A DNA stretch of 64,000 bases from Flammulina velutipes (lineage: Eukaryota > Basidiomycota > Agaricomycetes > Agaricales > Physalacriaceae): contig JAALGH010000011.1 in the NCBI GenBank assembly GCA_011800155.1, positions 1,178,001 through 1,242,000 on the forward strand, written 5' to 3'. Positions 1-64,000 of this stretch are shown here, piece after piece (within the stretch, counting starts at the first letter, position 1; the number at the start of each line of letters is the position of its first letter). Position numbers and translations under genes: made by a program. The notes under the pieces are model-generated. The model saw only the letters and a program-made list of their open reading frames with translations, ran no database searches and was not told the origin of the DNA.

Positions 1-1
1 A

Positions 2-406
2 CGCAGCAATGGCAACGTCGAGCTCCTCGTTTCAGAGAAAGGTGGCTCTGTTCAAGCCAAAGTCGTCCAGCACATCCAGTCTATTCTCGACTCTCTGTAC
101 ACCATTCGCGCAGATATCCAAAAGACGACCACGTCTTCCCCTCCCATTTCACGATCTTGCCATATCACTGAAACCGCCGATGAAACCGTCCTGTCAGCTC
201 TACACGAACTTGAGCACGAGATTATCCGTCACTCGTTACCAAAACTTCTACAGCGCATGGTGAAGGGCCTCGAATATTACACGCTTCAAATGTTCACAGC
301 AAAGAATCGAAGAATGCACCGTCTTGTACCTGGTTTCAAACTTGTATTTCTTGCAATTTCTCATTGGTATGAAATTTCGCGAATCAAGTCTTCTGCTTCA
401 TGCTGA
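2..406 (+). CDS. 3' end of an unrecognised protein gene (5' cut by window edge)
   Basis: An open frame enters at base 2 and runs to a TGA at 404-406, giving about 134 codons of plausible protein: a helical stretch (VVQHIQSILDSLYTIRADI), a Ser/Thr/Pro linker, then a second helical stretch rich in Leu, Glu and His (LHELEHEIIRHSLPKLLQRM) and a basic hydrophobic end. I do not recognise a family. The gene could carry an intron near its end, in which case the last 30 or so residues would change. There is no start in the window. Function unknown. Confidence 0.35.
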   Translation, partial: RSNGNVELLVSEKGGSVQAKVVQHIQSILDSLYTIRADIQKTTTSSPPISRSCHITETADETVLSALHELEHEIIRHSLPKLLQRMVKGLEYYTLQMFTAKNRRMHRLVPGFKLVFLAISHWYEISRIKSSASC

Positions 407-873
407 TACCTAGCCCTTCTTATAGTCATACAGTACTGGCAACTCTTATTGCAGCTCGGGCTTGACCGGGGGACCATATCAACCCATGAAGGAGGAAAGT
501 ATTACCATTTCGGCTGGTTATTAGGCCTCAGGCTTGTATCGCATTCAAGTTGTCTCGATTTTTGAAATTAATTTGCTCAAGTTCGTGAATTCTGTTTACA
601 GTATCTTTTTTCTTAGTCTACGTTCTGTACTGATGCATAATACATATAGATTCTAGCATCTCGAACCAGCATGAACTTCCTCATCTCTCAGACGACTACA
701 GACATAAAGGTTGACAACACACAACTGAGCGACGTTGACATTCGTTTCTCTGCAAAGCCATTTCTGACGAAATTCTGACACTCGGTGGAATATTCAAGAT
801 GATATAGTTTGCATGTCTTCTTATTCACCGTCGCCCACTATGGCACGGCATCGTACAGGTCTACCAATGCAAT
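407..873. other. Intergenic spacer, AT-rich
   Basis: No open frame with coding character or spliced homologue was seen. The stretch holds the downstream flanks of the plus-strand gene ending at 406 and the minus-strand metallothionein gene ending at 874, so it is a convergent intergenic region. Confidence 0.5.
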
Positions 874-1083
874 CTAGTGCTTGCAATCGCTGCAGTTGCA
901 GTCGTTGGGCTGGCAGGAGCACCTGAACGCCGACGTCAACGTCCGCGGACATTCAAGAACGGGTTACTCACGTAGTGCAGCTGCACGACGCGCAGGCCTC
1001 GTTGACGGGGACTTGGATGGTCTGTATGGTGAGGTCAGTCTCGAAGCAATGTGGAGATAGACGATGGGACGCACAGACAACAT
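874..1083 (-). CDS. Metallothionein, 35 aa (copy 1, three exons)
   Basis: A small cysteine-rich metal-binding protein that should chelate Cu, Zn or Cd in the cytosol. Three exons on the minus strand, 1075-1083, 972-1021 and 874-922, joined at GT-AG introns, encode 35 residues starting MLSTIQVPVN. Eight cysteines follow in C-x2-C-x-C-x2-C-x-C then C-x-C-x2-C order, ending DCKH. Exon sizes (9, 50 and 49 nt) and splice phases are identical to the second copy at 22902-23157, and the proteins differ at only a few positions. That gives strong mutual support, since each exon alone is far too short to notice. Length and Cys clusters match fungal metallothioneins of mushrooms. Metal specificity cannot be read from the sequence. 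Confidence 0.9.
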
Positions 1084-1137
1084 TTCTGGCTTTGCAATGA
1101 CGGTTTATTGGATATGGTGGTATGCGGGTTTCTGAGC

Positions 1138-1168
1138 TCAACATCGTTGAGATGTTGACCTCTTTATA
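1138..1168 (-). promoter_or_regulatory. Metallothionein promoter: TATA box and inverted repeat
   Basis: On the minus strand a TATAAA lies at 1168-1163, about 80 nt before the metallothionein start codon. Between it and the gene is a perfect inverted repeat, TCAACATC-GTTGA-GATGTTGA (1138-1158), with 8-bp arms and a 5-base loop. Its place between TATA box and start would suit an operator or a leader hairpin. That role is inferred; copy 2 has no obvious equivalent. Confidence 0.5.
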
Positions 1169-2158
1169 CTCCTCATGATGTGTTGGTACGTGTTTACAGG
1201 ATCCGTCTATCGCCTTCCTTGGGTTCTCGTGACTGATTTGTATTGAATCTTATTCTAGCACCTGTGGAGTGGCGCACACATATGCTCCATGGCGATGCTA
1301 GTTGCAAGATCCGTACGCAATCTTTTATGCCGTTTCTCTCATTCAGTTAAAGCTGTTCTGCGTCAAGTGTCAATATTGCGTATCGACTCGTGTCGAGGAA
1401 CCCGCGTCAAGTTTCTTGCGATTGTATAACGCGAAAGCTTAGGATGAGTGACACTGGAGCTTTGCGGTCTCCACCCTTTCCACTTGTTCAACACGTTCAT
1501 GGAGTTTGCCAGGTCTTCCGTACATCCCATCTCCCACCTGATGCACGTTCGGGGTTGTCCAAACTCCAGAGGATGAGAGGAGCTGAGGTCATCCGTCCCA
1601 ATCCTGGAAGTGGGGACGTCTTGAGCCGAACGTGTCTCCACCAACGGCACTAGCCCGAATCTAGATCCCGCACACGCTCGCGAACTAGTGTAATTCAATG
1701 CCACTGCGGTCCCGGGCCCGTTATCTGAAGAACGAGTCCTGCTAGTGGCAGGCAACGGCGATGTAACTTGTATGGATATACTGAATGTAAGTCAAGCTCC
1801 GAAACTTGTGACCCCAGATGCTGTTGAATTCAACAACCATAGATCTCCATAGTTCTAGTCATGACGGTGATAATACGCTCACTCACCCTGAAGTTTGCCA
1901 ACGTGAAGGCACGCCAGTGCAGGTCCAATGTCAACCACTTCCACTTCAAAGACAATTGAAGGCGGTGTACGGAGTACGGGTCTTCCTCCAGCCTATCGAC
2001 GAGCCATGCAACGAGGGAGGCAACCAAGGCCATTTCTGCCGGCAAACGCCGAGCTGCTTTATTCTCCAATTGTTCACAGCGACGCCTTGTTCTTTCCATC
2101 GCTGATTTAAAGACGGTATGGACACCATGAACAAGTAAGTATCTCTCCCATCGTCGAC
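1169..2158. other. Spacer between metallothionein 1 and A1
   Basis: About 1 kb with no gene I can support. A minus-strand frame around 1830-2110 reads as a basic, Trp-containing peptide and may be a decayed coding piece, but it has no recognised homologue and its upstream extension overlaps A1 exon 1. This region would hold the A1 promoter. Unlike four other A genes, A1 has no family-B gene facing it. Confidence 0.4.
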
Positions 2159-3465
2159 ATGCATTCAAACATCCCGCTCCAAGGCGAATATTTCCTCTTC
2201 CAGCTCGATCCATCGGAGTCTCTGCGCGATATTCTGGATGACGAGGAGGTGGCTGAAGCGTGTACGGAGTTGGGACTAAGATGCCAGATATACATCGGCT
2301 GCTGTACTGCGGTACGTTCACCCATATAGAAATAAGGTAACGACATTGACATTCACCCTTCAGTGGCAAGCAAATCCGAAAGCCGGCTTACTCTTTCCCC
2401 TCAAACTTTCGATGGTATCGCGTGGACTTCCCTCGTATCCCGAGTTCCTTGTGCATGGAGATATGTCGCTTCCGATTTACCCAACGACGTTCCATCCTCA
2501 AGGTCGGAAACCGCTTGTGGTGGACCCGCCGCTTCCATGGGAGGACTGTTATCATTGCACGTTGGCAATGACGACTGTTCTTGTCCGGTGCCTTGAGTTG
2601 GATCCGAGGCGGTTGAGGGGGAAGTACGCGTTGATGCCTCGACAACAGACGACGATTCTTAGGTTTCAGCAGGACGATGACGAGCGGTGGAGGGAGAAGC
2701 TTGTGTACATGAAGGCAACTGGAGGCAACGATTTTCTTCCTGATCTGTTGGATGACCAGGAGAGTGTGGATGAGCTTTATGAGTTTGTCAAGGGTGTTCC
2801 TGACGCGGGAGGGGCTTTATCTTGGAGCCACCTTGCAGGAGATGAAGGTACGTGTGGTTGCTCTTTCGTTGTTTTGGCATCTGACTCGATACCGCTAGAG
2901 CTCCAGAGGCGATTAGAGCACGATTTGAAGCATACTGCCGTCGTAGACATCACGACAGAGCTGGAAGCGGTTGGAGCGGAGGACCTTGCGAACAATGCGT
3001 ATGACTTCTTCAAGGAATTGGATGAACTTGAAGAGTGAGTACGCATCCTTTTCGGTTGGATAGACGTATGCTGATATAGATATATGTAGCATCCTGGCAG
3101 CATATGAGACGAGGGTTGCGGATGCTAAACGCCGGAACGCTGCGGTGTTGGATGAGAAAGTCGCGTCTGCGCGGTCACGGAGAAGGCCCGTTTATGGTGA
3201 TATGTCGTTTTCAATTCGGACTCAGGATAGCTGGAGTGCACCAGCAGGAGACATAGGGAGCAGTCAGGACTCAGAGAAGACGCGAAAGGAACACGACGGT
3301 GTACTGCCAAACAAATTGGAAGCATCATCAGAGAGCAGTCCTGTAAAGGCAGTTGTGGAAAAGCCTAGTCGGCGATTGCGTTGGCGGCACGCGGCGAAGC
3401 GCGTACTTGAAAAATGCGCGAAGGTGTTTTGTTTATCCTTTAATGAATTTGCATACATTATGTAG
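2159..3465 (+). CDS. Family A protein, divergent member A1
   Basis: Uncharacterised protein of 382 aa from four exons: 2159-2311, 2364-2847, 2899-3034 and 3090-3465. Exon 1 gives the family N-terminus (GEYFLFQLDPSESL, DILDDEEVAEAC, YIGCC). Exon 2 gives the core (PTTFHPQGRKPLVVDPPLPW, GKYALMPRQQTTILRFQ, ATGGNDF). Exon 3 is the LETVPxDELAxNxYDFY-like segment (EAVGAEDLANNAYDFFKEL). Exon 4 is a helical segment where other members have VQRQDAEFDAKV, here diverged to AAVLDEKVASAR, and a basic tail (RRLRWRHAAKRVL). It is shorter than the about 460 aa of its relatives and lacks their long Ser/Thr spacer. No stop or frameshift is seen. No known domain is recognised and no function is claimed. Confidence 0.75.
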
Positions 3466-4271
3466 ACCGCTGTTTTACTTAACGAGTATAGATAATGAAT
3501 TAATGACTTTCCGAGAATTTGTGTAGCAGCGGCCCGGGGGTCCGGGTCCATGTTTGCCTCCTGCGTCCATGGTCTCTAGCCCTAAGTCTCTACCGCTCTG
3601 ATACAACCCCCCACGTAGTTGGTACTGGGGCCTACCACACTTTGCCATAGCTCCCTTTTCACCGCCTTCGATGACATTTAGAAATGTTAGGACCAAATTA
3701 AGCTTGCTTCTCTGACTTCCTGGGCGACATACCTCTGTATTGGAAGGAAGGATTGGGTAATTGGTGAGTTGGTATATATGGTGCTTTTTCAAGTATCCTT
3801 TCTACTATTCTCGATGGTACCTCCTTACTGCAAACCGTCTGCCACAATTGTAGCCTAAGTCTACATTCATAGGCTTGAAAGCTTGAGTCCAAGTCCGTGC
3901 TTCGAATTCGCTGCTCCTGTTCTCCGCTTCGCCACGTAAATCTGAATATTTCTGCCCAGGTGTTTTTTTACTTATAACTGCCCCACGCCTTACGAAATCC
4001 TCTTGCCGTAGTCACGGTCAGTCCTACAATCGCGTTTTACACGCTTCACTGGAGGTGTAATCTGGGTGTAATTGACCTTCGAATATGCTGATCATGATTT
4101 AAACGCCGCGGTAAGCCACCACTCATCCAGCTTAACGTCGATGAATCCATTTAGGCGTTATCTCTGCTGAGGCATTCAAGATGACGACTATAAAGCTGTC
4201 TTCTCGCAAGACCCACAATCCTTGTCCCACCGTCCTCGCCTTTCCTTCATCCATCGGTACTTACAAGCAAG
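3466..4271. other. Spacer with FMO1 promoter
   Basis: No gene seen. A TATAAAG at 4189-4195 lies about 80 nt before the FMO1 start. The stretch upstream of it, including a run reading ccatttaggcgttatctc, is also found in front of FMO2 on the other strand (near 49418-49437), so the promoter was duplicated with the gene. The part around 3530-3760 has short open frames but no coding character. Confidence 0.5.
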
Positions 4272-5920
4272 ATGTCTATAACCAACGTCGCGATCGTGTA
4301 AGCCTGACATTTCAATCTAGCTTTGTCACTCACTCTACTTATATCAGGGGTGGGGGTATAGCGGGGCTGATAACGGCCGTCGCGCTCAGCCAGCGATACC
4401 CCGCCATGAACATCGATGTGTATGAAGCTGCTTCTGCGTTCGGCGAAATAGGACTGGGCATCGGGATGTGGCCGCGCACCTGGGAAGTACTGGAACGTCT
4501 GGGATTGGAGGAGGAATTTGATGCGATTGTTTGTGGGCGGAGGGGTGGGCCAGATGACGGTGAGATGGATCGTTTTTACGTGTGCAAATGTTGACAACAC
4601 CCTTTGCGCTTACAGGGAACACAGTCGAAGTTAGGAAGAGCAACCAGAAGGCTGAAGGTAAAACTCTCGCGAGTATTAAACGCTCAGGTATGTCGATTTA
4701 TCAGGATGCTGTATCTTGTTCAACTTTGCGTACCAGTTGCACGAATGACCACATTACATCGTCAGGATCTGCAGCGTGTATTATTGGAGGTCATTAAGAA
4801 GGATCTGAATTGTCGTTGTCATGTTGCCCATCGGTTGGTTCGATATGCTGAATCGCAGGAGGGCGTGGACCTGCTTTTCGAGAATGGCGCCACAGCAAGA
4901 AGCGAGCTACTCATAGGTGCCGATGGTATCAAGTCTGTGGTAAGAAGCCAGATGCTTCCTGGAAACGATCCTGTCTATTTTGGGACGTATGCCTATCGTG
5001 CTGTCATTCCTGTGGAGAAACTGAATCCAGGTCATTCGTCCTTGAAGACGTCTGTTGTGGTGAGCGTTCATTCGTGATGCCATTTCCTTTGGAATCTGAT
5101 GCGTTTTTATAGTACTGTGGAAAGAATAAGGTACGCAGCATGTAATTGGTGCGTGGGATATGTTGTGATTCTACAACTCGTCAGCATCTTGTGGCGTACC
5201 TCATATCCGGAGGGACGCTTATGAACGCAGCTGTATTCATCAACGAGCCTGATACGGCAAAGGCGACTGCACGGGACGAGCCTGGATTTGATTTCCAGAA
5301 GGAGATTGGTCCGATCTTTTCTGGATGGGAGAAGGACGTTCAGACATTGTTAAAGGTGAGAGGAATGATCATTTCGTTCGTCGCCTTACTGGAAGTGGCA
5401 TGTAGAACATGGAGAATCCTATAAAATTTCCTCTCTTCGAGCTCAAGCCATTAGACACGTTCATCTCTGCGCGGCGAAGAGTGGTCTTGATCGGGGACGC
5501 GGTAGACATGCACGTTGTCGACGTCGAAGAGCGCGCTGACTTCTACGTAGGCGCACGCAATGCTCCCCCATCTTGGTGCAGGTGCGGGACAAGCCATTGA
5601 GGTATATCATCCCTGAAAAGCTAGACACAAGCTCATGCTATGACTATCTGCCATAGGACGGCTACACTTTGGCCACCTTGTTGGATCGACCTTACCAGGA
5701 TGCTCTTGAGGCGTTTGATAGAATTCGGAGACCTTGGACAAACTCTTTACTCCGAAGCTCGCAGGACCAAGCTCATTACTATGACATGAACGCGCCTGAG
5801 TTTGAGGGAGTGCAGGACGGGGAAATCGACATGGCTTCAGAGTTAAAGGAACTTATGAAAGAAACAACCAGTCGTTGGTCATGGGGATGGTCCCATGTGC
5901 CTACAGTACAGGATATCTAA
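4272..5920 (+). CDS. FAD-dependent monooxygenase, salicylate hydroxylase-like (FMO1)
   Basis: A group A flavoprotein hydroxylase that would use NAD(P)H and O2 to hydroxylate an aromatic or related substrate. Splicing short introns gives an intact protein from ATG 4272: MSITNVAIV joined to GGGIAGLITAVALS, the FAD-binding Rossmann GxGxxG motif, then VYEAA at the end of beta-2. GADGIKS is the DG motif, and spliced GDA + AHAMLPHLGAGAGQAIE is the second FAD motif (GD...P). The protein ends WGWSHVPTVQDI. A methionine further upstream is in frame only if intron 1 is retained, and the TATA box at 4189 supports the downstream start. A close paralogue (FMO2) lies on the opposite strand at 47.7-49.3 kb, and a third 3' relic is at 9146. 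The substrate is unknown; no biosynthetic cluster partner is evident. Confidence 0.9.
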
Positions 5921-6142
5921 CGACTCATATCTTGTGCGCTGGTGTGGCGTCAATTGATGGCACATGTCATTTAGCTCTTACCTATCTCGAAGCTCTTACG
6001 GATTTCTGCGTAGGTACAATGTCCGTGGAATGGAGCTCGTAATACATGATCGTCTTTCTCGGTTCAAGTCGAAAATACTTCAAGTTACATATAAAATACA
6101 ATAACATCTTAGGAAACACAGCTTATAGAGAGGTGAGGCGGA

Positions 6143-6980
6143 TTAAAACCTTCTGCTTGTACCAGGCCCTGTTGAATTATGATTCTTCGGAGGGCGCGCG
6201 CGTATCTGGGACAATGCTTTAATGATCAAAGCACAATAAGTACAAGCCTTCACAGACCTTTCCTGCCGCACTCAACTCCGTGTAAAATCGTTGTAGAAGC
6301 CGTGGGTCCCTCTGGCATTCGAAAAAGAACGCCTCGATTCGGCGATCACACTGCTCTCTTAGTGTTAGAAAGGTTTTTGGTGGTATTTCGAGACCAGGAA
6401 TCCAGGGAGTGGTCGGACGATCCCCGTCCTGCAGACAGAATGGAATGCCGATGAACCATTGCGTATAAGGTCGACCGGTCTGTGGATCTACCTTTGTGCA
6501 TCGCCAGGGAGGTGTTGTTCGTATGTTGTCGGGAGCATAGAGTACATCTTTGTCGCCTTCCTGAACTACAGGGAGCGCAAACCTGCGTAGTACGGCTGGC
6601 ATATCCTTGATGCTGAGACCATTAAAGGTGCCCATAGGATACACCCATGAATAACCACTGTGTTTATCCCAAGATGGGGCTGGGCAGACAACCCCCGGGC
6701 GGTCCCCTTTGCATGACACCCTGTAGGAAACATTCTTCGTCGTGTTCGAGATATGGTGCGTAAGGGCAGTTGTTCGGTGGGAACCGACGAGGCGAAAACC
6801 GTCGTTGTCGGCTGTGGTAGTGGATATCCGCAGTTCTTTCTGAACAGCGAGGCCCAGATCGTAGTATGGGAGAATGAGAGACGCGTTGACTGCAGCAATC
6901 TTGCCTTCGCTCAGAGGAGCAGCAGGTCGGTGGAATTGCGGAGAAGAAGCCGCACCGGTACGGTAAGGATTGGAGGCCAT
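6143..6980 (-). CDS. Family B protein B1, head to head with A2
   Basis: Uncharacterised 261-aa protein in two exons, 6258-6980 and 6143-6205. The start at 6980 is chosen because B3 and B4 begin in the same ctggcATG context and B4 has the same MxSNxYR start. An upstream in-frame ATG exists at 7118 but is not conserved. Conserved blocks are KIAAVNASLILPYYDLGLAV, WVYPMGTFNGL, PPWRCTKVDPQTGRPYTQWF, IGIPFCLQDGDRPTTPW and RRIEAFFFECQRDPRLLQRFY. The short second exon adds a basic tail, IRARPPKNHNST...TSRRF. No signal peptide or membrane segment is seen in the conserved product. It faces A2 across 371 bp. This copy and B4 belong to the inverted duplication. Function unknown. Confidence 0.8.
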
Positions 6981-7351
6981 GCCAGCTAAGTTGGAGCAAG
7001 AGGGAGTAGGCGAGCACAGATAAAAGGTAAGGCAAGGAGCCAAGATACAGTATAAAACCAATTTCTGCACGACATTTGTTGTTCGATTAGACTCAAAGCC
7101 AATACCATAGGGTGCCATAGCTCCAGGAGACCGATTCGGCGAGAAACCGACAGTGAATGTTCAATGATTTTCAATGTGGTTCAATGAGAAGGTGACTTTG
7201 ATCGACTATCATCAAATTCGGTAAGTACTGCCGGTTGTTCAATGTTATTCGGCTGATGCCTGATCGTATACTTTGTTCCTCTACACTTTCTTTGTTCTTT
7301 GTTCTCTTCAGCGCTATAAAATGATTATCGGTGTCCAGCGTCGTCCTTCTC
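6981..7351. promoter_or_regulatory. Bidirectional promoter region B1/A2
   Basis: A 371-bp spacer between divergent starts. It holds TTCAATG at 7160, 7170 and 7180, three copies spaced exactly 10 bp apart, plus a fourth at 7238. A TATAAAA at 7315-7321 sits 31 nt before the A2 start, just after a TTGTTCTTTGTTCTC run. The corresponding spacer of A10/B4 also carries three copies of the motif (as CATTGAA). A regulatory role is inferred. Confidence 0.6.
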
Positions 7352-8954
7352 ATGGCCCCTCATCTTCCCATATCCGGCGAATACTTCGTCTTCAAGCTTA
7401 ACCCGACACAGACTTTGAATCTCATTCTGGATGATCCCGAAGTCGCCAAGGCATGTGAAGCCCTCGGCGCACGGTGTAAAAGATACATTGGTTGTTGCCT
7501 AGGAGTGCGTATCAGTTTATTGTACGCGCAGCCCAAGTACTCACAATTTACGCGATAGTGGACTGGTATTCCCTATGTTGGCACGCTCTTTCCCTTCGAG
7601 ATGTCAATAGTATCTCGCGGTCTCGTGGCGTATCCTACGACTTTCGTCACCGAGGACATGTCTATTCCCATCTTTCCAACCACACATCATCCTCGCGGAC
7701 GAAAGCCTCTCGTTGTTGACCCTCCATTACCATGGGATAACTGCTATCACACCACGCCAGCTGTTTTGCTCGTTCGCGTCTTGTATCGTGAACCAGATAT
7801 CCGTCCCCGCGGAAAATACGCCCTCATGCCTCGTTATCAGACATCCATCCTCCGCTTCCAACAGACGCACGACGACCAGTGGCGAGAGAAACTCTGTGAT
7901 ATGCACGAAACTGGCGGTACGGACTTTGAGCCCCCTCCTATTGAAGATCAGGAGGGCATCGAGGAATTTTATGAGAGCCTCAAGACTGAGCTAGACCCCA
8001 GTCAGCTCCCGGTTGTCAATGAAGATTTACAATCTTACGCTCTACTGCCAGAGGCTACATCGTCGCTCACAGATGTCGCTTCTCTCGAAAGCTCTGATCG
8101 TACGTTTTCCTTTCTAGTATGACCAACTCAGCTCATGTCGTGTACGACTTTCTCTAGACTACGATGGGACGGAGTCGGACTCGGCTTCACGTGTCACTTC
8201 GCACGACTCACAGCGAGAGCGAAGGGCACACCAGTACGACTATACACCGGCAATAGATATCACCATTGACCTGGAGACGGTCCCAGCCGACGAGTTGGCC
8301 GATAACATCTTTGACTTTTTCGAAGAATTGCTTGAAATGGGAGAGTGAGGGTTTCCTCCTTTGTCAAAATGAACAATTACTCAACTAGCTTGCTAGAATA
8401 CTTCTGGCACACCAAGCAAAAGTGGCAGCAGCTGTAGCTGAGGTTCAACGCCAGGATGCAGAATTTGATGCGAAAGTTGCTGCAGCTCGTCAATCGAGTT
8501 CGTCCACTGAGGACAGCGATGCTCCCCGTGAGGGACCAGCCTTATCTCTCTCGTGCATCTCGGAAAAAAATTCCCCTCTTCACCAGAATACGGTCTCTGG
8601 CGATGACACTCACCAAACACGATCGGAGGCGTCTTCGACTACCATGGCTTCAGGCGAGGCTGATCAGTATATCTCAGTGGCGTCTAATCCTCAGCCTGAC
8701 GGTGCGCACACCATAGGTGTGAAGGCTGCCTTCACAACAGATATCAGTTTGTCGACAGCGATGTTTGCTCCTTCTACTGCGTCAGAAGGTAAGCCAACAG
8801 TAAACATGTCCAAAGTTAGTATATTTAGTATTCAAACGCAGATCTACCGCCATCACATTGGCGGTGCTGGTGGTCCTTCACGCAAACTTTGAAGAGAGTG
8901 TCTACCCGAATGATCCAGACCACGAAGAAGGGTAAAATTGCTACGGCTGACTAG
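7352..8954 (+). CDS. Family A protein A2, intact
   Basis: Uncharacterised 461-aa protein in five exons: 7352-7504, 7559-8099, 8158-8344, 8397-8788 and 8842-8954. The order is: N-terminal block (GEYFVFKLNPTQTL, LILDDPEVA, YIGCC); core (HHPRGRKPLVVDPPLPWDN, GKYALMPRYQTSIL, ETGGTDFEPPPIEDQEGIEEF); acidic linker; DLETVPADELADNIFDFFEEL; a likely coiled coil (AEVQRQDAEFDAKVAAARQ); a long Ser/Thr-rich spacer; and a basic Trp-rich end (HWRCWWSFTQTLK...TTKKGKIATAD) reached only by splicing the last intron. Reading through that intron gives a false shorter end at 8892. It shares its promoter spacer with B1. Nearest relative is A10. No known domain is recognised. Confidence 0.85.
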
Positions 8955-9094
8955 TTTGTTGTACTATTAGTACTAGTGAATTATTACTGTTTGCTCAATG
9001 TCAGCTATGTAGTATCTTTCGTTGAATTGTTAATGTAATACAATTATTTCAAGACAGAGGTTGAAGAGAGTGTGAAGGTTTCAGCGAGAGCTGA

Positions 9095-9145
9095 TTAAAA
9101 CACTCGTCCATTCTGCAACCTTCGAGAAGTTTTGTCAGACCGTAT
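9095..9145 (-). pseudogene. Relic of a family B last exon
   Basis: This matches, in inverted orientation, the second exon and stop of B3 (about 43380-43430), including the SDKTSRRLQNGRVF-like coding stretch and its stop. It is cut at 9145 in mid-exon and joined to the FMO relic. It shows that the ancestral block continued into a B gene placed tail to tail with A2, as B3 and A10 still are. Confidence 0.75.
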
Positions 9146-9234
9146 CTTCTGAGCTTAAGGAACTTATGAAAGGCGAGACAATCAGACGTTATTCCTGGGG
9201 ATGGTCCCATGCGCCTGCGACACCGGATATTTGA
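9146..9234 (+). pseudogene. 3' relic of the FAD monooxygenase gene
   Basis: About 28 codons reading SELKELMKGETIRRYSWGWSHAP and ending PDI-stop reproduce the C-terminus of FMO2 (KGETIRRYSWGWSHVPAVQDI) more closely than FMO1. No upstream FMO exon is present. The 3' flank after the stop, including tgtggcgtcaat and a cttacctatctc run, also matches the flanks of both full genes. Confidence 0.85.
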
Positions 9235-9600
9235 CGGCTTATGTCTTGTGCGCTGGATTGTAGTGTGGCGTCAATCGCTGGCACATGACATTGGTTCTTA
9301 CCTATCTCAAAGCACTTATAGATTAGAATAATATAGGATTTCTGTGTAGATACAATCTTCGCGGAATGGTGCACATAATACGTGATTGACTTTCTCGGTT
9401 CGAATCAACAAATAGCAACATAGATAGGCGATATAATTAAGACGGCTGTGAATATGGTGTCTTATCCATTCTAAACCTCTGTGTTCGTGTTCCCACCACG
9501 CCAAAGGTGCGCCATGGACGATGATACTGATAAGAGAAACCCGCGACAATCCAACGAAAGAACGACCATCGCAAACGACCCCACCAGGCCGTCCATGTGT
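9146..9600. repeat. Second inverted duplicate block (FMO tail plus APH tail)
   Basis: This is an inverted copy of about 47340-47750: the APH-kinase 3' end, the shared intergenic spacer and the end of FMO2 occur in the same relative order on both arms. At the left arm the APH gene is whole and the FMO is a relic. At the right arm the reverse is true. Confidence 0.8.
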
Positions 9601-10363
9601 GCTCGGTAAGCCACGGCATTGCCCCCGTTCGCGCCTGCAGCCCAAAATATTCCATATATGCTGGATAAAAGCCCGAGTTTCCCCAGTCAACGAGCCATAG
9701 CCTCCCACCAGAGTCCAAAATCATGTTGCGAGGTGCAAGGTCCTGGTGAACAAGGACGTGTTCGTGTTCTGGCTCCAAGACGAGTTCGGGGCGTGGATTG
9801 CAGTACATCGGACGACAGCACGTGAGCCACCAATTAATATAACCGATAAATTCAGCGGGGGAGGCGTGAAGAACGGCGCCATGTAGATCTTGGAGCCATT
9901 GTGAGCGGGTGCGTCCAGATTTTAACCCTCCCGTTCTTTGGGAGGTGACAGATCGGAGGCGTCGTAGATACGATCTCAATTGCCACGCGGCACGGAAGGT
10001 GCCCAGCCAACCGAGGTTGCGCCACAATTGTTCTAATGTGAAACCGTGGACACGCTCCATAACCATATAATGGGCGCCCCTGTCGTCAATGTCATCGATG
10101 GGAACTAGACGATGCACTGCCGGAGCCCTAACGCCAACCGCGCGCGCGCGTTCGATCGCAAGAACTTCGTCAAGGGCATCCTGGTCCCAATCTTGCCCTA
10201 CTTGTTTTACAATGAGATTGGGAGAAAGAACTATGACGGGTTCTTGGCGGGTGGTAACAAGGTAAGGGGATCGTTGAATGTATTTGACAAGATCATCGTC
10301 CGAGTAGCTGTCGAGCAATGCTTCGTCAAATGGAGTGACGAGCGGGGACGCGGTCCGATCCAT
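9437..10363 (-). CDS. APH-like small-molecule or protein kinase
   Basis: Single-exon gene of 308 aa with the protein-kinase-like fold of the aminoglycoside/choline phosphotransferase (APH) group. Visible motifs are NLIVKQVG with the ATP-binding Lys, YMVMERVHGFTLEQLW at the hinge, the catalytic loop VHQDLAPRNMIL (HxDxxxxN) and LVDWGNSGFYP as the metal-binding DxG equivalent followed by the usual P-x-x-E region (PAYMEYFG). Such genes are numerous in agaricomycetes and most have unknown substrates, so no resistance role is implied. The start is the first ATG of the open frame. A broken copy of its C-terminus lies at 47340-47480. Confidence 0.85.
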   Translation of the reverse strand: MDRTASPLVTPFDEALLDSYSDDDLVKYIQRSPYLVTTRQEPVIVLSPNLIVKQVGQDWDQDALDEVLAIERARAVGVRAPAVHRLVPIDDIDDRGAHYMVMERVHGFTLEQLWRNLGWLGTFRAAWQLRSYLRRLRSVTSQRTGGLKSGRTRSQWLQDLHGAVLHASPAEFIGYINWWLTCCRPMYCNPRPELVLEPEHEHVLVHQDLAPRNMILDSGGRLWLVDWGNSGFYPAYMEYFGLQARTGAMPWLTEHTWTAWWGRLRWSFFRWIVAGFSYQYHRPWRTFGVVGTRTQRFRMDKTPYSQPS

Positions 10364-11399
10364 TGAGGACTGCTGATGATTCAGTCATCTTTGTACTTGA
10401 ATGCAGTGGGTAAGAGAAGATGATTATCGCACCTCGAAGCCTATATTTTCCCCTCGACGGTCTTCCATACTACCAGGGAGTGTCATGAGGGCGGGAGGCA
10501 GAGTCCAGTTGAAGTTCAATCAATTCTACACGTAATATGAACTCACTAAAGTATTAGCGCGTTCCACGGTCATAGGTACCGAACCAGTCATGGTTGGTAG
10601 TTCAACGTTCAACTTCAGGAAACGGAGAACGCTGCACGAAGCATATCACCAGATTTGACGACGCCCTCAAATCCGAGTCAGGATGTCTCGAAGAGGAGGG
10701 TTTCTGAGGATATGAATCTCTGATAGTATTGAGACAAATTACCTCTGCGGCTAGATTAGTGACAGAACTTTGAAAAAAGGTGGCGACACTTCAAGCTGTC
10801 TAAGAGTCGGGTCGCGCATTGTCTTCTCCGAATCGAAGCTATCTTCATCGCCTGACGGCTGTAGTATATCTTGAGACTCTGAAGGGCCAGGCGACTCTGC
10901 CAGGCACTGACTTACAGGACATTTGAGTGATTCATGTTCTATACTATAATATAGTGTGGCGTTGATTGATGGCTGCCGATCACAAAATGACACTTGGCTC
11001 TTACCATCATTTCGGCGTTTGCGGGTTTTCGATTTCCGTCGTTGAACGTTGAAGATTAGTGGCGTCAAGAAGCCAATTTTTTGTGGGCTATGGTGCGCAT
11101 ATCAATTGACGACGCCAAATCCTAACTGAACGGATCAGAGTCCTTGTTCAACTCTTAAAGCTTCTTGTTTCCAACTTCGAACACGACCGCACTGGCGACG
11201 TTCTTCAACGACTGACTTGCCAAAGGTGCCTGAAGTCTATGGAACGAACCATGTCCTGAATACACGTGTCGAATTCTTGGTTTTTCGTCGCGAGCCGGTC
11301 GCTATTCTCTATCTCCGAGGATGATACAATGGACAAAAGGTGTTGGATTGGCAACTTGGTATTATACATGGGCTAGAAATGTTCGAAGAGTCAGGCTAA
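10364..11399. other. Spacer with a repeated 3'-flank motif
   Basis: No gene I can support. Around 10950-11010 it holds a stray copy of a motif (tgtggcgttgattgatggc ... ttggctcttacc) otherwise found just downstream of FMO1, the FMO relic and FMO2, so it may be the trace of another duplicated FMO end. Two copies of GTTCAAC in tandem lie at 10600-10613, and their reverse complement lies at 11041-11053. Confidence 0.4.
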
Positions 11400-12950
11400 C
11401 TACCTTTTAGACTGATAGACATATGAAATCATCTCCCCTTTACCATACGGATCCTCTGCGTTGATCTCGACATCCAATCCCCGGTCGCACATCCTACCAA
11501 TCTTCGCTACACTCGCCCTTGACAGTCTTACCAGCCTTGTTGGCAATTCTGCGAGGAAGAAAATCGAGTACATACTCCCCTTTCCGATCTTATCCCACCT
11601 CCCCTCCACCATCTTGAAAAAAGCGTCGTTCATGAACTGCACCTTAATGGGATAGTCCGACGTATCCGGTTGCTTCATCCGGTAGATGCCCTCCCTTTCG
11701 CTATCAGCGTAGCATGTAGGAGGCAGTGGCGAGATATACACGTCCAGCGCCTCCAAATGCGGGAGAAAATCGTGTTCCGCCGTGAGCCGCTTCACCAGCA
11801 TCTCCATCGCCGTGTCATACATCTTCTGCCACCCGGAGAAGCGCAGGCTGAGGTGCTTCAAGTGAGGCGTCAGTCTGAGAATCTCGAAGATCTCGGTCTG
11901 GGGTTGGAAGTCAGCAAGGGAGAGTGTATTGATGTCGCATTTGGAGCGCTTTATGAGGTCCAGAATGGCAGCGTAGGTGCCAGGCTCTGGTCCGACAGTG
12001 GAGAATTCCGTGAGCATCGGGAGTATTAGTGCTTGAAGGAAACGCGGACTCGTGGCACGAAGTTTTGGGAGGTTGTGCACGACGCGCGGGCGTATTGGCT
12101 TTCCAAAGCCTGTACCGAAGGAGCCTGATGCCACGTTGAGGTCTTCGAGCTGGGGATTGGCACGGAGGAGGTTGACGTAGGCGGCTGTCTTATCTGGGAC
12201 ATCTTTGAGAGGGATGGGTGGGGCGTCCAAGCGTATGTCTTCGAAATACGTGATCTGGGACCATGGGAGCGTGACGTTTTGAAAGGGCATGTTGAGAAGC
12301 GTTACTTCACGGAGGAGTGGCGCCTCGGAGATGAAGGTGAATTCTTGTTTGGGGTCCTCATCCCCGTTGTTGTGGACCGATAGGATCCGTAGGAGTGGGA
12401 GACGAGCACGGATGGGATCCAGCAGCGGGATGAATGAACCCGTCAATGCAAGCTGAGCCTTCTGCCATCGCGCGGAGTATGCAGCCATAACACGTATGAG
12501 ATTTCGGCAGATCATAGACGCTCTCCGTGGGACGTTCCGCATCAGTGCAGCGCCGTTATAGTCGAATCCAGGATCTCGCGAGAACTCGAGTTTGACGGAT
12601 AGTGGCGCTTTGCGGGATCGGACGAGGGCTAGGCGGAGGAGGGATACGGGATCGAAGGGCATTATGTCGTTGAAGTCGTCTTCAGGGCCGCCTATGCGGA
12701 TCTTTGCCCAGATTTGAGGGGTTTGGAGGGAGATGGTAAGCCAGGCGTGGCTGACGCGACTGAGTGCCCATGGGCCGTCGTTTACCTTTGTGATCAATGG
12801 GCCGGGATCATCTTCACCATAGTCGATGCACTCGATAAATATCAAGGGAAGGATGGACGACGATGAGGCGTGGATGCCTCTAATGAGTCGCTGATAAGCC
12901 ATGAAGATGCTGATACCGTTACCCGTAGGCAAATTCGTGGTTGCGGACAA
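11400..12950 (-). CDS. Degenerate F-box / LRR-like protein
   Basis: Uninterrupted 516-aa protein. Residues about 20-90 (SSSSILPLIFIECID...WALSRVSHAWLTISLQTPQIWAKIRI) follow the pattern of the basidiomycete F-box-like domain (LPxEILxxIFxxC ... VCRxWRxxALxTPxLWxxI) with a weak first helix. The rest has irregular Leu-rich repeats such as LPLLRILSVHNN, APLLREVTLLNMPF, NPQLEDLNVASG and TPHLKHLSLRFSGW. Such proteins are presumed SCF ubiquitin-ligase substrate receptors. The family is hugely expanded in mushrooms, and the partner cannot be guessed. No introns are needed. Confidence 0.8.
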   Translation of the reverse strand: MSATTNLPTGNGISIFMAYQRLIRGIHASSSSILPLIFIECIDYGEDDPGPLITKVNDGPWALSRVSHAWLTISLQTPQIWAKIRIGGPEDDFNDIMPFDPVSLLRLALVRSRKAPLSVKLEFSRDPGFDYNGAALMRNVPRRASMICRNLIRVMAAYSARWQKAQLALTGSFIPLLDPIRARLPLLRILSVHNNGDEDPKQEFTFISEAPLLREVTLLNMPFQNVTLPWSQITYFEDIRLDAPPIPLKDVPDKTAAYVNLLRANPQLEDLNVASGSFGTGFGKPIRPRVVHNLPKLRATSPRFLQALILPMLTEFSTVGPEPGTYAAILDLIKRSKCDINTLSLADFQPQTEIFEILRLTPHLKHLSLRFSGWQKMYDTAMEMLVKRLTAEHDFLPHLEALDVYISPLPPTCYADSEREGIYRMKQPDTSDYPIKVQFMNDAFFKMVEGRWDKIGKGSMYSIFFLAELPTRLVRLSRASVAKIGRMCDRGLDVEINAEDPYGKGEMISYVYQSKR

Positions 12951-13249
12951 CGGGCCGAACCAGGGCCGAGCTGTTTCTCTTTATTGAACACGGTCACAGT
13001 GAATCGTTTAGTATTACGGTATATTGTTTTCTGACTTCTCCTCTGTGCCCATTCATTCCCGTTCTACGCTTATTTGTCTACTCATTGTCTCAACTGCTTG
13101 CTCTCCTTGCTAGCCTCCCCATCAACAAATCATACTCTCAAAAGATTTAGAGGACTGCATCCAAGAATGAAGACATCATCACATTGACTGCGCTAGTTAC
13201 GTTTCGGAGGATGCTCCTGCGGCGTGGTTTACGCAGGTGAACAAGCAAC

Positions 13250-14546
13250 ATGTCGCCTTTCTCTCGGGAGTTCTTGCCCTTACAATCTTACGGACCTACA
13301 GCAAATTCTTTCCCTCGCCAATAGTATCAGAAGTCAGTTACTACACTGCGTATTATATACACCTGACCATCGTACCAGAGAACGTAGTTTCTGGCCACAC
13401 GACCCAGAGATCATCTCCAGGATCAACCTCGTCTCTGGGCAAGTCTCCAAACTAGCTATGTTTGTATGATCTGACCGACGTCATAGGGCGTTTTATGTTC
13501 GTTTTCGGTATGCATTCTTTTGCGTTTACCAGCGCATAGCTGACGATCGGGATAGTCAGACAGCGCTTCTATCACTTTTTCGGCGAGCCGAGTGCACGTC
13601 TTGAGCGCGATAGATCTGTGTATGGCGCGTTGAACGCTAGGCGAACACCCCTCATCGCCCTGTTTTCACCTATACTATTCTTCGCGCCGGACGTCCATCT
13701 CAAAGGCCTAGAGAAGATCTGGGTGGACGGGATCCTGAACAACTCTGTCTGGGGCTCATTCATAGAAAAACTCACCCATGAATGGCAGGAGTTCATCCTA
13801 TACGTGAGTGCTCCAGCTATTCATCACCTCAAGGACTTACTCAACGTCAAATCTATATTGACAGGCAACGGTGCGAACGCGAACGTCGCGTTCCTTGCGA
13901 TTTAGAGTGTCGATGGGGGCTCATACATACCATCCCGGACAGCGGCCCAGAGTGTCTAGTATAGGGAGTATCATACTCGGTTTGCTCCTTGTCCGACAGA
14001 ATCGATCCGAATCCCGAGAAACAGCCAATGAAACGGTGAGGCGGAAGCGGTTTATGGATGGGCATTAATTGATGAATCTAATTCTTTACAGCTCATGTTT
14101 TTGAATTCTCAGAAGCATTATATGCTTGGGCTGGAGACGTTAGCGATCATGTATAGTCTGCCATATGCTTTGTTGATGTGGGGTGAGTGGACCTTTCATT
14201 CAGAATACGCTGGTGGGGAGGTCGCTGATGGGGGTCCATTTTTATTGAAATGGTGTTTTTCCTGATGGCGTTCACTCTGATGTGTTTCGTCGGATCTAGC
14301 ATCGTTGTGAGGATGTTAGTGGGGAGCACATGGATGGCGGTAGCATGTCTTGTGTTGTGGTGCATATTCATATCGTGGGAGGCGAAGCAGAATGGGACGA
14401 GGAGGTGGTATTGGCTGCTGTTGGGATTCTGGTGGCCGTTGTGGGAGAGAGTTGTCCCGCCTGTGACTAACAAGTTTACTAGCAGTGTGCCAGGCCCGTG
14501 GAGGAATCGGAATTCGCTGGATTCGTCGGATGGGACCGTTGTATGA
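13250..14546 (+). pseudogene. Decayed multi-pass membrane protein gene
   Basis: This resembles an uncharacterised agaricomycete family with a soluble N-terminal part and several C-terminal membrane helices. Recognisable pieces, in order and in several frames, are NLTDLQQILSLANSIRSQL, FYHFFGEPSARLERDR, PLIALFSPILFFAPDVHLKG, WVDGILNNSVWGSF, LTHEWQEFIL, NANVAFLAI, SVDGGS, SIGSIILGLLLVRQ, YMLGLETLAIMYSLPYALLMWG and MAVACLVLWCIF. Lesions are visible: a frame change before NANVAF, a TAG at 13903-13905 where the pattern wants Gln (CAG), and another frame change before SSIGSI. Introns explain some frame changes but not the stop inside a conserved block. Function unknown. Confidence 0.7.
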
Positions 14547-14772
14547 TTGGAGGGTGGTGTATGCTAATTATGTATCTGTTACAATCCCGCTGTGGAAACC
14601 GTCGGGCTCCATCAACTTGTAGACATATCTTCTATACTTCTATATGCCTACCGCGATTCCTGCCGTTATTGTATGTTGGACTGTTAGCACAATAGCGAAA
14701 ATTCCCTTTTACGGACTGAGAATCTAAAGCTCAGGGCGATCAAAACATCCTCTATTTAGACATCATACATCC

Positions 14773-16374
14773 ATGACCCCTACACCTGAAGTTCCCATCA
14801 AGGCTCCTCCCTCCAATGAACATGAAAATGTTGAACATTTATCACAACACACACTACCCTTCGATGGTCGACCTGGCTTTGTATCAGCATCACTCAGTAA
14901 TGCCGCACCCGGATATTTTCCAGTCGAGCTAGGCATCCATTTGGCGGGAACTGGCACCATGTACACCATACTTCGCAAACTTGGAGAAGGCTCAGACTCA
15001 AGTGTTTGGATGGCTCAGACATCGTACGTGATGTGCTTCGCTCTATTTAAACCCCCTAAAACCAGCTCACCCTTTCTTCCCAGTCGAGGCAAGCTCGTCG
15101 CCATCAAGATCATAACCCGCCTTTCGAGCATCGGAATCCTCAATGCCACTCGCCTAGAACACAAATATCTTCTCCAGCTCACCGAGTCAAACGGTGTACA
15201 CTCGCATTGCTCTGTCCCTATCGACGTCATTTCTGCGGAGAGCGCGTACGGCACTCATGTGTGCTTCGTGTTCCCACTTCATGGGAGCTGTCTCGAGGAG
15301 CTCTGGATTGGACTCCACGAACAGAACCTCCAATTTCCCGTTGTCGTCGTCAAGAGCTTCATTCGACAAACACTCATAGCCCTGGCTCACATTCACTCGC
15401 TCGACCTGATTCATACCGGTCAGTAGTCATTTTCTATCTAGCTTTTGACTTACATCTCCACAGACGTCAACCTGAGCAATTTGCTCATCTGTATGGACGG
15501 ACAGCGGGAAGACGTCGCCGACTATATCCGAGAGCATCCCACGGAACAGTATCAACCTCTTGTTGATGAGCGTTTAGCGAAATCTTCTGGTCCCATTGCT
15601 AGTACTACCTTCCGCTCGCAGTCATTACCTCCCCTTGGGGTATCGCTCCGAACCATGCGCATCTGTCTGTCTGACTTCGGTGAAGGTAAGGAAAACATGC
15701 GCCACCGGTTTTAGTATGTAACTCATATTTCCCAAAGCACGGCAGCTTAAAACCTCCGGTGGTAGATGTTCGACGCTTCCCACCATGCGCGCACCTGAGA
15801 TTATCCTCGAGCATCCTTGGGGAAGACCAATCGATGTATGGGCGGTGGGCTGTATTGTCAGTCATACTCTTCTTCTCTATTCCCCATTACCTGATTCCAA
15901 GTAACAGGCGTTCGAACTATTGTCGAATACCAGGATATTCGACATCAAGGTTCCCGTCGGCATGAATCCGACTCATGTACATCTTGCCCGCATTGTCGAG
16001 CTCCTAGGAACATTCCCCGCCTCGATGCGCATTAGCAGTAAATCTGCAGATTTCTTTGATGACGACGGTAAGTAGTGTGCCTACCGCTACTTCAAGCAAA
16101 CGTTGTTGACTTCTATTTTTCAGGATGTCTACGAACATCCCTTCCAACTGCATTCAAACAACGTGAAACCCTTCAAGAGCGACTGTCAGCGGGTGGGCTG
16201 TCTGATACGGAAGCTCAGCAGGCCGCACGATTCATACTCCGATGCCTTTCCATTGACCCTCAGTCGAGAGCATCTGCAGCGGAGCTCTTGGAGGATGTAT
16301 GGTTCGAAGACGCTTGTTCTCCGCTTGGTCACCATAGTTCTTCACGCCCATTTGCGGAACCGCAGGAGGCTTAG
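14773..16374 (+). CDS. SRPK-like serine/threonine protein kinase
   Basis: Protein kinase of the CMGC/SRPK type, intact after removing five or six short introns. It starts MTPTPEVPIKAPPSN. The glycine loop is LGEGSDSSVWMA and the ATP lysine is in KLVAIKII. The catalytic loop is LIHTDVNLSNLLI, where the usual HRD Arg is Thr, as commonly seen in mushroom SRPK-like kinases. The DFG is in LSDFGEA, followed by TMRAPEIIL, DVWAVGCI and FELLSNTRIFDI. The C-lobe ends with SIDPQSRASAAELLEDVWF. The SRPK spacer insertion is short. It may phosphorylate SR-rich or other proteins, but most members of this fungal expansion have no known substrate. It ends in TAG at 16372-16374. Confidence 0.87.
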
Positions 16375-16864
16375 TTGAGACTACTTAGCGTAAACTGTCG
16401 AAGAAAAAGGTCTGTAGAAAGAATACAATAGAATGTATTTGAAAGGCTTTTTTATTCTCGCTTACCAGCATTCGGAATAGTACGAATATTACTCCACAGC
16501 TCTCCACACACGCAACCCCAACATTCAGCTACTGTAGTAGAAGTTTTGCAAATGTTCTAGTTACTGTACTGTAACGTATGTGGCGTTGTCAGAGTGCCTT
16601 CTACTTATTACTAGTGCTTCATCGACTAGTGTAAGTAATAGTAAGGAACTAAAGGAAGTGGGGGGCTCTATGTGTCTGGCACGTGTTTATGCCTTAAAGT
16701 TACAGCCGTAGAGCACTTGTCACTAGGAGGGAGGAAGGTCGAAGGATATTTAGAATTATAAATTCAAACTGTCGCATTATTCTGAGGTCATGAGCCCTGC
16801 CATCACAACTAGTGGAAACGGCGGCCAGCAGCTCCCAAGCGACTTCTCCTTCCAGTTCTGAAGC
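16375..16864. other. Convergent spacer between kinase and transporter
   Basis: No gene seen. A TGTGGCGT motif occurs at 16579-16586. Both flanking genes end into this region. Confidence 0.5.
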
Positions 16865-18642
16865 TTAAAGCTTCCACTCCTCCACTCTCACCTCGCAATC
16901 CTCCCCTCCCCCATCCTTTCTCCTATTCCTCCTCCAATAAATGCCATGCAGCACCCCACACGCAACCCCAACACTCAACAACGCCCCAGCATTCACCCAA
17001 TGCCCCGTCGGGAACCCCCGACTCTCCTCCTCACTCTTATATATCCACACCCCCACAATCTGGCCGTACGCCCCAAACGACACATTCATCGCCACCACCA
17101 TCCCCGTCACCGCCGGATGCACATTGCTCGAGACCCATCCAATGAGTGGGGGCACAGAGGCGTAACATCCGCTAGCTGCGATTATCAGAGCGCCATATCG
17201 TTGCTAAAGTAGTTGTGGTTACGTTGGGTAGAAGTGGATTGAAGGAGGACATACCTTATACGCATCAGGCGCTAGACAAGCCGATAGGATGAACCCCGAG
17301 GCTCCCACCAGCGAACATACCCCAGCGACCAGACCTCGTCTATTCCAAGCGTCTGCGCAGTACGCTACTGGGATTGTCACGACGTACGCGATAGCATACG
17401 GCGGGGCAGCGAGTATCTGCGCATGCAGAGACGTATAGCCGAGACCCTTTATGATCGTGGGCGTAAACAGAGATAGACTCCCAAAGGTGAGAGATACACC
17501 AAAGTATGCCTAGGACCAGGAATCAGAGCGGCTGACTTAAGGTCAAATAAAAATGAATGCTCACGAAGTAGTGTATCCACAACCTCCAATCCATCAACGT
17601 CTCCTTGACTATTTCCCAGCTCAAATCCTTGTTCGTAGATTTAGATTCGCTAGAAGGTCCCAGTCGAGCCACGGCGAGGATCCTTTCATCTTCATTGAGC
17701 CATAGCGCGGTCTCCGGGAAGTCCGGGAATATATTCCATATCACCACCGAGAGAAGCACGGATGGGAGACCTTCGAGTATGAATAGCCACCTAGTATCAC
17801 CATTAGGACCTTCACGAAAAGAAAAGAATCAAATGAAACAGACCTCCAAGCAACAAGCCCCCCAACCCCGTCCATATGAGCCACACCAAATGCCACCAGA
17901 CCGCCGAACGCACTGGCCAGCGCTGCCGATGCATAAATGAACGCAATCCGCACAGAGCGTTCTTCAGGTCGATACCAAAATGTGAGGCAGAATGACAAGC
18001 CGGGGAAGAAGCCTGGTAGAAGCGTCCAGTTGAGCTCATGAATCATAATGAACACGGACCAGCTTCAAACGTCCCCAAGAGGAACCGAACAACGGCAAGG
18101 GATGCAAAGTCCTTCACCCCGCCCATGGCCATGGTGATCATGCCCCAGCAGACCATAAGGAACGCTATCCATCGCTGCAACGGTCGTCAACAAAGGGGAA
18201 GAGTCGGGCTGAAGGGGATGACATACACTTGGACGAAGTCGTTTGATCAGATAATTGGACGGGACCTCGAAGATTCCATAGGCAATCGCAAAAGCCATCA
18301 GCGTAATCCTGCGGAAGTATATCAGAGCACTGAAGGTAGACATCTAAGTGTACCTACTTGTATTGCATCTGCGAGAGCCCTGTCGAAGTCAAGAGATCGT
18401 GGCCTTCCTCCTGGTTCATGACTTTTGCATTGCCGACGTTCGACCTATCCATGCTGTTGAGCAGGTATATGAGCGCCGAGACGGGGAGTATCCGCATATC
18501 CATCTTGCGGAGAAGGATACGGGTTTGAGCTTGTGTTTGCTCTCCATTGAAGTCATTTGGCTGTTGGGTGTGGGTTGAGATAGTAGCAGACGGGATATGG
18601 CACACGTACAAGTTCTTTGCTGGGAATGGATTCCTCTGGCAT
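16865..18642 (-). CDS. MFS transporter, anion:cation symporter (Dal5/Tna1-like)
   Basis: Plasma-membrane major facilitator of the allantoate/nicotinate permease (ACS) group, importing an organic anion with protons. The start at 18642 gives MPEESIPSKEL, then an intron, then RKMDMRILPVSALIYLLNSMDRSNVGNAKV, the typical TM1 and D-R-x-N region of this family. Later exons give FEVPSNYLIKRLRPS, FPGLSFCLTFWYRPEERSVRIAF (TM4-5), FPDFPETALWLNEDER in the central loop, and VPPLIGWVSSNVHPAVTGM plus WIYKSEEESRGFPTGHW near TM11-12. All exons are open and about seven introns are needed. The substrate (allantoate, nicotinate, pantothenate or another) cannot be fixed from sequence. Confidence 0.87.
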
Positions 18643-19920
18643 GGCGAATGTAATATGGCTAGAAAAATTATGTCGACGCCTCTTATTAGGACAGCGCAAG
18701 CTTTCCGTCCGAAGTATATCAGCGCAGAGCGCGCGTCACTGGTGCGCTATCTTGCTTCTAGCACTTTGATCTTGAGGATATTCGCTATCCGTGGTGCAAC
18801 AGTAGGCGTCTATGCCCGCCGGAGCAAATTTGAAGCCGGACAGATTAGCAATACTGACTCTCAAGTCTATGCATGAGTTCCGTAGAAGTACACTGAGGGA
18901 AAGTAAACGTCATTTTGAGAACTTCGTGGCCTCTAGTCACATACCTTCGACAGAGTATACGTGCAAACGCCTTCGTCCTGCGGCTGATTCACCACACCAC
19001 TCAATCCTAGCGTCACGCAATAATAGGAGTCAAGAAGATCCTTCTTGACCGTTTTTCCTGCAGCATACTTATCACCGTTTCCAACACCACGATGCATTAC
19101 CGTGAAGCATCACATCGTTCCACGATTGCCTCGATTTCTCCCATCGACTCGTTGGTAGTCGAACGCATCGGTAGACCGAGGCCATCGCATCGTCCGTATT
19201 CTCCGAATGACGGAAGGGCTTGAGCAGAGAAAAGGATGCTCCGTAAAGGAGCGAGCAGTTCGCTCCACGACGCCTGTAGGCATATGGACTACGCGGTCGG
19301 CTGTTTCATACCTGACTAGAGAAAGAACGAGATGCATCAGCCTCGAATAGTTGAACGAAATCAGATCGTCTAGAGTCGACATGCGAGAGGAAGAGGAAGA
19401 GACCCGTCTCTTGTACGCCGCTCTCCGTTGCCCAAGACAGGATGTCTTCGAGGGTAAGCGCATCATCATCATGGTTATTGGTTGTTCATTACGGCATGAG
19501 AAGACATCCTCGATGTCTCCAAGCCGACATTCGTCCATTGCCCAACCTGTGGTAAGAGGGACCGATGGTTCAGAGGAATATTAGCAAAAGTTGACGTTGA
19601 CGTTGACATAATGGGGCAAATGCGAGTGTTCTCAAATTGGTGAAGAGACGGAGTGGTCCAGGAAGTCGAATAAATTTTACTGCAGGAAGGTAGGGAACAA
19701 GGACATAGTTCACACATGTTTTTGTCTGGAGAGTGTGTTAGCTTTAGGTTGCAATGCAAGGATTCCAGGCGCTCATATCTGGCCTTGTCGTGTCAACATG
19801 CGGAACCTCATTGAAGGGCTCCGTCTGGACGCGAGTTGGGTGCGCCACCACGACGTGTATAATCACAGCGCTGACCGACGAAATAGGCTCACCAATGGGG
19901 TTGTATTACGGGTAGACAGT
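18643..19920. other. Spacer with a possible unresolved small gene
   Basis: No firm gene. On the minus strand between about 19538 and 19097 there is coding-like sequence: one frame reads ILSWATESGVQETGLFLFL and HVDSRRSDFVQLFEADASRS, then after a GT-AG intron SWSELLAPLRSILFSAQALP and MGEIEAIVERCD. I could not place a start with consistent splice phases and recognise no family, so it is left as a possible gene or relic. It lies upstream of the transporter and downstream of TOM7. Confidence 0.3.
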
Positions 19921-20226
19921 CTATGCAAGTGGGCTAATAAGTCTGCGCGACGTGAGCAACAACGTTGACAATGAAAGCGTGTCGTACGCACTTTATGAGA
20001 GACGGCTGGGGGTTGCTCCTCGTGAAGCCAAAGTATATTATGAGAGGAATCCAGCCGTAATGGAACACCGTCTGCGTCTGTCAGTTGGCAACTCGACGCC
20101 GGAAAATGGCCTAAACGCACCCGGCCAAGCTCGACGGCCTTGTTAATGGCTTCCTGCAACGTTACTTCAGAAAAGGCAGCGCATATAGTCAACGAGACCA
20201 CCGACTTTTGTGTCTTCAGAGGGCAT
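19921..20226 (-). CDS. TOM7: TOM7, mitochondrial outer-membrane translocase subunit
   Basis: A small tail-anchored subunit of the TOM complex, which imports proteins into mitochondria and helps regulate TOM assembly. Four tiny exons on the minus strand (20206-20226, 20121-20153, 19992-20077 and 19921-19942), joined at GT-AG introns of 43-52 nt, encode 53 aa. It begins MPSEDTKEAINKAVELGR, continues through the membrane segment FHYGWIPLIIYFGF and ends TRSNPQPSLIKLISPLA. The HYGWIP core and the RSNPxPSLIKLISPLA end are the fungal Tom7 signature, and the length is right for the family. It is head to head with eIF3f, 89 bp between starts. It is invisible in unspliced frames. Confidence 0.94.
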
Positions 20227-20315
20227 AATGGCGAGCAGTGGTGGTGGTGGTTGCTGTTTGGGAGTGACCGGCGTTTGCCGACAGTGGTGAAAAAGTTTGC
20301 TTGCCATCGACCACC
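20227..20315. promoter_or_regulatory. Compact bidirectional promoter, TOM7 / eIF3f
   Basis: Only 89 bp separate the two start codons, so the genes must share promoter elements. The eIF3f start has a strong context (ccaccATG). No TATA box is evident, as is common for housekeeping divergent pairs. Confidence 0.7.
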
Positions 20316-21407
20316 ATGCTACTCGACCCTTCGACGTCTGCCATTCACGTCCAGCCACCGGCGTCGTCTGGGCTCTCTCAAAATGCATCGTGAGCTCGCT
20401 GTTTCTATCGACGTCCATCCTTTTATTCATGATTATAGACGGACACCGACGACCGTTACGATCCATCCCGTCGCCCTCTTCTCCATCCTCGACCACTACC
20501 TGAGGCGCACCGACAAGCAGGATCGCGTTCTAGGGACGCTTCTGGGCACGCGCAACGACACTGAAATCGAAGTGCGGTCGTCGTTCGCCGTCCTGCACAG
20601 CGAGACCAGCGAGCAGGTCGCCGTCGACATGGAGTACCACCGCACAATGTACGATCTCCACCATAAAGTGCATCCCAAGGAGGTCATCGTCGGCTGGTAC
20701 TCGACAGGATCCAACCTCAACACCTTTGCCGCCTTGATTCAAAATTTCTACTCGCAAGAAACAGCGCCTCATCAGGCCATCCATGTCGCCCTCAACACTG
20801 GCGTCGACGGCAGCGAGCCAGCAGGCGTCAAAGCCTACTTTAGGTGCGATTCTCCTGCCGTAGATGCGTCTCCATCTAACGTGCTTCCAGCTCCCCAGTC
20901 GGTGTGTATCCCAGACCAGAAAACTGTGTATTTGTGCCCATACCCGTACACCTTCGCTTCCACGACGCCGAGCGTAGCGGACGTGCGTATACCACCCATC
21001 GTCCTACAACCTCCCACTGACTTATTCTCTAGTCGATCTCTTAAAATCTACCGCGACGTCCACCGCGTCCTCTACAACACAGCCAATAGCAGACCTCGAG
21101 ATCCTAGAGACGTCCATCCAGAATGTCGCCGACATGCTCGACCGCGTACTGGCCTACGTCCGCTCTGTCCTCGCGGGAGAAACCAAAGGCGACCCCGCCC
21201 TCGGTCGTTACCTCATGGACACCCTCGGCGCGAGCACAGAGGATTTAGAAAAGGGCAGCTTCCACTCTAGTTTACAAGTACGTCGTCTTCTCTCTATCTC
21301 TCCAGTCACTGACATGTTTTCAGGATACACTTATGATTTCATATCTTGCCAACCTTGTACGCGCCCAGGCCGAAGTATCTTCGCGACTAGCCCTTGTTAC
21401 TTCATGA
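20316..21407 (+). CDS. Translation initiation factor eIF3 subunit f
   Basis: MPN-domain subunit of the eIF3 complex, which recruits mRNA to the 40S ribosome. The start at 20316 gives MLLDPSTSAIHVQPP, then an intron at 20390-20438 joins to RTPTTVTIHPVALFSILDHY. If that intron is read through, a false N-terminus with an internal ATG at 20383 appears. The MPN core reads DRVLGTLLGTRN, SFAVLHSE, KEVIVGWYSTG and ETAPHQAIHVALNTG. As in other eIF3f proteins, the JAMM metal-binding histidines are incomplete. Later exons give SSPVGVYPRPENCVFVPIPV and LETSIQNVADMLDRVLAYV. The last exon ends QAEVSSRLALVTS. The gene is intact and probably essential. Confidence 0.93.
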
Positions 21408-21818
21408 TCTGTTGTATCTTTATTCAATTGACACGACCACCCTTGTGTTATTTGCAACTTGCTGTGGTTCCAAAGTTTACTAGGTTGTGCTCTCGCTAGA
21501 CCGGAATGAAGTACGCCACCTATCGAAGAGGCCAAGCGCATCCAAATGCACCAAGTACTGGAACCCATCACGTTAACGCTCGATCGCCCTTCTGGAAAGA
21601 TCATCACAGCTGTGATGCTACGGCACCGTGAAAGAAGGGTGCAAAGGTTCAACGTTCAACGTTAGGCCAGGTAGTTGACTGACCATACGCACTACACAGC
21701 TCACCATGCATTCGCACTCTCCAGAATATAGCGCAGATTCATTCTGGCCTTGTGGTGGCCTCCGGGCTCTTCAAACAACTGTTGTGTTTTTTTTTACACA
21801 AGAAGTGGGGTCTCCCTC

Positions 21819-22400
21819 TGCAGGCCTCGGTCCCCGTTCCCGTAATAATGACTGCTGAACTTTTGGGAGAAAAGCTACGTTATGCGCAAACCGTAAGCTG
21901 AACTTACTCGTTGCGATTCATGTGTAGATACTCACGTAGCACAGAAGTTTATCACCGCCAAATACCTATGCAGCAGCTATAGCGTAGATTCAGAGCATAC
22001 TCCATCCGGCTGCTCTCATAGTCTTGGCAGCTGCCACTCTTCAAGTCCTTTTTTTGTATGACCTGCCGATGGCAAATCTCGCAAATCTCAAACTCTGCGG
22101 ACTCAGGAATACTCGTGAGCATCCCTTATTTCTCGTAGAGGCTGGTTAACGAGACTAACTTTGCGGTACCGTCCAATATGGACACAAAGGTTCAACGTTA
22201 TTCTGGATGCCTCGGTCCTCGTTCCCGTATGATCACTGTACTTTGGGGGGCGAAGCTACCCTATACGCAAACTGTCAAACAAAGCTGAGAAGCTGAGCAT
22301 ATTCGGTTCATATCCGATCCATCCCCAGACGCTCACCTAGGACAGGAACGACATACGGCAGTCCATCACCTCCACAATATAGCGCAGATCTAGCACAGAT
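21819..22400. repeat. Diverged direct duplicate of about 200 bp
   Basis: Copy a at about 21819-22020 and copy b at about 22201-22400 share, in order: gcctcggtcc-cgttcccgta, a gaagct/aaagctac stretch followed by tacgcaaac, gattcat/ttcatat, a ctcacgtag/ctcacctag element, a tatagcg motif and agattcagagca followed by ccatccgg. Divergence is substantial, so the duplication is old. A GGTTCAACGTT motif stands close to copy b and 170 bp before copy a. Function unknown. Confidence 0.6.
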
Positions 22401-22826
22401 TCAGAGCAGCCCCCATCCGGTCACTGCGGATGACTGGAATTCGGAATTGACTGGAAGATAACATTCAATCCCAAACTGACAAGCCTACTCGATTCGGATA
22501 CCTTGACTATTGTGACGTTTATGCTCCGCAACATGCGTCCACTACACGCCGACGAGCGGAAGCGCACAAACATATTCAATCGATAACGATCACCATGCGC
22601 TCAACGAACGTGTGGGCGGCGTATTCCGGACATCCAGCTCGCCGTAGGTGCTGACACTGACCCAGAACAGGTAAAGAGGCAATTACTGGATGCTAGGCGG
22701 TGATGGAACCCCAGAATCAGGACACCTTATCAACCTCGTCCATGAGGCATACACGCCACTCCACTCCAGATCGGACGCCTAGGCAGGCAACGCCGAGAAC
22801 AAACATATACCAACACGCTTCGAGCG

Positions 22827-22834
22827 TATAAAAA
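22827..22834 (+). promoter_or_regulatory. TATA box of metallothionein 2
   Basis: TATAAAAA lies 68-75 nt before the ATG at 22902, followed by a pyrimidine-rich leader (ttcatccatctacccatctgtc). This is well placed for a strong, inducible core promoter. Confidence 0.6.
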
Positions 22835-22901
22835 GGCCTGCGATTCGACGAGACCCTCAGAATTGGAAACTTTACCCACTTCATCCATCTACCCATCTGT
22901 C

Positions 22902-23157
22902 ATGTACTCTGTACGTTCCCTCCGTTCCCTCCCCCGTGCTCGATACTGACAGCGTAATACAGACCATCCAAGCCCCCGTCAACCAGGCCTGTGCCTCCTG
23001 CACCTGCACTACGTGAGTATCGACCTTCAGAGCCGCTTCCTTCGCCGTTGTCCCCCCACCTCCCAACTACCACTATCCCTCGTCGGAGTGTATTAACATT
23101 TCGGATAGGTGCTCCTGCCAGCCCAACGACTGCAAGTGCAATGACTGCAAGCACTAA
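22902..23157 (+). CDS. Metallothionein, 35 aa (copy 2, three exons)
   Basis: Cysteine-rich cytosolic metal chelator. Exons 22902-22910, 22963-23012 and 23109-23157 encode MYSTIQAPVNQ followed by eight Cys (CASCTCTTCSCQPNDCKC) and NDCKH. The Cys pattern and the 9/50/49-nt exon plan equal those of copy 1 at 874-1083. Only the introns and a few residues differ; copy 1 has V, E, S, N and S at some positions where this copy has A, Q, T, K and N. The first exon is three codons only. The two genes lie on opposite strands 22 kb apart with unrelated genes between, so this is a dispersed duplicate. Metal preference is unknown. Confidence 0.92.
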
Positions 23158-23378
23158 ATTGCCTCCCATCATCAGAAGACTTGTATGATGTACCAGTAGT
23201 GTACCAGTGGGAACGGAACGAATGAATTGTCTTGATTATACAGCGTGCAGAACCTACCGTCCACAGAGATCGTTATGTGAACTTGTCAGTTGAGAGTGTA
23301 TCTGAGGGGTTCGTTTAGTTAAATTGATAGCGAGTGCAAAACCAAGAATAGCCCTTGCCGCAGTGGCGCAAGGATGAC

Positions 23379-25054
23379 TTAATTACACCAGAGCGACATA
23401 CGTAACTTCGCCTGCGAGCCAAGCATCCCAGTCACCTTGATCATTCGGTTGTATGGACTCTTCACAAACCGCCGTAGTAACAAACGAGGCGAATTTGGGA
23501 TCTTAGCTGGCATTGAAGTTCAGCCCGACACGGGAATCAAACAATGAACAAGATACACTTACATTGAAGGTCGGCATATGTCTTACTCTTCGTCATCTTG
23601 GTGGAAGCAGAAATCGTCGGCGTTTCACTGGAAACGAGTGACTGCGGCTGAATTTCTTTTGATGTTTCGCCACTGGTGGCAGACACAACAGGGAGTACGT
23701 GAATAGCTCTGCCAAGAACACAATGGTCTAGTCATGGGATGGTAAATCTATCTTGAGGAGAACGTCCACAAGAAACCACGTACCGTCTCCTGAAGTCGAT
23801 AACAACGTTCCTGAAATGGGAAAGTGTGGCGTCACATCATCTTTTTTCATGCCAAAGTCATCCGTGGTTTCTTCAACATCGGTTGCATTCAAAGACGGTA
23901 TAACATCGTTGGACTGATGTGATTGACGAGCGAGGGCGACCTTGGCGTCAAACTCAGCATCCTGTCGTTGCACGTCGGCAAGTTGTGCTTTTTTCTTTTT
24001 CACGTAGGCTAATATGATGCTAGAAGATTGAATTAGTGGGGGGAAATGGTCTTATATGTAATGCTTACCTTCCAAGTTCCTTCAGCTCTGCATAGAAATC
24101 GTAGACATTGTCGGCAAGTTCATCGCTTGGAACCGTCTCCAAATCTAACGTTATATCTAAGGCTGTCGCATAGTCAAAGTTGGCGAGCGCAGATCGAACT
24201 TCGGGTATGGAACTATGGATAGATGATCCAGGCTCGGCTAAGGTCGAGGTTAGTATCAAGTGTGAGAAAATCTGCAGAATATTGCTTCGTACTTAGCTCT
24301 TCTTCATCCGAATATGTCTCGCTTTCTTTATCCTGCGCTCCATCGGGAGAATTGCGAGGTTCCCCACCAAACGGAGACGACACACCAGCATTTATGGGTA
24401 CCCTGTCTGGTCTACTTTGGACTTTTTCGTAGTACCTCTCCAATGCCTCCCCATCCTCGAGAGGATCTGGTTCGAGATCTGTACCACCGGTTTCCTTCAT
24501 ATACTTTAGTTTGGCTCTCCATTCCTCGTCACCACTTTGGTAGCCATCAAGAATGGCCGTCTGTCCTCGCGGTAAGAGCGCGTACTTTCCTCTAGGTCGA
24601 CTGGACCACTCTGTATACCTGATGCGAACAGTCATCTCCGACAAGGTGAGATGGTAGCAGTCATCCCATGGTAGAGGAGGGTCAACGATGAGTGGTTTGC
24701 GATTTCGAGGATGGTACGTTGTCGGCAAGATGGGCACGGACATGTCTGCAGGAATGACGCCGTTAGGCTGCGCCACAAGACCGCGCGAGACCAACGACAT
24801 CTTAATCGGAGCGAGGCTTCCTAGCACGGGGATTCCACACCACTACCGAACGCCACAATTTAGATGGCTGCTTCGAGTGTTGAGCAAATAAATGAACGTA
24901 CAGCGATGCAGCATCCAATATACTTCTTACACTTTGACTGCAGAGCTTTGCATCCTTCTGCTACGTCTGGGTCGTCGTGAATGAGCGCCAGAGTTTCCGC
25001 AGGATTGAGCTTGTAGACAAAGTACTCCCCTATGAGGGGCAGTTTCGAAGTCAT
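23379..25054 (-). CDS. Family A protein A3
   Basis: Uncharacterised protein of the A4/A5 subgroup. Exon 1 (start 25054) gives GEYFVYKLNPAETLALIHDD and KYIGCC. Exon 2 gives YHPRNRKPLIVDPPLPWDDC, GKYALLPRGQTAILDGYQ, ETGGTDLEPDPLEDGE and a Ser/Asp/Glu linker. Then come LDLETVPSDELADNVYDFY, and LADVQRQDAEFDAKVALARQ. Two further spliced exons carry a Ser/Thr spacer and the conserved basic end (RFVKSPYNRMIKVTGMLGSQ...LRMSLWCN), closing at TAA 23379-23381. The end near 23728 obtained by reading through the intron is not the real one. Intact by eye. No B gene faces it; upstream is a possible exon-1 relic. Confidence 0.8.
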
Positions 25055-25379
25055 GGTACGGGAGGGAGGGTGTTGATGGGAAAGTAGTACCTCTCAACTG
25101 ATTAAAACGGACACAGAACAAGGGAGATGGAAAGAATAATAAACCGACATGACAATAAGAGAACAACGCACACAAAGCCCCGGATCACGGAAAATTGCTC
25201 CGAAACTCTTGTCCTTAGGTTGTCCACGCTGTGTTCTTGTTCTACTTTACCACTTCGGAGCCAAATGAACTTCAGAGTAATGGAATCCCAGATATCCTCA
25301 CCGCACTGCTTTGTTTACAAATGCGCTATGGCAGCACAATTCGGGCTTCGATATTGTATTCTGCAGTGAGAGCTTCAAT

Positions 25380-25460
25380 GTCTAAGGCCTCCGCCGCCGC
25401 CGTCCTTGTAGACGAAGTATTCGACGACTATAGGAAGTTTAGACCAGATGACGCGATGGT
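25380..25460 (-). pseudogene. Possible relic of a family A first exon
   Basis: On the minus strand a stretch around 25400-25440 resembles the start of A exon 1 (the GEYFVFKL coding region; plus-strand cttg-agacgaagtattcg), but it has lost the frame and the start codon. Similarity is limited to about 50-60 bp, so this is tentative. Confidence 0.3.
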
Positions 25461-26225
25461 GATCGTATTTAGGCCGCTCGAAAGAGATGAACGTAGACGA
25501 AGGAGAGGATAGAGCAACGATGAGCCACAAAAGCGTGTGAACGAATGAACGCTCACGTGCCTGGCTATTTTTGGCTGCTTCTATTTACGTATTCGCCTTT
25601 CCTGGAAGAGTACAAATGCCAGGACGAGACGCGGAGAGTCGCTTTCACTTCTTTCTCCCCAACCCCCACCATATTTTCTGTCCGCTCTTGCGTCCTCGTA
25701 CTTATCTACTGCGCCGTTCGAGGTGAGCTTGGCACTTGCATCAGCATCCGATGGCCGTTGGACCAATGAGGACCCACGGATTCATCGATTTCGGGAGACG
25801 CCGAAACGTTAGACAGTCTCGAACGAACGGTGGACGCTGGTGGACAGAGGTGGACTCTCAAGTGAGCTCTGTGGCTAGTTGGCGGTTGCTGATTATTTCC
25901 CAGGGATTTCTGTTTTCCTACTGTCTGAGGTCACTGTGCGATATGTCATTGAAAGCAACGCGGCAAGATCCTTGGTTGTCCATGTGATGCGCCACACGAT
26001 GATTTCTTGGCGGAGGTTGCCGATATGCACACCTGCTGCAGCGATAAGTATGGCGTCTGCACAGAACGCTCCAGAATTCTGCGGAACGGAAGGCCACCCA
26101 ATGAGTACTTTTCAAGTTGTCAGGGGTGGCGGGCTGTGACTGGTGCCCCGCATTTCCCCGCATTCGTCACGTCATATAAATGCGGAGATGTTTGATCTTC
26201 CTTTCCTTCTCATCTCTTCTTCTTC
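25461..26225. other. Spacer before carnitine acetyltransferase
   Basis: No gene seen. The last 80 bp should contain the promoter and leader of the acetyltransferase. A tcatataaatg run at 26172-26182 is a candidate TATA box. Confidence 0.4.
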
Positions 26226-28928
26226 ATGTCCAAGTTCCATCTGGAGCGATCCACCTCTGCTATCACCCCCCGTACCTTTGCATACCAGGACAAGCTACCC
26301 AAGCTTCCCGTCCCGCCGTTGGAGGACACATGTCGTCGTTATCTCAAGGCGTTGGAAGGTCTCCAGGATGAGGACGAACACGAGGCTACCAGGCTAGCCG
26401 TTCAGGATTTTCTCCAAAACCAGGGCCCCTACATACAAGAGAAGCTCATCGAGTGGGCCAAGACGAAGGACAGGTGTGTATTCTGCCTGCCGACGAGACT
26501 CGCTTAGCTGATTGACATCTCGCCAGTTACATTGAGGACTTTTGGTACGAATCCTATCTGCAGCACACGGATCCAGTCGTTCTCGCCCTCAACCCATTCT
26601 TCGTCCTCGAGTGAGTACCCCTGTTGTATCCATGACCGTCGCTGACTCACTCGTTATTAGGAATGACCCTTCTCCTGATCGCGGCTCGCAGCTACCGAGA
26701 GCGGCCTCCCTTATCGTTTCTTCGCTCGGCTTCATTCACGACCTAAGAGCAGGCCTGCTCGAGCCCGATACCATCCGTGGCGTCCCTCTCGACATGGACC
26801 AGTACACCCGGCTCTTCGGGAGTGCTCGAATTCCCACGGACGTGAGTATCTGTCCCCACGACGCCACATAACCCCACTGATCAAAAACTTTTGATAGCGA
26901 GGTTGCAAGATGCAGGTCCACGATGAGTCCAGGCACATCATTGTCATTCGCCGGGGGCAGTTCTGTAAGTTGACCAGCCGATTAAAATGTAGATACTAAT
27001 TGATTTTAGATTGGTTCGATGTTCTGGACGATGACAATCTGCCTGTCTTAACCGAACGCGAAGTCATCCGAAATCTACGAGCTATAATCGATGACGCCGA
27101 CAAGACCGACAAGGCTGAGGTCGTCAGGAGCGCCATTGGTGTCTTGTCCACGGAAAATCGGAAGATATGGTCTCAACTGAGACACACGCTTTCCAGTGAA
27201 CGAAGCAACAAGAACTGTCTGGATATCGTCGACCAGGCTCTTTTCGTCGTCTGTCTAGACGACACGGCACCTGATAATATTGCGGATCTTTGCAGCAACT
27301 TTTTGTGTGGTACTTACGGGCTCGAGAACGGTGTTCAGGTTGGTACATGTACCAATCGCTGGTACGACAAGGTACGGAACCTGTTTCTATTCATGACTTT
27401 GGCTCATATCATGCCAGCTACAAATCATCGTATGCTCAGATGGCGCTGCCGGAATCAACTTTGAACATACCGGTGTCGATGGTCATACCGTTCTTCGCTT
27501 CGCTGCAGACATCTTCACGGAAGGTTTGATGCTCTTAGCTCGCGCCATCAACCCCTCCGCTCCAACTCTCTTCCACGCCAAACTCTCACCTCATGCAAAG
27601 TCCTTCAAGGCGCCCCGCAACTCCGCTAAACCCCCCACACCTCCTCTCGACCATATCGACACTTCGCCCAAGAAGCTGGAATGGAAGCTCAACCCCGAGC
27701 TGCGTGTCGGCATTCGGTTCGCTGAGACGCGAATAAGCGACTTGATATGTCAGAATGACTGTCAGGCGCTTGAGTTCAAAGGATACGGGAAGAACTTCAT
27801 CACCAGTCATGGCTTTAGTCCGGACGCGTTTGTGCAGATGGCTTTTCAAGCGGCCTACTTTGGGTTGTATGGTATGTGATCGCTGGCTAGAACGGTATTC
27901 CATGCTGACGAGCTTCGACAGGGCGGATTGAGTGTGTGTATGAGCCCGCGATGACCAAAGCGTTTTTGCATGGACGAACGGAGGCGATAAGGTCTATACA
28001 ACCTGAAAGTGTGGCGTTCACGAAGGTATGATTGTTTTGGTGGTCTTACACCCGCGACTAACGGTCAATAGATGTTCTACTCGGAAGTATCACCCTCTCA
28101 GAAAGTTGCTGCTCTTCACAAGGCGTGCGATCGGCATGTCAAGTTGACGAAAGAGTGCAGTCAAGGCTTAGGCCAAGACCGACATCTCTATGCGTTGTAT
28201 TGCATCTTGCAGAGATTGAACACTGGCAACCTGAACCCCTCGCTGGACGATCCACCACCGTCACCATCGTTGCGCAACGTGAGCGCTCCAGCGATATTCA
28301 CCGACCCGGGCTGGGAGACGATTAGCACGTCTATCCTGTCGACATCGAATTGTGGTAACCCCGCGCTGCGTCTGTTTGGGTTTGGGCCGGTCGCTGCTGA
28401 TGGTTATGGGATTGGGTACATTATCAAGGAAGACGGTCTTTCTATGTATGTGATTTTCTTTGACTCGCCTTATCATTCTCATAGTTCTTAGATGCGCATC
28501 TTCGAAGCATTTGCAAACACGGAGATTCTTGGATACGCTACAGAATTACCTGTATGACATCCAACGGGTGCTTATCCAGCTCGATAGGGAGGCGAATGAG
28601 AGGCCGGAACCGTTCGTGGACCATGCTGGTATTCTGAGAGATTCGAAGACGGGGAGGAGGATCGATTGTAGTGGCGTGGACGGGGACGATGAGGGCGAGG
28701 ACGACTTGACGCTGCGTGAGTGATCTTCTTTGCTTGCGGGTTTCGTGCGGGAGCTAATGTGCACGTATCAGCCGGATACTCGTTCTTTGATAGCGGAGAT
28801 GTGGAGCTCCTGGGGCAAAGGAGGAGGACGCCGTATTCACATGTTGGTATGTGGTTTTGCTCACTCTCATTGATGGGATGTATGCTGATTCCCTAATAGG
28901 CAAGGTTATACCTTTGGCAGAGTATTAA
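26226..28928 (+). CDS. Carnitine O-acetyltransferase
   Basis: Transfers acetyl groups between CoA and carnitine so that acetyl units made in peroxisome or cytosol can enter mitochondria. About ten exons give an intact choline/carnitine acyltransferase. The N-terminus reads FAYQDKLPKLPVPPLEDTC, the family entry signature. Further blocks are IEDFWYESYLQHTDPVVLALNPFF, RGCKMQVHDESRHIIVIRRGQFY, RWYDK and GINFEHTGVDGHTVLRF, whose His is the catalytic base. GYGKNFITSHGFSPDAFVQMA and GFGPVAADGYGIGYII lie in the CoA and carnitine binding half. There is no C-terminal SKL-type signal (it ends KVIPLAEY) and no clear mitochondrial presequence, so a cytosolic form like FacC/Yat is most likely. Needed for growth on acetate or fatty acids in other fungi. 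Confidence 0.93.
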
Positions 28929-29222
28929 AATGATGTGTTATTGTAGCTTGTATCCATGTATCTATGTAGTGTAACAATGTTCTTTTCGGCGATAGTACAG
29001 CTCATCATTACGGCGCCACACCATGGACTCCTCTCCGTCATCATTCAACTTCGACAAACTAGTGTATCTTTCTATATAAGCCCCTCACGTTAACCATGCG
29101 AATGATAGAATGTCTTTGTATAGTCCGTATTTACAGGATTAACACAACTCGCTATGTGCGTATGTTATTAATTATAGTAGGTTCCAGGATAAATTTGAGT
29201 GATCCGATTCTGAAGCACGACT

Positions 29223-30132
29223 TCAGGACAGCACGCTTCTCCTAGTACGGCGACTATTCCGACTTTGAATCGTGCGGGTGGATCGTTGCGCATTGGAGCG
29301 TATAGAGTACCGTTCATCTTCCGAAGGTGGGCGAACCTACGTAGGCGGTCAAATCATGGCTCTATATCTTGAAGTGAATCATATAAACCTGTTCTGCGGA
29401 ACGCAATTCCCTGTGGTATCGATACAGGCGCCATGGCTCGGCCTTGCATTCAATGAAGAAGTCTTGGACGTTGTCCAAGACGCGATGCTGCAGCTTGCGA
29501 AAAGACTCGCTTTCGACATGGTAAGGCCGCTTCCCGTAGCCCGGCGTCCACGGTTTGGTAGGTCGCTCTCCTTGATTCAGTTCAACGGGAATACCGATGA
29601 ACCACTGGGTACGGGCCCGTCCGTCGGTTTCTAGCTTCGAACATTTCCATGGTGGGATAGTGATCAATGTGTCAGCTTCGAGGTCGGAGCCGGGTTGCGA
29701 GACGGGGACCGCGAATCTCTTGAAGACGTCCGGTAGGTTATTTTCATTGAGGCCATCGAATGTGCCCATAGGGTAAACCCAGGAAGCATTGGGATCTCCC
29801 CAACGGGGAGGTTTGCAAACGACGGCAGGTCTGTCCCCTTTGGTGAGACGCTTCTCGACACTGGTGGCGATCTCAGCAAGACATTTCGTCAGACAGGATG
29901 CATTCGTGGCTCTAGTTCGATGGGATGCGGCCAAAAAAAATCCTTCTGCATCGGGGGTTTCTGTAGACTTCTTTATCTCGTTGAGAACGGCGAGACACAT
30001 GTCGTAGAATGGAGCGACGAGGGAGACTTTAACGGCGGCAATTTGGCCATTGCTCAGCTCTGTGGAGGCGCTGTTATCGGATTGGGCGAAAGTACCGGCG
30101 AGGGACTTGATGTTGTGTAGACCGCTAGACAT
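29223..30132 (-). CDS. Family B protein B2, head to head with A4
   Basis: Divergent B member of 285 aa from exons 29389-30132 and 29223-29336. It keeps IAAVKVSLVAPFYDMCLAV, SWVYPMGTFDGLNENNLPDV, IPPWKCSKLETDGRARTQWF, IGIPVELNQGERPTKPWTPG and DFFIECKAEPWRLYRYH. The spliced last exon gives a longer Arg/Ser-rich tail (RPPSEDERYSIRSNAQRSTR ... RRTRRSVLS). It lacks the extra Gly-Tyr segment seen before WVYP in other copies. The partner A4 starts 430 bp away on the other strand. Function unknown; intact. Confidence 0.78.
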
Positions 30133-30562
30133 AGACGATGAAGGGAAGGGGGCGCGTAGAAATATGGGTGGGTTTGCATCTCAGTGATTGTTTCAGTACA
30201 GACTTTAAAGACCAGAGGAGGGAGACCAGCGAAGACCATCTTGCGTTGCCATGGTGTGCTTGTAACCAAAAGAGAGATCAAGAGCATACACATCGGTCTG
30301 AAGGACAATTGACTTGGCAGTGGCGAATCAAGAAGAGAACAAGAGAGATCATGAGGAGCACACCAGACGTTCTTAGGGAACAAGAAACATATGGTGGTCG
30401 GAACAGAGTCCGTTGATCCGAATGCTCACGCTACTGTGTTCGTTGTTCTTTTATTGTCATGTCATTTTTGGTCCCCACCATCACCTTGTTGGTCTTAAAA
30501 GACGGTTCAGGTCTCAAAAGACCCCTTCGCCACCAACCCAAGTCACGATTATCGTCCGCAAC
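30133..30562. promoter_or_regulatory. Bidirectional promoter region B2/A4
   Basis: A 430-bp spacer between divergent starts. The A4 side holds gttcgttgttcttttattgt, a variant of the TTGTTCT element found upstream of other A genes. From 30391 on, the sequence is repeated upstream of A5 (32692-32859). The B2-proximal part is unique, so A5 inherited only the A half of the spacer. Confidence 0.55.
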
Positions 30563-32228
30563 ATGTCATCACCAATGCCTATGCTTGGGGAATACTTCGT
30601 CTTCACGCTCAATCCTGCTGAGACTCTAGCCCTCATCCATGATGACCCAGAGGTCGCGGAAGCTTGCAAGATTCTCCAAGCCAAATGCAAGAGGTACATT
30701 GGCTGCTGTGTCGCTGTACGTTGTTTCTTCACCTGGCATCAAACAACCACGATGTAACTAAATTGTGGCGTTTCTGCAGTGGTGCACGATTCCAGCGCTG
30801 GGTAGTCTCTCACCTCTCAAAATGTCTTTGGTCTCGCGAGGTCTAGTGGCGCAGCCTGACGGCTTGATTCCTGTAGACATGTCTTTGCCCATCTCGCCGA
30901 CAACATACCATCCTCGACATCGCAAACCACTCATCGTCGATCCTCCTCTACCTTGGGATGACTGCTACCATCTGACTTTGTCGGAGATGACCGCTCGCGT
31001 CAGATATACACAATGGGACAGCCGACCCAGAGGAAAATACGCGCTTTTACCGCGAGGCCAGACAGCCATCCTTGACGGTTACCAAGAAGACGACGAGCAA
31101 TGGAAAGCCAAACTCAAGTATATGCAGGAAACGGGTGGTACGGACTTTGAGCCTGACCCTCTTCAAAATCCAGATGCAATGGAGAGGTATTATGATGAAG
31201 TGAGAAACAGACCAGACAGGGTACCCATAAACGCTGGTGTTCTGTCTCCCTACGGCGGTGATCCTCGAAATGGCGCTTGGGACTCAGAAAGTGAGACTTG
31301 TTCCGATGAAGAAGAGCTAGGTATGCACAAGCCCTATTGATTATAGTCCATGATTAACGCGAGCTTGTAGGTGTTCCATCTATCCATTCCGTGGCCGCCG
31401 ACTCAGTAAGTGAGATTCATTTGGGATCTCACTTCGACTATGCCGCAGCATTGGATATAACATTGGACTTGGAGACGGTTCCAGGTGATGAACTGGCTGC
31501 CAATGTATACGACTTCCATGCAGAGCTTAAAGAGCTGGGACAGTAAGCCTTTCATTTTCAACCGTCGATGACTCTCTAACTTTGATCTTCCCTCTAGAAT
31601 CATGATAACATACGCGGACAGAAAGTTGGCTTTACTCGCTGAGGTAGAACGCCAGGATGCTGAATTTGATGCCAAAGTCTCTCTCGCTCGTCAGCCGCGT
31701 GTAGACGACGAGAATACACAATCTATTCTGCTCAATGCCGACGATACGGCAGACGACCTCGCTCCTGCCGAAATGGATCGAGAGGCTGAAAGGCCAACAT
31801 TTGGCGAATCAGGAATCACATCGCCAGTGGATGGTAAGTGTTTCCATGATTCGTCAATGTCACTGAAACTCACCGAAAGTACCAGCCCGTCTAGATGGCA
31901 ATTCAGACCTTCCCGGTAGCCACCTTACATCTAGTGACGAGCTCCCAACAGCAGCTCACCCGGAAGCGACGACCCCCGTTCCCAGTACGGTAAAGGGTGA
32001 CCTATCCATGACAGCACTTGCCCCAATACCTCAAGGTCAGGTTTCTTCTGTACGCGACGGAATCGTAGCTTATTAACTTCGAAACTAGACATGAGCCCAC
32101 CTGGACCACGTCCGGGGCGTCTGCAGCGAACCGTGCGCTGCTTGAGCAACAAATGCGGTCGATTGGTCGAGGCGTGGAAAAAGGCTGGTTCGCGGATCAA
32201 GACTCGCTTTTCAATATTATGCAAATGA
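30563..32228 (+). CDS. Family A protein A4, intact
   Basis: Uncharacterised 460-aa protein from six exons: 30563-30715, 30780-31320, 31371-31542, 31598-31833, 31895-32035 and 32089-32228. The blocks are GEYFVFTLNPAETLALIHDD and YIGCC; YHPRHRKPLIVDPPLPWDDC; GKYALLPRGQTAILDGYQED; ETGGTDFEPDPL; an acidic linker (SESETCSDEEEL); LDLETVPGDELAANVYDF; EVERQDAEFDAKVSLARQ; a Ser/Thr/Pro spacer; and the basic end RLVEAWKKAGSRIKTRFSIL with a penultimate Cys (CK). Exon lengths sum to a whole number of codons. It shares a divergent spacer with B2 and is the tandem sister of A5. Function unknown. Confidence 0.85.
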
Positions 32229-32536
32229 GCCATGGCGCAAGCGATTTTGTAATTCTTGCTTTCTGGGATTTATTTATATTAATTGTCGTTTTTATTCAAG
32301 TATTGTTGTACCTGCTATACTACCGCTATCCATTTGTCTTTTCTGTGCTCCAATGAGGTATCTGGTGCATCCAGAATAGGCACGTGTGGCGTATGTGGTT
32401 GTAACAGTTCATTCCCATCCTTCCAATAATTACCTGCAGAACGGCCTCAAATGGAAAGAATGCAAACCTATAGAAAACATCTATTTAGAGCATGAGGTAT
32501 AGAATTTGGAGCCAGACATTCCTTCTACTATTAGTC
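32229..32536. other. Spacer after A4
   Basis: About 310 bp of AT-rich 3' flank with no gene; it corresponds to 34522-34839 between A5 and A6. A TGTGGCGT motif is at 32385-32392. Confidence 0.5.
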
Positions 32537-32665
32537 TTAGTCGAAGGCTTCATGGGAGGCGCCCATGATAGATTTTATGATAGAACGCCAACGGCTTGGG
32601 CGAGATTTCGATATATATGTGTCTTCGACTTGATAAGTAACATCGTACTGTACACAGTGACACAG
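32537..32665 (-). pseudogene. Orphan last exon of an A6-type gene
   Basis: The minus strand reads ISKSRPSRWRSIIKSIMGAS, then HEAFD and a stop. This is the counterpart of the A6 last exon (ISKSRRIRWRSIAKYAKGSP) at 34840-34980, with part of the preceding intron still matching. No other exons of that gene are present. It is a by-product of the A4/A5 tandem duplication. Confidence 0.8.
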
Positions 32666-32859
32666 GACGACAGTCTTGTGGAATGTGTTATGGTGGTCGG
32701 AACAGTCCGTTGATCCGGAATGCTCACGGTACTGCGTTCGTTGTTCTCTTATTGTCATGTTGTTTTTGTCCCCTCCATCATCTTGCCGGCCTTTAAATAC
32801 GGTTCTGGTCTCAAAATGCTCCTTCACCACCAACCCATACCATCATTCCCGTCTGCAAC

Positions 32860-34521
32860 ATGTCACGAATGCCTATTCTTGGGGAATACTTTGTCTTCAC
32901 GCTCAATCCTGCTGAGACTCTAGCTCGCATTCACGATGACCCAGAGGTCGCGGAAGCTTGCAAGGCTCTTCAAGCCAAATGCAAGAGGTACATTGGCTGC
33001 TGTGTCGCTGTACGTTGTTGTCTTCTCCCATCGAAAAACCGTAATGTAACTAAATTGTGGCGTTCCTGCAGTGGTGCACGATTCCCGTGCTGGGTAGTCT
33101 CGCTCCTATCAAGCTGTCCTTGGTTTCGCGGGGACTTGTGGCGCAGCCCAACGGCATAATCCCTGCAGACATGTCCGTGCCCATCTTGCCAACAACACAC
33201 CATCCTCGAAATCGCAAACCACTCATCGTCGACCCTCATCTACCGTGGGACGACTGCTACCATCTCACCTTGTCGGAGATGAGCGCTCGCGTCAGATACT
33301 CGCAATGGGACAGCCGACCGAGAGGAAAGTACGCGCTCTTGCCGCGAGGACAGACGGGCATTCTTGACGGTTACCAAGAAGACGACGAGCAATGGAAAGC
33401 CAAAATCAAGTATATGCAGGAAACGGGTGGTACGGACTTTGAGCCTGACCCTCTTCAAGATCCAGATGCGATGGAAAGGTATTATGATGAAATAAGAAAT
33501 GAGCCGGATTGGGTACCCATAAATGCTGGTGTATCGTCTCCGTTCGATGGGGATCCTCGAAATGGCGCTTGGGACTCAGAAAGTGAGACTTATTCCGACG
33601 AAGAAGAGCTAGGTACGCACAAGCCCCGTGCATTGTGGTTCGTGGTTAACACAAGCTTGACCTAGCCGATCCATCTATCCACTCCGTGGCCGCCGACTCA
33701 GCAAGTGAGCTCAATTTGGGACATCTTGCGAACTTCGACTATGCCGCAGCCTTGGATATAACATTGGACTTGGAGACGGTCCCAAGCGATGAACTGGCTG
33801 CCAATGTCTACGACTTCTATACAGAGCTCAAGGAACTGGGACAGTAAGCTTTTTTTCCAACTACTGGTGACTCTAAGTTGATCTTGCGATACTTAGGATC
33901 ATGATATCATATGCAACTAGAACACAGGCTTTACGCGATGAGGTGCGACGGCAGGATGCCGAGTTTGACGCCAAAGTGTCCCGCGCTCGTCAGTCACATT
34001 TAGACGACAAGAACACGCAATCTATTCTGCACAACGATAACGATACGTCAGACGATCTTGCTCCTGCGAATACGGACCGAAAGGTTGAGAGGGCAACATT
34101 TGACGAATCAGGAATCGCATCGCCAGTGGATGGTAAGTGTCTCTGCAACTCCGAGTCGTAACGTCCATTGACTTACCAGACCATCTAGATGCCAATTTAG
34201 CTCTTCCCGTCTGCCACCCAGTCAAAGCTAATTATGAGCTCCCAACAGCAACTCCTTCGACGGCGACGAACTCCGTCTCAAGTATGATGAAGGGCAACCC
34301 ATCTGCACCTACCTCTCCAACGCCTGAAGGTCAGCTTGCTCTGTAGGCGGCGAAAGCATAGCTCACTGACTGGAAAATTAGACATGAACCCATCTGAGCT
34401 ACGTTCGGGACGTCTACGGCGTACCATGCGATTTTTGAAGAGTCAATATGGCCACTTAGTTCAGGCGTCGAGGAAGGCTGGTTCGCAGTTAATGATTCGC
34501 TTCTCAATGTTATGCAAATAA
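32860..34521 (+). CDS. Family A protein A5, intact
   Basis: Tandem sister of A4, with the same six-exon plan. It begins MSRMPILGEYFVFTLNPAET, with KRYIGCC before intron 1. Core blocks are HHPRNRKPLIVDPHLPWDD (His replaces the Pro of PPLPW), GKYALLPRGQTGILDGYQED and ETGGTDFEPDPLQDPD. Later blocks are LDLETVPSDELAANVYDFY, EVRRQDAEFDAKVSRARQ and the spliced basic end FLKSQYGHLVQASRKAGSQ...RFSMLCK. All exons are open with consistent splice phases. It has no B partner: its upstream flank is the copied half of the B2/A4 spacer, fused to the orphan A6-type exon. Function unknown. Confidence 0.83.
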
Positions 34522-34839
34522 TCTGTTACCGTTATGTATGTATGTATGGTGTGCGATACTTCATGTTTTCGGTGGACAGATTATATATCTATATCTTGAT
34601 TGTTGTATTTATTTCCGTATCGTTATATATTACCATCTATACTGCCATTCCTTTGCACTTCCTATGCCTTAACGATGAATACTAGGGGATCCGGATGTGC
34701 CAGATGTGTGGCGCAGTAAATACGATTTAGACTGATAAAGACTTTATTTCATAAACATGAAGACGTAACGACAAGGATGTACTCCAGAAGAAAAATATAT
34801 AAGAACACCTAAACGGTAAATCTAACAGGAGACAGGCAT

Positions 34840-36474
34840 TTAAAGTGCCTTCGATAATAAGCTGTAGAAATTTGAACTAGACATTCTTCTGGTCTTAGTC
34901 GGTTCTCGGGGGGAACCCTTGGCATATTTCGCAATAGAACGCCAGCGGATCCGACGAGATTTCGATATATCTGTGTTTAGATGGAATCAGTAACTTTGTA
35001 CATACTCAAGTATAGTCAACAACTGACCATTCATCACGTATGTAATCGCATCCGTCGCATCTATAGTCAACGTATCGCCAGTTGGGAGCTTGAAGAACGG
35101 CGAGAACGGTTGATTGTTTCCGTTTGGTGCGCTGACGGTAGTTGACGAAGCCTGCGATTTGGACATGGGCGGAATCTCGACTCGGAGAGAACCCATCATC
35201 GGAGAAAGATGCAAACCAAGATGCGTCGTGCATTGAAAGATATCTTCGGCACCATTTGGACTGCGCACCACATCGGTCTCATCGGTGTTGTATGTACTAG
35301 AGTCACTTATTGAAAATGACTGACGAGCAGCAGCGACTCTAGCGTCTAATTCTGCATCCTTGCGTTGGACTTCAGCGACGGCAGCTGCTACCTTTGCTCG
35401 ATACGTCATAAGGATCCTACCGATAAATATTAGTTTTGAAAGCTCCCAGGCGACTGAAGTAAATGCCTCACTCTCCCATCTCGACCAACTACTCGTAGAA
35501 ATCGAATATGTTGTCTGCCAGCTCGTCAACTGGAACGGTCTCCAGATCCACTGTGAGATCGACTATCGGAGAATGGTCAAGCTGACGTGGCCTTTCCTCT
35601 CGCAACGAGTCGTACGAAGTAAATCGCGAGGTTGAGTCTGTCTCAACCAAAGGACTTCCTTCTAGGGATTATGTGAATTGAGTACATTTTGGATACTAAG
35701 GAATACATACGATTCGAACCGTTGGCAGAAATGAGATCTGTAGGATCATCTGTAGCCTCCAGGCAAGGATCAGCGAGTTCTTTGCTGTCGTTCGGTACGA
35801 CTTCGTTGAGGTCCGGGAGTTGACTGGGGTCTAGCTCAGTTTTGAGGTTCTCATACTTAGAATTCCTCGATGCGTTCCAAATCTTCGATTGAAGGGGGGT
35901 CGAAATCAATACTGCCAGTTTCAGCCATATCGCGGAGTTTCCCTCGCCACTGGTCGTCGTCTGTGCGCTGGAACCCCAGGATGCAGGTTTGATGTCGAGA
36001 CAACAGGGTGTATTTTCCGCGTAGGCGAACATCTCGTTCACGATACAAGACGCGAACGATCATTGTGGCTGGCGTGGAGTGATAGCAGTTGTCCCATGGA
36101 AGTGGAGGGTCTACAACAAGAGGCTTTCGTCCGCGAGGATGATGTGTCGTTGGAAAGATGGGAATAGACATGTCCTCGATAACGAAACCTTTGGGATACG
36201 TCGCAAGGCCACGAGACACCATCGACATCTCAAAAGGAAAGAGAGCGCCAACTGCGGGGACACCAGTCCACTGTAGCAGAAAATGTGAGCATTATGCGTG
36301 TACAAGGAAGTTGATACGTACACCAATGCAACAACCAATGTACCTTTTACACCGTGCCCCGAGAGCCTCGCACGCTGCCGCTACCTCTGGATCATCTAGT
36401 ATGAGATTCAAAGTTTGTGATGGGTTAAGCTTGAATACGAAGTATTCGCCGAGTACGGGGAGATGAGGCTCCAT
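34840..36474 (-). pseudogene. Family A copy A6, broken
   Basis: Same exon plan as A2 and A10, and convergent with A5. Start 36474 (MEPHLPVLGEYFVFKLNPSQ). Two lesions are visible. A 4-base insertion after IEEF (near 35857) gives an immediate TAA. A TAG at 35489-35491 replaces a Glu codon in FYEELLEMGE. The remaining parts are otherwise well kept: VEVQRKDAELDARVAAARQ-like coiled coil, spacer, and spliced end SKSRRIRWRSIAKYAKGSP. The protein would stop after about 170 residues. Decay is recent, since most frames remain open. Confidence 0.8.
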
Positions 36475-36754
36475 GGGAAGGAATCAGGACGCCGTATGCT
36501 GATGATCCCGCGAACCATTTTATACGACCAGAGAACAAGAACACAATTGAAGAACAATAACCATTAAGAACAAGCACAAGGTCGAGATTGGCAAGTCTAC
36601 ATCAAAGTATGAGGACAAGGAAGATCACGGTCACATTATTATGTGATTATGTCATCCCGAGCCCCGCCACTTTTTCGGGAAAAACAAGTGTAATGGCGAA
36701 AGAACAGATAGGATTAGAATAGTCAGATAATACAATATTTCAGTATTAATACTA

Positions 36755-38431
36755 CTAACGCCACAAGATATCAGTGTATCGGGACCCAACCTTCATCGCA
36801 GCCTTGATCATTCGGATAGGCGCGCTCTTCGTAGAGTGTATCAATGACCCCCAACAGCACCGACGTGGTTTCAGTAGATCTATGTCTGATTATGGCCGCG
36901 TGAGTATACTACGTTTGGAGAGAATTGCGGTCCACTTACCTTCAGGCGTAGTCGAAGGAGCAAGCGTTGTTGTCGATAATGTGGCATTCGTTGTGGCCGC
37001 AGTATTCACGCCTATTGTCCACACATCGCCAGGTTGATGATCATACGGTGCTGAGATGCACTCTCGGGCGTCACATACGGTAATGGTAGTTGACGACACC
37101 TCTGAGTGTGTCTGGTGTATATCCTCGCCAGAGACCATCTTCTGGTGAATCGGAGTGCATGGAGGAGAAATCTTTTCTGAGATGCACGGAACCAACGATA
37201 CAGAACATTTGTGGGGATCGTTGCTATCCTCGGCGACTGGACTTGATCAGCAGCGACTTTGGCATCAAATTCAGCATCCTGACGTTGAACGTCAGCTAGA
37301 GCAGCCGCAACTTTTGCTCGGTGTACCAGAATGATTCTATCAGGCCACATCAATAAACGATCAACAAACCAATGAGAAAAGGGCTTACTCTCCCATTTCC
37401 AGCAGTTCCTCGTAAAAGTCATAGATGTTGTCGGCCAATTCGTCAGCTGGCACCGTTTCCAGATCCAGCGTGACATCTATTGCTGGTGAGTAGTCGAATT
37501 GGCGGGCCATTTCCTCTCGCAGCGAGTCGTACCAAAGTCGTACGAAGAGCTATATGACACTGATTCCGTTTCATCGCAGTTCGAAGAGTTTCCTTCTGAT
37601 TCATTGAATAAGTGAGTAGTTGGTACTGCAGAAAGGGATACGTACCGTCTGAACATTCGAGAGAATTGTGATCGGTGAGCTCATTCGTAGCCTCGGGCTG
37701 AGCGAGTTGCGCATGTTCGTCATTCTTCGGTATCTCTTCGTTGGGTACTGGGCGCTGGCTGACATCTAGCTCCGTTTTGAGGCTCTCGTAGAATTCCTCA
37801 ATACCTTCCTGATCTTCAATAGGATCGGGCTCAAAGTCCGTACCGCCAGATTCCTCCATATCGAGTAGTTTTTCTCGCCATTTGTTATCATCAATCTGCT
37901 GGAAGTCGAGGATGGCTGTTTGCTGACGAGGCATATAGCTGTTTGCTGACGAGGCATGAGGGCATATTTTCCCCGCGCGCGAATATCACGTTCGCGGTAG
38001 AGAGCGCGAACTGTCACCACAGCTAATGTGCAGTGATAGCAATCGTCCCATGGAAGCGGGGGATCGGTAATGAGAGACTTTCGTCCTCGAGGATGATGAG
38101 TTGTTGGAAGAATGGGGAGAGACATCTCTTAGGTGATGTATTCTCTAGGATACGACGCGAGACCACGGGACACCCATGGACATTTTGAAGGGAAAAAGAG
38201 TGCCCACTGCAGGAATGCCAGTCTGCTGTAGTGGATATGAGCATGCCGTACGTGCAAGAAATGTAATACAATACACACAGTAATGCAACAACCAATGTAT
38301 CTTTTGCATCGTGCCTCAAGAGCCTTGCATGTATTCGCTACCTCTGGATCATCCAGAATGAGATTCAGAGTTTGCGATGGATCAAGCTTGAACACAAAGT
38401 ATTCGCCCCGTGCCGGGAGGTGAGGCGCCAT
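36755..38431 (-). pseudogene. Family A copy A7, broken
   Basis: Start 38431 (MAPHLPARGEYFVFKLDPSQ). Lesions in order: an extra G in the MSMVSRG codons (near 38176); a TAA at the ITEEMS position where other copies have a sense codon (near 38132); and a 23-bp direct duplication covering the MPRQQTAI codons (about 37914-37957), which shifts the frame. The rest still reads as family A: LDMEESGGTDFEPDPIEDQE, a VQRQDAEFDAKVAA-type coiled coil, and the spliced end SLIHSTKSAPIRMIKAAMKVG. Not functional as a full-length protein. Confidence 0.8.
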
Positions 38432-38682
38432 GGAAATGAAGGATCCCGAGCCTCATTTCGAGAGCTTATAAAGAGGAACAAAAAGAGCCCGTTTATTAGA
38501 GAACAATAAGTAGTGGGAGAACAAGAGACATATTCGCACGATCCGGCTCATCTCTGTAAAAGTGTTACACGTGATCTCAATGTTCTTTCCGCGATGAAAG
38601 CGTTCAACTTCAACATACAGAACCAATACTACATAATAGCAGCATGAATAAATAGGACAGCTAGCTACGTATCCCAAATCTA

Positions 38683-40254
38683 CTACGAAAAGCACAGCAT
38701 ACTAGTGCATCGACTGTAACAAATTGATCCAGCCTTCCTCGTAGCCTTGATCGTTTTCCTACATGTCCTCTTCATAGATTGTGTGACGCGCCAACAGCTC
38801 CGAGGATATTTCAGGGGATACGCGTCCGTTTCTAGACTCAGTGAGCATATTTTCTATTTCGTTGTATTCAGCTTACCTTTCGGTGACGAAGCAGTAAGCG
38901 TTTGTGATGACAGGTTGTCATTTGGAATGGATTCAACATCTACTGCATTTCCAACAGGTCCATATTCAGGCTGAGAATCGAAGGGTATCGGGATGGCATC
39001 CGGCTGTTTTGCCTCGAGAGATTCCATCGCGGCACGATGCGGGACTCGGAGAATACTTTCTTCAGCTTTGACAAAGTTCTGCAAGCGTTCCTGTGCGTCC
39101 GCACTATCAGTCTCGTTCGTTTCATAGGGAGCTTCGCTGTCGTCAACTATTGAACAAGACCGCTGAGCAGCGACGACTTTCGCGTCAAATTCCGCATCCT
39201 GGCGTTGAACCTCAGCTAGAGCTGTTTCCACCTTCGTTTGATGTGCCATGATGATTCTATAAAGTCTTATTGATAAATGTTCAGAATCATAGACGATGGA
39301 TACTCACTCTCCCATTTCCTGCAACTCGTTGTAAAAGTCGTACACATTATTGGCCAGCTCGTCTCCAGGTCCAGCGTGAGATCAATAGCCGGCGAATAGT
39401 CGAACTGATGTGCCATTTTCTCTTCAAACGAGTCGCACGAAGAGGTCCGGGACACCGAATCTGTCTCTTCGTGGTCGGAACAGGAACCTATTGAATGACT
39501 TGAGTTAAACAGATTCGGCAGTAGAATAAGATACTTACTATTTGACTCTCTGAAGGACTCCACGTCGTTTAAAGGCCCATCATCCACGTCCTCTACATTG
39601 GTTCCCTTCGTTTTGAGAGACATGTCTGGCTCGGTTTTGAGGGTCTCGTAGAACGCGTCAATAGCTTCCTGGTCCTCCATATGATCTGGCTCAAAGTCTA
39701 TGCCGCCGGTTTCGTCCATATCAAAGAGCTTTTCACGCCATTCACCGTCATCAGTTTGCTGACTTCTGAGGATGGCTGTCTGCTGGCGAGGGAGTAAGGC
39801 GTACTTGCCTCGCGGACGAACATCCCGCTCACGGTATGGGACACGGACTATCATCTCAGCTATGGTGCAGTGATAGCAGTCATCCCAGGGGAGAGGAGGG
39901 TCGACGTCAGAGGTTTTCGTCCTCGAGGATGATACATTGTGGGAAGGATGGGAAGAGTCATCGCTTCAGTTATGAAGCCTTTAGGATGTGCCGCGAGACC
40001 ATTGACATCTTGAATGGAAAGAGAGTGCCAACTGCGGGAACGCCAGTCCACTGTGGCGGAAATTGTTAGTTATACCGTATGCATAAGGAAGTGGTACGCA
40101 CACCAATACAACAACCAATGTATTTTTTGCATCGCGTCCCCAGCGCCTCGCATGCCTCTGCTACTTCTGGATCATCCAGAATGAGATTCAAAGTTTGCAC
40201 TGGATTTAACGTGAACACGAAATATTCGCCTAGTACAGGAAGATGAGGCGCCAT
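38683..40254 (-). pseudogene. Family A copy A8, broken
   Basis: Start 40254 (MAPHLPVLGEYFVFTLNPVQ). About 8 bases are missing in the MSMVSRG region (near 40000), followed by a stop in the new frame. One base is missing in the KPLIVDPP codons (near 39906). About 13 bases are missing at LETVPxDE (near 39362). Surviving blocks are GKYALLPRQQTAIL, ETGGIDFEPDHMEDQE, EVQRQDAEFDAKVVAAQR and the spliced end SMKRTCRKTIKATRKAGS. It lies in a run of three broken copies A6-A8. Confidence 0.8.
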
Positions 40255-40531
40255 GGGAAGGAATGTGTGTGTTGCTGATCCTACGACCCATCTTATACGA
40301 CCAGAGAAACAAGAGGACAATTAGAGAACAATAGCCGGCCGCAACATCACTTGTCATCAGAGTACGAGGACAACGTCGATTACGGTCACGTTATGTGACA
40401 AGTACATCCCGCCGGTATCCCGCCTCTTTTTCGGGAATAGACTGGAGCCACGATAACATGAGCATAACATTGAGAAAAAACAATACATAATTTGAATAGC
40501 TAAGTGGTATACTGATTCACTACTAGTAATA

Positions 40532-42194
40532 CTAACAACATAACATATCGGAACATCGATTATAACAAACTGACCCAACCTTCCTCGTAGCCTTGATTAT
40601 TTGGATGGGCGCGTTCTTCATAGATCGCGTGAGTGATCGCCAAAAGTGCCGACTTGGTTTCATTTCATCTATTTGAATTTCTGAATATAGCTCATGAGTA
40701 TGCTGAATTTGGATAATATTACTGTTGGCTTACCTGCGGGTGTAGAAGGAACAAGTGTCGTTGTTGACAATCTGGTATTCGTTGCGGCTGCAGCGCTCAC
40801 AGCTGTTGTAGGTGCGTCGTCGGGCTGATGATCGGACGGCGTTGAAATGCACCGGTCAGCGTCGCCTGCGGCCATGGTATTTGAAGACTCCTGTGATCGC
40901 GTTTGGTGTGCATCCTCCTCAGAGATCGTCATCTTCTGTTCAATTGGCGGAGTACAAGGAGGAGAAAGCTTTTCTGTGAGGCACGAGACAGATGATATTG
41001 AACCCTCGGAGGGAGTATCACTGCCCTCAGTGGACAATTTTGATTGACGAGCAGCAGCAACTTTCGCGTCAAATTCGGCATCCTGACGTTGAACGTTAGC
41101 TAAAGCTGCTGCCACCTTCGCTCGATGTGCAAGAAGGATTCTATCAGACCACACATGAGCAATGATCCAATTCAACGAAGTAAAAGAGCCTCACTCTCCC
41201 ATCTCCAGCAGTTCCTCATAAAAGTCAAACATGTTGTCGGCCAATTCGTCGACTGGCACCATCTCCAGATCAAGAGTGAGATCGATTACTGGGGTATAAT
41301 CAAACTGGCGCGCCATTTCCTCCCGGAACACATCGTAGGAAGAGCTTTGGGAGACCGAATCAGCATCTTCGGAATCCAGAGAGGTTTGCACTATATATGG
41401 ACAGTGTAAGTAAAGAAGACTTATCAGAATGATGATACATACCATCTGCTTCTCCAATGGAGTCGAGATCCATTAGTGGGTCGTCATCCAAGCTCAAGTC
41501 CACATCTTCGAGCTCCGGGCCACCTATCGGTTCCTTCGATTTTATGCACATATCTGGCTCTGATTTGAGGACCTCGTAGAAGGCTTCGATACCTTCCTGG
41601 TCTTGGATAGGCTCAGGCTCAAAATCTGTACCACCAGTTCTGTCCATGTCGATGAGTTTCTCTCGCCATTTGCCATCATCGGCCTCCTGGAGCTCGAGGA
41701 TGCATCTCTGTTGGCGTGGCATCAGGGCGTACTTTCCGCGGGGTCGAACATCTCGTTCACGATACAGTACACGGACCATCATCATAGCCAAAGTGCAATG
41801 GTAGCAGTTATCCCAAGGAAGGGGAGGGTCGACAATAAGAGGTTTGCGTCCTCGAGGATGATGGACTGTTGGAAGGATGGGGATAGACATGTCCTCGGTG
41901 ACAAAGCCTTTAGGATACGCCACGAGACCGCGAGATACCATCGACATCTCGAAGGGAAAGAGAGTGCCGACTGTTGGGATACCAGTCCACTGTGGCGGAA
42001 TTTGTGAGTGTAGGGTGCGCACAAAGGAAGCCGATACGTACACCAATGCAGCAGCCAACATATTTTTTACATCGTGCTCCCAAAGCTTCGCATTCTCTTG
42101 CTACCTCTGGATCATCCAGAATGAGATTCAACGTTTGCGACGGGTTGAGCTTGAACACAAAATATTCGCCAAGTACGGGGAGATGAGGCGCCAT
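40532..42194 (-). CDS. Family A protein A9, intact, head to head with B3
   Basis: Five exons from start 42194. Blocks: GEYFVFKLNPSQTLNLILDD, YVGCC; HHPRGRKPLIVDPPLPWDN; GKYALMPRQQRCILELQE; RTGGTDFEPEPIQDQEGIE; acidic linker; LDLEMVPVDELADNMFDFYEE; ANVQRQDAEFDAKVAAARQ; a long Ser/Thr/Pro spacer; and the spliced end HFWRSLTRSMKN followed by PIQIIKATRKVGS and SDMLCC. The protein ends in two cysteines, as in some prenylated Rab proteins, but other copies do not keep this, so lipidation is only a possibility. B3 starts 362 bp away on the other strand. Function unknown. Confidence 0.84.
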
Positions 42195-42556
42195 GGGAAG
42201 AAATGCGTGTGTTGCTGATTCTGGCCTCCATCCTATATAGTTTAGCAAGGACAAGAGAACCAAAAGAAAACAATTGGAGAACAAGGACGATCAGATCATG
42301 TGATTCGCTCATCTCTTGTTTTCGTCGTCGAGCCGAGATTCTTGTTCCTACTTTTGGTTCAGCTTTTGTTTCTTTCTATCAATCACTATGATGGAGCTAT
42401 TCTTCTTCCCTCTGCCTTGTTTTCTGGTTGCGATCAGGTCTGGCCCTTGCGACATGACAGACCTTTTTATACCGTCCACTCAGTGGATAGGATGTCTCAT
42501 ATTTCTCCCCATCCCTCCTTAGCTCATCTACCTATACACTCTTCTGTCCATCTGGC
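42195..42556. promoter_or_regulatory. Bidirectional promoter region A9/B3
   Basis: A 362-bp divergent spacer. The A9 side shows TTGTTCTC-type elements (minus strand ccttgttctccaattgttttc), as in other A genes. The B3 side has a ctttttataccg run about 80 nt before the B3 start. No CATTGAA repeats are present here, unlike the B1/A2 and A10/B4 spacers. Confidence 0.5.
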
Positions 42557-43430
42557 ATGGCTCTCAACCCTTTCGGTACTTTGGCTCCCAAGGACCGTCA
42601 CGTACCCGCTGTTCCGCTGAAGAACGGCAAAATCGCAGCTGTTAAAGCGTCCCTTATCCTCCCATACTACGACATGGGCCTCGCCATCGAGAAGGAAATC
42701 CAGAACTCTCAGACTGTGGCAGATGCTGATGGATTTCGTCTTGTTGGGTCCTTTCGACCAACGGCTCTGACCCGCCACACCCGCCGCATTTCTAACATAA
42801 CGAAGCATGTTTCTGACCGAGTGTGCAAAGGGGTACGTCCTGGTGCCCCATGCTCTCCCCCACGTTGGGCAAAGCAACTTTCTGGTCTCTCATGGGTGTA
42901 TCCCATGGGCACGTTTGACGGTCTTAATCTGAACAACTTGCCTGCCGTACTCCGCAAGTTCGCGATCCCCGTTGTCCAGGAAGGTGACGATGATGTCCTC
43001 ACTGTTTCCGAGAACATAGAAACTGTACCTCCGTGGAAATGCTCAAAACTGGACCCCGAGACTGGCCGGCCTCGCACTCAGTGGTTCATCACCATCCCGT
43101 TTGCCTTACAAAACGGGGAACGCCCGACCATTCCATGGAGTACAGGCCTCGGGAATGATTGCTACCAGATTCCGGAATCGACTTTTCGAACTCTGAACGC
43201 TCGCTGTTTGCTCCGAATCGAAAAATTCTTCACCGAATGTCAGGATGACCCTCGGCTTCTGCGTCAATTCTACTCAGACTTAAGTGCGGCAGAAAAGGTC
43301 AGTAATGGCTTGTAAATCATGCTTCGTTTCCTAATCATCGCTGTAGATACGTGCGGGCCCGCCAAAGGATCACTGCTCAATACGGTCTGACAAAACTTCT
43401 CGAAGGTTGCAGAATGGACGAGTGTTTTAA
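42557..43430 (+). CDS. Family B protein B3, head to head with A9
   Basis: 274 aa from exons 42557-43297 and 43347-43430. The start lies in the ctggcATG context shared by B1 and B4. Blocks: KIAAVKASLILPYYDMGLAI, SWVYPMGTFDGLNLNNLPAV, VPPWKCSKLDPETGRPRTQW, FALQNGERPTIPW, and RIEKFFTECQDDPRLLRQFY. The spliced tail is IRAGPPKDHCSIRSDKTSRR. It is tail to tail with A10, 138 bp apart. The last exon is the sequence found as a relic at 9095-9145. No recognised domain; intact. Confidence 0.8.
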
Positions 43431-43568
43431 TCAGCTCTCGCTGGAAACTACACTCTCTTCAACCTCTGTCTTGAAATAATTGTATTATATTAATAATTCA
43501 ACGAAAGATACTACATAGCCGACATTGAGCAAACAGTAATAATGCACTAGTACTAATAGTACAACAAA

Positions 43569-45158
43569 CTAGTCAGCCGTAGCAATTTTACCCTTCTTCG
43601 TGGTCTGGATCATTCGGGTAGACACCTTCTTCAAAGTTTGCGTGAAGGACCACCAACACCGCCAATGTGATTGCGGTAGATCTGTGTCTGAATACTAAGT
43701 ATACTGGGTTTGGACATGATCACAGTTGGCTTACCTGCAGACGCAATAGAAGGAGAAAATGTCGATGTCAACAAACTGGTGGAGGCAGCCTTCAAACCCA
43801 TGGCAGGCGCACCGTCATGCTGAGGACCAGACAGTGCTGGGATGCACTGATCAGCGTCGTCCGTAATAATGGTAGTCGACGATGTCTCTGAGGGTGTTGG
43901 CTGCGTGCCCTCGCTAGAGACCATGTCATGATTCAGAGTGCAAGGAGGAGAAATGTTTTTCGTGATGCACAAGACAGATGACGCTGGGCCCTCGCGGGGA
44001 GCATCACTGTCCCCAGTGGACGAACTCGAGTGACGAGCAGCAGCAACTTTTGCATCAAATTCTGCATCCTGGCGTTGAACCTCAGCTACAGCTGCTGCCA
44101 CTCTTGCTTGATGTGCTAGGAGTATTCTAGAAAGCCGGGTTAGCAATTGTTCCCTTCGGCAAGGGGGGATAGCCTCACTCTCCCATTTCAAGCAGTTCTT
44201 CATAAAAGCCAAACAAGTTATCGGCCAACTCGTCGACTGGGACCGTCTCCAGATCAACAGTGAGATCTAGTACCGGTGAATAGTCGTACTGGTGTGCCCT
44301 TCGCTCTCGCTGTGAGTCGTACGAAGTCACGCGTGAAGCCGAGTCCGTCCCATCCGAGTCATAGTCTGAAGAGATTTGTATGCGACATGAGTTAATTGGT
44401 CGTACTGGAAAGGAATACGCACGATCCGAACCTTCGAGAGAAGTGATATCTGCGAGCGAATCTGTAGCCTCTGGGCGTAGAGCATATGGTCGTTCATGTT
44501 CCGGTAACTGGCTGGGGTCTAGCTCGGCTTTGAGACTCTCGTAGAATTCTTCGATGCCCTCCTGGTCTTCAATAGGAGGAGGCTCAAAGTCCGAACCACC
44601 AGTTTCATCCATATAGAGGAGTTTCTGTCGCCACTGGTCGTCGTCCGTCTTCTGAAATTCGAGGATGGATGTCTGATAATGAGGCATGAGGGCGTATTTT
44701 CCGCGGGGTCGAAAGTCTGGTTCACGATACAAGACGCGGACGATCATCGTGGCTGTCGTGGCGTGATAGCAGTTGTCCCAAGGAAGTGGAGGGTCAACGA
44801 CGAGAGGTTTCCGTCTGCGAGGGTGATGCGTCGTTGGAAGGATGGGAATAGACATATCCTGGGTGACATAATTTTTGGGATACGCCACGAGGCCACGAGA
44901 CACCATCGACATCTCGAAAGGAAAGAGTGTTCCTTCTACGGGAATGCCAGTCCACTGTGGCGTACATGAGTATGATGATGTGTGTACAAGAAAGCTGATA
45001 CGTACATTAATGCAACAGCCGATGTATTTTTTGCATCGTGCTCCAAGAGCCTCACATTCCTTGGCTACTTCTGGATCATCCAGAATGAGGTTTAAAGTCT
45101 GTGTCGGGTTCAGCTTGAAGACGAAATATTCGCCGAATACGGGGAGATGAGGCGCCAT
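43569..45158 (-). CDS. Family A protein A10, intact, head to head with B4
   Basis: Closest relative of A2. Start 45158. Blocks: GEYFVFKLNPTQTLNLILDD, KYIGCC; TTHHPRRRKPLVVDPPLPWD; GKYALMPHYQTSILEFQ; ETGGSDFEPPPIEDQEGIEE; LDLTVDLETVPVDELADNLF; AEVQRQDAEFDAKVAAARH; Ser/Thr spacer; and the spliced end SHWRCWWSFTQTLKKVSTRM...KGKIATAD closing at 43569. A TATAAAA (minus strand, 45198-45192) lies 34 nt before the start. Intron 1 happens to keep the frame open, so an unspliced reading would include a false insert after GCC. Function unknown. Confidence 0.84.
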
Positions 45159-45510
45159 GAGAAGGGAACGATGTATGCTGATAACGAGTCATTTTATAAC
45201 GTTCAAAATGAACAAAGGAAACAGTTAGAGAACAAAGAGGGTCTGAATAACATTGAACAACAGTAACTTTGATGTCGATCACCGTTCGCATTGAACGTTG
45301 ACCTGGTCTCCTGGGAGCTTATGATTGTCCGCACAATCATCGAGCGCTCTGAATGGTTCGAGTCTCATTGAACAACAACAGTACTGGCTTGTTTGACCTC
45401 TGTCACGCGGAAATCGGTTTTGTACTCAGAGTCACTGGTCGAATGGATTTTGGCTCCTCCCTTTGCCTTTCATCTGAGTTAACCTGCCACTCTTGCTCCA
45501 ATCATCTGGC
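45159..45510. promoter_or_regulatory. Bidirectional promoter region A10/B4
   Basis: A 352-bp divergent spacer with CATTGAA at 45251, 45289 and 45366, the same heptamer repeated in the B1/A2 spacer. The minus strand carries tttgttctctaact and TATAAAATGA upstream of A10. A shared regulator for both genes is inferred. Confidence 0.6.
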
Positions 45511-46344
45511 ATGTCTTCCAATCTTTACCGTGATACTCCTGTTTCTTCCCAGCAGTTCCATCGACCCGCTGCTCCTCTGAGCCAAGGCAAGATTGCTGCA
45601 GTCAACGCGTCTCTCATTCTCCCTTACTATGACATGGGCCTCGCTGTCGAGAAAGAACTGCGGATATCCACTACGACAGCCGACAACGACGGCTTTCGCC
45701 TCGTCGGGTCCCACCGACCAAATGCCCTTACGAATCGTATCTCGAATACGACGAAGAATGTTTCCTACAGGGTGTCATGCAAAGGGGACCGCCCGGGGGT
45801 TGTCTGTCCTGCCCCATCTTGGGATAAACACAGTGGCTATTCATGGGTGTATCCTATGGGCACCTTTAATGGTCTCGACCTAAAGGACCTGCCAGCCGTA
45901 CTGCGCAAGTTTGCGCTCCCCGTAGTCCAGGAAGGCGATAACGACGTACTCTATGCTCACGACAACATACGAACATCACCTCCCTGGCAATGCACAAAGG
46001 TAGACCCACAGACCGGTCGACCTTATACGCAATGGTTCATCGGCATTCCGTTCTGTCTACGGGACGGGGATCGTCCGACCACTCCGTGGATTCCTGGCCT
46101 TGAAATACCACCGAAAACCTTTCTAGCACTGCGAGAGCAGTGTGACCGCCGAATCAAGGCATTCTTCATTGAATGCCGCCAGGACCCACGTATTTTACAA
46201 CGATTCTACATGGAGTTGAGTGCGGCAGGAAAGGTCTGTGAAGGCTTGCATTGTGCTTTGATTATTAAAACCTCGTTTCAGATACGCGCAAGCCCACCGA
46301 AGAACCATAGTTCAACACGGCCTGGTACGAGTAGAAGGCTTTAA
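45511..46344 (+). CDS. Family B protein B4, head to head with A10
   Basis: 261 aa from exons 45511-46233 and 46282-46344, the same lengths as B1. The start MSSNLYRDTP in ctggcATG is preferred over an ATG six codons upstream. Blocks: KIAAVNASLILPYYDMGLAV, VSCKGDRPGVVCPAPSWDKH, SWVYPMGTFNGLDLKDLPAV, PPWQCTKVDPQTGRPYTQWF, RDGDRPTTPWIPG and RRIKAFFIECRQDPRILQRF. The spliced tail is IRASPPKNHSSTRPGTSRRL. Cys and Trp positions are conserved across copies. It faces A10. Function unknown. Confidence 0.82.
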   Translation: MSSNLYRDTPVSSQQFHRPAAPLSQGKIAAVNASLILPYYDMGLAVEKELRISTTTADNDGFRLVGSHRPNALTNRISNTTKNVSYRVSCKGDRPGVVCPAPSWDKHSGYSWVYPMGTFNGLDLKDLPAVLRKFALPVVQEGDNDVLYAHDNIRTSPPWQCTKVDPQTGRPYTQWFIGIPFCLRDGDRPTTPWIPGLEIPPKTFLALREQCDRRIKAFFIECRQDPRILQRFYMELSAAGKVCEGLHCALIIKTSFQIRASPPKNHSSTRPGTSRRL

Positions 46345-46581
46345 TCAGCCTCACCTCTGCGAGCTGTATTCTATAAGACCTTGTTGTATTTGATACGTAT
46401 AAACCACCTGTATAACATATAGTGTAATACAAAGACGACAATTTCTGTAAATGTGATTCTCAGGCAGCCAATTCGCAATAACTAAGTACAACGCCACATC
46501 TGCCCGAGTCATCGGAGGTCCGGGCCGCCAAAGTTTGACTGGGGCGACTCGAGGTTCATGCATGTCTTGACCTTGACCACC

Positions 46582-47336
46582 ATGTCCACCTCCGTAGATT
46601 ACCTGAAAGCCGCTGGCATCGTCGTTGTCTCCGACTCTGCGACTTTGAGCACATCGACGTCTACAAACCTCACTTATTCTTGCTGCTGCGAACAAGCCCG
46701 GATATGCCCGTCTTATAGAGAACGCTATCGCATATGCGAAGGAGAAGAGCAGACCCCGAGGAGCAGGCTGATGCTGCCATAGATCGTCTGGTGAGTCCTA
46801 ACAACGTTTACACTCATCACCGACATTGACTCTCGGACCGTAGTTAGTCGAATTCGGTAAAGGGATCCTTACGATTATCCCTTGCCGTGTCTGGACAAAA
46901 GTCGATCCGAGACTATCCTCCTTTGACAAGGAGGCGGCCAAGGAACTCATCGCGCTCTACGGAAGCGTAGGCGTCAAGAAGGATCGCATCAACGTGGGAA
47001 GGCATTCAGGCTGCCCGGGAGCTCGAGTGGGACGACGGCATCCACTGCAACCTCACTTGACTATTCGGCTTTGGACAGGCGGTCGCTTGCACAGAGGCTG
47101 GCGTTACTCTCATCTCACCCTTCGTCGGCCTTTTTTTTCAAATTACATCTGTCGCAATCCATTCACGTTGTTGACGCCTTTATAGATCCTTGACTGGTAC
47201 AAAAAGAGCACTAGCAAGACCTACGAGGGCGACGAAGTCCCAGGGGTTGTCTCCGTCAAGAAGATCTTCAAATACTACAAGCAGCATGGATACAAGACTA
47301 TCGTTATGGATGCTTCCTTCCATAACGTTCGTTTCG
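46582..47336 (+). pseudogene. Transaldolase pseudogene
   Basis: Decayed copy of the pentose-phosphate enzyme transaldolase, with its introns still present, so not a retrocopy. The start reads MSTSVDYLKAAGIVVVSDS. Other pieces are [101 protein letters not shown] and [20 protein letters not shown]. Lesions: a lost base in SDSGDF; loss of the QDATTNP segment; a 17-bp loss removing KIAST, which takes out the active-site Lys of the family; and a TGA after HCNLT. It breaks off at about 47336 into the APH relic. An intact gene must exist elsewhere. Confidence 0.9.
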
Positions 47337-47339
47337 GTT

Positions 47340-47480
47340 GGGTCGTTTGCGATAGTCATTCTTTCGTTGGGTCGTCGCGGGTTTCTCTTATCAGTATCCT
47401 CGTCCATGGGGCGCCTTTGGCATAGCGGGAACATGAACACAGGATAAGACACCTTAACCACAGCCGTCTTGACCATATTG
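47340..47480 (+). pseudogene. Relic of the APH-like kinase C-terminus
   Basis: Inverted partial copy of 9437-9600. It reads GRLR, then TAG where the full gene has Trp, then [18 protein letters not shown], then further stops. Only the last 50 or so codons are present. Its spacer to FMO2 matches the spacer between the intact APH gene and the FMO relic on the left arm. Confidence 0.85.
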
Positions 47481-47669
47481 TTATCTTTCTTGCTAAGTAT
47501 CTTCGATTTGAATGGAGAAAGACAATTACGTATCATGTGCACCATTCCACGGACATTGATCTACGCAGAAATCCTCTGTTATTCGAAACTGTAAGAGCTT
47601 CGAGATAGGTAAGAGCCAAATGACATGTGCCATCATTTGACGCCACACCGGCGCAAAAGATATGAGTTG

Positions 47670-49312
47670 TTAAATATCCTGTACCGCGGGCACATGGGAC
47701 CATCCCCAAGAATAACGTCTGATTGTCTCGCCTTTCATAAGTTCCTTAAGCTCCGAAGCCATGTTAACGTCCCCTTCCTGCACTTCCTCAAACTCAGGCG
47801 CGTTCATGTCGTAGTAATGACCTTGATCCTGCGAAGCTTTGAGTATAGAGTTAGCCCACGGTCTCCGAATCTTATCAAACTCCTCAAGAGCATCCTGGTG
47901 AGGTCGATGCAACAAGGTAGCTAACATATAGCCGTCCTGCAGATAGGTGAGCTTGTGTCAGCCTATGTAAGGTTGGAGTACCTCGATGGCCTGCCCCGCA
48001 CCTGCTCCGAGATGGGGTGGCATTGCATGCGCCTGTACAGAATTCAGCATCATTTCTCAAGGTCAACAATGTATGGTAAACCTACCGCATCCCCAGTCAA
48101 GACCACCCTCCGCTGCGCAGAGATGAATGTGTCCAATGGTTTGAGTTCAAAGACAGGGAACTTTATAGGATTCTCCAGATTCTGTGTACCAGGTCCAATG
48201 AGATGGCGACGATCTCGACCGTGATCATTGCTCTCACCTTGACCAATGTCTGAACGTCCTGCTCCCATCCAGAAAAGACCGGACCAAACTCCTTCCGGAA
48301 ATCAAACCCAGGCTCGCTCTGTGCAGTTGCCTTTGCCACGTCAGGCTCGTTCATGAACACGACCGTGTTCATAAACTTCCCTTCCGATATGAGATACGCC
48401 ACGAGGTGCTACAAGTCGTAAGAGCATGACGCACTCCATTACATGTGTAACGCACCTTATTCTTTCCACAATACTAAGTAAGGAGTAATTGTCAAATTCT
48501 ATGAAAAAAAGACGTTGAGAATTTAACTCACAAGAGCCAACGTCTTCAACGCCATCACATGACCTAGATCCACCTTCCCGACAGGAATGAGACCGCGATA
48601 GGTACATGTGCCAGAATATACAGGATCGTGTCCAGGAAGCATCTGGCTTCTCACCACAGACTTGATACCATCTGCGCCGATGAGTAACTCGCCCCTTGCT
48701 GTGGCGCCATTTTCAAAAATGAGTTCTACGCCTTCCTGCGATTCAATGTACTTGACCAGCCGATGAGCGACATGACAACGACAATTTGGGTTTCTCTCGA
48801 TAACCCTCAACAAGACGCGCTGCAAATCTTGACGATGGAAGGTGGCCATCCGTGCAACTATACAAGGTTGAGTAAGTAACACACAACATAACAAGCCAAC
48901 TAACCTGATCTTTTGACACTCCCCAAAGACTCCCCCTCCTTCTGATCGCTCTTCCTCAGTTCAATAGTGTTCCCTGTCAGCGGTCAATAACAAAATTGGT
49001 AGCGGCAAAACGACACATCTCACCATCATCTGGCCCCGACTTCCGCCCCGAGACAATCGCGTCAAATTCTTCCTCTAGGCCCAGGAGTGCCAACACTTCC
49101 CAGGTGCGTGGCCACATCCCAATGCCCAGTCCGATTTCGCCGAACGCATGAGCAGCTTCGTACACATCGATATTCATGGCAGGGTATCGCTTGCTAAGCG
49201 CGACGGCCGTTATCAGGCCCGCTATCCCACCTCCCCTAGTGTAGGATGAGTGTCGAAGGTGATATTCCGAGATTGACTAGGCTTACACTATCGCGACGTT
49301 GGTTACAGACAT
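47670..49312 (-). CDS. FAD-dependent monooxygenase, salicylate hydroxylase-like (FMO2)
   Basis: Close paralogue of FMO1 with the same introns. The start at 49312 gives MSVTNVAIV, then GGGIAGLITAVALS (FAD GxGxxG) and VYEAAHAFGEIGLGIGMWPR. Next come MATFHRQDLQRVLLRVIERN, ENGATARGELLIGADGIKS (DG motif) and YCGKNKHLVAYLISEG. The second FAD motif, GDA + AHAMPPHLGAGAGQAIE, is completed by splicing. The end is SWGWSHVPAVQDI. All exons are open, so it looks functional. A TATAAAA lies on the minus strand at 49389-49383, about 71 nt upstream, in the same context as in FMO1. Substrate unknown. Confidence 0.9.
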
Positions 49313-49382
49313 TTAGGTCGTAGACTGAGTGAGTCAAAGAAAACCCTTGAGTATTGCGGGATGTGCGTATTGAGAGGACAGC

Positions 49383-49389
49383 TTTTATA
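49383..49389 (-). promoter_or_regulatory. TATA box of FMO2
   Basis: TATAAAAGCTGTCC on the minus strand, 71 nt before the start. It matches TATAAAGCTGTC at 4189 upstream of FMO1, which indicates conserved promoters. Confidence 0.55.
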
Positions 49390-50156
49390 GCCCTCAGCTG
49401 GAAGACATGAGCCGAGATAACGCCTAAATGGACTCGTCGATATGAATCGCAAATGACTGACTGAATGGCGGCTTACGGGTAGTAATTAATTCATGATAGT
49501 CAACAGTCTACTGACCGTGACGTTGACTGCAGCACGAGGATCACGATACAGGACCTGAGAGCTACCATAGCGGAAGATATTTCAGTTACAATGTCTCCAG
49601 ATATATGTTGCGAAGCAGAGAGTGAGAGCAGTAGACGCGAGTACAGAACCAACGTTGGGGTCCCAGGAATTCTGCAGGAAGGAGGTGGGCTTTGGCAAAG
49701 CAGCTGCTATGTAGCGTCATTCTTGGCTGTCATCGAAGGCGGTAAAAAGGACGTGTCAAAGAGAACCCAGAGTCGTTTACCAAACCAGTACTGAGTGGCT
49801 TTCAAAACGGATGTTCTGCCAGGAAGAAGAAGCTCGGTGGGGCGTCAGCTTTACAAGTCATCCAAGGCGGTAAAAAGGCAACTACGTCAAATTTTACGGC
49901 TGCCATCAGTTAGCTGCGCGAGTGAACCAACTTCTATTCATCGAAACAAGACTCAGACTGGGAGTGGGACGGGGGCCATGATGCGCGATGACCGTAAAGC
50001 TTAGAGAGCAACGCGGACGCTTCCGGGCCGCTGTGTTTTTCCCATTGCAACATTGATTCTTTGATCACCTGTACTACCCAACGCCATCCTAAGTACAAGC
50101 TCTACGGAAGTATAACAATAAGAGGAAGTGGTAGATAATAGAGTGATACTTATTTT
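49390..50156. other. Spacer upstream of FMO2
   Basis: No gene seen. A short element, aaggcggtaaaaagg, occurs twice (near 49736 and 49866), each after a gtcatcg/gtcatcc, and a variant occurs on the opposite strand near 3650-3670. It is probably a decayed repeat. Confidence 0.4.
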
Positions 50157-50960
50157 TCAAGCAAACAGATCTACAAAATCGTTAGGAACTTCAGTGAGTC
50201 TTGGCCGTAACAGCTTACAATAAACGGAAGTGTATTTGACGGTGAGAAGACCAGAACCAGGAGTGCACTACAAAAGCAGATGAGTCAAATTGGAGAGATA
50301 TTGAAACTGAATTTGGTACCGAAGCAGGAGGCTGTCCTTCATGCGTATAAACACGGAAAATTTGAGAAGCAAGATCTCCCTGTATCGCGTTCAAAGCCAA
50401 CCAGTCTATATCTTGACTTCCAGTAGGAGCCGCCTCGCCCCCGACTCTTGCAGCCACAACAAAGCCCTTACGGCCAAAGTCCCACTTTGGGCTGATTCCC
50501 ACTCCGGTGACGGGGTTCGCGATAAAGTAGTGCTGCCCCAAGACAATCTTCCGAACGAATTCGGGGACCACGCGGGGGTCGGACTCGGGAGAGGCTTTCC
50601 AGACTTGTATGGCGAGCTTGGAAACTTCGGCGACTGTCGTGGGACTGGAAGCAACACATGATATGTCGTAGATGGTGGCTACTGCACCAGCCGATCTGTT
50701 AACTAAGGTCAGATCCCAAATCGGTGCTGGGAGATGCAGACATACGTGTAAGCGCCTGCGTCAGTGCAGGTGTAGTTCTGGAGTCCAACTCCGAGCCCGA
50801 CGAACTTTGGAGGACCATTGGGCGCGGTCAAGGTTGAGCCCTCGGGGAAAGTGAGTCGGGCTTGAGATAAATCGCAAGCGCACGGGCGGCCGTCGGGGGC
50901 TGCCGAAGCATACACGAAGATCAAGAGCGCGGAATACATTAGTTTCAGCATCAACATCAT
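50157..50960 (-). CDS. Secreted DUF3455 protein (copy 1)
   Basis: Small secreted protein of the DUF3455 family, often mislabelled malate dehydrogenase in databases and of unknown function. The start at 50960 (MMLMLKLMYSALLIF) gives a signal peptide cut near YASAAP. Then PCACDLSQARLTFPEGSTLT, PKFVGLGVGLQNYTCTDAGA, and, across intron 1, SAGAVAT, then HYFIANPVTGVGISPKWDFG, APTGSQDIDWLALNAIQGD and GQPPAS. The last exon adds CTPGSGLLTVKYTSVY plus a longer tail than copy 2, ending at 50157. TATAAAA is on the minus strand at 51017-51011. It is probably exported to the cell wall or medium. Confidence 0.85.
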
Positions 50961-52932
50961 GACAACAGGAGGGTGAAGGTTGAGATTGATTAGAGGTTCG
51001 TTGGCTATGGTTTTATAGCTAGTTGCCTGTCGATGGACCGGGCGCTCGCCAATTGACAATCCCATCCAGAATCGATACCGCCGCTTTATCTGAGAGAAGA
51101 TCCAGAAATCTTCACGGGGAGGCCAAGATTGCGCAGTGCGGACGTAAGGGAACTAAAGGCTGACATTTGTCGCTGCTACGAGACAGACGGCACAGACCTG
51201 AGCACCTGATTGTTCGAGGATTCGATAAATTGTCGCCAGACAGAACGTGCAGGTTGGATAATTTTGCACAAGTGCTGGTAGAGTGGCGTGAATCTTGAAA
51301 AAGATTCTCAGCGACGCTTAAGGCTATGAAGGCCTTGAGAATCGATGTATGTGGCGCATGCGGTCATTCCGGATCTACAGTTAAGCTCAGTCATCGAAAG
51401 GCACACTGTGTGCGCCTACATACTACCAGGGGCTTATTTAAGTGGAGTAGTCGGCTGTTTGGAGTCGCCAGTACTAGATCGCCGAAGCCAAGGGGCGGGT
51501 CCCGGGATGAAAGACTCTGCGCGGGACAGCAAAGGTGTGGTATGGCGCATTTTCTGTGGCGTTAAGACCTACTCGTTCTTTCCGCGAAGCCTAAATGATT
51601 AAGTTATTGACCAATCGTGCGTGGAAGCTGCTTCATATGAAGACATCAACTTAGTATCTCATGTAGGTCTGCAAGAGAATGTGTAAGTATCATGCATGAA
51701 GATGAGGACGCGAGAAGAGTGAATACTTCTCGAGGAGAAGACGCGCGTTATACTTTTATGCACGTCGTCAATATGCCCTTCATCAAAGGTGAATGAACTG
51801 GAGGCGGTCCTCGCAAAATGACATGTACGTGGCTACTGGCTAGGGAACTCTCGGATATGCGGCCCGGGCTCATAAACTAATAAGTGCCGGACCGAGTTCC
51901 GATAAAATTTTAGCTTCCTTCAAACCACCATCGTTCAACGTTCAACGTTCAACATTACATTTTGTGAGTACTACATCCACTCCGTCTCTTTTGATGAAAA
52001 AGCTTCTGCTATTTTTGACGACGTACACGCAAGTGTATCGTGGGTCTTTCCTTCGGGAACCATTCAAGTCCCTGACTCTTCTCGTGTCCTCATTTTCGTG
52101 CATTCTCGATACTCATTCTCTTGCAGTGATACTACGCGTAGAATACATGAATGTACACTCTGCAAAGAATAATTAGGTCACATGGCTAACGACTTCATCT
52201 TCGTCCGCTACACTGTACACGGTCTGCCCGCCATGCTCTTCTCTTCAAATCACTGGGACACTCCATCAGTTTGTCTTCATTCATCAGCGAAGCTTCGTGG
52301 CATGCATCTCAGTCCTTCAAGACCTTCTATGATAGCTGGTCCGTAATGATATGCATCTGGTTTGAAAGCATGTACCACCGACAAATTTGCCTCAAACGTT
52401 GAATCATTGATGGACAGGGCAAGGTTTGGGCAAGACGAGTCGGAACGATCTGCGCTCTTGTGGCGATCTCCAGAGTTCTTACCACTACTATATAGACAAG
52501 TATGTGGCGTCAACAACGCGACGCTTGCATCACGTTCGTCCCCGTCGTTTGTACTCTCTTCAGTCGCCCAGCTTGGAGTCGGGCTTTTCAGATTCACTAA
52601 AACTCATGACGGTAAAGTTTCCGAGTCGATCTGGCCACATAGCAACGACAGTCCCATCTTTCAGTCTCCCTGGCCCTCCTGCAAATGCAGCCCAACCGCA
52701 GCATCCCCTTGCAAGACCCTTCGTTCTTTGTATGACTGGCTTTATTGCCCCTTGATCATCTATGCTTATTTTTGTTCCTCTTTTTCTCCACTGGCCTCTA
52801 GCCCTGTATAACCACACAGGAGAATTTGAAAACTTCACCGGGGACAGATGCTATAAAGTGTCGGTACGTTTGAGCACTTGAAACCTAATCCCCCACATTC
52901 ACTTACTCACTCCCTTTCCTTACCAAGTTATT
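50961..52932. other. Divergent spacer between DUF3455 genes
   Basis: About 2 kb. Three tandem copies of GTTCAAC stand at 51933-51953 and TGTGGCGT at 51555 and 52503. Between 52277 and 52838 both strands have long open frames. The minus strand reads GWAAFAGGPGRLKDGTVVAM and then an acidic Ser-rich stretch in another frame, which may be a decayed gene, but I recognise no family and make no call. A TATAAA at 52852-52857 serves DUF3455 copy 2. Confidence 0.4.
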
Positions 52933-53679
52933 ATGTTGGCCATCACGTCTGTCGTACTCTCTTGCCTCGCGTATGCTATGGCAGCACCCCATGCCCGTGC
53001 ATGTACCGGAGACCTCTCCCAAGCACGTCTTACCTTCCCCGATGGCTCAACCTTGACCGCACCCAACGGTCCCCCCAAGTTCGTTGGACTCGGAGTCGGC
53101 CTCCAAAATTATACCTGCACTGACGCCGGCGCTTACACGTACGTTTGCATCTCCTGCACTCTCTAATTGATTGACCTTACCTCAATCGACAGTTCCGCCG
53201 GGGCAGTAGCCACCGTTTACGACCTATCCTGTGTCGCCTCCAACCCTACTATGCTCGCCGAAGTATCCACTCAGGCTATGCGAAGCTGGAAGGCCTCCCC
53301 CGAGACGAACCCCGAAGTCGTCGCTGAATTCGACCAAGAGAGCGCGTTGGGGCATCACTACTTTATCACGAACCCCGTCACTGGTTCAGGTATCAGCCCA
53401 AAGTGGGACTTTGGTGACAAGGGCTTTGTTGTGGCTGCGAAGGCTGGGGGTGAGGCGGCTCCTACCGGAAAGCAAGATGTAGATTGGTTGGCTTTGAACG
53501 CGATACAGGGAGATCTTGCTTCTCAGATCTTCCGTGTTGACACTCGGGAAGGACAGCCTCCTGCTTCGGTACCAAAATTTCTGGTCGATATCCATTAAGT
53601 ATTCACTAACTTCGCTTTGTAGTGCACCCCTGGCTCTGATCTCCACACCGTCAAGTACACCTCCGTTTATTGTGGGTGA
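52933..53679 (+). CDS. Secreted DUF3455 protein (copy 2)
   Basis: Paralogue of copy 1, transcribed in the opposite direction. Exons 52933-53138, 53192-53568 and 53623-53679. The signal peptide is MLAITSVVLSCLAYAMAAP. Core blocks are DLSQARLTFPDGSTLTAPNG, FVGLGVGLQNYTCTDAG, SAGAVATVYDLSCVAS, HYFITNPVTGSGISPKWDFG and KQDVDWLALNAIQGDLASQI. The last exon, CTPGSDLHTVKYTSVYCG, ends at TGA 53677-53679. Intron positions agree with copy 1. Function unknown; extracellular location is inferred from the signal peptide. Confidence 0.87.
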
Positions 53680-53916
53680 CCGTGAAATACTCTGTCGGAT
53701 GTCCTAACCCTGTTCTTCTTTAGACTTATTTGCGTGAAGGAGAGTCGCTTCGTGCGGATCGTTTATGACTCGAAGACTTGAAGCTTGAAGGCTTATGTAC
53801 CCAGTCAACAAGTTTCCCTTTGAATTATATATCCTTTCAATTTTGCTGTATTATACAATAATGCTAAACTATCCGATTAACCCAACCCAAGAGAAATGCA
53901 ATGACCCGAGAATTCA

Positions 53917-56900
53917 CTACCGTGCAGCCTTGTATATTGGCGGCGCCACAAACCTCGCTTGCTCCATAATCTGATCCAACTCCCTTCTCAAATTCTCCAC
54001 GTCCGACCTCAACGTGCCTGGCGGAATTCGTTGGGATTGTGACTTTAGACTCTCGGTGCCAGCCTGAGCCCGTGTGCTACTCGTTGAAGTTATGGGCCTT
54101 GGATGTGTCCCAGGCATATGATTCTTTGATAACAGAAGTAGAAGTTGGTGGATGGACGGGTCGAAAGGATGTCCTGCGTTGGAGTCATCGCTCGGACTGG
54201 GATAGGGTGTTGCTTTCTCGTTCATGTATTGTCTGTGGCGGCGACGATAGAGAAAGTAGCCGGTTGCTAGTAGCACCACCAATACCAGCCCGCCAACTGC
54301 ACCACCAACGACGGCGGGTATGTGATTGAATTTTTTGCCCTCTTCCTTCGGTCGTTTTATAGGAGTCTCTTGGATGGCCCCGTCGCCTTTCGGTGTCTTG
54401 CGCTCTAGGCTGGATAGAGATAAATGAACACAGCGTGAGTGACCCATAGCATCAACACTCACTTGAGGGCTAGGAGGGAAAAAGCTGCACCCTGTGCTGG
54501 ACTGAAAATTGAACGGTCAGTGTATCTTCTAGGACCTTGTCCTACATATGTTACCTAGCTTGTCCGGAAGACACTGAACCATCTTGAACTAAATCTTGAG
54601 GCGAATATGTCGTAGGGAACACTTCCGATGATCCGTTGACAACGCGCGCATGTACTCCAGAAAGCAGCTTATCCCTGACATCATTGTCCATCGTGGCGGC
54701 TGCAGTTAACATGCTCCATGCTATTACTCTTATCAGTTAGACTGCTAGAGCGGGGAGTAAAGAAACTCACGGGAATTCGACGTATCAGGAACTGAGCTAT
54801 CGTATTGAATGCCGAATTGTCCTCCCTCTGTGAAAGAAATCAATAAACGGGCCGGGAAGCTCAGAAGTTCAATGTCTACCTGCGTCGATAATGGTTTTGT
54901 AGAAGCTGTCCTGCTGCGTCATGATCTAGAGAGGTTGGATGAGTATACGCCTGTGTGATAAGCTATGAAAAACGTGCATTTTTGTCGATGAGATCGAAAC
55001 CAAGTAAGCGGTGGTAGAAGATGTTGTATATGAGGCCCCAGGAGGACGAATCATTGTATTGGGACACTATATGGCTATCCATGATGACTTTGTTCTTCCA
55101 TTCTTCGGAAATAGAGACAGCGTTGGTCTGTTAACGAGGAAGTGTGTGAGCCTAAGCACAAAGCACTGACAGAAACGAAGCACGAACGTTGAAGGTGGCA
55201 CTATCTTCTGCTCTTCCGACGGCGTCCGCAATAGCAGCCATGCACTTGATGCCCAGTATGCTCTTCAGTGCCAGATTGCTATTACTTAAACCATCCTGGT
55301 CCGTGCTAAGTTCAAAAGAATTGAATAAGGCACGACTCAGGAATAAGAAAGGAACCTACAATTTAGCCAGCTCCGTCCGCTGAGCCACTAGATAATTCGC
55401 CCACTTTTTGAAGAGACCATACTACAGTGATTGAGTTCAGATATCATCGTAGCGCAACAAGGGGACTAGACTCACGTATGCCTTTAGGAAAGAGGCATCC
55501 TCTGAGATGGTCGCATGTGTCCATACCATAATCAGCATATCACCAGTGCCAGTGGGAACGTCAGTCTCGTCACAAAACTAACGGAACAATGAGCTCACTA
55601 GCTACAGACTTCTCAGATGTTTGGGACATATTTGTGTTAAGAATCGGATACGAAGCTCCTTAAAAGTTGTTAGTAATGGGAGACTATCAATAATCATTCA
55701 ACAAAGCTCACCCAAATCAGGTATCGCATATGGCAGGCCATCTTCGTAATTCTGTGCGCGGAGAAGCGGTTCCAGAAGGTAACCAGCCCATGTTGAATTG
55801 ATCTTGAGAAATGCTGGAAATGCTGCATAGAGAATGTGGACGGGATTAGCGCGACTGTCCTTCAAATTAGAGACGTGGATAGATTTTAGGATCCGAACTT
55901 ACCGTGAAACACCAATATCTTTCATGAAGCTCATGACGTCGGATGTATTCCAATCCCCTCCCTCTGTTTTGCTAACCGTGATCTCTGCGCCAGCCATCGC
56001 CTGACGAGCCGCCGTAGAAACGAGGTTTACATAGTCCTCTGAGATATTCCTCGCTTCTTCTTGAATCGCATCGTCGAAAGCAACCGCTCTGTTTCGGGCA
56101 CCCTTGAAATCAGACACAAAATCGGTGATCTAAGGACAGCATCAGCGACAAGGCAGATGCACAGATACCAGAAGAGCGCACAGCATCGTGGATACTACTG
56201 TACTTTGTCCAGAAATAGGGATGCCGCTCCTGTGACATATAGTTGATATTGGGCTCCCGGACGAGTCCAAATGCCCACATCACCGATTCCGTCGTATTGG
56301 TGATAGTCCCCAAATCCCGGGCAAAGGCAAATGCAGGCCAATTTCTGAGGAGGTCCTTTGAGCAATATGATGAGCTCCAAATGGGATGCGTACTCGTTTA
56401 TTCTTCGGTAATCCATCAACTCCTCGTTTTCGAGCGTTCCATCCCGTACCCACTGATGCCGAGAATTTCTACCTGCAGTGTAAGTCACATTGTCGCCCTG
56501 TCGTACGTTGAGAAACGAGCGAGGGAAAAGGAGCGAAAAGAAAACCAACATTTGGGAATGCAAAATACATGGAAGCGTCCTCCGCCATGTCGGAAATTTC
56601 GTCCATCAAGGGCGAGGTTCGGGATGCGTGGTGGTAGATGAGGGAACTCGACTTGACTGTATTCCATTGTATCTTGCTGTATAGATCTCCAGAGACCCAT
56701 TCTGAAGCTTGTTCAGTGTGGAAGATTATCACCAGTGTTGATGTTACGTGCCTCCAGTAACGTCAGCATAGATTTGCACTGAGTGCGCTTGTCCATCGTT
56801 GCTTTGGGCGTCAACATAGAGATATGCAAAGGGAAATGATTGGAGAACGAGATCGTTTGGCTGTGAAAGGATAAAGAATGGTACATCTCCTGGCCCGAAA

Positions 56901-57315
56901 TCACGTACCTCAATTGGACTGAGGAGAGTTATAGTAACATTCATAGTCCCCGCTTGCATAGACAATATGCTCCTCGTAGGAGTGATCAGAACGTTGGTTC
57001 TATTTGCGCGTGACCCATAATCTTCCCCGAATAATCGGACATTCTTTCCATCGACCAGTATCCGGAGGTCCCATCCATTTATCTTGCCATGAGAGTCAGT
57101 ATCATATGGTGTGGTAAAGAGAGGATAGGACTTACGTGTGCGGCATTCCAGTGCTTGGGCCATGTATCCGTAGTGAGTTTAGGTGTTAAGTGACTGTGTA
57201 AGTAAGGAGAGCGGACAATGAATGGTATTGTCGTTGGCGGATTCCATGGATGTGCTCCCAGGACGGAATAGATCGAGAGTGTAAGGATGGTGAAGGCCTG
57301 TCGAAGGCCGAGCAT
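53917..57315 (-). CDS. GtaA-like glutaminase-family protein, membrane-anchored (copy 1)
   Basis: Member of the fungal DUF5127-DUF4965-DUF1793 family that includes the Aspergillus extracellular glutaminase GtaA. About 13-15 exons. The signal peptide (MLGLRQAFTILTLSIYSVLG) is followed by NPPTTIPFIVRSPYLHSHL and GWDLRILVDGKNVRLFGED (DUF5127). The middle exons read SPLMDEISDMAEDASMYFAF, VREPNINYMSQERHPYFWTK (DUF4965), and GGDWNTSDVMSFMKDIGVSR. Near the C-terminus is a single membrane helix (AVVGGAVGGLVLVVLLATGY followed by FLYRRRHRQY) and a cytoplasmic tail ending PPIYKAAR. The tail makes it cell-surface anchored rather than freely secreted. Enzymatic activity is inferred from the family only. 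Not every exon junction was checked. Confidence 0.82.
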
Positions 57316-58004
57316 GGCGACCAGGCCGTAGACAGCAGAAAGAAAAGGCGAAAAGGACAGAGCCCCATCGCGCTTGGCACTTTATAGATTGATTACTCCA
57401 TGGCAAGGCGACATTCGAGGCGGTGTCATTACCACGAATCACTGAAATCATTGACAGAGTTTGTTCTTTTGATAGAGTAACAGTCGATGATGGTGGTCCG
57501 TCACCAAGAGTCGGCCCGAATTCGCCGTGAGTAACACTTTACGCCACATCGCAGAGGCGCCGTCAAGCAACCTCAGGCCTCAACGTTCAATCTTTGTCAC
57601 TGACTCACTGTCACTATCAGACTGTCAGTGAATTCGGAGGTATTGACCATGGACACGTGGTCGGTAGCATGGCATACACGCTGCGTGAACAATTTGACCT
57701 CCGGCCACCATCTCTAAATCGTGTTGATTCTTTGAAAAAGGTAAAGGCATACCAGTGCGTCGATGTTGCATTCGCGACGACTCTCTGGATATGCCTGCCG
57801 AGCAGACGGGCATGATCTCATTCGTCTTCTTCAATAGCTTGTAACTGATCTCTACCTGTAGGCTTCTATTGTTCTCGGAGTATCTAGAAGACTGTATTGC
57901 TAGTCTTGGGAACGCTTTGCTCGTATCTACACCGCGTGCCTTCATTGGCATCAGCGACCCCGCCCCACAATTACAATAACATTATTCTCTGTGGATCCCA
58001 GACG
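57316..58004. other. Divergent spacer, GtaA-like 1 and zinc-cluster gene
   Basis: No gene seen. Contains ACGCCACA (57541-57548) and a cctcaacgttcaat element. Both neighbouring promoters must lie here. Confidence 0.4.
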
Positions 58005-59419
58005 ATGGCAGACTCACAAAAGAGAGGTAGCACACCCGATGCCCATGGAGACGTACGTGTGCATTTCACTATAGTGTGACATGGTATAATTAAATGAATC
58101 TAAACGTAGATGCCTGCTAAGAAGCGTATGAAGATATGGCAGCCTGTGCGCACGTCATTATAGTACTGACTCTCAGGCTATTAGAACTAACCAATATAAC
58201 TACAGGCCATGTGGAGAGCCCTAGAGATGGCCGATACAATCCCAGAGCCATACAACATAGATCGTCTCGATGAGATACGCGCGCTTTCTCAGGCAGTTTG
58301 TGGTCTCACTCAAGAGGAACGGTCAGTTTTCGCACGTGAAAGAAAGTCACTTTGGGTTGCAATGGTCTCTCTGTCTTGTTGGGAATACCTCAAGCAGCCA
58401 TTGTTCCCAACCAGTGGGAGATGGGTGTTGCCCCCTGGAAGCACACGTCTAGGGCACGTTACTTTGTCGAACTGGGGTATAGTCGCGTCGCTAAACATCC
58501 CATCGGTATGTCTTGTCTCATTCACTCTGCATTGGTCTGATTGAGAGTATAGTGTGATATGTGCCGCAGGCTAGGAGAGACTTGTCAAAATACAGCTGGC
58601 TCCAAATCCTCTAGCAAATGTCGTCAATGTCTTTTCCACCATCGTACATGCAGCCTTCACGATGCGAGGACATACAAAGGGCCTGGAATCAAGCCCATAT
58701 ACCAATCCGACGAGGAACGGAGACAGGCCCATAATCGTATTCATCGGGATTCAATGGACAAGTTCGGTGGACCTAGTTTGATACGGAAAGAACAAATGAG
58801 ACGCAAGGTGAACGGCAAACCATCCTCCCTTCGTTTTTACCAAACATATCTTTCGTAGGCGCTACGCGAACAAGGTTTTGATATAGGACCGACCACGTAT
58901 AGAGCGATTTATGAGGCAGCCAAGCAGGAAAACCCAGATTTATACAAACCTTCCGAGCCAATTGGCGTCTCTACGTCACCACCTGCACCTCAGCATCTTC
59001 CCTCTTTACCCATTCCATCCCAACCTGAGTCTACGCCACCACCGGAGCCACTACAGCTTGAGCTCGCTGCTCCGGTGCCGTCTCGGTGTCCCTCACTTCT
59101 ACCTGAGCTCAATATCCCAGTACCACCCAGGCCACCTAGTCTTCTGCCTGATCACACGAGCCCATTGCAGCCTCAATGTCCCTCACCTTTATCTGAGCTC
59201 GATAGCCCAGTGGTATTCAGGTCGCCTAGTCCTCTGCCTGAGCGCACGACCCCAACGACACCACCTCAGATTGGCCCTCCCTCAACACCCATTTCATCTG
59301 GCCTCAATGCCAATACACGACAGTTCCGAGTCCCCACTCCGACGCCAAGCGTCAGATTTATACACAAATTATCATCGCAAATTTGCGGTAGTGTACATGA
59401 ATGCTACTTACATACATAG
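58005..59419 (+). CDS. Zn2Cys6-like, proline-rich protein of unknown function
   Basis: Four exons by splice reading. Exon 1 is MADSQKRGSTPDAHGD. Exon 2 starts AMWRALEMADTIPEPYN. Exon 3 begins with CDMCRRLGETC and continues to CRQCLFHHRTC, giving C-x2-C-x6-C-x11-C-x2-C-x6-C, the spacing of a fungal Zn(II)2Cys6 cluster, though without the usual run of Lys/Arg after the second Cys. It ends exon 3 with an Arg/Lys/His-rich stretch. Exon 4 begins ALREQGFDIGPTTYRAIYEA and runs into a Pro/Ser-rich low-complexity region with irregular repeats of the type PSLLPE and PSPLPE. It may be a DNA-binding regulator, but this is inferred from the Cys pattern alone. It ends only 37 bp from the convergent GtaA-like gene. 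Confidence 0.6.
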
Positions 59420-59456
59420 ATACGACCCAATAAACTCGTTACTGCAGGCGCCTGCG

Positions 59457-62400
59457 CTAGAATCTCGGAGCCGGCTCGTCATTTACATACTGTGGCGGCG
59501 CCACACACATCGTCTGCTCCCTCATCTGATCCAATTCCCTCCTCAGATTCTCTACGTCTGTCACCAGGCCCTCCGGAAACTCTTTTCCGCGTGATTTCGG
59601 GCTCCAATTCCCATTATATGGAGAGATGAGAGATGCACTTTGTGGAGAATACATTCTAGACTTCTCGTCAGAAAATACGGGCGAGAACAGATGTTGTGTA
59701 GGAGTCCGTTGAATGAATGGTTCGATGCTGTAGTGCCATTTTGCGGTCAATCCTGTGCGCGCGCTTGGAGGCGAGTCTGGCATATCCCTTATCATGATGC
59801 CAGAGTGTCGTCTCCGTTGATTCTGGCGGCGATAGAGCAAGAAGGCGATGGTCGCGAGGGCCATCAGGGCTAACCCTCCAATCGCACCTCCAATGGCAGC
59901 AGGTGCGATAGGCGACTTTGCGTGCGGTGCATTCTGTCCTGGGCCCGATCCTGCCCCGGAGTCAGAACCGGAGCCAGAGCCTGCATCCGAGTTTGTGTTC
60001 GGCTCGGGCGCCAGACCATTGGACGATTCTTGGATAGCTCCTCCGCCCTGTGGTACGTTGCGTTGAAGACTGGTCATAAACAGATGAGCTCAATGATAAG
60101 CTGACTAGCAGTCATGCCACTCACTTGAGTGCGAGGAACGAAAAGACAGCACCCTGTGCTGCACTAATGGAATACTATGTTAATAAAGAAATTACATGTA
60201 TCATTCTGTCTTACCTGGCTTGTCCGAAAAGCGTAGTACCATCCTGGGGGGAATATCCCGTAGGAAACACTGACGATGATCCATTGAACGTCGCACGATT
60301 ATGTACGCCAGAGATCAGTTTGTCCCGAACGTCATTATCCAATGTGGTGGCGGCGGTAAACATGCTCCATGCTATTGTCCATCTAAGTATAATTCAAGGA
60401 CTACACCATGGATTGGGACCCACTGGAAATCGATTGTCCTGGACGAGAGCTATCATATTGGATGCCGAACTGTCCTCCTTCTGTTGGGCGAGATACATCA
60501 GTGACTGGACCGTAAGTGAAAAAATTTGTTTGCACTAACCAGATTCAAATTTGGATTTGTAGAAGCTATCCTGCTGCGATACGATCTACGGACATCCAGT
60601 AAGTCCCATCCGAACCACAACAGTGTCATAAAAGACGTACAGTGTCATCAATGAGTTCAAGTCCCAGTAAGCGATCGTAGAACACGTTGTATATCAAGCC
60701 CCAGGATGTCGATTCATCGTAGTTCGAGACTATATGGTCGTCCATGATGGCTTTACTCTTCCACTCTTCGTAGATTGAAGCAGCCTTGGCCTAGAAGCAA
60801 ATAAGCTTCTGTTAAGGACATGAACAAGAAGCACGAACAGTGAAGGTGGTACTATCGTCGCTCATTTCAACAGCATTAGCAATAGCAGCCATGCATTTGA
60901 TACCTAGCACGCTCTTCAGGGCTAAATTGGTGTTGCTCAAGTTATCCTGGTCTGTGCTAATGACCAAAGAGTTGAGTAAGACGTCGAAATAATAAAAGGA
61001 AGAGCATACAAACTACCCATATCCGTTCTTTGGTCCACTAGATAGTTCGCCCACTTCTTCAGAAGACCATACTGTGAAGATGTTGAGAATGATGTAGCCT
61101 GTTGGACAGAGTAGGCCTTACATATGCCTTGACAAGAGATGCATCCCCCGAAAAGGTTGCGTGAGCCCATACCATAATGAGCATATCGCTCGTGCCTATG
61201 TCGATTATAAGTAGGAGAACAGATGAAGCCAATGCAAACTCACTATCTACCGCGTTCTTTGGAGAAGGAGACAGGTTTGCTGTGGCAGTTGGATATTTAG
61301 ATCCTTTAGAAACAATCGTGTCAACAGAAAAGCAAAATGAAACTGCTTGACAAAAATTCACCCAGGTCAGATATCGCATAAGACGGGCCATTTTCGTAAT
61401 TCTGTGCAGCCAAAAGTGGTGTCAAGAGATAGCCAGCCCAGGTCGCGTTGATCTTGAGAAAGGCCGGAAAGGATGTATATATGATGGGAACAGGACTTGC
61501 GCGACTGGAGGAAGATTAAGCTGAAACATAGACGGTCTAGAGATATGCGCTTACCGTGCGACGCCAATATCCCTCATGAAGGTCATGATATCCGACGTAT
61601 TCCAATCACCTCCCTCTGATTTGCCGACCGTGATCTCAGTGCCAGCTAGCGTCTGACGAGCAGCCATCGAGATGATGTCTACATATTCGTCTGAGATGGT
61701 CCTCGCTTCGTCCTGGAGTGTTTGGTCGAAAGCAACGGCTCTCCCTCGGGCATCGTTGAAATCAGATACAAAATCCGAGATCTAAGGTCAGCAATCAGCA
61801 ACAGGGCAAATACGTAGGTATCGAAAGAACGCACAGCATCGCTGATGTCAGAATACCTCGTCCAGAAGTATGGATGCCGTTCCTGCGACATGTATTTGAT
61901 ACTGGGATCTCGGACGAGCCCGAATGCCCACATCACCGAATCTTGTGTGGCGCTTATAGTTCCTAAATCCCGAGCAAAGGAAAAAGAAGGCCAACTTCTG
62001 CGAGAAGGCCAATCGAGTAAGATGGTGCGGTTTAGATTATGCATAACAAAGGACGTACTGCTTTATCGTTGAGTATTGGGTGGACTCATCGTTGTTGAGT
62101 GTTTTGTTGTTTGCCCATTGCTCACGAGCGGGCGTAGACGCGCCGGTACGATAGGTCACGTCATCGCCCTATTAGCTGTTCAGCGTCCACTCGAAAGGAG
62201 ACAAACGAATGCATACATTCGGGAAAGCAAAGTACAGTGTTGCGTCCTCAGCGATGTCGGAAATTTCGTCCATTGAGGGCGAGGACCTTGACGCGCGGTG
62301 GTAAAGGAGTGAGTCCGTCTTGACTGTACTCCATTTTATCTCGCTGCTCGTATCTCCTGATAACCATTCTGAGGTTTGGTTAGTGTGGTAAGAGGACGAA

Positions 62401-62990
62401 AGTGGTAGAGGTGTCACATGCCTCCAGTAACGTCCGAGTACAGTTGAACGGAGTGTTCTTGTCCGTCATTGCTTTTGACATCGACGTACATATACACGAA
62501 GGGAAAGGATTGAAGAACGAGATCGTTTGGCTGTCAAAGAACTGAGTACGTGCGCGCCTCACGGAAACTTCATTTCCATACCTCAATCGGACTGAGGAAA
62601 GTCACTGTGACATCCATAGTCCTCGCCTGGATTGTCAGTATGCTCCTCGTAGGCGTGATCTCAATGTTCGTCCTGTTCGTAAGGGTTCCGCGCCTCCCAC
62701 CGAATAATTGCAAGTTTTCGCCATCGACCATTATACGAAGATCCCATCCGTTGATCTACCCATGCCAGTCAGTATCTACGGTTCAAGAAATTATGGAGAC
62801 GGGACTGTACATGTAGGGCATTCCAGTGCTTCGGCCATTGATCAGCGCTGTTCCAAGGCGTGAAGTGGCTGTTCAGGTAAGGTGATCGGACAGCGAGTGG
62901 TATAGTCGGCGGAGGATTATAAGGTTGTTGCGCCAGCACGAAAGAAATAGAGAGCGTAAGAAAGGTGAAGACCAGTCTAAGGTTGAACAT
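59457..62990 (-). CDS. GtaA-like glutaminase-family protein, membrane-anchored (copy 2)
   Basis: Paralogue of copy 1 in the same orientation. The signal peptide (MFNLRLVFTFLTLSISFVLA) is followed by QQPYNPPPTIPLAVRSPYLN and SADQWPKHWNALH (DUF5127). Later exons give TRSILTIQARTMDVTVTFLS, SPSMDEISDIAEDATLYFAF and VRDPSIKYMSQERHPYFWTR (DUF4965), and GGDWNTSDIMTFMRDIGVAR. Before the end is an acidic Gly/Ser/Pro linker, then the membrane helix AAIGGAIGGLALMALATIAF and a tail with ENLRRELDQMREQTMCVAPP, also present in copy 1 as ENLRRELDQIMEQARFVAPP. That conserved intracellular motif suggests the anchor is real and selected. Activity inferred from family only. Confidence 0.82.
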
Positions 62991-63493
62991 GTCGACGAGG
63001 CGGCAAGCGGGAAAGAAAAGGAAAAGAGGAAAATGTTTTGGCCGTCGGTGCGTAGGCGTTTTATGCTTTTAGGACGCATCATTTACAGGTCTTTGAAGCT
63101 TGTAGCAATAGTCGTGGATCACTGAAATCATTCATAGATTGTTGGTGGTGATGGTAGTGGTCAGTCATCGGGAGGGCGACCGACCCTGCATAATCTGGAT
63201 TCTGTAACTGGCTGAGCGCCACACTCTTCATAAATATTCGAGAAGTCCTGACCTGCCTGCTGACGCCGTAACAGAGGTCCTCAATAACCGTAACGTGAAG
63301 CTTGCGGGAGCAAATCAAAACCGCTACTTCTATCTGCAACACAATCATCGATAACATTTTCTGTTGGCCGGCTTCGAACTTGGAGCTTGAAAACACGAAG
63401 TGTTATACAATATGATCATCATAGTCGGTGAAGATAACTCTGCATTGAGTATCTCATCAACATAGAATACATTCTATTTCTAATTCAAGTCGC
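62991..63493. other. Spacer between GtaA-like 2 and CCT8
   Basis: No gene seen. A gcgccacac motif occurs near 63216. The region should hold the promoter of GtaA-like copy 2 and the 3' flank of CCT8. Confidence 0.45.
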
Positions 63494-64000
63494 TCAATCG
63501 TCCTCGTCCCAGTTTCCTGCTTGTTGCGGTACCTTCGGTCCACCAGCAGGCTTGCTCATGATGATACTATCAACACTAAGGACAGACACAGCTGCCTCCG
63601 TCGCGAGTTTGATGGCCCACGTTTTGGCACCCAGCGAGTCGTAGATTTCCTTAGATGCCGCCTCCAATGTCCCATCTGTTTCGGCCTATAAACATCATGA
63701 GTACATCATTCGGGAGATAGATTAGCTGGTTATACCTCAACGTCAACACCCCAGTCCTCACCACCCTTCTCCTCGTGCTTGGCCCACAGACGACTAAGAA
63801 CCTCGTTGCCTTCCGCACCACCGAGTGCGTTCTCGGCCAACGTGCGAGGGATAACCTCAAGTGCAGAAGAATACCGCTTTGCGCCGTGCTGCGAGAGGCC
63901 CTTCAGCGTGCTTCCGTACACCTCCACCCGCTTCGCCAACTCTAATTCTGACGCGCCGGCTCCGGGAACCAATCGTGGATCCTTCATCAAGCTTTTGATG
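63494..64000 (-). CDS. CCT8: Chaperonin TRiC/CCT subunit theta, C-terminal part
   Basis: Subunit of the cytosolic group II chaperonin that folds actin, tubulin and other proteins. Two exons are in view: 63736-64000 (cut by the window edge) and 63494-63685. The visible protein reads LVPGAGASELELAKRVEVYG, HGAKRYSSALEVIPRTLAEN and AGGAEGNEV-like ALGGAEGNEVLSRLWAKHEE. It then reads YDSLGAKTWAIKLATEAAVS and VLSVDSIIMSKPAGGPK, ending GNWDEDD. The ELELA, YSSALEVIPRTLAENAG and VDxIIMxKPAGGPK pattern identifies the theta subunit. The N-terminal three quarters lie outside. Highly conserved and surely functional. Confidence 0.93.

Follow-up and report, generated by a model that had tools for sequence, protein, structure and literature searches.

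The 64,000-nucleotide stretch of Flammulina velutipes DNA analysed here (the window, C12:1178001-1242000) carries genes of two families, A and B, in which B genes lie back to back with A genes. Do the two families form a dedicated two-gene system, or is something other than the A-B partnership being conserved? Across the genome (38.1 Mb, 23 contigs), two B queries from C12 and one from C6 were used to find family B, and a single query to find family A; the resulting counts are lower bounds: at least nine B genes (five on C12, four on C6) and at least 16 A genes, 11 of them on C12 and the rest on C1 (two), C4, C5 and C9. Gene boundaries were taken from the sequence, with short GT-AG introns read by eye; such introns, together with the STE3-type receptor and paired homeodomain matches described below, fit a basidiomycete of the mushroom group. 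A text search of the literature, a kind of search that cannot find sequences, returned no paper on either family.

Head-to-head pairs in the C12 cluster

The original prediction placed four B/A pairs of the window head to head, and all four were borne out, with 352–430 bp between start codons. B1 (6143..6980, minus strand; predicted exon 1 at 6980-6258, a 52-bp intron and exon 2 to 6143) faces the multi-exon A2 (7352..8889, plus strand; introns by eye) across 371 bp (6981..7351) that hold five TTGTTC sites. The start of B1 was put at 6980, the first position covered by the family alignment; a longer reading frame from 7118 enters the intergenic region. B2 (29223..30132, minus strand), the most diverged B gene of C12, has a 3' exon read by eye and an uncertain end (the unspliced reading frame ends at 29362), and is separated from A4 (30563..31919, plus strand) by 430 bp with three sites (30133..30562). 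The remaining two pairs are oriented the other way round: A9 (40669..42194, minus strand) and B3 (42557..43430, plus strand; predicted exon 1 to 43297, a 49-bp intron and exon 2 to 43430) flank 362 bp with two sites (42195..42556), and A10 (43631..45158, minus strand; four exons, by eye) and B4 (45511..46344, plus strand; a predicted 48-bp intron near the 3' end) flank 352 bp with four sites (45159..45510). A fifth pair, B5 on the minus and A11 on the plus strand, lies about 9–11 kb past the window end (C12:1250.7-1253.4 kb), with 388 bp between start codons.

All five C12 B genes are thus paired with an A gene, as against six of the 11 A genes that stand without B, in agreement with the earlier claim that no B gene occurs alone while A genes also occur unpaired. 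These six are A1 (2159..3035, plus strand; the most diverged A copy of C12, its 3' end not fixed), A3 (23731..25054, minus strand), A5 (32860..34158, plus strand; a tandem copy of A4), A6 (34987..36474, minus strand), A7 (37012..38431, minus strand) and A8 (38854..40254, minus strand). Judged by eye, exon 2 has frame breaks in A6 and A7 and lies in pieces in different frames in A8, giving broken frames in three of the six unpaired copies, compared to five of five paired A genes that look intact when the stops inside A2 and A11 are taken as intron sequence. When gene order and orientation were shuffled, with the number of other genes assumed (10–30) rather than counted, the five-of-five pairing had P = 1.5e-5 to 2.2e-4, or 8e-4 to 7e-3 after near-identical duplicates were collapsed to three lineages.

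Divergence and duplication of the pairs

Segmental duplication of a single unit gave rise to B1/A2, A10/B4 and B5/A11 (83–87% DNA identity over 1–2.8 kb, with one flank at 76%), so the five C12 pairs amount to about three independent observations. The other two pairs are older. Protein identity to B4 is 64% for B3 and 44% for B2, with B dS of 1.3–1.5 and 1.5–2.4, respectively, and the A partners have diverged along with them: dS from A9 to the A2/A10/A11 trio is 1.0–1.25, and that of A4 is 2.8–3.2 or saturated. Both pairs are still joined, which upholds the view that B2/A4 is much diverged and the arrangement old. By dN, the order of divergence in B (B1/B4/B5, then B3, then B2) is that in A (A2/A10/A11, then A9, then A4), and this shared broad order indicates that partners have stayed together. 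The orders disagree inside the closest trio, A2-A11 being nearest for A and, for B, B1-B4 by dN and B4-B5 by dS; here A dS (0.34–0.66) is greater than B dS (0.18–0.29). The codon comparisons covered neither A7 and A8, whose frames are broken, nor the A genes outside C12, and dS is saturated for many of the A pairs compared. In the nucleotide tree the row of the C4 A copy, which was badly aligned, was ignored.

Whole-gene pairwise dN/dS on C12 was 0.10–0.45 where computable (B 0.19–0.45, A 0.10–0.22); values were 0.43–0.56 for the C6 B genes and 0.33–0.65 for the HMG-box genes described below. On average these ratios are consistent with purifying selection, though averages hide local positive selection.

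Distant B genes and their HMG-box partners on C6

The four remaining B genes lie at C6:2.90-3.00 Mb and are distant from those of C12 (21–26% identity to B4, E 4e-12 to 3e-9). The genome-wide A search gave no match on this contig. All four (L033, L034, L035 and L036) nevertheless face a partner, across gaps of 502, 529, 505 and 525 bp, and at the first three the partner is an HMG-box gene. The partner at L036 (2881-3519) matched no HMG query or model and appears by eye to be a truncated HMG remnant containing the first part of the HMG-box protein only, suggesting that B does not need an intact partner in order to persist. In the surrounding cluster, eight copies carry the box, three facing B and five not. 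Two of the unpaired paralogues score 40.9 and 28.1 bits against PF00505 (cut-off 25.4) and the paired L033 copy scores 24.1 bits; the Pfam scan did not detect the box in the paired L034 and L035 copies, which are linked to the group by sequence search (L034 matches L033 at E 1e-22 and L035 at 2e-77). With the number of other genes again assumed, shuffling gave P = 3e-5 to 9e-4 for four of four pairs, or 3e-4 to 5e-3 for three of three.

In three genome searches, every B gene found (9/9) was therefore head to head with a member of a partner family, five with A and four with HMG-box genes including the remnant, and all nine pairs are adjacent, on opposite strands and less than 1 kb apart as measured between ATGs. 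The converse does not hold: only five of the 16 A genes face B, and the other 11 include the A genes on C1 (two), C4, C5 and C9, where the surrounding 9–10 kb showed no B match in any case. The two clusters share this asymmetry, in that B was never found without a back-to-back neighbour and the neighbour family often occurs without B. The original prediction that every B gene is divergent to A accordingly stands for the five on C12 and fails for the four of nine on C6, which face HMG-box genes with no A there. B genes located away from A, named at the outset as evidence against a linked A-B system, are thus present in the same genome, yet the head-to-head layout is kept.

A shared motif and the reading of the pairs

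To find a motif common to these regions, words were counted in the 11 A promoters of C12, five of which are the A/B intergenic regions; being paralogues, these promoters are not independent. The word chosen, TTGTTC, occurs in all 11, with 33 sites where 1100 windows drawn at random from that region predict 2.1; TTGTTCTC occurs in 10 of the 11. The motif picked on C12 also held in sets from other contigs. Its density was 9.98 per kb in the A/B intergenic regions (5/5 regions), 7.78 in unpaired C12 A promoters, 6.31 in the C6 HMG/B regions (4/4), 6.00 upstream of A genes on other contigs (5/5) and 5.33 upstream of unpaired HMG genes in the C6 cluster (5/5), so that the A, A/B and C6 HMG sets span 5.3–10 per kb, an enrichment of the kind expected of an HMG regulon. 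The control density was 0.52 per kb (4/32), where control promoters were the 300 bp upstream of reading-frame starts, some of them perhaps internal exons. HMG-type genes elsewhere carried the motif in 7 of 11 cases (11 of the 12 loci outside the cluster, L057 being omitted for want of a clear start; three of the 11 are on C6). Mating-type regions, with sites in four of six and 1.01 per kb, were little above control. Since unpaired C12 A and C6 HMG promoters are nearly as motif-rich as the paired regions, the motif does not account for the pairing.

TTGTTC agrees with the core of HMG-box sites published for fungi. That common core is given as A(A/T)CAA(A/T)G, and a site bound in Podospora, which resembles the S. 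pombe Ste11 site, as (A/G)ACAAAGAA (PMC3730723); TTCTTTGTTC, present in B1/A2 and B5/A11, agrees with the Podospora form. The longer word CWTTGTTC, which comes nearest to the published core, was found at 4.20 per kb in A/B and 4.85 in HMG/B regions (3/5 and 4/4), in 4/5 unpaired C6 HMG and 2/5 other-contig A promoters, and in 0/32 controls; it is absent from two of the five A/B regions and all six unpaired C12 A promoters. In each family set TTGTTC outnumbered its scrambled forms, although one of these, TCTTGT, exceeded the control level (3.89 per kb upstream of unpaired C12 A genes, 2.63 in A/B regions). The double-site pattern TTGTTCTC..TTGTTC was not enriched over the whole genome, with 57 matches, four of them inside the A cluster, compared to 66 for the reversed control. 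Separately, an inverted TTGTTCG pair had no occurrence in the A/B cluster and was seen at 16 places compared to five for its control; two of the 16 lie near HMG-box genes (C3 and C4).

The proteins themselves gave few leads. Neither A nor B reached any Pfam cut-off, and only isolated weak matches turned up, for example CLAMP at E 0.04 for a C6 B protein and, for a piece of an A protein, an astrovirus capsid model at 0.61. A sequence search of the PDB returned nothing for A and, for B, only 13 frataxin chains over about 40 residues at E 0.68 to 1, which is not useful, and profile comparison showed no relation between A and B. Structure models were unusable (mean pLDDT 40.8 for B from four window rows and 34.2 for A from nine, the A model including residues from predicted in-frame introns). 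A possible splice joins the L034 B gene of C6 to a second exon that ends in a lysine/arginine-rich tail; such tails act as nuclear signals and are frequent in nuclear proteins.

Taken together, we think it somewhat probable that the A/B pairs are divergent, co-regulated modules under HMG-box control that have been duplicated and kept as units. As the partner is either A (C12) or an HMG-box gene (C6), the conserved element is B with the shared control region and not an A-B complex. A module would consist of B, a site-rich intergenic region (350–430 bp on C12, 500–530 bp on C6) and an oppositely read partner. An HMG-box factor, perhaps a C6 paralogue that itself faces a distant B, may bind the TTGTTC sites and turn on B and its partner together, and B could then act with the regulators of the HMG-box circuit, a role for which the basic tail of one C6 B protein would be suited. 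Family A also multiplies without B, and the apparently frame-broken copies, three of six on C12, are what birth-and-death duplication predicts. Pairing and motif are seen in the sequence itself, whereas co-expression, binding by an HMG-box protein and joint function are what we infer. The earlier suggestion of a shared promoter and joint function is retained as far as the old, co-diverged pairs and the HMG-type motif common to all five A/B regions, but not as a dedicated A plus B system.

Such a dedicated system, in which the two products work together as a complex or as effector plus partner, would account for the pairing of all five close B genes with A, for the age and co-divergence of the pairs and for the intact look of paired A genes next to frame-broken unpaired ones. 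We consider it unlikely, given that four of nine B genes face HMG-box genes without A nearby, that 11 of 16 A genes lack B, and that the Pfam scan shows no HMG box in A. The pairing could instead be a passive by-product of copying one ancestral pair segmentally or in tandem, close head-to-head spacing merely hindering separation. The segmental origin of three of the five C12 pairs, the compact intergenic regions and the roughly three independent lineages per cluster are all compatible with this account, which we nonetheless find improbable: B2/A4 and B3/A9 have stayed paired over long divergence (B dS 1.3–2.4), A spreads without B whereas no B was found lacking a neighbour, and the same layout recurs on C6 with another partner.

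More speculative, and rather doubtful, is the idea that each B gene encodes a cofactor or antagonist dedicated to HMG-box regulators and stands back to back either with the gene for the factor being tuned or with one for a second type of regulator (A); the pairs would then be a multi-copy divergent switch system outside the mating-type loci, HD1/HD2-like in working but unrelated. Selfish toxin/antidote pairs of the spore-killer type, also raised in the original prediction, found no support and are very improbable. The genes are clustered and multi-copy, with apparent birth and death, but the C12 dN/dS values carry no sign of diversifying evolution (as whole-gene averages they hide local positive selection), A is also spread singly on four other contigs, and the partners on C6 resemble DNA-binding regulators.

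Arrangement and a common cis motif tie two families without Pfam assignment to HMG-box regulators, which in other fungi are a class controlling sexual development. With a single motif, nine divergent modules and eight clustered HMG-box genes, there is a handle on the function of uncharacterised mushroom genes, and B is an example of a gene keeping its back-to-back layout while the partner differs. The nine B pairs resemble divergent bidirectional pairs, being head to head with start codons less than 1 kb apart and candidate sites between, but differ in that B is constant and the partner family varies by cluster. They also recall fungal HMG-box (Ste11/MATA_HMG-type) regulons such as the Podospora anserina network (PMC3730723), with HMG-type sites in the promoters of the HMG-box genes themselves as a shared feature; unlike that network, the candidate targets here are families A and B, and the sampled mating-type regions are little above control.

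A role in pheromone response was not supported. Homeodomain and STE3 matches fall on C1, C2, C3, C5, C8 and C13, several of them STE3-type receptors, with none on C12 or C6, and the upstream regions of one homeodomain and five STE3 genes hold only six TTGTTC sites in 5.95 kb. The basidiomycete mating-type genes HD1 and HD2 have a divergent two-gene layout, and A and B likewise form divergent two-gene units with several paralogous pairs and extra unpaired copies. Unlike HD1/HD2, the A and B proteins scanned gave no homeodomain match (E up to 1, and up to 10 in further scans); homeodomain matches lie instead on C2, as a divergent pair, and on C5, where the strongest single match was found.

HMG-box genes outside and within the contig C6 cluster

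TTGTTC, the candidate HMG-type site, was found within 450 bp upstream of two HMG-box genes outside the cluster, with seven sites at L060 (C3, 93 kb) and five at L056 (C4, 37 kb), predominantly in the form ATTGTTCG; these genes may therefore regulate themselves through the putative sites. The cluster itself comprises eight HMG-box genes at C6:2.90-3.03 Mb (loci L033-L036 and L042-L049), lies ~30-160 kb from a contig end and is interspersed with genes that by eye appear F-box/LRR-like. At L036, where the B gene faces a truncated HMG-box remnant, the remnant continues into an LRR-like stretch.

Duplications and other features of the window

An inverted segmental duplication of ~5-6 kb, with copies in opposite orientation at 4138-9145 and 43380-49440, contains an A/B pair and an adjoining FAD-type oxidoreductase gene, whose matches to Trp_halogenase and FAD_binding_3 were each barely above the cut-off. 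A second, gene-sized duplication, this one direct, lies at 54966-57384 and 60629-63122 (copies ~5.65 kb apart); when the window was compared with itself, its pieces matched neither family A nor family B. Positions 50271-51152 and 52882-53704 form an inverted repeat spanning ~0.8 kb, with arms of 79-80% identity. The gene at 20146-21270 was assigned a JAB/MPN domain by domain match, and by eye resembles eIF3f.
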